From: Gibbula magus
Taxonomy: Eukaryota; Mollusca; Gastropoda; Trochida; Trochidae
Length of the DNA: 64,000 nt
Assembly: GCA_936450465.1 (NCBI GenBank)
Contig: OW388293.1
Coordinates: forward strand, 87,876,134 to 87,940,133
Direction: 5' to 3'
Shown: one piece after another, positions 1-64,000 of the stretch
Numbering within the stretch: the stretch's first letter is position 1
Layout of the letters: each line of letters opens with the position of its first letter
Position numbers and translations under genes: made by a program
The notes under the pieces: generated by a model
Database searches by the model: none
What the model was told of the DNA's origin: nothing
What the model saw: only the letters and a program-made list of their open reading frames with translations

Positions 1-2295
1 AACTCGTCCTTTACGTTAGTATCTATGGGTTATCTCGTAATGTACGTGAGTATCTATGGGTTATCTCGTCCTGTACGTTAGTATCTATGGGTTATCTCGT
101 CCTGTACGTTAGTATCTATGGGTTATCTCGTCCTGTACGTTAGTATCTATGGGTTATCTCGTCCTGTACGTTAGTATCTATGGGTTATCTCGTCCTGTAC
201 GTTAGTATCTATGGGTTATCTCGTCCTGTACGTTAGTATATATGGGTTATCTCGTTCTGTACGTTAGTATCTATGGGTTATCTCGTCCTGTACGTTAGTA
301 TCTATGGGTTATCTCGTCCTGTACGTTAGTATCTATGGGTTATCTCGTCCTGTACGTTAGTATATATGGGTTATCTCGTTCTGTACGTTAGTATCTATGG
401 GTTATCTCGTCCTGTACGTTAGTATCTATGGGTTATCTCGTCCTGTACGTGAGTATATTAGGTTATATCGTCCTGTACGTTAGTATCTATGGGTTATCTC
501 GTCCTGTACGTGAGTATCTATGGGTTATCTCGTCCTGTACGTTAGTATCTATGGGTTATCTCGTCCTGTACGTGAGTATATATGGGTTATCTCGTTCTGT
601 ACGTGAGTATATATGGGTTATCTCGTCCTGTACGTTAGTATCTATGGGTTATCTCGTCCTGTACGTGAGTATATATGGGTTATCTCGTTCTGTACGTTAG
701 TATCTATGGGTTATCTCGTCCTGTACGTTAGTATCTATGGGTTATCTCGTCCTGTACGTGAGTATCTATGGGTTATCTCGTCCTGTACGTTAGTATCTAT
801 GGGTTATCTCGTCCTGTACGTTAGTATCTATGGGTTATCTCGTCCTTTACGTTAGTATCTATGGGTTATCTCGTCCTGTACGTTAGTATCTATGGGTTAT
901 CTCGTCCTTTACGTTGGTATCTATGGGTTATCTCGTTCTGTACGTGAGTAACTATGGGTTATCTCGTCCTGTACGTTAGTATCTATGGGTTATCTCGTCC
1001 TGTACGTTAGTATCTATGGGTTATCTCGTCCTGTACGTTAGTATATATGGGTTATCTCGTCCTGTACGTTAGTATCTATGGGTTATCTCGTCCTGTACGT
1101 TAGTATCTATGGGTTATCTCGTCCACTACGTTAGTATCTATTGGTTAACTCGTCCTGTACGTGAGTATCTATGGGTTATCTCGTCCTTTACGTTAGTATC
1201 TATGGGTTATCTCGTAATGTACGTGAGTATCTATGGGTTATCTCGTCCTGTACGTTAGTATCTATGGGTTATCTCGTCCTGTACGTTAGTATCTATGGGT
1301 TATCTCGTCCTGTACGTTAGTATCTATGGGTTATCTCGTCCTGTACGTTAGTATCTATTGGTTATCTCGTCCTGTACGTTAGTATCTATGGGTTATCTCG
1401 TCCTGTACGTTAGTATATATGGGTTATCTCGTTCTGTACGTTAGTATCTATGGGTTATCTCGTCCTGTACGTTAGTATCTATGGGTTATCTCGTCCTGTA
1501 CGTGAGTATCTATGGGTTATCTCGTCATGTACGTTAGTATCTATGGGTTATCTCGTCCTGTACGTTGGTATCTATGGGTTATCTCGTCCTTTACGTTAGT
1601 ATCTATGGGTTATCTCGTCCTGTACGTTAGTATCTATGGGTTATCTCGTCCTTTACGTTAGTATATATGAGTTATCTCGTTCTGTACGTGAGTATATATG
1701 GGTTATCTCGTCCTGTACGTGAGTATATATGGGTTATCTCGTCCTGTACGTTAGTTTCTATGGGTTATCTCGTTCTGTACGTGAGTATATATGGGTTATC
1801 TCGTCCTGTACGTGAGTATATATGGGTTATCTCGTCCTGTACGTTAGTATCTATGGGTTATCTCGTTCTGTACGTTAGTATATATGGGTTATCTCGTCCT
1901 GTACTTTAGTATCTATTGGTTATCTCGTCCTGTACGTTAGTATCTATGGGTTATCTCGTCCTGTACGTTAATATCTATGGGTTATCTCGTCCTGTACGTT
2001 AGTATCTATGGGTTATCTCGTCCTGTACGTTAATATCTATGGGTTATCTCGTCCTGTACGTTAGTATCTATGGGTTATCTCGTTCTGTACGTTAGTATAT
2101 ATGGGTTATCTCGTCCTGTACGTTAGTATCTATGGGTTATCTCGTCCTGTACGTTAGTATCTCTGGGTTATCTCGTCCTGTACGTTAATATCTATGGGTT
2201 ATCTCGTCATGTACGTTAGTGTCTATGGGTTATCTCGTCATGTACGTTAGTATCTATGGGTCTTCGTCCTGTACGTTAGTATCTATGGGTTATCT
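1..2295. repeat. 31-bp minisatellite array (about 74 copies)
   Basis: A 31-bp unit containing GTTAGTATCTATGGGTTATC followed by TCGTCCTGTAC repeats from the first base of the window to about 2295, so the left edge is not seen. Variants include GTGAGTATATATGG and CTTTACG. Because 31 is not a multiple of three, three units make a 31-residue peptide period, which explains the apparent 80-90 residue reading frames; I regard these as non-coding. The last copies are more diverged and the array decays into unique AT-rich sequence. Confidence 0.97.
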
Positions 2296-2390
2296 CGTTC
2301 TTTATTTACTTGTCATGAACTAGGCTTGGCCCTGTATAATTAAAAAAATATTATGTTAAACATTAATGTATTTGTTGTTAGTGAGATGTT

Positions 2391-2592
2391 ACTGTGATAA
2401 ACCATGTCTAATATTACTTTGATAAACCATGTCTAATATTACTTTGATAAACCATGTCTAATATTACTTTGATAAACCATGTCTAATATTACTTTGATAA
2501 ACCATGTCTAATATTACTTTGATAAACCATGTCTAATATTACTTTGATAAACCATGTCTAATATTACTTTGATAAACCATGTCTAATATTAC
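2391..2592. repeat. 25-bp minisatellite (about 8 copies)
   Basis: A 25-bp unit made of GATAAACCATG followed by TCTAATATTACTTT is repeated about eight times with almost no divergence, suggesting recent expansion or homogenisation. It lies about 100 bp after the 31-bp array and is flanked by unique sequence. Confidence 0.95.
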
Positions 2593-4589
2593 TGTTCAGA
2601 TGTGCCACGCATGTTCTCTGTCCATGTTACTGTCTCCAGGAAACTTGAATAACTAAATTATATCTATGTGATTTGAGCGTGGGTTTATTATATCTAAAAG
2701 CGGTTCAACATTCGTGCACCTGGTTGGAGTAACGTTTAGAAATATGTTTTATCTGTATATGCCACTATTGCGAAATATAGAAATCAACTACAAGACAATA
2801 TGTCAAAATCAGGTATATGTTTTACCAATCATTCAGATTGATGTGAACTATCACAAATAGAAGTAGCGGGTCCATATTGTCAAACTGTAGATTTAGATTT
2901 AGCGGGTTTGCAAATATTGCAATAAATAACAGAAACCAGAATTTCCATTCATCCCATGTGACTTGAATTGAATATGAATTGACGACTTGTTACAAAGACG
3001 CAAATCATTATAGGATACAATACAGTAACGTTGCCTAAATTCATGGATTACCTTGATTCGTGGATGATCAGAATTACCACAATATCTCGTTAGCCAAATC
3101 TCCTATGACGCAACATAGCGTTACCTTTGATGAACACCAACTCTCACTGTTAGGTGTAATAACGCCTACAGGGACAAATGCCTACGGGGATTAATAGCTA
3201 CAGTTTGAGTTGTGTCAGCGATACGCTTACCTGCACAGTAGTGAACTGTTCCAATCAGCGTGCACTAACGCCAACACTAGAGAAGTAATAACACAAACTG
3301 AGTAGTTTTATTTGAAGGTTGTAACAGTTGGAGGAATTTAAATTTTGATGAACGTTCCCAATAATATCTATCAAAATATTTTACTCTGTATACATCAAAT
3401 GAAATGATATTCATCTTCAATTACAGAAAACCCTTGCTCAGAACAATAATCGCAATGTTATAGCCAGAGTGGAATATCTATCATTTTTTATTTCTTTTTA
3501 ACTTATGACATGATATCCTTAAACGTGTTATGTAAAATGACAAACTTCTAGGAATATTGTTACGATACTGTTCATAAGATAAATTATGCTTAATATTTGA
3601 ATATACATCAAGTTTAGAACTGTTACAAATATCACTAATGACCCGTTATCTCCTTACATTTTCATAATGTGTGCTGAGGTGCTGAGTATAATGTTGCGAA
3701 GAATATAAAGAGAATAACAATTGGCAACACTGAATATCTAATATCGCAAATAGCAAACCCCTCTGCGACAATCTGCGACAATCTGCGACAATATGCGACC
3801 CATGTCGATGAAAGGAGATACCTTTTGCGAGCATGGGATCTTCCTAAGACTTCAGTGCGATGTCAGTGGGAGTGGGTGAGAGTAAGCACGACACACCGTG
3901 AGACCAAAATCGATCGCAGTGGGGTCGTATGCTCGGTGGAATGAGGGTGTAAAGGCAGTACCCCATCTGAAATCAGTTCATCCTCTACTTTCACAAAGTG
4001 GACACCGTGAACAACTCACAAGATGTCGCTCATGTATCTGATAGCGACTGCACTACTACTTCTTGGAGAAGAAGAAAGAATAGAGAAGGAACAGAAGCAT
4101 GAAGACGTTGGAACCCCACCTTACTTAATAACATCTTCTCATGGGTTTGTAATATCTGCAGCACTGCCAATTTGAGTACAAGTTCATCAATACTGAAAAT
4201 AACATATACACCGCTCCTACATGTTTACCCCCAAAACTTAGACGCCCCATTACCAATATGTGGTGCTCGTAAAGTACTGGTTGCGTTTATCATCCCAAAG
4301 AGAAAACAGCATATCATTTCACACTTATGTATACCAGTATAACAGAGAGAAAAGAGCTTCGATTGTTGTTAAATTTGAAAACATCTTGTAGACAATCTGT
4401 TTCTTGTACTAGTTCATTTATATCAGTTTTTAGAACAAGATGTCTTGATATTGATAATCAGTTTCACTCTGAATCTATTGACAAGTTATCCTCATTGTAT
4501 TTCTATAAAACAATTAAGTTACCAAGGGAATATGAACAGTATTTAAACGATGTAAATGTTGCTGCATTTGAAGTTTCTCTTTACATTGT
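2593..4589. other. unique AT-rich intergenic sequence
   Basis: I see no supported gene here. The only local structure is a short run of three or four 10-bp CTGCGACAAT units at about 3765-3800. The open frames of 62 and 89 codons (around 3646-3834 minus and 4327-4596 plus) lack recognisable motifs, splice context or compositional bias; the second runs into the telomere-like array. Confidence 0.6.
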
Positions 4590-5612
4590 GTATTAACCCT
4601 GATAAGGGTAACCCTAATCCATTGTGTACTTACCCTGATTAGGGTAACCCTAACCCTAACCCATTGTGTACTAACCCTGATTAGGGTAACCCTAACCCAT
4701 TGTGTATTAACCCTGATTAGGGTAACCCTAACCCATTGTGTATTAACCCTGATTAGGGTAACCCTAACACATTGTGTATTAACCCTGATTAGGGTAACCC
4801 TAACCCATTGTGTATTAACCCTGATTAGGGTAACCCTAACCCATTGTGTATTAACCCTTATTGGGATAACCCTAACCCATTGTGTAGTAACCCTGATTGG
4901 GATAACCCTAATCCATTGTGTACTTACCCTGATTAGGGTAACCTTAACCCTGATTAGGGTAACCCTAACCCATTGTGTACTAACCATGATTAGGGTAACC
5001 CTAACCCATTGTGTATTAACCCTGATTGGGATAACCCTAACCCATTGTGTAGTAACCCTGATTGGGATAACCCTAATCCATTGTGTACTTACCCTGATTA
5101 GGGTAACCCTAACCCTAATCCATTGTGTACTAACCCTGATTAGGGTAACCCTAACCCATTGTGTATTAACCCTGATTGGGATAACCCTAACCCTAACCCT
5201 AACCCATTGTGTATTAACCCTGATTAGGGTAACCCTAACCAATTGTGTACTAACCCTGATTAGGGTAACCCTAACCCATTGTGTATTTACCCTGATTAGG
5301 ATAACCCTAACCCTAACCCATTGTGTATTAACCCTGATTAGGGTAACCCTAACCCATTGTGTATTAACCCTGATTGGGATAACCCTAACCCTAACCCATT
5401 GTGTACTAACCCTGATTAGGGTAACCCTAACCCACTGTGTATTAACCCTGATTGGGATAACCCTAACCCTAACCCATTGTGTATTAACCCTGATTAGGGT
5501 AACCCTAACCCATTGTATACTAACCCTGATTAGGGTAACCCTAACCCTAACCCATTGTGTATTAACCCTGATTAGGGTAACCCTAACCCCTTATCCATTG
5601 TGTAATAACCCT
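4590..5612. repeat. 36-bp minisatellite built of telomere-like motifs (about 28 copies)
   Basis: The unit is TAACCCTGATTAGGGTAACC followed by CTAACCCATTGTGTAT, 36 bp long; some copies gain one or two extra CCCTAA hexamers to give 42 or 48 bp. Within each unit ACCCT-GATT-AGGGT can form a 5-bp stem. The CCCTAA/TTAGGG hexamer is the usual animal telomere repeat, so this looks like an interstitial telomere-derived satellite rather than a chromosome end, because ordinary genes follow. Long open frames on both strands (242 and 210 codons) are artefacts of the 36-bp period. Confidence 0.95.
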
Positions 5613-7208
5613 GGTTGACTTTGAAAGAAGCATCTGATGCATGCAGTCTCTGAAAAATGGAATGTTGGTTGTAGATAAATTCGGGTTTGAAAATAACTTT
5701 CAGAATTGATTATGTTTCTGATATCGAATGGTTCATTTTGTATTGTTCATATGGAAATTATCAACAGAAAAGTGGGTCTAGGCAGGGCGATATCATCTCC
5801 TCATATCTATGCTGACATTGATAAGAATCTACCAAACATAAACGATATTGTCTTCAACGAAATTGAGCAATGTAGTGATTAAACGGAAATACTCTTAGAT
5901 GACTCGGAATCATATCTTTATGAACGAATAGGAACTTTCACAACCGTTTATAACGTCAGAGGCCGTATTCATAAACAATTCTAAGAACCTTTATAAATAC
6001 GGTCCTAAAAAATGTATTTTAAAAAATGCAGTTTTGTCAAAAACAACGAGCCATTGGATGGCAGTTACATAACTTTAGTTCATGGTTTGAACTTAGATAC
6101 AAATAAAGTTACAAACATTTTTGACGTTCTAGAAATACAACTAACTGCAGATTTAAACATCCTCGATGTCAACACTAAAATAGTTTTGAAACAATGGAAC
6201 ATTTCTTGTGAACAGGAAGTAGGGAAACTATAAACTTGACGGAAAATGACCAATTTCAAACATTTGTATCAATATTGTATCTACTATATATATCATTCGT
6301 ATCCTATCTTCCATTCAATATCCGTCTAACATTGCATAAAACAAACTTGAAGAAAGTTATATAGGCCTACTTTATGTTTGAAATAAGAAGTTTGACGTTT
6401 GAGATTGAATTGAGATAGGCCTAGCTAGGCTATTTCATAGTATTTGGTGAATTATTTCTTTGGGTTAAACAACTACAGGAATAGGATAATGATTACATAA
6501 TATAATACACATTTAAAGCTTACAAATAAACATTTGGTATTTATTATTATGTACATAGTGTTATTTTTATTGAAGCGGTTTATCCTTGACAAAAACAAAA
6601 TTTTAGGACACCCAACACTTTGGTTTCAGGTGAAGAACTATGTAGCAACAAACTTATTATTTTTCTCTTAAAACACTTACTATAAAATTAATTATGAAAT
6701 AAATAAATAAATAAATTTATAAATCCTGATATATCCTGACGACCAATCGTCTGCAGTGCCCGAAAGTTGAAAGTCCAAAGCTAAACCATGTGGTCAAAGG
6801 GAGATAACTCTAATTCAAATCACAACAATAACAAAGTCGATCACCCAAGATTGCTTCACTGACCGTGAGCCCAATACAGGTTAATTGTGAGCGCGATACT
6901 CACTTGATTAGCTGATGACGTATGCCATTGTTGTACATGTTGCTTAAGTTTTCATATTAAGATAAAGATCACTAGTTAACGTTTGACCTAGAGGTTGGAG
7001 TAGTACTTCTAGTACAGATGCAAACTCCTCACAGTGCTGTTTATTGTAATGTTTTTTAATGACCCACCCCTAAAGATTGACTTAATTTTTTATGACCCAC
7101 CCCCAAAGGCTGTCTTATTTTTTGGTGACCCAAAAACCACCGGCCCACCCTCCCCTATAATAAATGACCAGCCCCTTACGTCTCTCCTATAAAGTCAAAC
7201 CTTTATAA
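5613..7208. other. intergenic sequence without a recognised gene
   Basis: AT-rich single-copy sequence. A 73-codon open frame at 6012-6233 starts with ATG but shows no motif I recognise and no neighbours. There is an AATAAATAAATAAAT stretch near 6700. Nothing else is supported. Confidence 0.5.
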
Positions 7209-7217
7209 ATGATAGTT

Positions 7218-7317
7218 GAGTGAGTGAGTTGGGGTTGCCGTGCCCCTGGCGGGATTCGAACCCCGGACCTCTTGATCCGAAGCCGAACGCGCTAACAACT
7301 GCGCTATCCCGCCCCCT
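7218..7317 (-). mobile_element. tRNA-derived SINE with 9-bp target duplication
   Basis: On the minus strand a tRNA-like head (GCGGGATAGCGCAGTTGTTA with an A-box-like segment and GGGGTTCGAATCCCG as B box) is followed by a short tail ending in ACTCACTCACTCAAC. The direct repeat ATGATAGTT flanks it at 7209-7217 and 7318-7326, which is the expected target-site duplication of LINE-driven retroposition. The body is only about 100 bp, so it is a short SINE or a 5'-complete tRNA retropseudogene. It is not a functional tRNA gene: the acceptor stem does not close. Confidence 0.8.
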
Positions 7318-7748
7318 ATGATAGTTTATCAGCCCAGGGGACGAGGTTGGTTCTAAATTTGGGAAGACGTCTAGCATGCTGGAAACTAACTTTACACTTT
7401 GATAGTAACAACACATGCACTCTACTAAGCACTTGTGAATTCCTAGTTTTTCAATCAGTGAATTGTTGCATTTAAACCAATATGATATAAAGTTAGTCAC
7501 CACATTGTTAGCACTGAATATCCAAATAGCTTAATTAACCATTCAGCCAGCGAGACTTCATGTGTTAGTTCAACTCTTGCCGTTTACAAAAAGGTACAAG
7601 AGGACTGAGATACAGTACAAGCAGACAGTGGTCTGAAATGTTACCAATATGAATTGTTTACATTCTTTTAATGTATTTATATTTGGAGTTTTAAAGTAAA
7701 ATATTTATTAACATGATAAAACATATAACTTTCTCATTGTAGAAAACT

Positions 7749-8018
7749 ATGAAGACTTTAAGCCGACTGACCCGTTGTCTGCACACTACGCTGTCTCAGA
7801 GAGTGAGATCCACACCATCGCTAGAACCACGCACGTGCATCATCAAGGGGCGGGAATACTCAAGTCATCAGAATGCGTACACAGAGCGTGCCTTCATACC
7901 GCGGCGGACTGTCATGTATGTGCCGGGTCATGACCTGAAGAAACTACGCAAAGTGCCGAGTCTGGGGTTGGACTGCGCAGTGCTTGAGTGTGAGGACGGG
8001 GTGGCACTCAACCAGAAG
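7749..8018 (+). CDS. CLYBL: CLYBL exon 1 (residues 1-90)
   Basis: Starts at the ATG preceded by TCTCATTGTAGAAAACT, so a splice acceptor lies just upstream and a non-coding leader exon is likely. Ends NQK in phase 0 at the donor AAG|GTGAGG. The frame stays open past the donor through the repeat array to about 8573, so exon prediction by open frame alone would overextend it. Confidence 0.92.
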
Positions 8019-11000
8019 GTGAGGTTATCTCCCTTGTTGTTGGGTTACAGTACGTTGTCAGGTTATCTCCCTTGTTGTTGGGTTACAGTAAGTTGTCAGG
8101 TTATCTCCCTTGTTGTTGGGTTACAGTACGTTGTCAGGTTATCTCCCTTGTTGTTGGGTTACAGTACGTTGTCAGGTTATCTCCCTTGTTGGGTTACAGT
8201 ACGTTGTCAGGTTATCTCCCTTGTTGGGTTACAGTACGTTGTCAGGTTATCTCCCTTGTTGTTGGGTTACAGTACGTTGTCAGGTTATCTCCCTTGTTGT
8301 TGGGTTACAGTACGTTGTCAGGTTATCTCCCTTGTTGTTGGGTTACAGTACGTTGTCAGGTTATCTCCCTTGTTGTTGGGTTACAGTACGTTGTCAGGTT
8401 ATCTCCCTTGTTGTTGGGTTACAGTACGTTGTCAGGTTATCTCCCTTGTTGGGTTACAGTACGTTGTCAGGTTATCTCCCTTGTTGTTGGGTTACAGTAA
8501 GTTGTCAGGTTATCTCCCTTGTTGTTGGGTTACAGTACGTTGTCAGGTTATCTCCCTTGTTGTTGGGTTATAGTACGTTGTCAGGTTATCTCCCTTGTTG
8601 TTGGGGCAAAAATATCATAGATTTTCTTCTTTGACCTTGCAAGAAAAAAATACAAAGATCCATTTTGTAAAAGTAAAACAGTGTATGAAATGTGTTCACG
8701 TGTAGTTTATAAAAATCCAACATGCCAGCCGTAACCAGCAGCTATTTCCAATATCGAGTAGGAGATATTCACTTTCTCTGTTCTACCAACGTAGACAGAA
8801 GCGCGTGAGAATATCCGTCAGATCCTGGATGAGCTGGACGTGTGCGGTGTGGATATCGCGGTCAGAGTGAACAGCGTGAGCAGCGGACTGTTGGAAGAGG
8901 ATCTGAACGTGATCATGCAGGCGGGGAGGCTTCCCGACACCATCCTGCTGCCTAAAGTGGACTCCGTGGAGGATCTCATACTGGTCAGTGGTCAGTCAGT
9001 TAAAGTTAAATATTATGACTGAAAGTTAAATTTTGGAAATATCATCTCCCAAGACGTCATTGAAGAATATGACATCAGTCTTTTCCTTTATTGTTACGTC
9101 ATGTGATCAGTTGTTGGTTTTCTGGTGCGGCTAAGTGGGTACATGGGAAATTAATTATATAAACTCCTTGAGTGATTCATCATCATCTCCCATAGGTTAT
9201 TCAAGTCTTTTTTCCAAAGTAACCTCTGTTACAGGTAAAATGCTTTCAAGAAGACAAAAACTGAAAATATTTTTTTTTGTATAACATGACATATTATATG
9301 AATTACATTTGTAAAATGCCTTTGACCTTTGAAGTAACTGAGTCGATGTAAGTTAATGTAAGACATGATTTCATTGGAATAGAGTAGAGGGGAAAATTCC
9401 AGTCTGCTAGTAATGAGAAATATAGCCCGATTGTAACAGAGGTTAGGTGGGAAGAAATGACCTGAGCAACCTCTGTAGGTAGAGGATACATTGAATCACT
9501 AAGACAACAAGCAAAAAAGTGAGCGTGGCTCACTAATAACCCCGACTGTTAAAGTTTGACATTTTTATTTTACTTAAAGAGAGAGGTGTCTGCACACCTA
9601 AGGATTGATAAGCTATGACATGTATTTGCTAAGATTAAACTGTTTGTGAAAAGGGAAGGACAAGTCTCAATCTTCATGTAAAAAAGGTGGTTTAAGTAAA
9701 AATAGGAATAATAGTAACTTGAAAAGGTATCATAATACTCTACTGCTATTACCACTGATTTTGGAAATTAATCCATCATAATGATTCCCAAAATATAACC
9801 AGAAGAAATATAAAATAGTAAAATCAACAAGAACACAGCAGTAGCTTTTGATGAAAGTTACATGAAAAAGAAAATGATGAAGTCAACAAATCACAACACA
9901 GAAGTAGCTTCATTCATTCTAGCTCCGAATATGATGAAGTAAAAAAATATAAAAAATCGCCAAAAATTCCAAAATTCATCAAATCGTTTTACATTTTGCA
10001 ATGCACCTCTCCTAGTGGTGAAGAAGGCATGTGCCAAATTTTAAAAGAATGAGATGAATAGTTTTTCTGTTATCGATCGGACAAAAAATGCTCAGAATTT
10101 GAGTAAGTTAAAAATATAAAATTCGCAAAAAATTCACCAATAAGGTTTAAACTTCCCACTGCACCTCTCCTAGTGGTGAAGAAGACATGTACCAAATTTT
10201 AAAAGGATGAGATGAATTGTTTTTCTGTAATCTATCGAACAAAAATTGTCTTCGGACGGACGGACGGACAGACGGACAGACGGAATCATTGATATTACTA
10301 TATATACCCCCGACCTTTTTAGGTCGGGGGTATAATAAAAACCTGTCAATCACAGTTCCGTGAAAGTCTGTAGTGGATATTACAATATCACCAGCTTTTT
10401 GTATGTCCCAGTTCACGGATCGTCTGCAGAGGGCAACCAGAGGCCGAGAGAGTTACCTCCCTTACCTCTTGACGTATGTGGAGAGTGCAGCTGGCCTGAT
10501 GAACATGAAAGATGTGTTTCGGCGCGCCCGGGAGCTCTCTCTAGATGGGGTGTTTCATCATGATGGCGTTGTCTTTGGGTCAGACGACTTCTGTGCTGAT
10601 ATTGGTAAAAGGTGTTCTGCTGTTATATTTGCCAAAAAAGTATATATTTTCAGCCTAGTTCAGGAAAAAAACATAAGTTAAAGTTCATAAATCTGTTTGT
10701 TATGTGATGCAGGTGCAGTGCGGACGATAGATGCACGGGAGCTGACGTACGCGAGACAGAAGATTGTGATGGTGGCGAAAGCGTACAGACTCCAGGCAAT
10801 AGACATGGTCTTTATAGACATCAAGGGTATGCAGAGATGGCAGAAACTTTTAACTTTACCTTATTTTTACTGAATATACTGAAAACCTTCATGTTTGTGA
10901 AAAACAACATCCAGTGTGATTTTGGACATGGGTCAATAATCTCCTAAACAGTTACAGACAGCGGCTCACTGTGGACCCAGTGTTGGAAGGCCCCAGGTAG

Positions 11001-13977
11001 AGTTAGGGTTAGACGTAGGGTTAGTGATCTCCAAAACTGTTACAGACAGCGACTCACTGTGGACGCAGTGTTGGAAGGCCCCAGGAAGAGTTAGGGTTAG
11101 CGTAGGGTTAGTGATCTCCAAAACTGTTACAGACAGCGACTCACTGTGGACGCAGTGTTGGAAGGCCCCAGGTAGAGTTAGGGTTAGACGTAGGGTTAGT
11201 GATCTCCAAAACTGTTACAGACAGCGACTCACTGTGGACGCAGTGTTGGAAGGCCCCAGGAAGAGTTAGGGTTAGCGTAGGGTTAGTGATCTCCAAAACT
11301 GTTACAGACAGCGACTCACTGTGGACGCAGTGTTGGAAGGCCCCAGGAAGAGTTAGGGTTAGCGTAGGGTTAGTGATCTCCAAAACTGTTACAGACAGCG
11401 ACTCACTGTGGACGCAGTGTTGGAAGGCCCCAGGAAGAGTTAGGGTTAGCGTAGGGTTAGTGATCTCCTAAACTGTTACAGACAGCATCTCACTGTGGAC
11501 GCAGTGTTGGAAGGCCCCAGGTAGAGTTAGGGTTAGCGTAGGGTTAGTGATCTCCTAAACTGTTACAGACAGCGACTCACTGTGGACCAAGTGTTGGAAG
11601 GCCCCAGGAAGAGTTAGGGTTAGCGTAGGGTTAGTGATCTCCTAAACTGTTACAGACAGCGACTCACTGTGGACCCAGTGTTGGAAGGCCCCAGGAAGAG
11701 TTAGGGTTAGCGTAGGGTTAGTGATCTCCTAAACTGTTACAGACAGCATCTCACTGTGGACCCAGTGTTGGAAGGCCCCAGGAAGAGTTAGGGTTAGCGT
11801 AGGGTTAGTGATCTCCTAAAGTGTTACAGACAGCGACTCACTGTGGACCCAGTGTTGGAAGGCCCCAGGTAGAGTTAGGGTTAGACGTAGGGTTAGTGAT
11901 CTCCTAAACTGTTACAGACACTACTCACTGCGGACCCAGTGTTTGTAGGGCCCCAGGAAGAGTTAGGGTTAAACGTAGGGTTAGTGATCTCCTAAACTGT
12001 TACAGACAGCATCTCACTGTGGACCCAGTGTTGGAAGGCCCCAGGAAGAGTTAGGGTTAGCGTAGGGTTAGTGATCTCCTAAAGTGTTACAGACAGCGAC
12101 TCACTGTGGACCCAGTGTTGGAAGGCCCCAGGTAGAGTTAGGGTTAGACGTAGGGTTAGTGATCTCCTAAACTGTTACAGACACTACTCACTGCGGACCC
12201 AGTGTTTGTAGGGCCCCAGGAAGAGTTAGGGTTAAACGTAGGGTTAGTGATCTCCTAAACTGTTACAGACAGCGACTCACTGTGGACCCAGTGTTTGTAG
12301 GGCCCCAGGAAGAGTTGGGGTTAAACGTAGGGTTAGTGATCTCCTGAAATGTTACAGACAGCGACTCACTGCGGACCCAGTGTTTGTAGGGCCCAAGGAA
12401 GAGTTAGGGTTAGACGTAGAATTAATGATCTCCTAAACTGTTACAGACAGCGCCTCACTGTGGACCCAGTGTCTGGAAGGCCCCAGGTAGAATTAGGGTT
12501 AGACGTAGGGTTAGTGATCTCCAAAACTGTTACAGACAGCGACTCACTGTGGACCCAGTGTCTGGAGGGCCCCAGGTAGAGTTAGGGTTAGACGTAGGGT
12601 TAGTGATCTCCTAAACTGTTACAGACAAGGACTCACTGCGGACCCAGTGTTGGAAGGCCCCAGGTAGAGTTAGGGTTAGCGTAGGGTTAGTGATCTCCTA
12701 AACTGTTACAGACAGCGGCTCACTGCGGACCCAGTGTCTGGAAGGCCCCAGGTAGAGTTAGGGTTAGCGTAGGTTAGTGATCTCCTAAACTGTTACAGAC
12801 AGCGACTCACTGCGGACCCAGTGTTGAAAGGCCCCAGGTAGAATTAGGGTTAGACGTAGGGTTAATGATCTCCTAAACTGTTACAGACAGCGGCTCACTG
12901 CGGACCCAGTGTCTGGAGGGCCCCAGGTAGAGTTAGGGTTAGACGTAGGGTTAGTGATCTCCTAAACTGTTACAGACAAGGACTCACTGCGGACCCAGTG
13001 TTGGAAGGCCCCAGGTAGAGTTAGGGTTAGCGTAGGGTTAGTGATCTCCTAAACTGTTACAGACAGCGGCTCACTGCGGACCCAGTGTCTGGAAGGCCCC
13101 AGGTAGAGTTAGGGTTAGCGTAGGTTAGTGATCTCCTAAACTGTTACAGACAGCGACTCACTGCGGACCCAGTGTTGAAAGGCCCCAGGTAGAATTAGGG
13201 TTAGACGTAGGGTTAATGATCTCCTAAACTGTTACAGACAGCGGCTCACTGCGGACCCAGTGTTGGAAGGCCCCAGGTAGAGTTAGGGTTAGACGTAGGG
13301 TTAATGATCTCCTAAACTGTTATAGATAGTGACTCACTGCGGACCCAGTGTCTGGAGGGCGCCAGGAAGGGCTACACGGGTAAACAGGTAATCCACCCGG
13401 CCCAGATATCCATCGTCCGTGATGCCTTCACCCCGAGTGAGGAGAAGGTTGAGTGGGCCACTGAACTCGTCCTTGCCTTCGAGCAGCACCAGCAGTCCGG
13501 CAAGGTGAGGGGATCATTGGATATTTAGTTCAGTTGGTTAACAAATCGCACTATTGAAAGCATTTTGTTTCACAAATCTTTTACAAGTGGCATAAATCAA
13601 GCAAAAGCGAAAGCAGTGTTTTAAACTATAAATGTAACCCGCTCTGAGATTCGCTTACACATTAGTGCAGGTTATATTGTGTTGAGGTGATTAACTTTGT
13701 CAGCTATGATGGACGTATCTGTGTCAACAAAACCTTGGCCAGCAAATCATAATAAATCATGCAAAGAGTAAGGAACCTTTTGTTTAAGTTCTACTTGTTC
13801 TACATGTTATGCTGAGTGGGATCTATCAAGCTTGTTGTAATTTGCTGATCTACTTTTATCTTGTGAATCTTGCAGGGAGCGTTCACATTTCACGGCAGTA
13901 TGATTGACATGCCTTTGCTTCTCCAAGCCAAGAACATCCTAAAGATTGTACACAACATCAAGTCATCAAAGTCATAA
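7749..13977 (+). CDS. CLYBL: citramalyl-CoA lyase, mitochondrial (CLYBL family), six exons
   Basis: Six exons, 7749-8018, 8795-8983, 10412-10604, 10713-10826, 13326-13504 and 13876-13977, join with phases 0,0,1,1,0 into 348 residues, close to the usual length of about 340. The N terminus (about residues 1-45) is rich in Arg and Ser with few acids, as expected of a mitochondrial presequence. The HpcH/HpaI aldolase/citrate-lyase-beta fold follows: RRTVMYVPGHDLKKLRK and LECEDGVALNQK in exon 1, CoA and substrate loops through exon 2, the metal-site segment VVFGSDDFCADIG in exon 3, GKQVIHPAQI in exon 5, and the conserved GAFTFHGSMIDMP near the C terminus. The family cleaves (3S)-citramalyl-CoA to acetyl-CoA and pyruvate in mitochondria, part of itaconate/C5-dicarboxylate breakdown that protects the B12 pathway. 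The ATG at 7749 is the first in frame; an AG at 7741-7742 suggests an upstream 5'-UTR exon. Introns 1 and 4 consist largely of tandem arrays anchored on its splice sites. Confidence 0.93.
8019..8605 (+). repeat. 38-bp minisatellite in CLYBL intron 1, beginning at the 5' splice site
   Basis: About 16 copies of a 38-bp unit (GGTTATCTCCCTTGTTGTTG then GGTTACAGTACGTTGTCA); some copies lack one GTT and are 35 bp. The first copy begins at the intron's first base: the donor GTGAGGTTATCTCCC aligns with the repeat's GTCAGGTTATCTCCC. Each unit also contains TTGGGTTACAG, which resembles a weak 3' splice site. Copies are nearly identical. Confidence 0.95.
8795..8983 (+). CDS. CLYBL: CLYBL exon 2 (residues 91-153)
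   Basis: Acceptor CTACCAACGTAG, 63 codons, donor CTG|GTCAGT, phase 0 at both ends. Encodes TEARENIRQILDELD through the VRVNSVSSGLLEEDL and LPKVDSVEDL segments typical of the family. Confidence 0.92.
8984..10411 (+). other. CLYBL intron 2
   Basis: Mostly unique AT-rich DNA. It carries a paralogous pair of about 60-bp blocks (TGCACCTCTCCTAGTGGTGA at about 10002 and 10160), a (CGGA)n run at 10253-10284 and a strong hairpin at 10303-10334. Together these look like the tail of an unidentified dispersed element. Confidence 0.6.
9960..10340. repeat. dispersed-repeat tail: duplicated block, (CGGA)n and hairpin
   Basis: Two copies, about 158 bp apart, share CACCTCTCCTAGTGGTGAAG and GCCAAATTTTAAAA-like text. 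They are followed by (CGGACGGA)n and by a 14-bp perfect inverted repeat, TATACCCCCGACCT at 10303-10316 and its complement at 10321-10334 with a TTTT loop. The combination of a CGGA run and a polyC/polyG hairpin resembles a repeat end seen widely in marine invertebrate genomes; family assignment is from memory and unverified. Confidence 0.55.
10412..10604 (+). CDS. CLYBL: CLYBL exon 3 (residues 154-218)
   Basis: Acceptor TTTTTGTATGTCCCAG, donor ATTG|GTAAAA, 193 nt, enters phase 0 and leaves phase 1. Encodes LPYLLTYVESAAGLMNMKDV and the VVFGSDDFCADIG segment, whose acidic residues belong to the metal site in this family. Confidence 0.92.
10713..10826 (+). CDS. CLYBL: CLYBL exon 4 (residues 218-256)
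   Basis: Acceptor GTTATGTGATGCAG, donor AAGG|GTATGC, 114 nt. Encodes YARQKIVMVAKAYRLQAIDM and VFIDIK; the Asp codon at the end is split G|AT with the real exon 5 at 13326, which supports that acceptor. Confidence 0.9.
10945..13325 (+). repeat. 87/88-bp array of copied 3' splice site plus exon-5 start (about 27 copies)
   Basis: Each unit contains GTGATCTCCTAAACTGTTACAG, an acceptor, then about 45 bases of exon-5-like coding sequence (ACAGCGACTCACTGTGGACC, CAGTGTTGGAAGGCCCCAGG) and a spacer holding GTTAGGGTTAGCGTAGGG. The last unit runs into the genuine exon at 13326, where CTGTTATAG is followed by coding sequence reading DSLRTQCLEGARKGYTGK. The 87-bp copies stay in phase, and those with CTCCAAAAC instead of CTCCTAAAC remove the in-frame stop; hence peptides such as VTDSDSLWTQCWKAPGR. 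I interpret the array as an expanded intron/exon junction, not as coding exons. Confidence 0.93.
13326..13504 (+). CDS. CLYBL: CLYBL exon 5 (residues 256-315)
   Basis: Acceptor AACTGTTATAG, donor CAAG|GTGAGG, 179 nt. Encodes the LEGARKGYTGKQVIHPAQIS stretch and SEEKVEWATELVLAFEQHQQ. It differs from the array copies by LRTQCLEGARKG in place of LWTQCWKAPG, so only this copy retains the family consensus. Confidence 0.92.
13876..13977 (+). CDS. CLYBL: CLYBL exon 6 (residues 316-348) and stop
   Basis: Acceptor TTGTGAATCTTGCAG; encodes GAFTFHGSMIDMPLLLQAKN and a Lys-rich end, then TAA at 13975-13977. Directly after the stop, about 35 bp of the coding 3' end (ATTGTACACAACATCAAGTC) is duplicated at 13978-14012, outside the reading frame's use. 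Confidence 0.92.
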   Translation, partial: GAFTFHGSMIDMPLLLQAKNILKIVHNIKSSKS

Positions 13978-14039
13978 CATCCTCAAGATTGTACACAACA
14001 TCAAGTCATAAGTTATGTACAAAACTTTCGACACAGAGC

Positions 14040-14830
14040 TTTGTGCGAGATATACAAATGAGCGTTGCACGTATCAATGTGCAAGTAATACAAGATAGTA
14101 CGGACACGTATCATTGTGTGAGTTAAACAAGATAGTACGGACACGTATCATTGTGTGAGTTATACAAGATAGTATGGACACGTATCATTGTGCAAGTTAT
14201 ACAAGATAGTACGGACACATATCATTGTGTGAGTTATACAAGATAGTACGGACACGTATCATTGTGTGAGTTATACAAGATAGTACGGACACGTATCATT
14301 GTGTGAGTTATTCAAGATAGTACGGACACGTATCATTGTGCAAGTTATACAAGATAGTACGGACACGTATCATTGTGTGAGTTATACAAGATAGTACGGA
14401 CACGTATCATTGTGTGAGTTATTCAAGATAGTACGGACACGTATCATTGTGCAAGTTATACAAGATAGTACGGACACGTATCATTGTGTGAGTTATACAA
14501 GATAGTACGGACACGTATCATTGTGTGAGTTATACAAGATAGTACGGACACGTATCATTGTGTGAGTTATTCAAGATAGTACGGACACGTATCATTGTGC
14601 AAGTTATACAAGATAGTACGGACACGTATCATTGTGTGAGTTATACAAGATAGTATGGACACGTATCATTGTGTGAGTTATTCAAGATAGTACGGACACG
14701 TATCATTGTGTGAGTTATACAAGATAGTACGGACACGTATCACTGTGTGAGTTATACAAGATAGTACGGACACGTATCATTGTGTGAGTTATACAAGATA
14801 GTACGGACACGTATCATTGTGTGAGTTATA
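14040..14830 (+). repeat. 37-bp minisatellite in CLYBL 3' UTR (about 21 copies)
   Basis: Unit GTTATACAAGATAGTACGGA then CACGTATCATTGTGTGA, 37 bp. Copies alternate between TGTGTGAGTTATAC, TGTGCAAGTTATAC and GAGTTATTC variants in a partly periodic order, suggesting multi-unit duplication. Confidence 0.95.
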
Positions 14831-15249
14831 CGTAAAGAGTGTCGGACATATCAATGTGAATTGATACAGTTGATGTGATACTTTCCGGGTATGTCTATCT
14901 GATTATGTATGAGCAAGCTATTGCACTTGTCCAAGACATGAAGTGATCCCGCATAGAAAATTCATCGTTCTGTCATCTAATTTTGAACAAGGAATCAATT
15001 TTAAGTGCTACTTATTTGAGATGTTTTAAAACATATAAAACCCTATTCAGACATAACTATGTTTTTCTGTAGGGCCATACAATGTCCATGTTGTGAAGAG
15101 TGTAGTAACATAACTTAATTGGCAGTCAAGGAATGAATACTCTCTACTATAAGATGTCAATGACTGCTCCCTAATGTAGTGCAATGCATGTTGGGATGTT
15201 CTCGGAGCCATGCGCTTCCACCAAATTATGTGACATTATGTGAAGTTTG

Positions 15250-15255
15250 AATAAA
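15250..15255 (+). terminator. AATAAA polyadenylation signal, probably CLYBL
   Basis: TTTGAATAAATGTTG lies about 1.27 kb after the stop codon, before the transposon nest starts at 15502. Position fits; usage is not shown by the sequence. Confidence 0.45.
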
Positions 15256-16328
15256 TGTTGCTCCTCCATTCAGGTGTCCTGTACTATGTTAGCAGCATGC
15301 TGAGTTTGAGGCTCAAGATATCACAAGTAAACAGGACTTATTGCATTTGTTACTGAAATAGGCAAAAACCATCGAGACACCCCAAGAGAAGACAATGAAT
15401 AGACTGGCATCAAGCGATACAAGATCAGACACAAAAGATACATCGCCACTTGAAGTGATGGGCTCCTACACTCGGACCACTTGATGATGCACAGATATTT
15501 ACAGTCCAGCACCGTTGTGTGGAACTCGGATGACTCGATAATTCGCTTGTCTCGAGATAAAATCTTACATAAATTATCATTATTTAGGCTCTTTTAACTC
15601 GATACGGTTGCGTTGATATTTCGGATATTTCGATATAATCTCATAGTCCCAAATTACTCTCGTAACTCGATATTTGTAAAGAAACTCAAATATTCAAATA
15701 CCATTCCCTACCCATCACTCTAAATTGGAGATGTCATGCATGTGTTCACACGGCGGGCACTGCATGACCAGAGTCTAATTATATTAGTTGATAGAAGTAA
15801 AAGCTCATTAAGCTACATGCATCATGGTTACTGAGCAGTACTCACGTTGAAATCAGGGGCTCGTAACTCGAAGCAGTCGTTAACTAGTCTATAATTAAGG
15901 ATCGTCTTTAAGCATACTTTTTTTTAACGTTGTGTAACTCGAAGCAATCCTTAAAATCTAATTTAGCGACTGTGTTTAAGGTGTACCCCTGACCAACCTT
16001 TAAGCAGTCCTTAGCTGGTCGTAAAGCATGTAAACATGTGAAAATGGCGTTATATTTGTATGTGAGAGATGGTTAGCGACTGCTTTGAGTTACACTCCTT
16101 AAAATATATAACGACGGTCCTTAAGTGTTCATTAAGCTATGGTGTGTTGTCGTGCTGTCTGCCATTGCAACCGGATGAATACAAAACCACGTGGTCAATG
16201 GGGAATCCCATTGTCTTTAACCGTTCTTTAAGCTGTCTATGTTTCGAGTTACGCTTTCTTAAAGACCACCTAACGAACGGTTAAGGATTGGTTAGCGACT
16301 GCTTTGAGTTACACTCCTTAAAATATAT

Positions 16329-19300
16329 GGTGACATGGTGAGTTACTGTGTGAATTTGCAAGAAATGCCAATATATGTATTTTAAATGGCAGAAACTCCA
16401 TTAGAAATGACTTTACATATGTTTCAACAAAAGGACTCTCTGTAGTTGATTACTGCTTAGTTCCATATGAAATGCTGGAGTCAATTGCTGAGTTTGAGGT
16501 AATCAGAGCAAGTGAATTGTGTGATAACTGTAATGTATTCCAGGATATCAGTGGAACTAGTGTTATTCCTGACCATTCTATGTTGAAATGGAAGCTGGAG
16601 CGTCATTATACCAGTGTAGAGGATACAGGCAACACAGAGAGTCGTACCACGGTTCGAGTTAAAGTTGACTCAAGTAGTGTTCCTAGTGATTTTATGTGCA
16701 GTGAATACAACATGCAGACTTTGAGTAATATCACGCAGAAGGTAGAAAGTGAACTTTTAATCCAAGATAGTGTCAATAATGCTTCTAAGTCTTTTAATAC
16801 AATCATTCAACAGGAAATGTTAAACCGACTACCCTATAAAAGACTGGTTCTGAAATCTGGTGTGAATAATAAGAAACGACGAGTTGGTAAACCGTGGTGG
16901 ACAGGGGAGCTAACTCTTCTCTGGAACGACATGTGTGAAGCTGAACGTTCCTGGGTTCGATCCAAGACTAATAGAGCCTCGATGAAAACCAAATTTGTAA
17001 ATAAGAGAAAACTTTTTGACAAATGTGTACAAAAGGCAAAGAGACTTTATGTTAATGAAACCATGAATAACCTGGATAATATCTCTGAAAACAACCAATC
17101 AGCTTTCTGGAAGGAAATAGGGAAAGTTGGGGTTGGTTATGAACGAAAATCCAACATTCCTGAAGAAGTGTTGGTCGGTGACTCCTACAAAAGTGATGTT
17201 GACACGATTCTTATAACTTGGAAAACGCATTTTGGAAGACTGTTGAACCCCACTAATACAACACAACAGACAAGAACACGGAATTATCACAACGAGGCTA
17301 GCCGCGAGGATCCAGTGCTAGATCAACCTATAACAGTACAGGAAATCGAGATTGCCTTATCTAAGATGAAACCTCGGAAAGCAACGGGTGTCGACAATAT
17401 CCCAGTGGAAGTGCTGAGAAATGGACCGTGCAAGCAGTTCTTACTTCAGATGTTTAATGTATGTTTTATTAATGGAGTTATACCAGAGTGTTGGACAAAT
17501 TCTATTATTCAACCCATAGTGAAGAATTTTAACCTTGACCAACGTGATCCATCCAACTATAGAGGAATCGCGTTATCACCTATCAGTTACAAGATTTACT
17601 GCTCAGTGCTAAACAGTCGACTGTCTATATGGTGTGAAGATAACAAGCTAATTGCTGATGAGCAAAACGGGTTTCGAAAGGGTAGATCGACGACTGACCA
17701 TATATCTACATTAACCCAGATCATTGAATCAAGGAAAAAGAAGAAACTGTCAACATTTACAGCGTTTATCGACTTTAGTAAAGCATACGATAATATAAAC
17801 AGGGATCTTCTGTTCTGTAAACTGGAGCAGTGTGGTGTTAGCTCACGTATGCTGTCTGCTGTGAGAGGAATATATAAATCTGTTAACAGCTGTGTAAGAA
17901 TTAATAATCTCATGACAGATTGGTTCAGTGCCAAATCAGGTCTGAAACAAGGATGTGTTTTATCCCCACTTTTGTTTAATATGTTTATAAATGACTTAGT
18001 ACACTGTATTAAGGAAACGGGCCGAGGTATAAATATTGGCGATGAAGTTGTGAATATCTTGCTGTACGCTGACGACGTTGTGCTCTTGGCTGAAAACGAG
18101 GACGATTTACAGTTATTTCTTAACTTGCTAAACAACTGGTGTTATAAAAACGATATCCACATCAATGCGTCAAAATCTCAAGCTGTTCATTTTAGACATG
18201 CGAAGACTCCCGTTAGCAAGCATGTGTTCACGTGCGGAGAGTGTAGCTTGTCGACAGTGGGTCAGTACCGTTACCTCGGCTTAACCCTGACGGAGCACCT
18301 GGACTACAGTTACACAGCGAAGCAGGTAGCAGCATCAGCCGGGCGTGCACTTGGACTGGTTATCTCCAAATGTAAACTCTTAGGAAATGTAGGTTTTAAG
18401 ACTTTCACAAAACTATATGATACACTAGTATGGCCAATTATGTCATATGGTATGTCAATTGTTGGAACAGAGGAACAATCGTGTTTTAATGCTGTTCAAA
18501 ACCGTGCCATGCGTTTTTATCTGGGATTAGGAAAATATGCGCCTAACGATGCTTTAATTGGTGACATGGGATGGCAGCCACTCTGTGTAAGACAAGATGT
18601 GTGTCTGATGAGATATTGGAAGAGGATGTGGAATATGTCTCCTGACCGACTTAATTCTCGTGTGTTCAAATGGGATAAAGAACAGAGTAACGGAAAGCAC
18701 AGAACTTGGCACTTTAGATTTTACAAACGTATGGAAGCTATCGGGATTGACCATGTAACTCTCTCAAACAACGTTTTAACTGTACAAGATTGTGAATTGT
18801 TGTCTTTGAATTCTTTTAAAATCATATGGGAGAGATCACTCTTACGTGTCAACGCTAAACGAGGGACTGGTCTTAACAAACTGAGAGTTTACCGAACTTT
18901 TAAATCCTCTTTTAAAACAGAACTGTATGTTTTATCCTCCATGCCTAAATCCCATAGACGCGCTATGGCTTTATTCAGGACTGGCACTGCACCACTGCGG
19001 ATTGAGACAGGCAGATACGAAGGGCTTGCTGTCGAGAACAGAACATGTTTTTACTGTACAGATAAAGTGGAGTCAGAACAACATGTTTTATTTGAGTGTC
19101 CCTTATATGTCAATATTCAACAGGAACTTTTTAGAAATGCCAGCTACTTTTTACCAAATTTTTATTCTTTACCTGATGTTGAAAAGTTATCACTCCTTTT
19201 TAGCAATGAATATTTGTTTACGGTTTGTGCCAAAAGCTGCTACAGTATTCTTTTAGAACGCCAAAAGTATTTATATAAATAATGTATTTATATTGTTTTA

Positions 19301-19467
19301 TCCTGTAAAATGTTTAACTTGCCAATTTTTTTTTTTTTTTATCATTATTTGTCTCTCATAACTCCATAGGAGTGGCATATATACTTTTATGTACACATTT
19401 TTTTTTATGTAAACGTTTTATATGTATATATGGTGAGACGTAAATAAACAATTCTTCTTCTTCTTCT
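16329..19467 (+). mobile_element. 5'-truncated LINE with 14-bp target duplication
   Basis: The direct repeat TCCTTAAAATATAT at 16315-16328 and 19468-19481 brackets the insertion and belongs to the host element's own repeated motif, so the pre-insertion site can be read. The 3' end is AATAAACAATTCTTCTTCTT, a short microsatellite tail rather than poly(A). The 5' end falls within the endonuclease coding region, the usual result of incomplete reverse transcription. Confidence 0.9.
16334..19282 (+). CDS. LINE ORF2: endonuclease C-terminus, reverse transcriptase, CCHC-like tail
   Basis: The frame is open from the truncation point; the first ATG is at 16472, giving 936 residues. Before and after that ATG the sequence reads the end of an APE-type endonuclease (STKGLSVVDYCLVPYE, then VIPDHSMLKW, the terminal DH pair). 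Reverse transcriptase follows: GVDNIPVEVL, NYRGIALSPISYKIYC, FIDFSKAYDNINRDLL, GLKQGCVLSPLLFNMF and the catalytic LLYADDVVLL at about residue 530. The C terminus has a Cys/His motif, CFYCTDKVESEQHVLFECPL. No stop or frameshift interrupts 936 codons, so this copy is young although it lacks the 5' end. It belongs to the APE-type non-LTR elements; I cannot fix the clade (Jockey/I-like superfamily likely). Confidence 0.9.
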   Translation, partial: HGELLCEFARNANICILNGRNSIRNDFTYVSTKGLSVVDYCLVPYEMLESIAEFEVIRASELCDNCNVFQDISGTSVIPDHSMLKWKLERHYTSVEDTGNTESRTTVRVKVDSSSVPSDFMCSEYNMQTLSNITQKVESELLIQDSVNNASKSFNTIIQQEMLNRLPYKRLVLKSGVNNKKRRVGKPWWTGELTLLWNDMCEAERSWVRSKTNRASMKTKFVNKRKLFDKCVQKAKRLYVNETMNNLDNISENNQSAFWKEIGKVGVGYERKSNIPEEVLVGDSYKSDVDTILITWKTHFGRLLNPTNTTQQTRTRNYHNEASREDPVLDQPITVQEIEIALSKMKPRKATGVDNIPVEVLRNGPCKQFLLQMFNVCFINGVIPECWTNSIIQPIVKNFNLDQRDPSNYRGIALSPISYKIYCSVLNSRLSIWCEDNKLIADEQNGFRKGRSTTDHISTLTQIIESRKKKKLSTFTAFIDFSKAYDNINRDLLFCKLEQCGVSSRMLSAVRGIYKSVNSCVRINNLMTDWFSAKSGLKQGCVLSPLLFNMFINDLVHCIKETGRGINIGDEVVNILLYADDVVLLAENEDDLQLFLNLLNNWCYKNDIHINASKSQAVHFRHAKTPVSKHVFTCGECSLSTVGQYRYLGLTLTEHLDYSYTAKQVAASAGRALGLVISKCKLLGNVGFKTFTKLYDTLVWPIMSYGMSIVGTEEQSCFNAVQNRAMRFYLGLGKYAPNDALIGDMGWQPLCVRQDVCLMRYWKRMWNMSPDRLNSRVFKWDKEQSNGKHRTWHFRFYKRMEAIGIDHVTLSNNVLTVQDCELLSLNSFKIIWERSLLRVNAKRGTGLNKLRVYRTFKSSFKTELYVLSSMPKSHRRAMALFRTGTAPLRIETGRYEGLAVENRTCFYCTDKVESEQHVLFECPLYVNIQQELFRNASYFLPNFYSLPDVEKLSLLFSNEYLFTVCAKSCYSILLERQKYLYK

Positions 19468-19552
19468 TCCTTAAAATATATAACGACGGTGTTCGTTAAG
19501 CATGCGTTAGCAACAAAATTAACGACTGCTTAGAGTTACGAGCCCCTGATTA

Positions 19553-20215
19553 TCTGCTCGAATCTCCTCGAATCAAAACATTAACAGCCTACGGTAACGG
19601 GTTTCAGTAGTCACGTGACTAGCTTATATGATCGCTAAGTTGTTTATAAATTTCAGCTTAAGAAATACAGAGAGAAGAGAGAAATAATTTATTCATGTGT
19701 CACACATCTGTACATTTCACATAAAATTCATAAAACATTCCGGCAGTATACATACAGATGTCCGGCCATAAGACCTATGAGACACATTATGCACATTAAA
19801 AGCAAAATGTATTGCTAAAACTTGAATGTAAAAGCACATATTATATATAACATATTATGAATAGGTTATTAAAATATATACAATATACAATATATACAAA
19901 ATACAGTATAAAATACATGTAAGAGTCAAATTGAATGGACTTGTTTAATTTTAGGGTGTTATAAATCAATTGGTTTATTTGTCAGTAGGGTTATCAATAT
20001 GTCTGGTGGCCCCTCGATCTGTATATATACTTGTATTTTAACAATATAAGTAAAGATACATGCATTCACCGCATATATATGATGTTATTGCTTCATTTCT
20101 TCAACATGAGATATGATGATCGGATGTGTCGATATTCGTTTGTGTCGATATTTTTTCATGGTCCCGTGAATATCGAGACAACGGTGCTCGACTGTATATT
20201 CTGTTACTCTTTCTA
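19553..20215. other. remainder of outer TIR element and spacer
   Basis: AT-rich sequence with no gene. It forms the right part of the 15502-20194 element; only 21 bp then separate that element from the Tc1-type transposon's TA. Confidence 0.6.
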
Positions 20216-20715
20216 TACTGAGCGTAACTAGAAACCTGACACTCATATTTTTTATCGTAATTTTTTTCAGGGAAGAAATAAGTCGAATTTGTGTTATATA
20301 ATTTATGATAGCGTGTACCCGATGATGCTGCATGGACGGGGCGGGTGACAACACTTAAATTAACGTATTACACATCAAGGACGTAAAACATGATATTCAC
20401 GTGCACAGGGTCACGTGATCAACACAGGTAACGCGTATGCCCTCAAATCAAATCACACGTGTACTGTGTAACAGGAAAACACATTAAAATTAAAACATTG
20501 ACTGAATGCCACGTCTCACGAATACAGAACGTGAGCGTGCTATGGGTAGGCTGCACGCCGGACAATCCGTTGCGGAAGTTGCGCACACATTTCGATGCAG
20601 CCGACAGACAATTCATGAGCTCAGAACCCGTGTTCAACAGACAGGGGTGATTGCAGATCGTCCGAGGCCAGGACGTCCGCGTGTGACGTCACGCCGAGAG
20701 GATGGGCAAATCAGG

Positions 20716-20821
20716 ACCCATATTTTCGAAGCTCTCTTAGCGCTAAGATAGTCGTAAACGCCATACATTAACATTGACTTACGACTATCTTAGCGCTAAG
20801 AGAGCTTCGAAAATATGGGTC
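20716..20821. mobile_element. foldback micro-element inserted in the transposase (44-bp perfect arms)
   Basis: Bases 20714-20757 and 20779-20822 are perfect complements (starting GGACCCATATTTTCGAAGCT) with a 21-nt loop. CAGG occurs on both sides (20712-20715, 20822-20825) and removing one copy with the insert restores the transposase frame, showing it is a true insertion. Contains ATCTTAGCGCTAAGA. Confidence 0.85.
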
Positions 20822-20936
20822 CAGGTTACGTCATCTCCGTAATCGATTCGAGACGGCTGCGTCCACGATCAGACACTTGTTCAGAGGTCGGGTGTTAGGC
20901 CTACCATCCTCTATCAGGAATTGACTGCGAGCCAGG

Positions 20937-21036
20937 GAGCCGTTCCACTAACCAATCTTAGCCCTAAGATCAATCTTAGCCAATGATAGTCTTTACGATT
21001 GATCTTAAGTGCTAAGATCAGTTAGTGGAACGGCCC
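20937..21036. mobile_element. second foldback micro-element in the transposase
   Basis: An imperfect palindrome with ends GAGCCGTTCCACTAAC and GTTAGTGGAACGGCCC, flanked by CCAGG at 20932-20936 and 21037-21041. Removing it restores the frame. Its core (ATCTTAGCCCTAAGAT) resembles that of the 20716-20821 insert, so the two may belong to related families. Confidence 0.82.
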
Positions 21037-21928
21037 CCAGGAGGCCCTACGCCACAGGACCCATTTTGACGCAACTTCACTGTCACCAACGTCTGATATG
21101 GACCCGAAAACACGCAAGATGGAATCAGAATCGCTGGAATAACGTTGTCTTTAGTGACGAGTCACGTTACACACTTAGGTTTGCTGATGGCAGGGTGCGA
21201 GTGTGGCGTAGAACACGAGAACGACATGCACAGTGTTGTGTTCGTGAGGTGGACATATTTGGCGGCGGCAGCGTCATGGTTTGGGGATCTTTCTGTTCCA
21301 ATGGTCGTTCCCGATTGTTTACTGCCACACAATACAGGGACCAAGTTTTGACACCGGTCCTGATACCGTTCATGCAACAACATGGTCCAGGGCTGAGTTT
21401 TCAACATGTTAATGCCAAGTGCTCCGCACACATCGATTTTGACGCGCAATTTCTTGCGTAACGCCGATATCAACGTCATGGAGTGACCATCTCGTTCACC
21501 AGACCTCAATCCTATAGAACACATCTGGGATGAATTGGGAAGACGATTGAGGCAGCAAATCAACCAACCCAAGGCTCTGCAAGCTCTTGGACAGGAACTG
21601 GTCAACCAATGGCGGCGACTTCCGGTGCGGGTCTTCAGGGAGGTCTGCGGTCGATGAGACGACGTTGTGTGGCTGTGGTGGCTGTATGAAACGGTCACAC
21701 GCGTTATTGGCTTCAGAATGTGCCATGATCTGATGATGTGAAGTTCGTTTTGTCGGGTCACGTGACAGCAAGCGGTATTACGCAATAAAGTGATCCAGAA
21801 ATCTACTCATGTCAATCTATAATTCTTCTCAAATGATTTCCCTATCCTTACATACCAGGTTTATAGCCATGCACCAAGTATTCAATTTGTGAGGTCAAAT
21901 TTGAACAGTGTCAGGTTTCTAGTTACGC

Positions 21929-22200
21929 TCAGTATATTTCATTATCATCAATAGTCACAGGATTTATTGTAGACCTAGTTTTCCTGAAATCTATGACCAT
22001 TTCTTTGGTCTTTTGTGCATTCAAAAATAAAAAGTTGGATTTGCACCATTCTACAAATTTTGAAATTTCTGTTCCGTAACTCAATTCAGATTCTCTAAAA
22101 AGGCCAACCAATGCAGCATCGTCGGCAAATTTTATTGTCAGACATTCTTTTGCTTTGGATATACAGTCATTTGTATACAATATACACAAAATTGGAGATA
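21929..22200 (-). pseudogene. LINE reverse transcriptase fragment
   Basis: Minus strand reads KFADDAALVGLF (the catalytic ADD box, here FADD) then EWCKSNFLFLNAQKTKEMVI and DFRKT, the thumb-side region of CR1/Rex-like reverse transcriptases. Only about 86 codons survive. It abuts the right end of the Tc1-type transposon. Confidence 0.75.
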
Positions 22201-22440
22201 TTTTGCATTACAATGAATTATGCACCGAAAGAAAACTTTCAGTGGTCTTTCTTTTTAAATGTCTTCCGAAGGCGTTCGGTGCTTTAGTTCTCGGTAATAC
22301 AGTCTAATTCGAATATAGTCAACTTATGGTTGGAATTTGCAGTGTCCTGAATACCGAACGAATCTTAAAACACAAATGTTGTCTTTAAAAATATTCATGT
22401 CCAGACCAGATATACAATGGATTCGTCTTCAGTATTTCAT

Positions 22441-22770
22441 CTATTGCAAATACACAGTGGTGTTGTGGTTAGCATGTCTGCCTCTCAAGCCAACGGCCCG
22501 AGTTCGAATCCCGGTGGAGACACCTAACATTTGTGACCTGGGTCTTATACTGGGTTGTGTCCTTGGACAAGGCACTTCTTCCACATTGCACTCTGTTAAC
22601 CCAGCTGTACAAATGGGTACCTGGACATGGGAATGTACTGACCTATACATTCGCGCGGAGCGCTTCATAAGCGGACCGAAAGTACGATTCCTTCAGGGTA
22701 ATAATTGTGTAGCGCCTTGAGCATGCATTGAGCATGGATATGTGCGCATTATAAATATACTATTAAAAAA
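22441..22770 (+). mobile_element. tRNA-derived SINE with LINE-like tail
   Basis: The head GTGGTGTTGTGGTTAGCATG with GAGTTCGAATCCCGG contains A-box- and B-box-like promoter elements of a tRNA. The 3' end GCGCCTTGAGCATGCATTGA, ATGGATATGTGCGCATTATA parallels the 3' end of the LINE at 23530-25690. I take it as a SINE mobilised by that LINE family. Confidence 0.8.
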
Positions 22771-23529
22771 ATACTATTGTCAATTAACTTAATTTTAGCT
22801 ATTAGTGTTAGTGGGCTTACATAATACGATGCGTATATGTACATATTGAGATTAGTTTTTATCGTCATTAAAGCTTCATCTTGTTTTTTGCGTTACGTGA
22901 AATGAAAAAGACATGCTGTATTTTTACAACTTTTAACAATAAAACACATATATTGATGGAACAAATGATTTATCGATAGACTAATCAACAACGTCCTGTA
23001 AAGCCGGAGCGTAATTTCCAAAACTCGCAACACTGACATATGGCTTTATACTTCTCATTGTTTTTACTTTTGAATGTAAGTGAACTTTTCTTTGAATAAT
23101 TGTAAAATTGCAATAAATATTACCCTCTGTAGTATGTTTAAACTGGGATTGTAATTTGATTATGTATTAATAATGCGTTTACAAGAATATATATAATCGA
23201 AATTAAAATAATAATAAACACTACCCCGATAGAGCTTCTCTATGAATAATATTGTTTAGAGGACAAACTATTTCATTCCAGTTAAAGTCGGTCATAAACA
23301 GCGCTAATATCCCTTGCACCGCGCGGTTATATGTGACTGAAAGTGACATCTATAACCTTTAAACAGAGGTAACAAGATAATATTTGCAATATCCTTTTAT
23401 TTAGAATATATTAAAGGTTAGATGTCATGTCACATGGTCACATTCGGATTCATTAAAATAAGATTTCAATTTGACTATTGCTCGATGTTAACTTTCTGAA
23501 ATCGGCCCATAAATTACTTACAATTTAAG
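22771..23529. other. AT-rich spacer, no gene seen
   Basis: Single-copy AT-rich sequence without motifs I can assign; its right part may include 5' remains of the adjacent LINE. Confidence 0.5.
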
Positions 23530-25690
23530 AATGTACGGATGAGACCAGATTCTTTCTGGTACAATGATCAAGTACGCAACGCGAAGCGAGAGTGCAGAGT
23601 GGCAGTACGCCAATGGCGCAAGTCTCGACTTGAGATACATCGACAGATTTATCGGTACAGACGACAGGAGCTTAGTAAAGTTGTTAGGAATGCAAAGGCT
23701 GATTACTGTAATAATAAAATATTGGAAATGAAAGGATGCTCGGACAAGTTTTACAAATTCGTAAATAAATGCCTGAATATGATTCTGATGAGGTTCTAGC
23801 TAATGACTTCGCGGAATATTTTGATAGCAAAATCAAGGATATTCAGGAAGATCTAAAAAAAACTCTTCAAGTATGTCAAAACAATCAGAGATTCCTGGTG
23901 CATCATCAACTCGCCATGAATTGCCCATTTTTTAACCTTTCTCCCAACAAGAAATTGAGAAGATGATAAGAGCATCAAAGAAAACAACTTGTTCGCTGGA
24001 TCCTATTCCCACTTCTATGTTGATGGATTATTTAGATTTACTTCTTCCTTTCATAACGAATCTGGTGAATTCAAGTATATCAAGTGGAGTTTTTCCAGAT
24101 TCTCTTAAATCCGCTATTGTGAAGCCTCTTTTAAAGAAAAGTGACTTGGATCCTAACAATCTGAGAAACTATAGGCCTGTATCAAATGTGTCATTTATAT
24201 CGAAAATCATTGAAAAGGCAGTGAATTTAAGACTTAAGGATCATCTTCAAAAATATGGGCTTATGGATGATTTCCAATCTGCCTATCGTGATTACCACAG
24301 TACAGAAACGGCTTTGCTACGAGTCATGGACGAACTAAGAAGTCGAGTGGATTCAGGGAATATTGCTGCATTAAACCTCTTAGATCTGTCGGCAGCTTTT
24401 GACACTGTGGATCACAAGCTTCTACTCTCGAAACTTCAACTCGAGATGGGTGTAACAAATGTTGCGCTCTCCTGGATTGAATCGTATCTGAGAAACAGAT
24501 CACAAACTGTGGTTATACATCAAGCAGAGTCTAAACGCTTTTCACTTGCGTGTGGAGTACCTCAAGGATCTGTGCTGGGTCTAGTGCTGTTTGTACTCTA
24601 TACTAATAGTCTTGCTAGAGTGATAGAGGATCATAAAATGGATCATCAGTCTTATGCTGATGATATGCAACTGATTGACAGTTTCAAGCCAGAAAATGCA
24701 CAGGAGGCTCTGCAACGTACTACTGATTGCACAACTGATATAAAGTCATGGATGTCATCAAATATGCTGAAGCTAAATGATGAGAAAACAGAGGCATTGT
24801 TGGTAGGAACTAAACATAATTTGCGTGATATTCAAGCTACCTCTGTTGAAATCGGAACTGCTGAAATCCCTTTTGCTGACCATGCAAGAAATCTTGGAGT
24901 CATCATTGATTCTCAACTTTCAATGGAAAACTCTGTAAAACTTGCTATTATCATCTCCGTTGCATCAGACAAATACGTCATCTTATAACCAGAGATGCCG
25001 CCAAAATACTTGTGCAAATGCTTGTTCATTCAAGACTTGACTATAGTAATAGCTTACTGATAGGAATCAGTAAACGTCAGTTGTACAAGCTCCAGAAAGT
25101 TCAGAACACAGCGGCAAGAATTGTGACCAGAACACCAAAAGCATGTCACATAACGCGCGCGCCTGTGCTTAAGCGTCTACACTGGCTTCCCATTGAAGCG
25201 AGAATCAAATTTAAAGTTCTATGTATCACTTACAAATGTCAACATAATATGGCTCCAGCATATCTCTTAAATTCTTTGGAGGACTATACCCCTGCAAAAG
25301 AACTTCGATCCAAGAATTTGAAGCTTCTCCAGATGCAAAAGTATAAAAACACCAGTTATGGACTAAACTCTTTCAGCTGTACTGCTCCAAGACTTTGGAA
25401 CCAACTTCCTTATGTCATCAAGATGTCATCCTCACTGACTGTATTTAAATCACAGCTCAAAACTCATCTAATTTCTAGCTATTATTCATAGATTCTATTT
25501 TCATATTATTTTACCCATAGACTCTAATGATAAATATCCTTAATCAATGCTAACAGTATTACATTTAGGCTTTATTCCATAGTATTTCATCTCATCACCT
25601 TAAATGTTCTTATTTTCAATGCGCTTTGAGCATGCACCTTGTGTATGGATATAGCGCTTTATAAGAGCCCATTATTATTATTATTATATA
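23530..25690 (+). mobile_element. 5'-truncated CR1/L2-type LINE
   Basis: Contains a frame-shifted ORF2 and a 3' end GCGCTTTGAGCATGCACCTT, ATGGATATAGCGCTTTATAA followed by (ATT)n. Terminal (ATT)n and a GCGC-stem tail are typical of CR1/L2-like elements. The 5' border is uncertain; no target duplication was identified. Confidence 0.85.
23539..25491 (+). pseudogene. CR1/L2-type ORF2 remnant (reverse transcriptase and C-terminal region)
   Basis: Reading shifts frame at least three times. 23539-23799 gives the linker (WYNDQVRNAKRECRVAVRQW, NAKADYCNNKI); 23769-23966 the next part; 23963-24988 the reverse transcriptase (ALNLLDLSAAFDTVDHKLLL, GVPQGSVLGLVLF, QSYADDMQLI); after another shift near 24950 the tail reads RDAAKILVQMLVHSRLDYSN, LHWLPIEARIKFKVLC and APRLWNQLP to a stop at 25491. 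GVPQGSVLG and the LHWLP segment place it with CR1/L2. Usual family ORF2 is about 900-1000 residues; endonuclease is missing. Confidence 0.88.
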
Positions 25691-26939
25691 CATGTACGGC
25701 GTTTTTAAAAACCGCCAAATTTAGCCCCGGTGACCAGAATATCCCGTGACGTCACAAGAGGAATCTTATTATATAGCCGGTAGTCATAATTCAACGTGAT
25801 CGTTCATTTCACAAACAAATCTTTAATAAAACAATTTCGATTTTCCCTATATCGAATATTTAGATATTCAACTAAGTAATTCCACAGATGACAATTGCAT
25901 GATTATTGCATAAACATGTTTTTTCGCGATGTAACCCCTCATAAATTCACCTAGCGGTAGTGATAATCATCATTAATTAATTAATGAGAGGCTCGGCGGA
26001 CCCGCTAGACAGCATGTCTAGCGGGTCCCGTCTGTGGCTAAATCACAGTCACGCCTCAAGGATTGACTTCAAAGCGCATCGCCGCGCTGATTGCGGGATT
26101 GTTAAAATGGGTAAATTAAAATCGTCTTAATTAATAATCAATTGCAAGTGTATATTGTCTCGATTTTATGCTCAATTGATTCCGATGTATAATGAGCGTA
26201 GAGGTAATAATCTGTCATTCTTGAGAAACATGCATTACACGTGAACTTTGAAAAATCTTCATAGGCCTACCCTGATTTATCTTCGTTGAATGTTCGGAAA
26301 TATACAATTAATTTCGTTGCTCATCTCACGATTTGCTAGAAACAGGTAGATTATATAGTAGATTAAAAAGAGGATATAATCTGTAAAATTTGAATTCAAT
26401 TAAAGATAAGAATTGACTGAATGAATGACTGTACATACCGTTCCATGCCGTAAGCTCCCGTTAGATCATTGAGATATAGGCTACTTATCTCATCGTATTT
26501 CATTAGAACAAACTAATTTCACCGTTTCTTAAAATAGTATATAGCCTATATTTATAATATAATAAATCGGATAAAATTATGTTATTGTCTCTTGTTGGAA
26601 TCTCTTGAGGATAAATAAACTTGCCTTCTAGGTCTAGGCCCACTATGATGGAATCATGATTCATATCGACGACGATAGGCTCAAATAAAATAATTGAAAT
26701 GAATATAAAATATTCAAGGGCCTTGTTAGCTTGTGAATTCTAACCATGAATCGCTCTCCATATATGGACCAATTATTCATTCTGCGTCAATGTACACTAT
26801 CAGCGGCACTTCAAAGGATCTGTACTAAAAGTCGTCTCGCATTATAAATACTGAAGCCGCCTGGACAAAAACAACTGCAACGTTGGCGCAGCAGGCAGAA
26901 AAAGCATGTTCTTTACAATATAGGCCTAATCTAAATTCA
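25691..26939. other. AT-rich spacer with one strong hairpin
   Basis: No gene seen. GGACCCGCTAGACA at 25998-26011 and its perfect complement at 26015-26028 form a 14-bp stem with a 3-nt loop, noticeably GC-rich compared with its surroundings. Confidence 0.55.
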
Positions 26940-26941
26940 TT

Positions 26942-27960
26942 ATGTGGCGGTCTTCCCTTTTTTTTTTTTTTACAGTAGTTCTACTTTTTGACAGCATTGT
27001 GTTACCTATATTAACTTATGGATCGGAGATCTGGGGATATCAGAGAAGTACTGAAACGATTCAAACAAAATACTTCAAGAGGATTTTAAAACTATCAAAT
27101 TCAGCCTGTAACGACGCTGTTCTTGGAGACCGTGGACGACATAATACAACGCAAGTAATGAAGTGTATCACATATTGGAGCAAGTTAATTATCATGGACA
27201 ACAGAAGATTACCAAAACAGACTTATCAAATATATAGCCTAATCTTGATCTTTCGGAACGAACTTCTTGGGTATCATATTTAAAGGACATTTTATATAAA
27301 TTGGGATTTGGAATCGTATGGATTACGCATAATTTTGGAAGCCGTGACTATTTCTTATTCGAAGTTAAACAACGTATCAAGGATATTGACATGCAGCAAT
27401 ATGGCGCTCAAATATTTCTGAAAATTCTCGACTAAGTTCATACCTAATCTTCAAATCATTACTACATGTAGATTGCTATCTCCTTCTCAATATTCAAGAG
27501 CAAGTGTATCGGCAAGCTGTACTTAAGTCGTTTTAGATGTGGTAATCATAATTTAATGGTAGACGTAGGACGTAACTGATATCGAATGTAGTATTGTACT
27601 CATTGTTTATGTCATGGGTTAGATTATATCGAAAATGAATTTCATTTTCTATTGATATTATTGATCGCATTTACTGATTTACATAAAAAAAGTATATCAA
27701 TTGTAAATATATTGTAAATCCATCACAGGAATCTATTAAATTAATGAATTACAATTGGCAATCAACTTTTTTTAATCTTGGAAAATACATATATTTTGCC
27801 TTTAAACTTTATGAGGCTACGTTACATAAATCAACACTAACAGTAGTGAAATGTTGTATTTTATGTAAATATACGTTTTACATATTTATTTAGGATTGGG
27901 GCAAGTGTTTATGTTATACTCTTGTAAAACAAATATACAGAATATAAACTTTCATTCATG
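26942..27960 (+). pseudogene. LINE 3' remnant, C-terminal region of ORF2
   Basis: Reads LFDSIVLPILTYGSEIWGYQ, KYFKRILKLSNSACNDAVLG and CITYWSKLIIMDNRRLPKQT, the post-reverse-transcriptase region of invertebrate LINEs. Downstream, in broken frames, KFRCGNHNLMVDVGR-like and YIENEFHFLL segments mark the Cys/His tail region. Several stops and shifts; old and inactive. Confidence 0.75.
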
Positions 27961-30900
27961 TCCGATCGACCAGGGACCTTATATAGATATAAGGTCCCTG
28001 TATCGACCGACGTGAAGGTTTTACAATTTATTTTGAACCGCATATTTCAAGTGAAGTATTTAACAATTTTGTCGATGAACGTAAGTGTTGATTTAAAATA
28101 TCCTGTGACTAAATCTTAATTGACGCAGAAGATAAAAGTGCTGACAATCCATTTTAAATGAAGTTTACAAGACAAATGCAAAACGAGATACAGCCAGCTT
28201 TCCCACTAGCGGTATGCAAAGTACTCACCACTAGGCGGCAGCACTATAAGTCGCCATTTTGACGGGTTGTTGACATTGACCACCGGTTGATTCGATATCC
28301 GATTAACAGTGTTATTAATGATATACATTGATTGCGAGAAATGGTATGTATTTCATATTTATAATATTCATGTTATGTGTATTTAATCCTTTCACCAGTC
28401 ATGATGTAGCGACAGGCACCAAGATTAAAATTTTTGGACTAAAATTCTAAAAAACATTTTATATGTATACTTTCAAGCTTCAATAACAGTAAAATAGCTT
28501 TGGTACAGGCTAAACATTTCTTTGAGCCCGAATAATGAAGTGTGTTTCATTGCTATATGTCAGGTATTGCAGACCCCATTTTTCAGGAGCAACCAAAACA
28601 TGTCACCTCTGAATAACACAAATACTTTTGAGTTCCTTCCTTAAACTAAAAGACCACAATTGTAATTACCACTGCTGAAGTTATTTTACTGGAATCCTTC
28701 CATTTTAATTTTAACTTTGAATGACCCTACCATCATACTTTCTCACACAATGTCATAATTTTGTATCAAATGATAATAGGTAAGTAATGAAATGACTTTG
28801 GTATACTTAATCATTTCAAAATGTGGAAAATGCAATAAGGACATTATTAAGAACTCAAAAGCTACTTTAAACAACAATTAAGTGTAGCCAAAGGGTGTTT
28901 GAAAGTATCAGTGCTGTAAATATTTATGCCACAATTGATGGCATATTACTTTTCTAAACATATGACTTTAGAAAAGAAGAATTTGAGTAAAATGTTCATA
29001 TTACAGTGAGAATCACTACATAAAATGAAGAAATATGTTTATTTTTTGCTTTGTTATTTTTTCAACTGTTCTAATAAACATGGCTTTGAAGTCATGCACT
29101 CAGGATAATAACCCGGGCAGTCGATTTAGTCAATTATTATTTCACCACATCCCTTCAGCGCTTCCGTAAAATATAGGTTTACTTTCATCACAACATTTTT
29201 ACTGAACTTACTTATTTCATTGACACTAGACTAAGCAAAAGGATTACTGCTTACAGAAAAGAAATTCTGAAAATAATCCAAAATTTGATGAGCTTTTTGC
29301 AGTATTAAAAGACAAAAGCAAAAATAGGGGTAAATAGGAAAAGATCAACAAACTACAATAAAACAAAAATATTTAATTACATATTATTCAAGTAAATAAA
29401 ATAGTACCGACAAACAACAATGAAATTTGGTGAGGAAAATTTTAAGGGACAAATTGGGCAAAATAATTAGAAAAAATATCAGAGAAAAACAATCACATAT
29501 AATAATTAACAAATCTGTTTATATCAATAACAAATAAGGACAAAATTAATTCGCAATATTAATTATCAAATTACAGAGAAAAAAAAGTTAGAAATGATTA
29601 AATTCCTAACTGAATTTGAAAAGGATATCAATATCACATCAGTAAGACATGAGGGAAGTGTCAAACTTCATCAAAACATAAGTAGAAACGGGAAGTATCA
29701 ACTGTCGAGAGTATTGTGTCTGTACACCAAGACAGAGTTAGGTCCTTTGTATCAGTACTGTACGCTCAGTGACAAACAATTAAATTTTAGATACTTAACG
29801 GTGCATAACAATTGTGATTCACATATATTAATTTTGAGTATTGACTAGGCAATAAAAAAACATGGCATATATTCCTGAACCAGCAAGGTATGGTGGAGAA
29901 ATTACTTAATCATCTTTTTAGAACAAAGTTTTGCGGTCTTGGAGCATGCTAAAATCGCGGGAAAAGAGGAAATCACATGCCTCAGTCAATAACCAATCCA
30001 CTGCCATTCTAAATTTAGCTCATTTCGTCATTCTGGAACAACACTGGCACGGAACTCAAACCCACTATAAACAGTACATGGAAATCTCCAACTTGCAAAT
30101 GGTGACAAGAGTTAATCGCCCTTTGGTGCCTGTTGCTACATGATGTTATTGAATTAATTTGAATAACTCATTAACTCTTACTCATCAAAAAAGTAATGAA
30201 ACTTTCATTGTTTCTTCAATTTCAATTCAGTTGGCGACTGTGTATTACCGAAGACTAGTATTGAGTTTTGGTTATTTTGAGAAAATATCATTTCACATGA
30301 AATTTAAGCTAACTATATTACTTAATATTGAACATATATGAACATATCAACTGCATTGATTAACAATAATAATAGATATATTTAAAAAATATCTCAAAAT
30401 CAGATTATTGACAGCCATGAAGGGGAAAGACACACACTCTCTCTCTCAAAATTCAACCAAGTAACATAAACAGTATAAATCCAAACATTATATAATCGAC
30501 AATTTATCTTACATGCCATAGTTTTTAACATACTGGTATACTGCATTACTGGTGTAATTTAAAATGAGGGTTCTATCGGGGTATTTTTTGTGGAAACGAA
30601 AATCGAGAGGATCGATATCCCTGTTTACACACATATATTATTAATACGTGATTAAAATTATTAATCGTGATTAAAACACAGTCAAATTGAAAAATACTGA
30701 TCAAGGTGATATTTTAAATTTTGATGACTTTATATTTCACAACTTGATACACACAAGCACACATTTGTTGAAAAATAAAAACAATTAGAACTGAAGCCAT
30801 CCATCGCCGTGCGAGCGTGGAAAACTTCGCTTAGCATAACAGCAAATTGTTTATTAGTTTTATGACATGTCATGTGTCACTAAGTGAATACTCTATATAT

Positions 30901-33542
30901 GTCTTTAGTGATTAAAATTTGTAAAATTAATACAATATAGCGTGTTTTCATTTCACGCAATTAAAAAAATCCAATATTGCGACAGAACTAGGGCTGTAAC
31001 GATTCTTCGATACCTACGATACAATCGTAGCTTGGGAAATCGTGATTATTGTATTGTGAGCTTCCAGTATCGTGATACACTAAAAATAGATTTCACTTAC
31101 TTGAAAATGAAAAGAATAACTAAGTGAACACTATAAAACCAGCTAGTGTTGTGCAGTAACAGTAACTACAGTAAGCATGAAGCAATCCCGATTCATAAAT
31201 AACGTTTTTAGAGAAAAAAAACTGTTTTAATCTTCCATTTTCGATCATCTCATAACACAAAATTTCCACCATCTTAAAAATATTACAAAATATGCATTAA
31301 GTTATACTTTAAACAATGTAGACAGAACCATCCCTTTAAAAAAAGCATGTACAGTACGTCAGGGTATTCCTAATCACTAACGAAAGAGCGACTGCTTGCG
31401 CGTACACAGAGACACTTTAAGAAAATCTAAAGACAATATCAGTAGGAGCTATCTTTCATCTAACTCATATCAAAATAAGATATCCAGGCGATCATGATTT
31501 AATAGTAAAACTGATTAAAACTCTCCGCTGTTGCCGCAGTTTGGTATTATTTCAGGGTATTCCGGATCACGTGACAACATGAAGTCGCGTTTGGCTATAA
31601 TGCCTGTTAGGACAAAAAAGGGGGAATTGTCAAACAGAAACACTAGTTTAACTGTACACATGCGTCACAAATAATAGTTATGTATATATTACGAAATAAC
31701 AACCATTGCAATTCAATAATAACATTTACTGCTGTGTAGACCTAAATAATGTTCTTGGACAGCAAACACATTATTATTTGTAGATATTTGAAAATTCTTA
31801 ACTATTAACATTGTTAATGTATTTCGTCAATTCAACAGTTATTAATTTTTTCGGGCTGTTGGAAGTTATAATAACAGTCACTAAATTATTGTGATCCAGA
31901 ACTACCTGAACTACGTTGACCAATAAATTGTTTATTTTTGAAAATAATTGGCAGATATAAAAATCATTTGCATTATAATTTACAGGTGAAATATTAACTT
32001 AAGGTAACCACTCAATCGAAAGAAATTTTAAATTTTAGCTAGTTTTATTGTTTCTTAAAATCAGCCGTCTTGAATGAGTGACTCTCAAACGACAGCTGCC
32101 CATAATGATAGGTACTTGTTACAGGTCGTGAAAGTAAACTTCCGGCTTCCATCGATATTTCCAAAAAGACTACACTGAAAACAAACACAAAACTCACCTC
32201 TGCCATTGACAAGCGGACGCTTACGCTCTCACAGGCAGTTTTAGGCTAACACGTTCACACAGGGTGCACATATAAGCCATCTTCGTTGCAGCAAACCTGC
32301 GGATGGGGAATACTTTGCTACATCATAATCAGCAAATTATTTATTAGTTTTTTGACACATTATGTGTTGCTATGTGAATTTTCTATCAGTGTACATATCT
32401 TCTATTATTAAAAAGTTGTAAATTTAGTAACAATATGGCATGTTTTCATTTCACGTAATGCACAGAAAAACCAAGATGGCAGATTTTGCCGACATGACAG
32501 TCCCTTTAACTTTATCCTATATGTTTATTGATGGCATGGTCTTCTTTTTTTCTTGCTTAAAGTGTCACATTTATTGTGTTTTGTGATATTCTATTGAGCT
32601 TAAATAAGTGCCAAAATACCTTGTGTGTTGATTTCAGTTTTAATAATTGGACTCACCTTGCAAATTTGTGCAGAATATGAAACTGCATTTTCATCTTCTT
32701 CTCAAGAACAACAGACCCTAGAGACTTGAAATTTCATGTTCGGACTCCTTGGCCAATTGGGATTCTAAATTGTAGATTTTGTGATCCTGCGACCTCAAAT
32801 ACAGCTCACAGAGGTAATGACCTGAAAAGGTATTTTCATTTTGAGATTTTATGTGCTCTTCAAAGGGAGGTAATTTCAAGGAAACTACAGTGATGAATTA
32901 AATCTTCAAGTGTGTCTTTATTTGTAGGGGATTGTATCTCTGGCCTCAAAGATAGGTCAGAGGGGTAAGAACCTTCAGACCTTTTCTATCTTCTCCATTT
33001 AAAGTGCTTCCTATTTGTTGTACCTCTCACCAAGAAGCTGTCATTTTGAATTAGTTAATTATGTAAAGCCTGATGAGCTACAGAGCCAGTAGCTCCATTT
33101 TTTTGGTATATTGTGCATTACTTTCAAATATTTTCAAAAGGGAAACTGTTCTACCATCTCTCAGAGAAACTAACCCTTAAAGATTGCCGATTAAGGGATT
33201 CAAGGGTTCTTAAAATATCTGTAGAAAGTCCAGAGAGATCACAGGATTGAAGAAGAGAGTTAAATGCAAATCAAAGGGCAAAGTAGATAATACGAATGGA
33301 ACATGTTCAATGTGCAGCCAATAAAATGCAGCCTATCCTTTCTGTTTTTTGAAATTAGATACTTAATGGAACTTTGTTAAAGCTCTCTTCTTTAGTTATG
33401 GTAACATTAAAGTCACGATTTTCAAAGTACTTTTGCTTAAGTATTGACGTCTGATACAATCATAAGTGGTTGTTATCAAGCTGCAGGTTTTCAGGAAGCA
33501 ACAGCGTGGGGGGTAAAGAAACTCTGGTCTGAGGGTCCGACG
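27961..33542. other. 5.6-kb AT-rich region without a recognised gene
   Basis: No exon with family similarity was found. Contents: a 14-bp perfect hairpin (27971-28000), a hAT-like terminal sequence (TAGGGCTGTAACGATTCTTC at about 30989), and a diverged pair of ~200-bp repeats (30780-30985 and 32290-32500). Open frames of 60-84 codons are unsupported. The stretch near 28225-28345 (GTCGCCATTTTGACGGG, then a donor-like GAGAAATGGTATGT) could be a leader exon of the downstream gene, but this is a guess. Confidence 0.5.
30780..32500 (+). repeat. diverged direct-repeat pair (30780-30985 and 32290-32500)
   Basis: Both copies read AGCAAATT.TTTATTAGTTTT, then GACA...TGTGT, GTGAAT..TCTAT, and end in CATGTTTTCATTTCACG. 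They differ by many substitutions and indels, so the duplication is old. The second continues into GACAGTCCCTTTAAC. Confidence 0.6.
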
Positions 33543-33543
33543 G

Positions 33544-33818
33544 CATATGTAATGTTATACATCTACTTATTACAGGAATCCACTAGCTGATCCAGGCCCT
33601 CTCTGTACAATACATATGTAATGTTATACATCTACTTATTACAGGAATCCACTAGCTGATCCAGGCCCTCTCTGTACAATACATATGTAATGTTATACAT
33701 CTACTTATTACACGAATCCACTAGCTGATCCAGGCCCTCTCTGTACAATACATATGTAATGTTATACATCTACTTATTACACGAATGCACTAGCTGATCC
33801 AGGCCCTCTCTGTACAAT
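33544..33818. repeat. 69-bp tandem repeat, 4 copies
   Basis: The unit begins CATATGTAATGTTATACATC and includes CACTAGCTGATCCAGGCCCT; only single-base differences (ACAGGAATCC or ACACGAATCC) separate the copies. Confidence 0.95.
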
Positions 33819-34226
33819 GCAGTGAGCTGCCTCTTGAAGTAGCCCTGGTATTATTCACCATTAAGTCAACAAAGTCTGGATTATTACGACTGTGATTGTT
33901 GTGTGTGCGGTGGAGCGAGCAGTCAACAATCAATGAGTCTAAGTGGCTGTGAGCAACAGATCTGTGCTGTGTATACCACCTGATATTTACCTCGTGTATC
34001 TATCTACCTGTGTTATTAACTCTAGTCTGAGTGTAGCCAACATTGTCATGTAGATCTACAGTAGGTATTTGAGTTTCAGACCATGGGGGAGATGATCAGT
34101 GGACCGTGACACGTGGCTTGTTTGATTCTACATAATCAACACCTAGTGGAGTCACATTCATCAAGTGAGATCAGAAGAGCGAGAGCCGCTGAGAGACAGA
34201 CAGACAGACAGACTGATCGAGCTGCC

Positions 34227-34287
34227 ATGTCGTGGCACGGTGACTCCGGGGTGCCCGCAGCCTCTCGACCCCAGACCAATGTGCCAG
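34227..34287 (+). CDS. unknown coiled-coil gene, exon 1 (MSWHGDSGVPAASRPQTNVP)
   Basis: ATG in context CTGCCATGTC, 61 nt, donor CCAG|GTACAC, phase 1. Chosen because the split codon G|AT joins exactly to the next exon. Confidence 0.65.
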
Positions 34288-37200
34288 GTACACTCCCCTT
34301 TCTCTACTGGCAGGATCACACATACATAGGGCAGCTAGGCAAACTGACCAAGGTTACTTTGGATATTTAGAGTTGACAAACTAATATCTGCAATAATTGA
34401 AATCTGTTAGTTACAAAATATTGTCAAGATGAGACCGAGACCCCCATAACAGCCAGAGGGCAACAGACCAATTAATATTTTATTTGATTATGTTGATAAA
34501 AATAAGTTCTCGTGATCTCCACAAACTCTATTTGCAGCTATTGTGACATTCTCTTCCCACAGAGGTTACTCCCTTCTGTTCTACATCGCTTAAAATCGAG
34601 GGCAAAAATGGAGTGTCCTGTTTGGTTGTAGTTAGTTGTGCAATCAGCAATGTTATTGTAAAAGTGACATTTGCCAATGTCACGTCATAATGATAGAATA
34701 AACGAAGATAAAAGTTTGCTCCTTTAATGAGATTTCCTCAAAATATGCTATTTGATTTTGTGAAAATTATTGATCATTAACAGGCTTATAAATAAAGAAG
34801 ACCAAATCAGAAACAAATACCCAAAATACTTTATTCGTGTTACTTACATCAGACATATTTGAAGGACATATACTAATCATAGTACTATGACATGACCGCT
34901 GAAAGATGAGGTTCCCCTTTCCCCTGCTAGGGAATTTTGCTGGAGTCTAGAAATTCAGGTCATGTAGAACACAGGCTAGGATCAGAAATATGAAGGGAGT
35001 AACCTCTGTGGAAAGAGCATGCTATTGTGATTCTTTTCAATGGAATATATGAAGAACTTTTTGTAACAAATCAGTATAAATAGTTAATATTTTATGCAAT
35101 GTATAAATATAAGTTTAAAATTCTCCACACATGTTTTGCTGAGTGTTTAAGCGGTGCAGCTATTGTGTTGTGTTGTTGTTTCAAATTATGCAGTGCTGCT
35201 ATTGTGTTGTTTGTTGTTTCAGATTAAGCGGTGCTGCTATTGTGTTGTGTTGTTTGTTGTTTCAAATTAAGCGGTGATGCTATTGTGTTGTTTGTTGTTT
35301 CAGATTACCAGAAGATGCTGCAGACCTCCCAGTATTCAGGTCAGTCGGTGCATCTGTACTCGTCTTCTCAGTTCTCTGGTCTTGTGTACTGACACATCAC
35401 ACGTAACTCTAACATAACTGTTCAAGTGTTGTTACACTTCACACGTAACTCTAACATAACTGTTCAAGTGTACTGACACTTCACACGTAACTCTAACATA
35501 ACTGTTCAAGTGTTGTTACACACACTTCACACAGTTCATAGCCCAACTCTACTGTTGTGCTTATTATTAAATGCAGAGGACATGATATCTAAACACTGAA
35601 ATCAGAACATCTAAACACTGAAATCAGAACATTTAAACACTGAAATCAGAACATCTAAACACTGAAATCAGAACATCTAAACACTGAAATCAGAACATCT
35701 AAACACTGAAATCAGAACATCTAAACATTGAAAACAGAGCTTCTGAACACTGAAATCAGAACATCTAAACACTGAAATCAGAACATCTAAACACTGAAAT
35801 CAGAACATCTAAACACAGAAATCAGAACATCTAAACAGTGAAAACAGAGCTTCTAAACACTGAAATCAGAACATCTAAACACTGAAATCAGAACATCTAA
35901 ACACTGAAATCAGAACATCTAAACACAGAAATCAGAACATCTAAACACTGAAATCAGAACATCTAAACACAGAAATCAGAACATCTAAACACTGATATCA
36001 GAACATCTAAACACAGAAATCAGAACATCCAAACACTGAAATCAGAACATCTAAACACTGAAATCAGAACATCTAAACACTGAAATCAGAACATCTAAAC
36101 ACTGAAATCAGAACATCTAAACACTGAAATCAGAACATCTAAACACAAATCCGATTAGAATGAGTTCATTCTGTCCTAAAGCTGAGTCCATTATGCAAAT
36201 CATAAATGCTCTCTGCAGACACAACCATCTTCTGAAAGCTGAGACCATTTTGAGCATTGTAGGATCCAACAAAAACGTCTCATTCACTATGTCAAAACAA
36301 GTTAAACAGCCCCATGCTCATAGACAGTCAACACATATAGCCTGCCAATCTGTCTGAAGGAATTGCACCAACTCTGGAAGAGAATCAGATTGCCTATAAC
36401 AGGCAAGGTCAACTCGTCCCATGCAAGCTCAATCGGTGCCGCATCAGGCGACTATATAGGCCAAACCATTCATCTTGGATGAGAAAATCGTTAACAATTC
36501 TTGCACACTGTAGTTTGGCATTGTCATCTTGAAGAACAGAACATGCTCCAATTTGGCAATGACTGGGTACAAGTGTTGTAGGTTCGCAAATGAGTTCGTA
36601 TGGTCTGGTCAGATACTACCTGACTACCAGTTACATTTTAATGTTCATTTGCCAAAGGAGATTCTTAATTGTAGATTTGGTAAATGTATTACTTGAGATA
36701 ACTTAAATATTCAACCTTAGATAATAAATCAATGAAATCTTGATGAGCTCCAGAGCCGATGGCTCTAGTATGGCTGTAGTATGGCGGCTGAGATCTTGAT
36801 TTCAATCAGATTGTGTTTAGTTACAGTTGAATCAATGTTGTCCCGGTTTGTGCATCTAAAGTTTTTAGTTTGGGGCTGATGTTATCTGGTTTCTGCTCTG
36901 CACAAACTCTTGTCTTGACTCTGTTGTGCACTATTTTCTCGTTTATTCTTTGTACCAAACTGTTAGCTTGTTTATGCTGCAGGTTGGCGAGACCCGAAGC
37001 ACCTGGACAGTGGACAGACGCTGGTCCCCTCCCCAGTAGTGAGACAGCCCGACACGTCCCCCAACAAGCTTGGCTCCCACGCCTACCTCCCTTCAAAGTA
37101 TGGGCTGGTGGCTGGGTCCACACTCTACCCAGAGTCTCAGTTCTCAGACCCACGCCTGGGGGAGAGAGCGGTGCAGTACTCGTCCCGAGGGGGCGACACT

Positions 37201-40200
37201 GTCTACAGGTTTGTGCAGCTACATTGTGCAGTCTCCTAAGTTTGACAGTACCCAATCATGGAGTACACAGTTCTATGGATATAGCATTTCTTTATTGCAG
37301 GAGTGCGACGTTTCAAGCAAATGATCATCATTTTTTCTAACGGTGTTAGCATCCACACCGAAATGTCGCATTCCTGCAATAAATAAGTTATATAGGGCAA
37401 ACTGACCGAGGTTCGGACAGTGTTCCGATTCAAATATTATGAAAGACTGTCTAATAAATGACTATCTGTAAAATGTCAATTTCAGCAAATCAAAATATTA
37501 AATATAAAGTATTTTACTCGATTTTGACATAAACATGCTGAATTGATTTCGAATAACCAAAAAATAATGGTTTCAGTTGCATATACCAAATCGCCCGAGG
37601 TTAGGACATTCTTTTTCAGAAGGGATCCTCCTTGGGGTACATATAGCATAAAAATCCTATTTTTTGAGTTATGAAAGTTAGAATTTAATATTTTTAATAA
37701 AATAACCGTAAAAATAATAAATTACTAAAAAATAAACATTTGGACCACCCTAAGTGGGCCCCTACCCTGGCGGTTGCTAGTGACGCCAAGGGCAGATAAC
37801 TCTAACTCACCACTTATAAATCAGTCATTCAAGAGAGAAGACGTGTTTCAGAATTTGTTCAGTGTCGCAGATTTTCTTAAGAAATGGACCAAGATCTCAA
37901 TACTGTAGGAGTGGTAACCTTTTCTTATATTGTCTCGGCAGAGTTTCTCCATTTATTGTCGCATTCTTACCTCGTAATTACGTTTTTTACCTTGTCTACG
38001 TGGTCAGTTTGACAACGTGGCGGGAAAAAACGACCATCATGGCGGCCCTTTTGTATTTTTCGTTTCTCTTTCCACAGAGTTCGAAAGTGTTTTTGGGTCG
38101 TTTATGTTGGTGTACGATAGGTTTATGTAGGATGCACGGCAGTTTCCATCCCTTTCTGGTCAGTTTTGACTTTCCGATCGGGATTGGCACTTAGTCGTTT
38201 TTTCATGTCAGCCATGTTTGTTTACATGTTTTTCATTCAGGCATCAGGTACGTATCAATGGCTTGCATTTATTTTTTATAAATATGCAGGACTAATTTAA
38301 CTACCTCTGCCGGGGGTCTTTTGCATTTGTTTTGTTTACATATGCACTTTCCTACCCCCACCCCCATTGGCCTCACACTCTGACTGTTGGATTTTTCAGT
38401 CCTTCACTCAGTGTTCGGGGTGTAGCGTCAGACTACCTCCTGCTGACAAGCATGACAAGTGTCTCAAGTGTCTAGCGGAGGATGGGCACGACGACAGCAG
38501 GTGTAATGTCTGCCTTGACTTCACCCCCAAGACCAGGAAGTCCAGACACCAGGACTTCCAGTATTTCTTCAAGCTGATTAAGGAGGGTGCCGACGTTGCA
38601 TCAGTCGATCCCCCCTCTAAAGTTAAGAGGAAGTCGGGCAAGGGTAAGGGCTCTGGTAAGGCCCGTCCCTCAGATAAAGCTCTCTCTTCTTCTCCTCCTA
38701 CACTCGTTAGAGAATCGGAGGAGGAGGTTGAGTTGCAGCCCCCTGTCTTAGAAAGACAGGTTCCCTTCCCAACTGCACCTTTTGACATAAATCAGTTCTC
38801 ACAATTATTGCATGAGCAGATGAAGGGAAAATTCTGGCTGAGGCGGTCTCGGGGCTCCGTAAGGAGTTCCAGGCCCCGAGGTTGGCAGACCCGGATGCAC
38901 CAGCGCAGCCCGGAGTCCCTATTGGCTCCGGTGGCGCCGGGGGTGGCGGCAACCAAGGCTCCGACCTTGCTATGCCGTCCATCCCCAAGCTCCAGGCTAC
39001 CGAGCTCGCTCGGAGCCTTCGGAGCCAATCCAGGGTGCGAAGCGCCAGGGTGCCGTCGGCTACGCCGAGCAACCCTGAAGCCTCTCGGCGCCAGGAGACC
39101 CGAGCCACGGAGCCGGGCTCCGAGCCTGGGTCCACGGGACCGGGTTCGGGGGTGGTCACGAAAGTCGCGGGGCAGACTGTGCTGACGCCCATCGTTCGCA
39201 TCAGGTCTTCCTCTCCCATCGATTCAGTCGTCGATTCCTCTTTGGAGGTCTCCGACGTCTTGGATCGGGGGGATGGGGAAGACATCGACGACCTCATGGA
39301 GGTCGATGTCGATGCGGATGATGTGGTGGACGCTAGGGATGTCCCCCTTACACCGACTTTCGCACTGAGGCAGATGCGCGATAGAATCGCTGTTGCTCTG
39401 CCTCAGGTGGTGATCCCGGCCCCGATCTCTAGTGGATTTCGCCTTCCGGGGGATTCTTTCTCCGCCCCGAAGGCACCACAGGTGCAGCTTAGCCTGCTCC
39501 CTTCCCTCGAGGCTGAGAGCATTACTCCTCAACTGGTCGGCACCAGGGTACGGGTTGATTGCCCGGACCTGGTGAAGAGGTACCAGATCGGTGAGGAGGG
39601 TTTGTTCGATGTCCCGGGGGTCGGTGAGTACGTGCTTGCCCTCACCTCCCTTGCTGGGTCTGGGACCCAATCCCTTCTGGGGAAGCAAGGCCGCCGTGTA
39701 CCTCCCTTCACCCAGCAGGCCTCACACTTGCGCTCGGCGTTTAGGTCCTTCGAGGACTCTTTCCGCAACGCAGCGCAGCAAGTGCGAGTGTCCGTGCATG
39801 GGGCCTATCTCTCGGCGCTTCAGTCGGAGATAGTAGGGAGGTTGGGAGACCCCGAGTCCGACTCGGTGGTTCTCCTTTCGCAGTCGGTGGGGGTCGGGAC
39901 CCATTTGGCTCGTGACGCTCTGCGTAGCGCATCTAGCCAGATGATGGTCGCCGTGATGGGCATGAGGCGTCTCTGGCTGTCGACTGTGTCGGCGGGTCAG
40001 GACACCCATGCGCGGCTCCTAGCTCTGCCTTTCCGGTTGGGGGACTCCCTCTTCCCGGGGGCGCAGCAGGTGCTGAAGGATGCTGTGGAGGTGGCGACGG
40101 TTTGTAAGGACACTGAGCTCCTTACAAAACCGCCACCTACCAAAAAGAACAAGCGTCCTTTCCCCAAGGTTTCGCAGACTCCGTCGGCGGGAGAGGCTCC

Positions 40201-43200
40201 GGAGTGGATCAAACCGCTCCACTACCAGGGCCAGAAACCAAGGGGCGGCAAGCAGGCACGCGGGGGAAAGTCTTCCAACAGGCCTTTTCGGGGGGGCCGG
40301 AAACCCAATCAGGGTTCCTAACCCCTCCAGTGCCCGAGGTGTCTCCCAAAATTCCGGCAGCCCGAGAGCTGCCGGAGACGGGGGTTCACTGCCTGCAGCC
40401 AAACATCCCAGTAGGTGGGCGTCTGAAGAGGTTCCTTCCGGCTTGGTCCAAGGTAACCGACAACCCCTGGGTCCTGTCCACGCTCAGGGACGGACACCTG
40501 CCTCGGTGGAAGGTCGAGCCACCGGTTTTCTCCGGGATACGGTACACTCCGGTCCCCTCTGTGCCGGAGAAAGCCGAAATCCTCAGGTCCGAGCTGCGAG
40601 CTTTGCTCCAGAAGTCGGCCATAGAGGTGGTCCCCCCAGGTCAGGAGCAGAGTGGATATTATTCCACCTACTTCATTGTTACCAAGAAAGACGGGGGGTT
40701 CAGACCGATCCTCAACCTCAAGTATCTCAACCTGAAGATAGAGGTTCCATCGTTCAAGATGGAGACTTTGAGGTCGGTCATAGCGTCCGTAGAGGCAAAC
40801 GAGTGGCTTTCCTCGATAGACCTCAAGGACGCGTATCTCCACGTCCCAATGCACCCAGAGTTCAAGAAATATCTGAGGTTTGCTTTCGACGGGACGTGCT
40901 ATCAGTTCACGGTTCTACCCTTCGGCATCTCTACGGCGCCAAGGGTGTTCACGAAACTTATGTTGATTCCCGCTCAGGTCGCCAGGGCACGAGGTCGATT
41001 TTGTCACCCGTACCTGGACGATTGGTTGGTCAGGGCGCTGTCTCAGGCCTTGAACCAGGCGGCCACCATGGAGATTATCAACTTGTTGGTATCCCTGGGC
41101 TGGATAATCAACCTGAAGAAATCGGACCTGAAGCCCTCTCAGGATCAGATCTTCCTCGGGGCCAGGTTCCAGACGGATCTGAAGACGGTATCTCTCGCTC
41201 CAGACCGAGTTCTGAAGGTTCAGAGGGCCACGCTTTTGTTCCTAGAGTCCCACAGTCACACTGCTCGCAAATGGCTCCAGTTACTGGGGTTCATGGCGGC
41301 AACAGTGGACGTGGTTTACAGAGCTCGACTTCGGATGAGACCAGTTCAGCAGGCTCTAGCCAGTCTGTGGTCTCACTCCGAGAGTTACGAGAAGCAGCTC
41401 GAGACTCCGGGGTGGCTCTCGCCGCATCTTTTATGGTGGACCAGTTTAGAGAACCTCGCGAGGGGTATCTCTCTGGTGACGCCAGTGCCCTCGTGCACAG
41501 TCCAAACAGACGCTTCGCTCTCGGGCTGGGGAGGGGTCTTGGGGCCCCACTCGGCGTCGGGGCTTTGGTCCCAGGCCGAGGCCAGCCTGCACATCAACGT
41601 GTTAGAGCTGAAGGCAGTCAGGCTGGTGTTCGAACGCTTTCAACAGAGGCTTCGTCATCAAGTGGTTTGTCTAGAAATGGACAACCAGACAGCCATGTCG
41701 TACATCCTGAAGCAAGGCGGGACAGTGTCCCCAGTACTTCTTCAGGAGTCATGGGAGTTCCTCCTGTGGTGCGACAAGTTCGACATCACAGTCCTACCGG
41801 TTTACCTTCCGGGGGTGGACAATGTGAGGGCGGACGCGCTATCGCGCAGAATCCTTGCCCCACACGAATGGATGCTCGACCCGGAGATATTCGCAACTAT
41901 CTCCCGGTTGTTCGGGTCATTCCAGGTGGATCTGTTTGCGTCAGAGATGAACAATCAGACCCCAGTGTATTGCTCCCGGCTGCCAGACCCAAGGGCGGTG
42001 GCTGCGGACGCATTCGCGCTAGAATGGACCGACAGAGTACTGTGGGCCTTCCCACCAGTGCCTCTGATTTCCAAGGTCCTGTCACAGCTAGCGGTTCAGC
42101 CAGCTCGTCTGCTGGTGCTGCTCACGCCGCTGTGGATAGCGCAGTCCTGGTTTCCACTGGTACTCAGGTTTCTGGTTTCGCCACCTGTGCTGTTACCGTG
42201 TCGACCAGGACTGCTGGCTCAGGAGGGCAAGCCACACCCCAAACCAGAGGTTCAATGGGTGGCTTGGCCTCTATCCGGAATCGCCTCCAAGAGGACGGTA
42301 TTCCTGCACGAGTTGCAGACACAATACTGGCTTCGAGGAGGGATTCGACAAACGTTCAGTACGAGGATAGATGGGCCTGTTATGCGCGCTGGTGTAGAGG
42401 TAGAGGGCTGCCAGATCCCTTTTCTACGTCTCTAGTGGCGGTTCTGGAATTCCTTCAATCCAGACTAGATGCTGGCTTAGCCGCATCGACAGTCAGGGGA
42501 TATTCCACAGCCATCTCTGCTTTTCACATACCGGTGGATGGTGCCCTCCTAGGTGCCCATCCCCTGGTCCAGCGCTTCTTAGCAGGTGTGGACAGAATCC
42601 GGCCTCCTGTGAGGCGGATCAGCCCTTCATGGGACCTATCCATAGTACTAGATTGGCTGTCAGGACCCAAGTTTGGGGACCTGGCAAGCCTTTCTTTGCA
42701 GTTACTTACTTGGAAGACGGCCTTCCTTGTAGCGGTCACGTCCGGCAGGCGGGTAGGAGACATCCATGCGATGTCCTCCGATCCCGAGCTGACTGTCTTT
42801 CACAGAGACAGAGTCAGCATTAGACTGCCGGACTCCTATCGCCCGAAGGTCGATCATTCGTTTCACATTACTGCTCCTATTGAGCTGCCCGCGCTACACA
42901 AGCCGGCAGCCTCGGGTTCAGTAAGTTCTCGCCCCCATTTTCTGGACGTGCGCAGAACTCTTAAGAAGTATCTTTCCCGTACTGCCACAGTCAGACGGGA
43001 TAAGCAGCTTTTCTGTTGTTATGGGGGAGCCAGCCCAGGGGCTCCCGCCTCCAAACAGACGATATCAAGGTGGATTGTGTCGGCCATTGTACTGGCTTAC
43101 ATCCATAGGGGCATGAGCCCGCCTGAAGGTCTGAAGGCTCATTCGGTTAGGGCAGTAGCGACGTCAAAAGCGTTCGCTGCGGCCCTGCCCATCGAAGAGA

Positions 43201-46200
43201 TCTGCTCCGCAGCTATCTGGAGCCGTCCGAGCACGTTCATTCGGCATTATCAGCTGGATAAGCACTCCAGAGAGCGTGCTCGGTTCGGTCAGACAGTTCT
43301 CTCCAGTGGGCAGAGTCATAACTCCTCTAGCTGAATGAGCTTTCCGAGGTTGTTTTTAACTTTGTCACTGTTGTTGGTACTAACATCACGAAGTGCACTC
43401 CCGAAAAGAGAATAAAAACCCTGCATAAAAGACAGGGGGCTGCTTCTCAGGGGTTTTAGTAGGGGTGTTTATGCCATTTTTGTACTCCTCCCATAGTCCT
43501 TTTCCAAAAAAAGGGGGGGGGGGGGGGGGGGTGCATTTGACTCAATGCTAAATGATGCCTGTTTTAAGGCATTTTTGATTAGTATTTCCCTGATCCACTG
43601 GCACGTCCCATCCCTTGGAGTCGGCCTTAGGATGTTCAGGTTAGTTGCTCCTTTTCCATTCTTTATTTTTAAGGAATTATCCGCGAGCATCTTTATTTTG
43701 TACAGTCTAGCAGACAGAATTCCACTCCCAGGACTCTGCTTTGGGAGTCTGTTTTATGCTATATGTACCCCAAGGAGGATCCCTTCTGAAAAAGAATCGA
43801 ACCAACCTGCAGAGGTTGCAGATTCTTTGAAGAGGATCCTCCTTGGGGTAGGGCCACCCGCCTCCCCTTATTCTGTCTGCCTGTCAGATTTATAAGTGGT
43901 GAGTTAGAGTTATCTGCCCTTGGCGTCACTAGCAACCGCCAGGGTAGGGGCCCACTTAGGGTGGTCCAAATGTTTATTTTTTAGTAATTTATTATTTTTA
44001 CGGTTATTTTATTATTTACTCCAGAGAGCTTGCTCGGTTCGGTCAGACAGTTCTCTCCAGTGGGCAGAGTCATAACTCCTCTAGCTGAATGAGCTTTCCG
44101 AGGTTGTTTTTAACTTTGTCACTGTTGTTGGTACTAACATCACGAAGTGCACTCCCGAAAAGAGAATAAAAACCCTGCATAAAAGACAGGGGGCTGCTTC
44201 TCAGGGGTTTTAGTAGGGGTGTTTATGCCATTTTTGTACTCCTCCCATAGTCCTTTTCCAAAAAAAGGGGGGGGGGGGGGGGGGGTGCATTTGACTCAAT
44301 GCTAAATGATGCCTGTTTTAAGGCATTTTTGATTAGTATTTCCCTGATCCACTGGCACGTCCCATCCCTTGGAGTCGGCCTTAGGATGTTCAGGTTAGTT
44401 GCTCCTTTTCCATTCTTTATTTTTAAGGAATTATCCGCGAGCATCTTTATTTTGTACAGTCTAGCAGACAGAATTCCACTCCCTGGACTCTGCTTTGGGA
44501 GTCTGTTTTATGCTATATGTACCCCAAGGAGGATCCCTTCTGAAAAAGAATCGAACCAACCTGCAGAGGTTGCAGATTCTTTGAAGAGGATCCTCCTTGG
44601 GGTAGGGCCACCCGCCTCCCCTTATTCTGTCTGCCTGTCAGATTTATAAGTGGTGAGTTAGAGTTATCTGCCCTTGGCGTCACTAGCAACCGCCAGGGTA
44701 GGGGCCCACTTAGGGTGGTCCAAATGTTTATTTTTTAGTAATTTATTATTTTTACGGTTATTTTATTAAAAATATTAAATTCTAACTGTCATAACTCAAA
44801 AAATAGGATTTTTATGCTATATGTACCCCAAGGAGGATCCTCTTCAAAGAATCTGCAACCTCTGCAGGTTGGTTCGAGTTTTGACCTAACTTCGAACAGT
44901 ACCACCTAATGTTCAAGCATGCGTAAATGGTTTACACTATTTATCAAAATGATTCTTAATGTCCAAAAAGACATGATGAATAGTCCTTGAACAAGAATAT
45001 ATCCTTATTTAAACTACTGGAAGTAATATGTCACTTATACAGAGCATGCTTTCCGATTATAAAATTATACATCCTTAGTAACTGTCGCACGCGTCGTTAG
45101 AATATATATGAAGTCACAATCAAATTCACAGGCATTGACGCAAAAAGGGTCTTGAGCGCTAAACTTCTCATTGTCTAACTTAATGCTGTTGTCATAAATG
45201 TGAAACTGTAATGTTTCTGCATATTTTCTAGTTTTTCCACCTGTCATTTAAAACAATGCAAGTGTTTACAAAGAAAATGTATTTAGTGTCCGAACCATGG
45301 TCAAAACTGTCCGAACCAAGGTCATTTTGACATATTATCAAAATCTCAATACTTAACCTAAGAATCGCAATTAAAGTACCAATAATCAAAGTCATTGTAA
45401 TAAATTATTTTTCTTTTTCTATATTCATAGTATCATACAGTTTGATATATTCTGGAGCGTCCTATATGTTCTGAACTGTGCACAAACAATTACATTAAAA
45501 GAAATTTTTCGCAAATTTGTTCATAAAACCGTGAATTGAACCTCACGCAAAAGTTAGTTTAAAAAAAAATTCAAACTATCAAGTATTTATCAAAAGAATA
45601 TACAAATAGAACATATTGAAAAGGTCAATTTTGAAATAAACATATTACAGTTATTGCAGTTATTATTGCGTCTGCTCCGAGTGAAAAGTGTCCGAAGTTC
45701 GGGCGACTTCGGGTGGTGTCCGAACCTTGGTTAGTTTGCCCTACCAATTGAACTCAGTCAGTTTGCCCTACCAATTGAACTCAGTCAGTTTGCCCTACCA
45801 ATTGAACTCAGTCAGTTTGCCCTACCAATTGAACTCAGTCAGTTTGCCCTACCAATTGAACTCAGTCAGTTTGCCCTACCAATTGAACTCAGTCAGTTTG
45901 CCCTACCAATTGAACTCAGTCAGTTTGCCCTACCAATTGAACTCAGTCAGTTTGCCCTACCAATTGAACTCAGTCAGTTTGCCCTACCTATTGAACTTGT
46001 TTCTCCTTCATGTAACCAACTTGTAAATGCCTCTTACAGGAGTATTCAATCAATCAAGTTGTGTTTGAATTCCATCCATTCCTGGACCAACGCTTTGTTT
46101 GCAATGCAGGCTAATTTATGGACATGGGTTAGTTATATATATATCAAAATAAAAAAGATGAAGTTGAAATAAGTTTGGCTAACGTTTTCAAAAGGTACAT

Positions 46201-49200
46201 TATGTACCTACTTCTTCAGGCCGTTTAATGCAGTAACTGACACACAGTACATAGCACTATGACGTCACACAGGAACCTATGACGTCATAATGTACTTTGA
46301 CAACAATAGATGGTTATGATGTAAACACGATCATGTTTTGCCATTTAATTTTGGCGCATATTTATAAATGAAATGCGATTCTTTCAAAAGTAAATCATTA
46401 TCATTGTTGTAATTGAGTTTGTAAATCGGGAAAACTTTGAATTTGCCTTTACCACATTTATCTAAATGTTCACTGAGAGGGATAGTACTATTTCGGGGTT
46501 GATTAATGTGGGATCGATGTAGGTTCATTCTTCTTTTTAATTTTTTTTCTGTTTTCCCGATATACTTCTCATTACACCAAGAACACGTGATGACATACAT
46601 AACATTTTTCGTAACACAATTCATATTTTGTTTAACATCCTTCAACTATACTTTCACACGTGTGGCAACGAGAGTCTCCACATTTAGAGACCTTGGGAAC
46701 AACATCAATCGAGTCAAATCTAGATACAGTTAACATTTTGCGTAGGTTTTTGGGTTGCTTACGGCTGTTAATATTAAATAAAGTTGTATATATTAACAAT
46801 CTTTTTCATTTTTTGACTCAGACTTAGAATAGAAAGATAGCGCTTGACAATAGACATAGTGCTATCATGACTAGGATTGAAGGTAGATACAAGAGTGAGA
46901 TTATTCTGAGTATTCATGTCTTTATCCGTCTTAGATCTCAGCTGTTGTTGTTGCGTTTTTAACGCCTTTTGTATACTATCACGTATCAATTGGTCTGGAT
47001 AATTTTAGTTCACCAAGGCGAGTGATTTTATATATATATGATATAAGTATTGCTTATTTACTTTCATTCTGGTAACCAATTACAGTCACAGATCTAAATT
47101 CAATCTCCTCCATGCCCACAGGGTACACGAGTCGTACCTCCCGGACACCCACTCTCCCGAGGAACACTATGACTGTGGCTACGCAGACATGAAGACCCCG
47201 CCAAGCCGCAGCGGCCACGATCTGCAGTCTGGTTACAGGACCCCTCCCCAGAAGTCGGCCAGTCTCTCCGAGTTCCATGATCTGCCTAAAGTGAGCTCTC
47301 AGAGCGGTCGCACCGACATGCGACAGTGGCAGAGTCAGCAAAGAGACCAACAGTTCTACTCTCAGGTCAGTTCCACATTCAGCCCCACAGTCAGCTCCAC
47401 AGTCAGCTCCACATTCAGCCCCACATTCAGCCCCACAGTCAGCCCCACAGTCAGCTCCACAGTCAGCCCCACAGTCAGCCCCACAGTCAGCTCCACAGTC
47501 AGCTCCACAGTCAGCCCCACATTCAGCCCCACAGTCAGCCCCACAGTCAGCCCCACAGTCAGCTCCACAGTCAGCCCCACAGTCAGCCCCACATTCAGCC
47601 CCACAGTCAGCTCCACAGTCAGCTCCACAGTCAGCCCCACATTCAGCCCCACAGTCAGCCCCACAGTCAGCCCCACAGTCAGCTCCACAGTCAGCCCAAC
47701 AGTCAGCTCCACAGTCAGCCCCACATTCAGCCCCACAGTCAGCCCCACATTCAGCCCCACAGTCAGCTCCACAGTCAGCCCCACAGTCAGCTCCACAGTC
47801 AGCCCAACAGTCAGCTCCACAGTCAGCCCCACAGTCAGCTCCACAGTCAGCCCCACAGTCAGCTCCACAGTCAGCCCCACAGTTAGCCCCACAGTCAGCC
47901 CCACAGTCAGCCCCACATTCAGCCCCACATTCAGCCCCACAGTCAGCTCCACATTCAGCCCCACAGTCAGCTCCACAGTCAGCTCCACAGTCAGCCCCAC
48001 ATTCAGCCCCACAGTCAGCCCCACAGTCAGCCCCACAGTCAGCTCCACAGTCAGCCCAACAGTCAGCTCCACAGTCAGCCCCACAGTCAGCCCCACATTC
48101 AGCCCCACAGTCAGCCCCACATTCAGCCCCACAGTCAGCCCCACATTCAGCCCCACAGTCAGCTCCACATTCAGCCCCACAGTCAGCTCCACAGTCAGCC
48201 CCACAGTCAGCTCCACAGTCAGCCCAACAGTCAGCTCCACAGTCAGCCCAACAGTCAGCTCCACAGTCAGCCCAACAGTCAGCTCCACAGTCAGCTCCAC
48301 AGTCAGCCCCACAGTCAGCTCCACAGTCAGCCCAACAGTCAGCTCCACAGTCAGCCCAACAGTCAGCTCCACAGTCAGCCCAACAGTCAGCCCCACAGTC
48401 AGCTCCACAGTCAGCCCAACAGTCAGCTCCACAGTCAGCCCAACAGTCAGCTCCACAGTCAGCCCAACAGTCAGCTCCACAGTCAGCCCAACAGTCAGCT
48501 CCACAGTCAGCCCCACAGTCAGCCCCACAGTCAGCTCCACAGTCAGCCCAACAGTCAGCTCCACAGTCAGCCCAACAGTCAGCTCCACAGTCAGCTCCAC
48601 AGTCAGCCCAACAGTCAGCTCCACAGTCAGCCCAACAGTCAGCCCCACAGTCAGCCCCACAGTCAGCTCCACAGTCAGCCCCACATTCAGCCCCACAGTC
48701 AGCCCCACAGTCAGCCCCACAGTCAGCTCCACAGTCAGCCCCACAGTCAGCCCCACATTCAGCCCCACAGTCAGCTCCACAGTCAGCTCCACAGTCAGCC
48801 CCACATTCAGCCCCACAGTCAGCCCCACAGTCAGCCCCACAGTCAGCTCCACAGTCAGCCCAACAGTCAGCTCCACAGTCAGCCCCACAGTCAGCCCCAC
48901 ATTCAGCCCCACAGTCAGCCCCACATTCAGCCCCACAGTCAGCTCCACAGTCAGCCCCACAGTCAGCTCCACAGTCAGCCCAACAGTCAGCTCCACAGTC
49001 AGCCCCACAGTCAGCTCCACAGTCAGCCCCACAGTCAGCTCCACAGTCAGCCCCACAGTCAGCCCCACAGTCAGCTCCACAGTCAGCCCCACATTCAGCC
49101 CCACATTCAGCCCCACAGTCAGCTCCACATTCAGCCCCACAGTCAGCTCCACAGTCAGCTCCACAGTCAGCCCCACATTCAGCCCCACAGTCAGCCCCAC

Positions 49201-52200
49201 AGTCAGCCCCACAGTCAGCTCCACAGTCAGCCCAACAGTCAGCTCCACAGTCAGCCCCACAGTCAGCCCCACATTCAGCCCCACAGTCAGCCCCACATTC
49301 AGCCCCACAGTCAGCTCCACAGTCAGCCCCACAGTCAGCTCCACAGTCAGCCCAACAGTCAGCTCCACAGTCAGTCCCACATTCAGCTCCACAGTCAGTC
49401 GAGGAGTCTGATACTGAGTCTCTTATGTTAGCCTTTCACTCATCGTGTATTGTAGTGTTAGACAGCTGTGGTATAAGTGAAATACACTTGAAAGCTTATT
49501 CTTAAACCATCTCACCTCACCCTACCTCATGAACTCAACTGTAGTGTTATTGACAGAAGATTGTTGTAATGTAATGTGAATGTTACTGACAGATATTGTG
49601 TGTGTGTGTGAGTGTGTGAGGCTTGACTGAATGTTACTGACAGATATTGTGTGTGTGAGTGAGTGTGTGAGGCTTGACTGAATGTTACTGACAGATATTG
49701 TGTGTGTGAGTGAGTATGTGAGGCTTGACTGAATGTTACTGACAGATATTGTGTGTGTGAGTGAGTGTGTGAGGCTTGACTGAATGTTACTGACAGATAT
49801 TGTGTGTGTGAGTGAGTGTGTGAGGCTTGACTGAATGTTACTGACAGATATTGTGTGTGTGAGTGAGTGTGTGAGGCTTGACTGAATGTTACTGACAGAT
49901 ATTGTGTGTGTGAGTGAGTGTGTGAGGCTTGACTGAATGTTACTGACAGATATTGTGTGTGTGAGTGAGTGAGTGAGTGAGGCTTGACGCTTGACTGAAT
50001 GTTGTACTGTCACTTGATTACATCAATGTTATTGACTGAGATTGTGTGAATGTAGACTCGATACTCTAAGTGTGGAGTGTACTAATAGCCAGGCTGTATT
50101 GGTCCCCAGGGAATGTACGGGGGCAGTAAGACGAGCCAGAAGTCTGGAGGCAGTTTGGAAGGGGTGATGCAGCAGCTGGGAGTACGGGGGGAGGAGGAGG
50201 ATACGACTCAGTGGGACCCCGTCCGACGAGCGGCAGACAGCATCATCCAGGAGAAGAACATGATCATTCACAAGTCAGTCAAACACGTTGATCACACATT
50301 CCTCTCATTCACAAGTCAGTCAAACACGTTGATCACACATTCCTCTCATTCACAAGTCAGTCAAACACGCAACTTCCCAGTGCAAGGCATAACTCTTGCC
50401 AGTCTCCATTACTGGCTGATTAACGCCTTGCAGTATTTCCTTAAAAGTCTGTGTTTAGAAATCAAGGCTCGCTATGCATTTCTGGTGCAGCGATTCACTA
50501 TCTTGACACAACAAAGCGAGGGAAATACTGCAAGGCTTAAATCAGCCAGTAATGCAGACTGGCAAGAGTTATGCCTTGCATTGGAAGTTGTCAAGCACAT
50601 TGATCACACATCCTAAACAAGCCAGTCAAACACATTGATCACACATCCTAAACAAGCCAGTCAAACACATTGATCACACATCCTAAACAAGCCAGTCAAA
50701 CACATTGATCACACATTCCTAAACAAGTCAGTCAAACACATTGATCACACATTCCTAAACAAGTCAGTCAAACACATTGATCACACATCCTACACAAGCC
50801 AGTCAAACACATTGATCACCCATCCTAAACAAGCCAGTCAATAGGGGTGAAACGGTTTACCGCGGTGTATTCGTACCGCGGTATTTATTGACGGTTCGGT
50901 ATACCGAAAAATTGCTTTGAAAAAAATGTACCGTTCGGTTTTGGTAAAGTTCGTTTTTATCCACTACACTCGTGCATATCCCTGTCAAAAGCACTAAAAA
51001 TGTCACTCAAGTGTCAGTACAAATTATCATATTCTATTAAATTTCATTCTAAACTAGTCCAAAGTTCACAAGAAATCCTTACGACTTACGTAGTCGTAGA
51101 TCGAACTTCCGTGTTATGACTCGAGTGGACATGTCAAAAAAGTCAAAACAGCGATATGAATAAACTATTTGACAGAAAGTTACCGTATATTACAAGGTAT
51201 AAATTATCAAGTTGATTCTAAAAATTAGGGGTTCAAAGATTTGAATCGACTTTCAGATTTAAACTTCAAGGCAGGTGAAAATGTAACAATATGTTTGTGT
51301 TGAGTTTTCATTTGGAAAACCTTTTCTATATTTAGAACTAATTGAGATGTAACTACCTTTGTGATTGGTCAAAAAATTACGCGTCATTGGGTTCTCGTAC
51401 TACAGTCATACCGATTGGTTGACATGTGTCACGTGACACATGTGGCATGAGATACATTTCTTTATCGAATGTTTGACATGTCGACTGTTTACTACAAAGT
51501 TTTGACGGGTTACATTTGAGTGTTTACACCGGGTACTTTATTCAAATTCATGAACAAACACATAAATTTAAAAAATAACCGACTATTGCACAAGTTTCTG
51601 TGAGTAAAATATTGCTAAATTAATTTCCAAATCTAGAAGCAGCGACATCTTGCTAGTCGGTAAGTTAGTGATGTTTTTATTAATCATTTATACTACAGTT
51701 TAAATAGCTAAAGAACGCAATTGTTTCATAATTATTGAATATAAATTGAGAAATCAAATAAACATCGGCTGAAGTAATGAATTTCTTGACAAAAGAAGTT
51801 TGATAATTTTCCCGTTTTATATGCTAGACTACGTACACTATGCATTGAGCTTTGTATCTAATTTTCTGATTGGCTAAGAAAAGGGAAGTCCCGTAGTTAA
51901 CCAATGACAAGGCTAATAACAAACAATAGAGTTTCTGATGTTGACTCCTGCTTACACTTGTTCTTTCGATTTACGGAGAGGAGAATGATATGTATATGCT
52001 TAAAACAATAGTTAAATAGACACAACAAGTCAACAGTTGTACTTTTTATTTTTAAGATATTACTTACAGTGTTCAAGCCAGGATTTTAAAATGTGGGGCC
52101 CAAGGGCCCCCTCCTTATAAAAAAGAGGGGCCATCTGGATATTTATGGGGCCTTTAAATATGTTCAATAAAAGATTTCAAAGATAACAGTCTTGTTTTAT

Positions 52201-55200
52201 TTTATCATGTTTAGTAGAGCTGAGTATCACAAGAAATTTCATGATACTACTAGTATCAAGATACATTAGAAATTCAAGAACACTGACCAATTATAGTTAA
52301 ATAACCAAAAAAACCAGTCCCATATGAAGCTGAAAAATGGTTTTCCAAACATATTGGTCAACAAAAAGTCAAATTTGAAATGAGAAGCGTATTATATGTG
52401 TGTACATTATATGTACTATTGGAAACTGGTTGCTGTGAAAATAGTTTGCATAATTCCATAAATTGTTAATCATCACAAATTTGACAGTATTGTAAAAAAT
52501 CTAAGGTCAAAACACATTCAATGACTGGTTGAAAAGTTTAGCAAAAATGTTGCCGATATGTCAACAATGTTACATGACATGACATCATTGTGAATAACAA
52601 ATTACAATTTGGAATAACAATTATCAAAACCAATCTTCGTTATTGATTTTTAAAAATATATTTTCAAAGATATTCAGCATTCTGACAACATTATTAATTA
52701 CTAATAATTAGTCTAAATGGTTAACGAAAACAAAACTAAATCATCTAATATCGAATGTAACTCGATTATCACAAGTCAATACTTTGAGATTTAATTAGCT
52801 ACGAATACGAATACGAATGCTTTCGTTAATATTCTTTAAATAAAATTCATAATAATATTTAATTTATATTTCATGAAATCAGTTTTGAGATAAAATAAAA
52901 TGAAATAATATGCCGTAATGTCCGTAAAGTTAAATATCGCCACTTCTCGCCGAGTGGGTAGGTTATTTATAGCACAGCACATGTGTTTTCATTGCTGGCA
53001 TCGTCGTTATTAAACACTGTAACATCCATGTTTTGAATTAATTATTTCATAAATACATATTAATCTATCATGTTAAGCGATTTATGAATAATTTAAAGGA
53101 TATATGACTAAAAGTTATATCGATATTATATCGACTTTGTTTCGTTTCGAACCTTCGCTTCAATTGTTTCGTAAACAGAGGCTGTTCCGTGCCCCTCCCT
53201 CGCATAACATTAATACCAATCAGCAAGCTCACTTCCTTAGATACCGATGAGGCTAAATGGAACAGCCAAATATCAAAATAGTAAGGATGTCAGAAATTAA
53301 CGAGACATTGCGAATGATAAGTGATAAACTTCCGGGTTTCGTTTCGATATTTAATGATGTGAGTTTTATTTCAAATGATAAACTGTTGTTTTCAAAGACA
53401 AGTGCACACTTGCTTTAAGAAACTAATTCAATGCGGCCTTGGGGCGCATACAGGTGAATATTTTTGCGTCAGAACCAAATACTATGCGTGAATCCCGCAA
53501 TCCCGCAGCCTGGCTTGAACCCTGACTTATCACAAGCAAGCAATTAACTTTAAGCTTGACCTTGTATTTTACTTGCTCCGGGAGTATAGCAATGAAACAT
53601 TTTCACAGCAGTTTAATATAAATAACAAAAGTTATGGCTATACACAGTAATAAACATTCCTTCATATATTAAAAACAAAATAAGAACAACGTAATAATTA
53701 CTTAATGAAATTTAATATTACTGATTTTCTTGTGTTCAAGATTTATTGAATGTTGTTATTGAATTTGTTGAATGTGATTTCAAATTGTTATTTTACTGTC
53801 TAGTCATTTTAGATGAAATTACAAATAAGAATTTATGGCACATGCAAAGCCCAATTGAACCTTTTTATTCTCAGTGTGTGATGAGTCAATTTGAATACCA
53901 GATGATTTGAAGTGCTTAGTGTTCTTTGAGTGTCCAGGGCTTAATTTAGCTCTCTTTTGAATTATTTGAATGTTTTCCTGTTAACTATTTCCACAATTAA
54001 AATTATCTGTGCAGTTCATCTGTTATTTTCATTGTTGAGGAGTGGTATTGAACTTTTAAAGAACCGAACCGAAAAATATCGAACCGAGAGCTCTGTACCG
54101 CAATACGCACCGAACCGTGGCATAGGCGTACCGTTTCACCCCTACCAGTCAAACACATTGATCACACATCCTAAACAAGTCCGTCAAACACATTGATCTC
54201 ACATCCTAAACAAGTCAGTCAAACACATTGATCACACATTCCTAAACAAGTCAAACACATTGATCACACCTACCTAAACAAGTCAGTCAAACACATTGAT
54301 CTCACATCCTAAACAAGTCAGTCAAACACATTGATCACACATTCCTAAACAAGTCAGTCAAATACATTGATCTCACATCCTATACAAGTCAGTCAAACAC
54401 ATTGATCACACAATTCTAAACAAGTCAGTCAAACACATTGATCTCACATCCTATACAAGTCAATCAAACACATTTATTACACATCCTAAACAAGTCAGTC
54501 AAACACATTGATCACACATCCTAAACAAGTCAGTCAAACACATTGATCACACATCCTAAACAAGTCCGTCAAACACATTGATCTCACATCCTAAACAAGT
54601 CAGTCAAGCACATTGATCACACATTCCTATTCCTAAACAAGTCAGTCAAACACATTGATCTCACATCCTAAACAAGTCAGTCAAACACATTGATCACACA
54701 TTCCTAAACAAGCCAGTCAAACACCTTGATCACATCCTAAACAAGTCAAACACATTGATCACACATCCTAAACAAGTCAGTCAAACACATTGATCACACA
54801 TCCTAAACAAGCCAGTCAAACGCATTGATCACACATCCTAAACAAGCCAGTCAAACACATTGATCACACATTCCTAAACAAGTCAGTCAAGCACATTGAT
54901 CACACATTCCTAAACAAGTCAGTCAAACACATTGATCACACATTCCTAAACAAGTCAAACACATTGATCACACATTCCTTAACAAGTCAGTCAAACAAAT
55001 TGATCTCACATCCTAAACAAGTCAGTCAAACACATTGATCACACATTCCTAAACAAGTCAGTCAAACACATTGATCACACATCCTAAACAAGTCAGTCAA
55101 ACACATTGATCACACATTCCTAAACAAGTCAGTCAAACACATTGATCACACATCCTAAACAAGTCAGTCAAACACATTGATCACACATCCTAAACAAGTC

Positions 55201-56383
55201 AGTCAAACACATTGATCACACATCCTAAACAAGTCAGTCAAACACATTGATCACACATTCCTAAACAAGTCAGTCAAACACATTGATCACACATACCTAA
55301 ACAAGTCAGTCAAACAAATTGATCTCACATCCTAAACAAGTCAGTCAAACACATTGATCACACATTCCTAAACAAGTCTGTCAAACACATTGATCTCACA
55401 TCCTAAACAAGCCAGTCAAACACATTGATCACACATCCTAAACAAGTCAGTCAAACACATTGATCTCACATCCTATACAAGTCAGTCAAACACATTGATC
55501 ACACATCCTAAACAAGTCAGTCAAACACATTGATCACACATCCTAAACAAGTCAGTCAAACGCATTGATCACACATCCTAAACAAGTCAGTCAAACACAT
55601 TGATCACACATTCCTAAACAAGTCTGTCAAACACATTGATCACCCATCCTAAACAAGTCAGTCAAACACATTGATCACACATTCCTAAACAAGTCTGTCA
55701 AACACATTGATCTCACATCCTAAACAAGTCCGTCAAACACATTGATCACATATCCTAAACAAGTCAGTCAAGCACATTGATCACACATTCCTAAACAAGT
55801 CAAACACATTGATCACACATACCTAAACAAGTCAGTCAAACAAATTGATCTCACATCCTAAACAAGTCAGTCAAACACATTGATCACACATTCCTAAACA
55901 AGTCTGTCAAACACATTGATCACACATCCTAAACAAGTCAGTCAAACACATTGATCTCACATCCTATACAAGTCAGTCAAACACATTGATCACACATCCT
56001 AAACAAGCCAGTCAAACACATTGATCACACATTCCTAAACAAGTCAGTCAAACACATTGATCACACATTCCTAAACAAGTCTGTCAAACATGTTGATCAC
56101 ACATTCCTCTCATTCACAAGTCAGTCAAACACATTGATCACACATTCCTAAACAAGTCAGTCAAACACAATGATCACACATTCCTAACCTTGGTGTAATC
56201 TCTACTTTGTAAAAAAATTTGAACTATCTGTTTTGTTGCAACAATGAAATGTAGTTTCTGTTAATCAGGCTGAAGAACAAGATATCAGTACTAGAAGAGG
56301 ACCTGAGTATGTACGAGAACAAGTTGCGCAGCGCCATCATCAGCAAGGAGGACCGCGATGATGTCATGCACCTCAAGATTCAG
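34227..56383 (+). CDS. coiled-coil protein of unknown identity, six exons (3' end not seen)
   Basis: Exons 34227-34287, 35304-35339, 36983-37208, 47122-47365, 50110-50273 and 56269-56383 join with phases 1,1,2,0,2 and leave phase 0 at a donor, giving 282 residues with no terminus. The ATG at 34227 follows an upstream stop-rich leader with a (CAGA)n run. The first about 190 residues are Ser, Gln, Pro and Tyr rich and look disordered (GWRDPKHLDSGQTLVPSPVV, YADMKTPPSRSGHDLQSGYR). From about residue 225 a heptad-like region begins (AADSIIQEKNMIIHK, LKNKISVLEEDLSMYENKLR), indicating a coiled coil. The layout, a disordered N terminus then coiled coil, is reminiscent of centrosomal CEP85-type proteins, but this is recall, not alignment. 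Introns are dominated by minisatellites and transposons. Confidence 0.72.
34547..35020. mobile_element. 474-bp TIR element (MITE) with 10-bp target duplication
   Basis: CTCTTCCCACAGAGGTTACT at 34551 and AGTAACCTCTGTGGAAAGAG ending at about 35018 are inverted with one mismatch over 25 bp. GCTATTGTGA flanks the element at 34537-34546 and 35021-35030. A 10-bp duplication would suit Mutator-like or related superfamilies. No coding capacity. It lies in intron 1 of the unknown gene. Confidence 0.82.
35150..35306 (+). repeat. acceptor-anchored tandem repeat in intron 1 (about 4 copies)
   Basis: Units of roughly 40-45 bp reading GCTATTGTGTTGTTTGTTGT then TTCAGATTAAGCGGTG. The last copy is the real 3' splice site, TTGTTGTTTCAG|ATTACC, so each earlier copy (TTTCAGATTA or TTTCAAATTA) carries the polypyrimidine tract, a candidate AG and the first exon bases. 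Confidence 0.88.
35304..35339 (+). CDS. unknown coiled-coil gene, exon 2 (36-nt microexon)
   Basis: Acceptor TTGTTGTTTCAG, donor TTCAG|GTCAGT; encodes YQKMLQTSQYS with split codons either side, phase 1 to phase 1. Confidence 0.7.
35390..35530. repeat. about 50-bp tandem repeat, 3 copies
   Basis: CACACGTAACTCTAACATAA then CTGTTCAAGTGT occurs three times, with alternating TGTTACACTT and ACTGACACTT spacers. Confidence 0.88.
35585..36147. repeat. 22-bp minisatellite (about 25 copies)
   Basis: Unit ACATCTAAACACTGAAATCA GA. Variants (AACACAGAAATC, AACAGTGAAAACAGAGCTTC) recur at intervals, showing higher-order duplication. Lies in intron 2 of the unknown gene. Confidence 0.95.
36355..36600 (-). 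pseudogene. fossil Tc1-like transposase fragment
   Basis: The minus strand reads LQDDNAKLQCARIVNDFLIQ, matching the second catalytic Asp motif of Tc1 transposases, and after a shift PDAAPIELAWDEL, matching the SPDLNPIEHLW-type motif with its Glu. Frames are broken and no inverted ends were found, so it is an old remnant in intron 2. Confidence 0.78.
36983..37208 (+). CDS. unknown coiled-coil gene, exon 3 (residues 33-108)
   Basis: Acceptor TTTATGCTGCAG, donor CTACAG|GTTTGT, 226 nt, phase 1 to phase 2. Encodes SPNKLGSHAYLPSKYGLVAG and SQFSDPRLGERAVQYSSRGG. Higher GC and even codon use than its surroundings support coding. Confidence 0.78.
37291..37383. repeat. 23-bp inverted repeat
   Basis: TTTATTGCAGGAGTGCGACG at 37291 and its complement ending at 37383 pair with two mismatches over 23 bp around a 47-nt spacer; a possible small MITE. 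Confidence 0.75.
38367..40321 (+). pseudogene. DIRS ORF1, gag-like, one frameshift
   Basis: The first part has paired Cys/His motifs (CSGCSVRLPPADKHDKCLKC, CNVCLDF) and a Lys-rich segment; after a one-base shift near 38828 (GGGAAAATT) the frame at 38882-40321 continues through an acidic Asp-rich stretch to a basic Gly/Arg tail (RGGKQARGGKSSNRPFRGG). The start is uncertain: no good in-frame ATG was found and the sequence opens from about 38360; a TTTTTCAG just upstream could even be a splice acceptor. Total about 650 residues. The shift suggests this copy lacks full-length protein unless it is a sequencing error. Confidence 0.72.
40204..42435 (+). CDS. DIRS reverse transcriptase/RNase H
   Basis: 743-codon open frame overlapping the gag end by about 117 bp; its first residues have no convincing ATG, so translation may start by frameshift or at an internal codon. 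Reverse transcriptase: YFIVTKKDGGFRPILNLKYL, SSIDLKDAYLHVPMHPEF, LPFGISTAPRVFTKLM and catalytic YLDDWLV (about residue 275). RNase H: VQTDASLSGWGGVLG, LELKAVRLVF, MDNQTAMSYIL and NVRADALSRR. The C-terminal VDLFASEMNNQTPVYCS and DAFALEW segment is characteristic of DIRS-like elements. No stops; catalytic residues are intact. Confidence 0.92.
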   Translation: MDQTAPLPGPETKGRQAGTRGKVFQQAFSGGPETQSGFLTPPVPEVSPKIPAARELPETGVHCLQPNIPVGGRLKRFLPAWSKVTDNPWVLSTLRDGHLPRWKVEPPVFSGIRYTPVPSVPEKAEILRSELRALLQKSAIEVVPPGQEQSGYYSTYFIVTKKDGGFRPILNLKYLNLKIEVPSFKMETLRSVIASVEANEWLSSIDLKDAYLHVPMHPEFKKYLRFAFDGTCYQFTVLPFGISTAPRVFTKLMLIPAQVARARGRFCHPYLDDWLVRALSQALNQAATMEIINLLVSLGWIINLKKSDLKPSQDQIFLGARFQTDLKTVSLAPDRVLKVQRATLLFLESHSHTARKWLQLLGFMAATVDVVYRARLRMRPVQQALASLWSHSESYEKQLETPGWLSPHLLWWTSLENLARGISLVTPVPSCTVQTDASLSGWGGVLGPHSASGLWSQAEASLHINVLELKAVRLVFERFQQRLRHQVVCLEMDNQTAMSYILKQGGTVSPVLLQESWEFLLWCDKFDITVLPVYLPGVDNVRADALSRRILAPHEWMLDPEIFATISRLFGSFQVDLFASEMNNQTPVYCSRLPDPRAVAADAFALEWTDRVLWAFPPVPLISKVLSQLAVQPARLLVLLTPLWIAQSWFPLVLRFLVSPPVLLPCRPGLLAQEGKPHPKPEVQWVAWPLSGIASKRTVFLHELQTQYWLRGGIRQTFSTRIDGPVMRAGVEVEGCQIPFLRL
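42255..43334 (+). CDS. DIRS tyrosine recombinase
   Basis: From ATG 42255 to the stop at 43334, 359 residues, overlapping the reverse-transcriptase frame by about 180 bp in another frame. The N-terminal SAM-like core-binding half reads STNVQYEDRWACYARWCRGR and STVRGYSTAISAFHIP. The catalytic half keeps Arg (VTSGRRVGDIHAM), the HxxR box (KAHSVRAVATSKAF) and the Tyr nucleophile (FIRHYQLDKHS). These enzymes insert a circular DNA intermediate without target duplication. The frame is open upstream to 40080 only because of overlap with the GC-rich reverse-transcriptase gene. Confidence 0.92.
   Translation: MGGLASIRNRLQEDGIPARVADTILASRRDSTNVQYEDRWACYARWCRGRGLPDPFSTSLVAVLEFLQSRLDAGLAASTVRGYSTAISAFHIPVDGALLGAHPLVQRFLAGVDRIRPPVRRISPSWDLSIVLDWLSGPKFGDLASLSLQLLTWKTAFLVAVTSGRRVGDIHAMSSDPELTVFHRDRVSIRLPDSYRPKVDHSFHITAPIELPALHKPAASGSVSSRPHFLDVRRTLKKYLSRTATVRRDKQLFCCYGGASPGAPASKQTISRWIVSAIVLAYIHRGMSPPEGLKAHSVRAVATSKAFAAALPIEEICSAAIWSRPSTFIRHYQLDKHSRERARFGQTVLSSGQSHNSSS
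43264..44767 (+). repeat. 750-bp tandem duplication of the DIRS 3' region
   Basis: 43264-44013 is repeated at 44018-44767 with an offset of 754 bp and only a few differences (GAGCGTGCTC/GAGCTTGCTC; CCCAGGACTC/CCCTGGACTC). Both copies carry a 19-base G run, the internal complementary region and part of the right terminal repeat. Identity this high means recent duplication or an assembly error. Confidence 0.92.
43762..43850. repeat. DIRS internal complementary region (first copy; second at 44516-44604)
   Basis: GTACCCCAAGGAGGATCCCT followed by the right-end complement and AGGATCCTCCTTGGGGTA; also self-complementary across the CCTGCAGAGGTTGCAG centre. Used as the template to regenerate the element ends during DIRS replication. 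Confidence 0.85.
44878..45720. other. right part of the interrupted TIR element
   Basis: AT-rich, with TGTCCGAACC-type motifs at several points and no gene. A 60-codon minus frame at 45065-45247 is unsupported. Confidence 0.55.
45721..45992. repeat. 27-bp minisatellite derived from a TIR end (10 copies)
   Basis: Unit CAGTTTGCCCTACCAATTGA ACTCAGT, 27 bp and almost perfectly conserved. The first copy is the last bases of the TIR element (GTTTGCCCTA), so the array grew from a transposon/flank junction. The open frame in it is a period artefact. Confidence 0.93.
46130..46995 (-). pseudogene. Penelope-like element remnant with GIY-YIG endonuclease
   Basis: Minus strand, from the 3' side of 46995: TFNPSHDSTMSIVKRYLSIL and RKQPKNLRKMLTVSRF (the region after the reverse transcriptase), CGDSRCHTCESI, then after a frameshift the GIY-YIG domain NVMYVITCSWCNEKYIGKTE, KLKRRMNLHRSHI and KESHFIYKYAPKLNGK. 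In Penelope-like elements this endonuclease makes the nick used for priming. CCTGAAGAAGTAGG...GAAAACGTTAGCC downstream is a familiar tail motif. No reverse transcriptase remains. Confidence 0.82.
47122..47365 (+). CDS. unknown coiled-coil gene, exon 4 (residues 108-189)
   Basis: Acceptor CCATGCCCACAG, donor CTCTCAG|GTCAGT, 244 nt, phase 2 to 0. Encodes HSPEEHYDCGYADMKTPPSR and SSQSGRTDMRQWQSQQRDQQ. The frame remains open for another 682 codons through the following array. Confidence 0.8.
47366..49400 (+). repeat. 12-bp minisatellite beginning at the exon 4 donor (about 170 copies)
   Basis: Units of 12 bp: CCCACAGTCAGC, TCCACAGTCAGC, CCAACAGTCAGC and CCCACATTCAGC. The array starts at the intron's first bases, GTCAGTTCCACATTCAGC, so every unit contains a CAGTCAGC reminiscent of the donor CAG|GTCAG. 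Units recur in long identical blocks (higher-order repeats). In the upstream exon's frame it reads (S/P)T(V/F)S tetrapeptides to a stop at 49411; the minus strand is also open for 676 codons. I favour intron. Confidence 0.94.
49445..49520 (+). repeat. diverged copy of a dispersed repeat tail
   Basis: GTATAAGTGAAATACACTTG then CTCACCTCACC resembles 57993-58048 (ATATAAGTGAAATACTCTTG, GCGGCGTTAAACCCAAACTC). Such tails end common molluscan SINEs, by recall. Confidence 0.55.
49570..49985. repeat. 51-bp minisatellite (about 8 copies)
   Basis: Unit ATGTTACTGACAGATATTGT then GTGTGTGAGTGAGTGTGTGA GGCTTGACTGA, 51 bp, with a TG/GA-rich core. It lies in intron 4 and is not adjacent to a splice site. The minus open frame (SLTHSLTHTISVSNIQS repeated) reflects the 51-bp period. 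Confidence 0.93.
50110..50273 (+). CDS. unknown coiled-coil gene, exon 5 (residues 190-244)
   Basis: Acceptor ATTGGTCCCCAG, donor CACAA|GTCAGT, 164 nt, phase 0 to 2. Encodes GSLEGVMQQLGVRGEEEDTT and RRAADSIIQEKNMIIH, the start of the coiled coil. Confidence 0.8.
50371..50589. mobile_element. 219-bp MITE with about 68-bp inverted repeats in the array
   Basis: AACTTCCCAGTGCAAGGCAT at 50371 and ATGCCTTGCATTGGAAGTT ending 50589 are the ends of arms that pair at roughly nine in ten bases. Flanking GTCAAACAC and GTCAAGCAC could be a 9-bp duplication but also belong to the array unit. The ~80-nt centre is unique. Confidence 0.85.
50842..54144. mobile_element. 3.3-kb hAT-type element with 8-bp target duplication
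   Basis: Ends TAGGGGTGAAACGGT (50842) and ACCGTTTCACCCCTA (54144) are inverted; CCAGTCAA lies on both sides (50834-50841, 54145-54152). An 8-bp duplication and such ends are hallmarks of hAT elements. Subterminal GGTATACCGAA/AACCGAACCG repeats occur at both ends. The interior is AT-rich with no transposase, so it is non-autonomous or decayed. It split the intron 5 minisatellite cleanly, so the array is older than the insertion. Confidence 0.92.
52067..53524. mobile_element. nested 1.46-kb TIR element inside the hAT element
   Basis: CAGTGTTCAAGCCAGG at 52067 and CCTGGCTTGAACCCTG ending 53524 are inverted with one mismatch; ACTTA occurs on both sides. CAGTG ends again suggest hAT. GGGGCCCAAGGGCCCC just inside the left end is palindromic. 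No transposase seen. Confidence 0.72.
56269..56383 (+). CDS. unknown coiled-coil gene, exon 6 (residues 244-282)
   Basis: Acceptor TTCTGTTAATCAG, donor ATTCAG|GTTGGT, 115 nt. Encodes LKNKISVLEEDLSMYENKLR and SKEDRDDVMHLKIQ, a continuous amphipathic helix. The next exon is not in the window, so the gene runs off the right edge. Confidence 0.8.
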
Positions 56384-57140
56384 GTTGGTGACTTGATGAT
56401 CTATCTCACTGTGTTGGTGACTTGATGATCCATCTCACTGTGTTGGTGACTTGATGATCTATCTCACTGTGTTGGTGACTTGATGATCTATCTCACTGTG
56501 TTGGTGACTTGATGATCTATCTCACTGTGTCGGTGACTTGATGATCCATCTCACTGTGTTGGTGACTTGATGATCTATCTCACTGTGTTGGTGACTTGAT
56601 GATCCATCTCACTGTGTTAGTGACTTGATGATCTATCTCACTGTGTTGGTGACTTGATGATCTATCTCACTGTGTTGGTGACTTGATGATCTATCTCACT
56701 GTGTTGGTGACTTGATGATCTATATCACTGTGTTGGTGACTTGATGATCTATCTCACTGTGTTGGTGACTTGATGATCTATCTCACTGTGTTGGTGACTT
56801 GATGATCTATCTCACTGTGTTGGTGACTTGATGATCTCACTGTGTTCACTGTGTTGGTGACTTGATGATCTATCTCACTGTGTTGGTGACTTGATGATCT
56901 ATCTCACTCTGTTGGTGACTTGATGATCTCACTGTGTTGGTGACTTGATGATCTCACTGTATTGGTGACTTGATGATCTATCTCACTGTGTTGGTGACTT
57001 GATGATCTATCTCACTGTGTTGGTGACTTGATGATCTATCTCACTGTGTTGGTGACTTGATGATCTATCTCACTGTGTTGGTGACTTGATGATCTATCTC
57101 ACTGTGTTGGTGACTTGATGATCTATCTCACTATGTTGGT
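56384..57140 (+). repeat. 29-bp minisatellite beginning at the exon 6 donor (about 26 copies)
   Basis: Unit GTTGGTGACTTGATGATCTA TCTCACTGT, 29 bp. The first unit is the 5' splice site itself, CAG|GTTGGTGACTTG. A few units lack CTAT. Confidence 0.95.
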
Positions 57141-57224
57141 GTATGGAAGACTATCAACATCGTGTAATACTGCTGTTCTGGTGTAAGACTAAGTTTACTA
57201 GATCTTGTATCACTGCTGTTTTGT

Positions 57225-57846
57225 GTACTACATCATGTTCTACATCATGTACTACATCATGTACTACATCATGTACTACATCATGTTCTACATCATGTAC
57301 CACATCATGTACTACATCATGTACCACATCATCTACTACATCATGTACTACATCATGTACTACATCATGTTCTACATCATGTACTACATCATGTACTACA
57401 TCATGTACTACATCATGTACTACATCATGTACTACATCATGTACTACATCATGTACTACATCATGTACTACATCGTGTTCTACATCGTGTAATACATTGT
57501 GTACTATATTCTGTACTACATCGTGTTCTACATCATGTACTACATCATGTACTACATCATGTACTACATCGTGTACTACATCATGTACTACATCATGTAC
57601 TACATCATGTACTACATCATGTACTACATCGTGTTCTACATCGTGTAATACATTGTGTACTATATTCTGTACTACATCGTGTTCTACATCATGTACTACA
57701 TCATGTACTACATCATGTACTACATCTTGTACTACATTCTGTACTACATCGTGTTCTACATCGTGTACTACATTGTGTACTATATTCTGTACTACATCAT
57801 GTACTACATTGTGTACAACATTCTTTACTACATCGTGTACTACATA
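57225..57846. repeat. 12-bp minisatellite (about 52 copies)
   Basis: Unit TACTACATCATG, with TTCTACATCATG, TACATCGTGT and TATATTCTGT variants. All six frames are open over long stretches because the unit is 12 bp. Several multi-unit blocks recur (for example around 57470 and 57640). Confidence 0.95.
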
Positions 57847-58048
57847 AAGACTACATGGGTTCAATGCTACACTGAATTTCAACGCAGTACCACCCATGGT
57901 TCGCCAGTTCCAGCCGATGCTCGCAGGTTTCACCGCAGTACATAGCCGCATGGCGTTGCGGGCTTTCTCCCTGCCATAATACTAGCAGCCGCGATATAAG
58001 TGAAATACTCTTGAAAGCGGCGTTAAACCCAAACTCACCTCACTTCAC
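57847..58048 (+). mobile_element. probable SINE tail or dispersed repeat between two arrays
   Basis: A unique 200-bp island ending GATATAAGTGAAATACTCTT, GAAAGCGGCGTTAAACCCAA and ACTCACCTCACTTCACC. The GCGGCGTTAAACCC plus CTCAC-rich tail is a common ending of molluscan SINE copies by recall; no tRNA-like head is visible. Confidence 0.5.
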
Positions 58049-61000
58049 CTTCTTTACTACATCGTGTACCACCTTCTTTACTACATCGTGTACCACATTC
58101 TTTACTACATCGCGTACCACATTCTTTACTACATCGCGTACCACCTTCTTTACTACATCGCGTACCACATTCTTTACTACATCGCGTACCACATTCTTTA
58201 CTACATCGTGTACCACATTCTTTACTACATCGTGTACCACCTTCTTTACTACATCGTGTACCACATTCTTTACTACATCGCGTACCACATTCTTTACTAC
58301 ATCGTGTACCACCTTCTTTACTACATCGTGTACCACCTTCTTTACTACATCGTGTACCACCTTCTTTACTACATCGCGTACCACATTCTTTACTACATCG
58401 CGTACCACATTCTTTACTACATCGCGTACCACCTTCTTTACTACATCGTGTACCACCTTCTTTACTACATCGCGTACCACCTTCTTTACTACATCGCGTA
58501 CCACATTCTTTACTACATCGTGTACCACCTTCTTTACTACATCGTGTACCACCTTCTTTACTACATCGTGTACCACCTTCTTTACTACATCGCGTACCAC
58601 ATTCTTTACTACATCGCGTACCACATTCTTTACTACATCATGTACCACATTCTTTACTACATCGTGTACCACATTCTTTACTACATCGTGTACCACCTTC
58701 TTTACTACATCGTGTACCACCTTCTTTACTACATCGTGTACCACCTTCTTTACTACATCGTGTACCACCTTCTTTACTACATCGTGTACCACCTTCTTTA
58801 CTACATCGCGTACCACATTCTTTACTACATCGTGTACCACCTTCTTTACTACATCGTGTACCACCTTCTTTACTACATCGCGTACCACATTCTTTACTAC
58901 ATCGTGTACCACCTTCTTTACTACATCGTGTACCACCTTCTTTACTACATCGTGTACCACCTTCTTTACTACATCGCGTACCACATTCTTTACTACATCG
59001 TGTACCACCTTCTTTACTACATCGTGTACCACCTTCTTTACTACATCGCGTACCACATTCTTTACTACATCGTGTACCACCTTCTTTACTACATCGCGTA
59101 CCACATTCTTTACTACATCGTGTACCACCTTCTTTACTACATCGTGTACCACCTTCTTTACTACATCGTGTACCACCTTCTTTACTACATCGCGTACCAC
59201 CTTCTTTACTACATCGCGTACCACATTCTTTACTACATCGTGTACCACCTTCTTTACTACATCGTGTACCACCTTCTTTACTACATCGCGTACCACATTC
59301 TTTACTACATCGTGTACCACCTTCTTTACTACATCGTGTACCACCTTCTTTACTACATCGCGTACCACATTCTTTACTACATCGTGTACCACCTTCTTTA
59401 CTACATCGTGTACCACCTTCTTTACTACATCGTGTACCACCTTCTTTACTACATCGCGTACCACATTCTTTACTACATCGTGTACCACCTTCTTTACTAC
59501 ATCGTGTACCACCTTCTTTACTACATCGCGTACCACATTCTTTACTACATCGCGTACCACATTCTTTACTACATCGCGTACCACCTTCTTTACTACATCG
59601 TGTACCACCTTCTTTACTACATCGCGTACCACATTCTTTACTACATCGCGTACCACCTTCTTTACTACATCGCGTACCACATTCTTTACTACATCGTGTA
59701 CCACATTCTTTACTACATCGTGTACCACCTTCTTTACTACATCGCGTACCACATTCTTTACTACATCGCGTACCACATTCTTTACTACATCGTGTACCAC
59801 CTTCTTTACTACATCGTGTACCACATTCTTTACTACATCGTGTACCACATTCTTTACTACATCGTGTACCACCTTCTTTACTACATCGTGTACCACATTC
59901 TTTACTACATCGTGTACCACATTCTTTACTACATCGTGTACCACATTCTTTACTACATCGTGTACCACCTTCTTTACTACATCGCGTACCACATTCTTTA
60001 CTACATCGCGTACCACCTTCTTTACTACATCGTGTACCACATTCTTTACTACATCGTGTACCACATTCTTTACTACATCGTGTACCACATTCTTTACTAC
60101 ATCGTGTACCACCTTCTTTACTACATCGTGTACCACCTTCTTTACTACATCGTGTACCACATTCTCTACCACATCGTGTACCACATTCTTTACTACATCG
60201 TGTACCACATTCTTTACTACATCGTGTACCACCTTCTTTACTACATCGCGTACCACATTCTTTACTACATCGTGTACCACATTCTTTACTACATCGTGTA
60301 CCACATTCTTTACTACATCGTGTACCACCTTCTTTACTACATCGCGTACCACATTCTTTACTACATCGCGTACCACATTCTTTACTACATCGCGTACCAC
60401 CTTCTTTACTACATCGTGTACCACCTTCTTTACTACATCGTGTACCACATTCTTTACTACATCGTGTACCACATTCTTTACTACATCGTGTACCACCTTC
60501 TTTACTACATCGTGTACCACATTCTTTACTACATCGTGTACCACATTCTTTACTACATCGTGTACCACCTTCTTTACTACATCGCGTACCACATTCTTTA
60601 CTACATCGTGTACCACATTCTTTACTACATCGCGTACCACCTTCTTTACTACATCGTGTACCACATTCTTTACTACATCGTGTACCACCTTCTTTACTAC
60701 ATCGTGTACCACATTCTTTACTACATCGCGTACCACATTCTTTACTACATCGTGTACCACATTCTTTACTACATCGTGTACCACATTCTTTACTACATCG
60801 TGTACCACCTTCTTTACTACATCGCGTACCACATTCTTTACTACATCGTGTACCACCTTCTTTACTACATCGTGTACCACCTTCTTTACTACATCGTGTA
60901 CCACATTCTTTACTACATCGTGTACCACCTTCTTTACTACATCGCGTACCACATTCTTTACTACATCGTGTACCACCTTCTTTACTACATCGCGTACCAC

Positions 61001-64000
61001 ATTCTTTACTACATCGTGTACCACATTCTTTACTACATCGTGTACCACCTTCTTTACTACATCGCGTACCACATTCTTTACTACATCGCGTACCACATTC
61101 TTTACTACATCGTGTACCACCTTCTTTACTACATCGCGTACCACATTCTTTACTACATCGTGTACCACCTTCTTTACTACATCGTGTACCACATTCTTTA
61201 CTACATCGTGTACCACATTCTTTACTACATCGTGTACCACCTTCTTTACTACATCGTGTACCACATTCTTTACTACATCGTGTACCACATTCTTTACTAC
61301 ATCGTGTACCACCTTCTTTACTACATCGCGTACCACATTCTTTACTACATCGTGTACCACATTCTTTACTACATCGCGTACCACCTTCTTTACTACATCG
61401 TGTACCACATTCTTTACTACATCGTGTACCACCTTCTTTACTACATCGTGTACCACATTCTTTACTACATCGCGTACCACATTCTTTACTACATCGTGTA
61501 CCACATTCTTTACTACATCGTGTACCACATTCTTTACTACATCGTGTACCACCTTCTTTACTACATCGCGTACCACATTCTTTACTACATCGTGTACCAC
61601 CTTCTTTACTACATCGTGTACCACCTTCTTTACTACATCGTGTACCACATTCTTTACTACATCGTGTACCACCTTCTTTACTACATCGCGTACCACATTC
61701 TTTACTACATCGTGTACCACCTTCTTTACTACATCGCGTACCACATTCTTTACTACATCGTGTACCACATTCTTTACTACATCGTGTACCACCTTCTTTA
61801 CTACATCGCGTACCACATTCTTTACTACATCGCGTACCACATTCTTTACTACATCGTGTACCACCTTCTTTACTACATCGCGTACCACATTCTTTACTAC
61901 ATCGTGTACCACCTTCTTTACTACATCGCGTACCACATTCTTTACTACATCGTGTACCACATTCTTTACTACATCGTGTACCACCTTCTTTACTACATCG
62001 CGTACCACATTCTTTACTACATCGTGTACCACATTCTTTACTACATCGCGTACCACATTCTTTACTACATCGTGTACCACCTTCTTTACTACATCGTGTA
62101 CCACATTCTTTACTACATCGTGTACCACCTTCTTTACTACATCGTGTACCACATTCTTTACTACATCGTGTACCACATTCTTTACTACATCATGTACCAC
62201 CTTCTTTACTACATCGTGTACCACATTCTTTACTACATCGTGTACCACCTTCTTTACTACATCGCGTACCACATTCTTTACTACATCGTGTACCACATTC
62301 TTTACTACATCGTGTACCACCTTCTTTACTACATCGCGTACCACATTCTTTACTACATCGCGTACCACATTCTTTACTACATCGTGTACCACCTTCTTTA
62401 CTACATCGTGTACCACATTCTTTACTACATCGTGTACCACCTTCTTTACTACATCGCGTACCACATTCTTTACTACATCGTGTACCACATTCTTTACTAC
62501 ATCGCGTACCACCTTCTTTACTACATCGTGTACCACATTCTTTACTACATCGTGTACCACCTTCTTTACTACATCGTGTACCACATTCTTTACTACATCG
62601 CGTACCACATTCTTTACTACATCGTGTACCACATTCTTTACTACATCGTGTACCACATTCTTTACTACATCGTGTACCACCTTCTTTACTACATCGCGTA
62701 CCACATTCTTTACTACATCGTGTACCACCTTCTTTACTACATCGTGTACCACCTTCTTTACTACATCGTGTACCACATTCTTTACTACATCGTGTACCAC
62801 CTTCTTTACTACATCGCGTACCACATTCTTTACTACATCGTGTACCACCTTCTTTACTACATCGCGTACCACATTCTTTACTACATCGTGTACCACATTC
62901 TTTACTACATCGTGTACCACCTTCTTTACTACATCGCGTACCACATTCTTTACTACATCGCGTACCACATTCTTTACTACATCGTGTACCACCTTCTTTA
63001 CTACATCGTGTACCACATTCTTTACTACATCGCGTACCACCTTCTTTACTACATCGTGTACCACCTTCTTTACTACATCGCGTACCACATTCTTTACTAC
63101 ATCGCGTACCACCTTCTTTACTACATCGCGTACCACATTCTTTACTACATCGTGTACCACATTCTTTACTACATCGTGTACCACCTTCTTTACTACATCG
63201 CGTACCACATTCTTTACTACATCGCGTACCACATTCTTTACTACATCGTGTACCACCTTCTTTACTACATCGTGTACCACATTCTTTACTACATCGTGTA
63301 CCACATTCTTTACTACATCGTGTACCACCTTCTTTACTACATCGTGTACCACATTCTTTACTACATCGTGTACCACATTCTTTACTACATCGTGTACCAC
63401 ATTCTTTACTACATCGTGTACCACCTTCTTTACTACATCGCGTACCACATTCTTTACTACATCGCGTACCACCTTCTTTACTACATCGTGTACCACCTTC
63501 TTTACTACATCGTGTACCACATTCTTTACTACATCGTGTACCACATTCTTTACTACATCGTGTACCACCTTCTTTACTACATCGTGTACCACATTCTTTA
63601 CTACATCGTGTACCACATTCTTTACTACATCGTGTACCACATTCTTTACTACATCGTGTACCACCTTCTTTACTACATCGCGTACCACATTCTTTACTAC
63701 ATCGTGTACCACCTTCTTTACTACATCGCGTACCACATTCTTTACTACATCGTGTACCACATTCTTTACTACATCGTGTACCACCTTCTTTACTACATCG
63801 CGTACCACATTCTTTACTACATCGCGTACCACATTCTTTACTACATCGTGTACCACCTTCTTTACTACATCGTGTACCACATTCTTTACTACATCGTGTA
63901 CCACCTTCTTTACTACATCGCGTACCACATTCTTTACTACATCATGTACCACCTTCTTTACTACATCGTGTACCACCTTCTTTACTACATCGTGTACCAC
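58049..64000. repeat. 24-bp satellite, about 248 copies, running off the window
   Basis: Unit TTCTTTACTACATCGTGTAC CACC with three main toggles: GTGTACC or GCGTACC, CACC or CACA before TTC, and rare single changes (TCATG at 58639 and elsewhere; a variant unit at 60168). Related to the preceding 12-bp array (ACTACATCRTGTAC), so probably its doubled derivative. The minus strand has no stop for 1986 codons, an 8-residue VVK(K/N)VV(H/R)D repeat; I treat it as non-coding in the absence of a start, homology or unique flanks. Confidence 0.95.

Follow-up and report, generated by a model that had tools for sequence, protein, structure and literature searches.

Tandem arrays at exon/intron boundaries of two gastropod genes resemble the "mirage" minisatellites of amphioxus

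We analyzed a 64-kb stretch of gastropod DNA (the window) that holds CLYBL, encoding the mitochondrial citramalyl-CoA lyase (gene A), and exons of a second gene, gene B; all exons and arrays described below are given on the + strand. The coding exons of CLYBL, mapped by reading frame and GT/AG sites, lie at 7749-8018 (the first, with the donor AAG|GTGAGG), 8795-8983, 10412-10604, 10713-10826, 13326-13504 (exon 5, from whose first 42 bp an 87-bp array apparently derives) and 13876-13977 (the last). These six exons join to an intact frame of 348 aa, and the full-length alignment of the joined protein with gastropod proteins supports the predicted splice sites. Exon 1 has a match in the solved CLYBL chain 5vxc_A, and among the best 120 of 1758 matches the closest proteins are those of Haliotis cracherodii (70% over 100%), H. 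rubra (79% over 84%) and Littorina saxatilis (69% over 93%). A gastropod host, perhaps a vetigastropod, is therefore most likely; amphioxus, considered at first, was rejected, as the named proteins among these 120 include no Branchiostoma. A search of viral_contigs with the CLYBL alignment found 0 loci of relatives.

Four exons of gene B, at 35304-35339 (36 bp, donor CAG|GTCAGT), 47122-47365 (CAG|GTCAGT), 50110-50273 (CAA|GTCAGT, within the stretch matched by relatives) and 56269-56383 (CAG|GTTGGT), also join in frame. The encoded protein looks coiled-coil-like by eye, and our guess is that it might be CEP85-like. Its joined exons had 0 matches in Pfam and 0 in the PDB (both at E up to 1); its relatives P0001 and P0002 had nothing above the curated cut-off in Pfam, and P0001 had one PDB match at E 0.62. 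Protein searches with gene B, whose limits on length bias them toward frames that read on, returned six relatives (P0001, P0002, P0123, P0124, P0125 and P0126), and a search of genome_contigs with the gene B alignment found 0 loci of relatives.

Ten introns could be defined from the reading frame and GT/AG sites (five in each gene, two of them cut off), one fewer than the original prediction had counted, and the predicted coding junctions visible in the window number 18 (9 donors and 9 acceptors). Six of these carry a tandem array, at four donors and two acceptors, and TRF detected all six arrays that had been predicted. In CLYBL intron 1, a 38-bp array (8019-8605) starts from the first intron base; its TRF edge lies 3 bp inside the intron at the 8018/8019 donor, or at 0 when copy 1 is taken to include its mismatched initial GTG (this copy reads GTGAGG and the other 15 GTCAGG). 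Two gene B arrays, with units of 12 bp (47366-49398; spare donors mostly ACA|GTCAGC) and 29 bp (56384-57141), also start from the first intron base and have TRF edges 0 bp from the junctions at 47365 and 56383. The 41-bp array at 50264-50369 lies across its gene B donor (50273/50274): it begins 10 bp within the exon, not at the first intron base as had been claimed for all four donor arrays, and its unit includes the final 10 bases of the exon. Further blocks of this unit family lie at 50590-50841, in units of 35-36 bp with a reduced exon-derived tail, and at 54146-56187, where one unit near the 3' end (tail at 56110) retains this tail. Both acceptor arrays run into the exon, as predicted, by 4 bp at 35303/35304 (35147-35307, units of 38-43 bp, ending at the acceptor of the short gene B exon) and by 41 bp at 13325/13326 (10939-13366, units of 87 bp, most of CLYBL intron 4). 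The unit lengths of 38, 12, 29, 41 (35-36 further in), 38-43 and 87 bp agreed with the original prediction, as did the difference of the units in both sequence and length; they do not form one repeat family. At the remaining 12 junctions the nearest array edge was 32 to 378 bp off, the 32-bp case being the far side of the 36-bp exon.

A window this rich in minisatellites might have some of them abutting exons by chance, and we shuffled array positions against this possibility. The 36 TRF rows were merged by hand into 25 arrays, dropping other-period rows of one array; the shuffles used 24 of them (the array at 57224-64000 was left out), or 15 when confined to the gene spans. An array edge lay within 5 bp at 4 of the 18 junctions, compared with a mean of 0.17 in uniform shuffles and 0.28 and 0.35 in two gene-span shuffles, and 0 of 5000, 1500 and 1500 shuffles, respectively, reached 4. 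Within this window, then, the claim that chance placement rarely hits the junction base was borne out. A looser count of junctions either spanned or with an edge within 5 bp gave 6, a number that chance supplies readily under uniform shuffling (mean 4.65; 36% reach 6); because random arrays cover exons, this version of the count is uninformative. When arrays were kept to the gene spans and allowed no more than 45 bp of exon overlap, the looser count had a mean of 1.9 and 5 of 1500 shuffles reached 6. Shuffling within each intron gave 6 of 18 at 5 bp against a mean of 1.1 (0 of 20000), and this result is weaker than it appears because three arrays were trimmed at the exon edge and are flush by construction; one intron is also nearly filled by its array. 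Since two arrays are also built from the sequence of their own exon, and relatives of gene B show repeats at junctions of that gene (both described below), we consider chance a very unlikely explanation.

One case of exon-derived sequence is the 87-bp unit of CLYBL intron 4, which consists of the 3' end of the intron, the acceptor and about 42 bp resembling the start of exon 5. We compared units with their exons by local score against mononucleotide shuffles of the exon flanks (n=300); the 87-bp unit scored 52 against the first 42 bp of exon 5, which 0 of 300 shuffles reached. The exon start encodes DSDSLRTQCLEGARKGY and aligns with six other gastropod sequences. Because this protein reading is conserved, we take the exon as the source and the repeats as the copies. 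Likeness to the exon rises along the 27 spare copies toward the exon, from 33 to 37 of 42 bases (Spearman 0.69, with a nominal P of 7e-5, neighbouring copies being non-independent), and over the first 42 bases two three-unit runs each reappear in unchanged order (units 9-11 and 12-14; units 19-21 and 23-25). Long repeats are hard to assemble, and an assembly artefact could be suspected; we regard it as extremely improbable, as the units differ, the three-unit runs recur in order, the exon-similarity gradient is itself ordered, and misassembly would not pick out splice junctions.

A second boundary-spanning unit is that of the 50274 array, whose 41 bp end with the last 10 bases of the exon (3 of 300 shuffles scored as high). 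We parsed its family into 51 stretches, 37 of which measure 35-36 bp; 48 of the 51 are without the exon tail TCATTCACAA and end in TAAACAA or a one-base variant. The tail is kept at 50264-50346 and at 56110, near the far end of the family, where an 11-mer of the 10 exon bases and the intron G recurs, and other DNA lies between the blocks of the family. The picture is of a family that lost its exon part in the interior and kept it at both ends. At 35303 the first 20 exon bases had 10, 11 and 12 matches to the three parsed units, rising toward the exon; 12 or more matches occurred in 0.07% of sampled 20-mers of the window, and leaving aside the shared ATTA, 8 of 16 matches occurred in 1.9%. These matches are suggestive of an exon origin of the 35303 array.

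For the three flush donor arrays we detected no significant exon match with the same test. The 8019 unit gave no exon-derived sequence (256 of 300 shuffles scored as high), nor did the 56384 unit (58 of 300; foreign flanks scored 14, 14 and 13 against 12 for its own), and the match of the 47366 unit was not significant (23 of 300, with one foreign flank tying). An exon origin of the 47366 unit was also considered from a 12-of-16 match at a shift of 17, and was rejected because this match is equalled at 28% of random places. Of the processes that the original prediction had proposed, junction-spanning duplication therefore has direct evidence at 13325/13326 and 50273/50274, joined by a relative's protein at the donor aligning with 56383/56384 (see below), weak evidence at 35303/35304, no trace in the 8019 and 56384 arrays themselves, and a non-significant match at 47366.

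These flush arrays, with edges at 0, 0 and 3 bp and no significant exon remnant, are what one would expect if duplication were seeded at the splice site itself, by co-transcriptional spliceosome binding, R-loops, breaks or template switching at AG|GT; such arrays would start at intron base 1 and would never have held exon sequence. The excess of edges within 5 bp of a junction (4 of 18, against 0.17 to 0.35 in shuffles) fits this as well. Yet two arrays do hold exon bases, and in one family most units are now without them. The sense-strand GC skew also divides the arrays: it is +0.19, +0.19, +0.49 and +0.16 in four, which are G-rich, and -0.50 and -0.50 in two strongly C-rich arrays, which is unlike R-loops. 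With this mixed skew, R-loops as the common cause, another suggestion of the original prediction, are not supported; they could still account for single arrays. Moreover, the 3' end of CLYBL including the stop codon is imperfectly duplicated directly downstream (TRF 13933-14002, +; sequence compared by eye), a similar style of duplication where there is no splice site; the process thus need not be restricted to AG|GT. The stop-codon duplication suggests that the coding boundary matters, beyond the splice signal alone. Taking these points together, we regard splice-site-directed seeding as a possible but doubtful account. By eye, the duplication at 13933-14002 puts a copy of the last CLYBL codons into the 3' flank.

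The original prediction had also assigned a copy of the splice-site core to every unit, which proved correct for most units and for all 16 of the 8019 array. The 47366 array has 141 GTCAG in about 169 units, 23 of the 26 units at 56384 carry an exact GTTGGTGACTT, and the four parsed sites at 35303, the true one included, read CAG twice and CAA twice; some units of these three arrays are thus without the core. At 13325, TTA[CT]AGA was present in 28 of 28 sites including the true one, the same motif having also defined the units; the spare copies have TTACAG and the true acceptor TTATAG. Fifteen of the 27 CLYBL spare copies have CAGGTA after the exon-like part, and each of these therefore resembles an exon of 39-40 bp.

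The spare donors of the three flush arrays are without G at -1, reading GTT|GTCAGG (15), ACA|GTCAGC (138) and TGT|GTTGGT (21; TCT| also occurs). The donor consensus is CAG|GTAAGT. On the nine positions of this consensus the spare donors match at 4, and the true donors at 6, 8 and 7 (8019, 47366 and 56384, respectively). These weak spare donors are modest evidence, because at 50274 spare and true donors tie with 7 matches each, and a further two of the true CLYBL donors reach only 5. They bear on a functional explanation, in which the arrays would be kept as an aid to the splicing of long introns or as regulators of exon choice, in the manner of a C. elegans minisatellite near alternative exons that the available text of PMC4039745 links to splicing decisions. 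The poorer consensus match of the spare donors in three arrays fits avoidance over use, and the unit sequences differ between introns; we consider a function of this kind very improbable. The 12-bp array at 47366 was also considered as coding sequence and rejected: its openness is uninformative, as any stop-free 12-bp unit is open, and the flanking exons join in frame without it. This array (47366-49398) is open across its full length in several frames, and the use of a spare donor would presumably add residues in frame.

The relatives of gene B allowed its junctions to be compared at the protein level. P0001 and P0002 are 95% identical and were counted as one case. In P0001 the protein continues beyond the exon end AEIVQQKVK, and a 15-residue repeat like VGWYDMVEIVWQKVM follows, as it does in P0002, at a site that aligns with the gene B donor 56383/56384; across the last 11 residues of the four full repeat units of P0001, 25 of 44 positions agree with the exon tail, a count that 0 of 20000 column shuffles reached. 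In P0123 the exon ends in a similar way and no repeat follows. In P0125 an eight-residue repeat and a second YSKGVRQV immediately precede the region that corresponds, by eye, to the exon at 50110; on an alternative reading this could be an in-frame exon duplication in the transcript. P0124 and P0126 show no repeat in the stretch that each covers. A repeat at a junction was thus seen in 2 of 5 cases among these protein sequences, that of P0125 by eye. The gene B donor after KIQ aligns with a break in P0001 and P0123, and P0125 and P0126 either stop or diverge close to the 50273 donor, which P0001 and P0123 read across (partly by eye). From these alignments, one or more gene B introns look older than the array at their edge and are apparently common to the relatives.

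Boundary-spanning units are present at two junctions, and the exon tail occurs at both ends of one family and is missing from most units between. We propose that the arrays are probably mirage-type minisatellites, which would arise by boundary-spanning duplication tolerated by splicing, growth within the intron and loss of the exon part. A short tandem duplication would first cross an exon/intron boundary. Splicing would keep to the copy that joins the intact exon, and the additional copy, bringing along some exon sequence and a spare site, would become part of the intron and do little harm. The array would then expand within the intron by unequal exchange or slippage; coding selection would hold the exon side, and in the intronic copies whatever derives from the exon, the bases just ahead of a spare donor included, would decay. 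The decayed form of the unit could spread through the array, with a repeat starting at the first intron base as the end state. Because no significant exon sequence was found at 8019, 56384 and 47366, we infer the seeding step for half of the arrays. The preference for the copy next to the intact exon and the selection against spare sites are likewise presumed. Tolerance at boundaries is not enough by itself to account for the 4 edges found within 5 bp, against fewer than 0.4 in the shuffles; with six of 18 junctions affected, either duplication is commoner near exon edges or arrays are longer-lasting there.

Minisatellites of this structure are known from amphioxus as "mirages", a name for which the paper cited is reportedly Canestro et al. 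2002 in NAR; this precedent is absent from the original prediction. In the available text of PMC3087553 and PMC3902484 they are described for the Adh3, globin, TnC and PGBD5 genes as minisatellite-like duplications of exon/intron boundaries. As in the gastropod, those passages report tandem duplications across both 5' and 3' boundaries, units of 10-160 bp and AG/GT signals in many units. In the amphioxus globin mirage, as far as these passages describe it, the interior is homogenised and the cluster boundaries are excluded from homogenisation, a behaviour seen here at 13325 and in the 50274 family. Based on this agreement in structure, both boundary types, unit sizes, spare signals and edge behaviour, we file the snail arrays as presumptive mirages in another phylum. 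The host group described in these sources is Cephalochordata, whereas ours is a gastropod, a difference of range and not of anatomy; and no mollusc mirage was found in the literature searched, in which subscription papers are thinly covered. The gastropod arrays also differ from those of amphioxus in affecting six of 18 junctions of two genes in one 64-kb window, in reaching 2.4 kb as single arrays and 5.9 kb as the gene B family, and in that the loss of the exon part can be traced within one family.

The arrays also recall the Rogers model of intron gain by tandem duplication, which is said to be treated in two further papers besides the source named next. In the available text of PMC3087553 this model likewise has a tandem duplication of sequence with AG and GT, and that source already puts in print for amphioxus the idea of repeats feeding intron gain, which the original prediction had raised as well. 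Unlike in the model so described, our data demonstrate no new intron, and at least one array edges a gene B intron apparently shared with relatives. Among gastropods, the minisatellite in intron 3 of an abalone TSSK1-like gene (27-bp unit, variable copy number; PMC6905558) is likewise intronic and tandem; unlike our arrays, it has no splice-junction placement in the text examined of that paper.

The arrays at six of 18 junctions, together with the array of a relative at a homologous donor, suggest a general route of intron lengthening. They also provide two natural tests: one of the spliceosome's choice of the true site when as many as 27 near-copies are present, the other of whether exon edges undergo more duplication or merely make it easier to see. 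A broader and decidedly tentative idea is that duplication targeted at splice junctions, or more generally at coding boundaries, acts across animals as a main source of intron growth; it would start at exon edges, erode the exon part, extend introns to many kilobases and recur independently at junctions of the same genes.

The window contains further repeats and mobile elements. A 12-bp array with higher-order periods of 48, 72 and 120 occupies 57224-64000, reaching the window end; it starts 83 bp beyond the end of the 29-bp array, and both apparently lie in one intron. An array of CCCTAA-like (telomere-like) words and spacer lies at 4584-5589, and TTAGGG-like words also occur within the 87-bp unit at 10939-13366. 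Between the two genes are two reverse transcriptase frames of 982 and 350 aa (16334-19282 and 23936-24988; RVT_1 above the cut-off), and a frame at 21009-21461 that, judging by its translation, we take to resemble a Tc1-type transposase. The gene B intron at 35340-47121 harbours a retroelement (37820-44650). Its frame at 40117-42435 has a reverse transcriptase match above and an RNase H-like match below the Pfam cut-off; the longer frame at 40077-43334 had no Pfam match, and we presume from its appearance that it ends in a tyrosine recombinase of the DIRS/Ngaro type. An identical frame of 132 aa is present at 43497 and 44251 within the same element. At 10250-10340, a CGGA-rich run is followed by TATACCCCCGACC...GGTCGGGGGTATA, a sequence known from mollusc introns.
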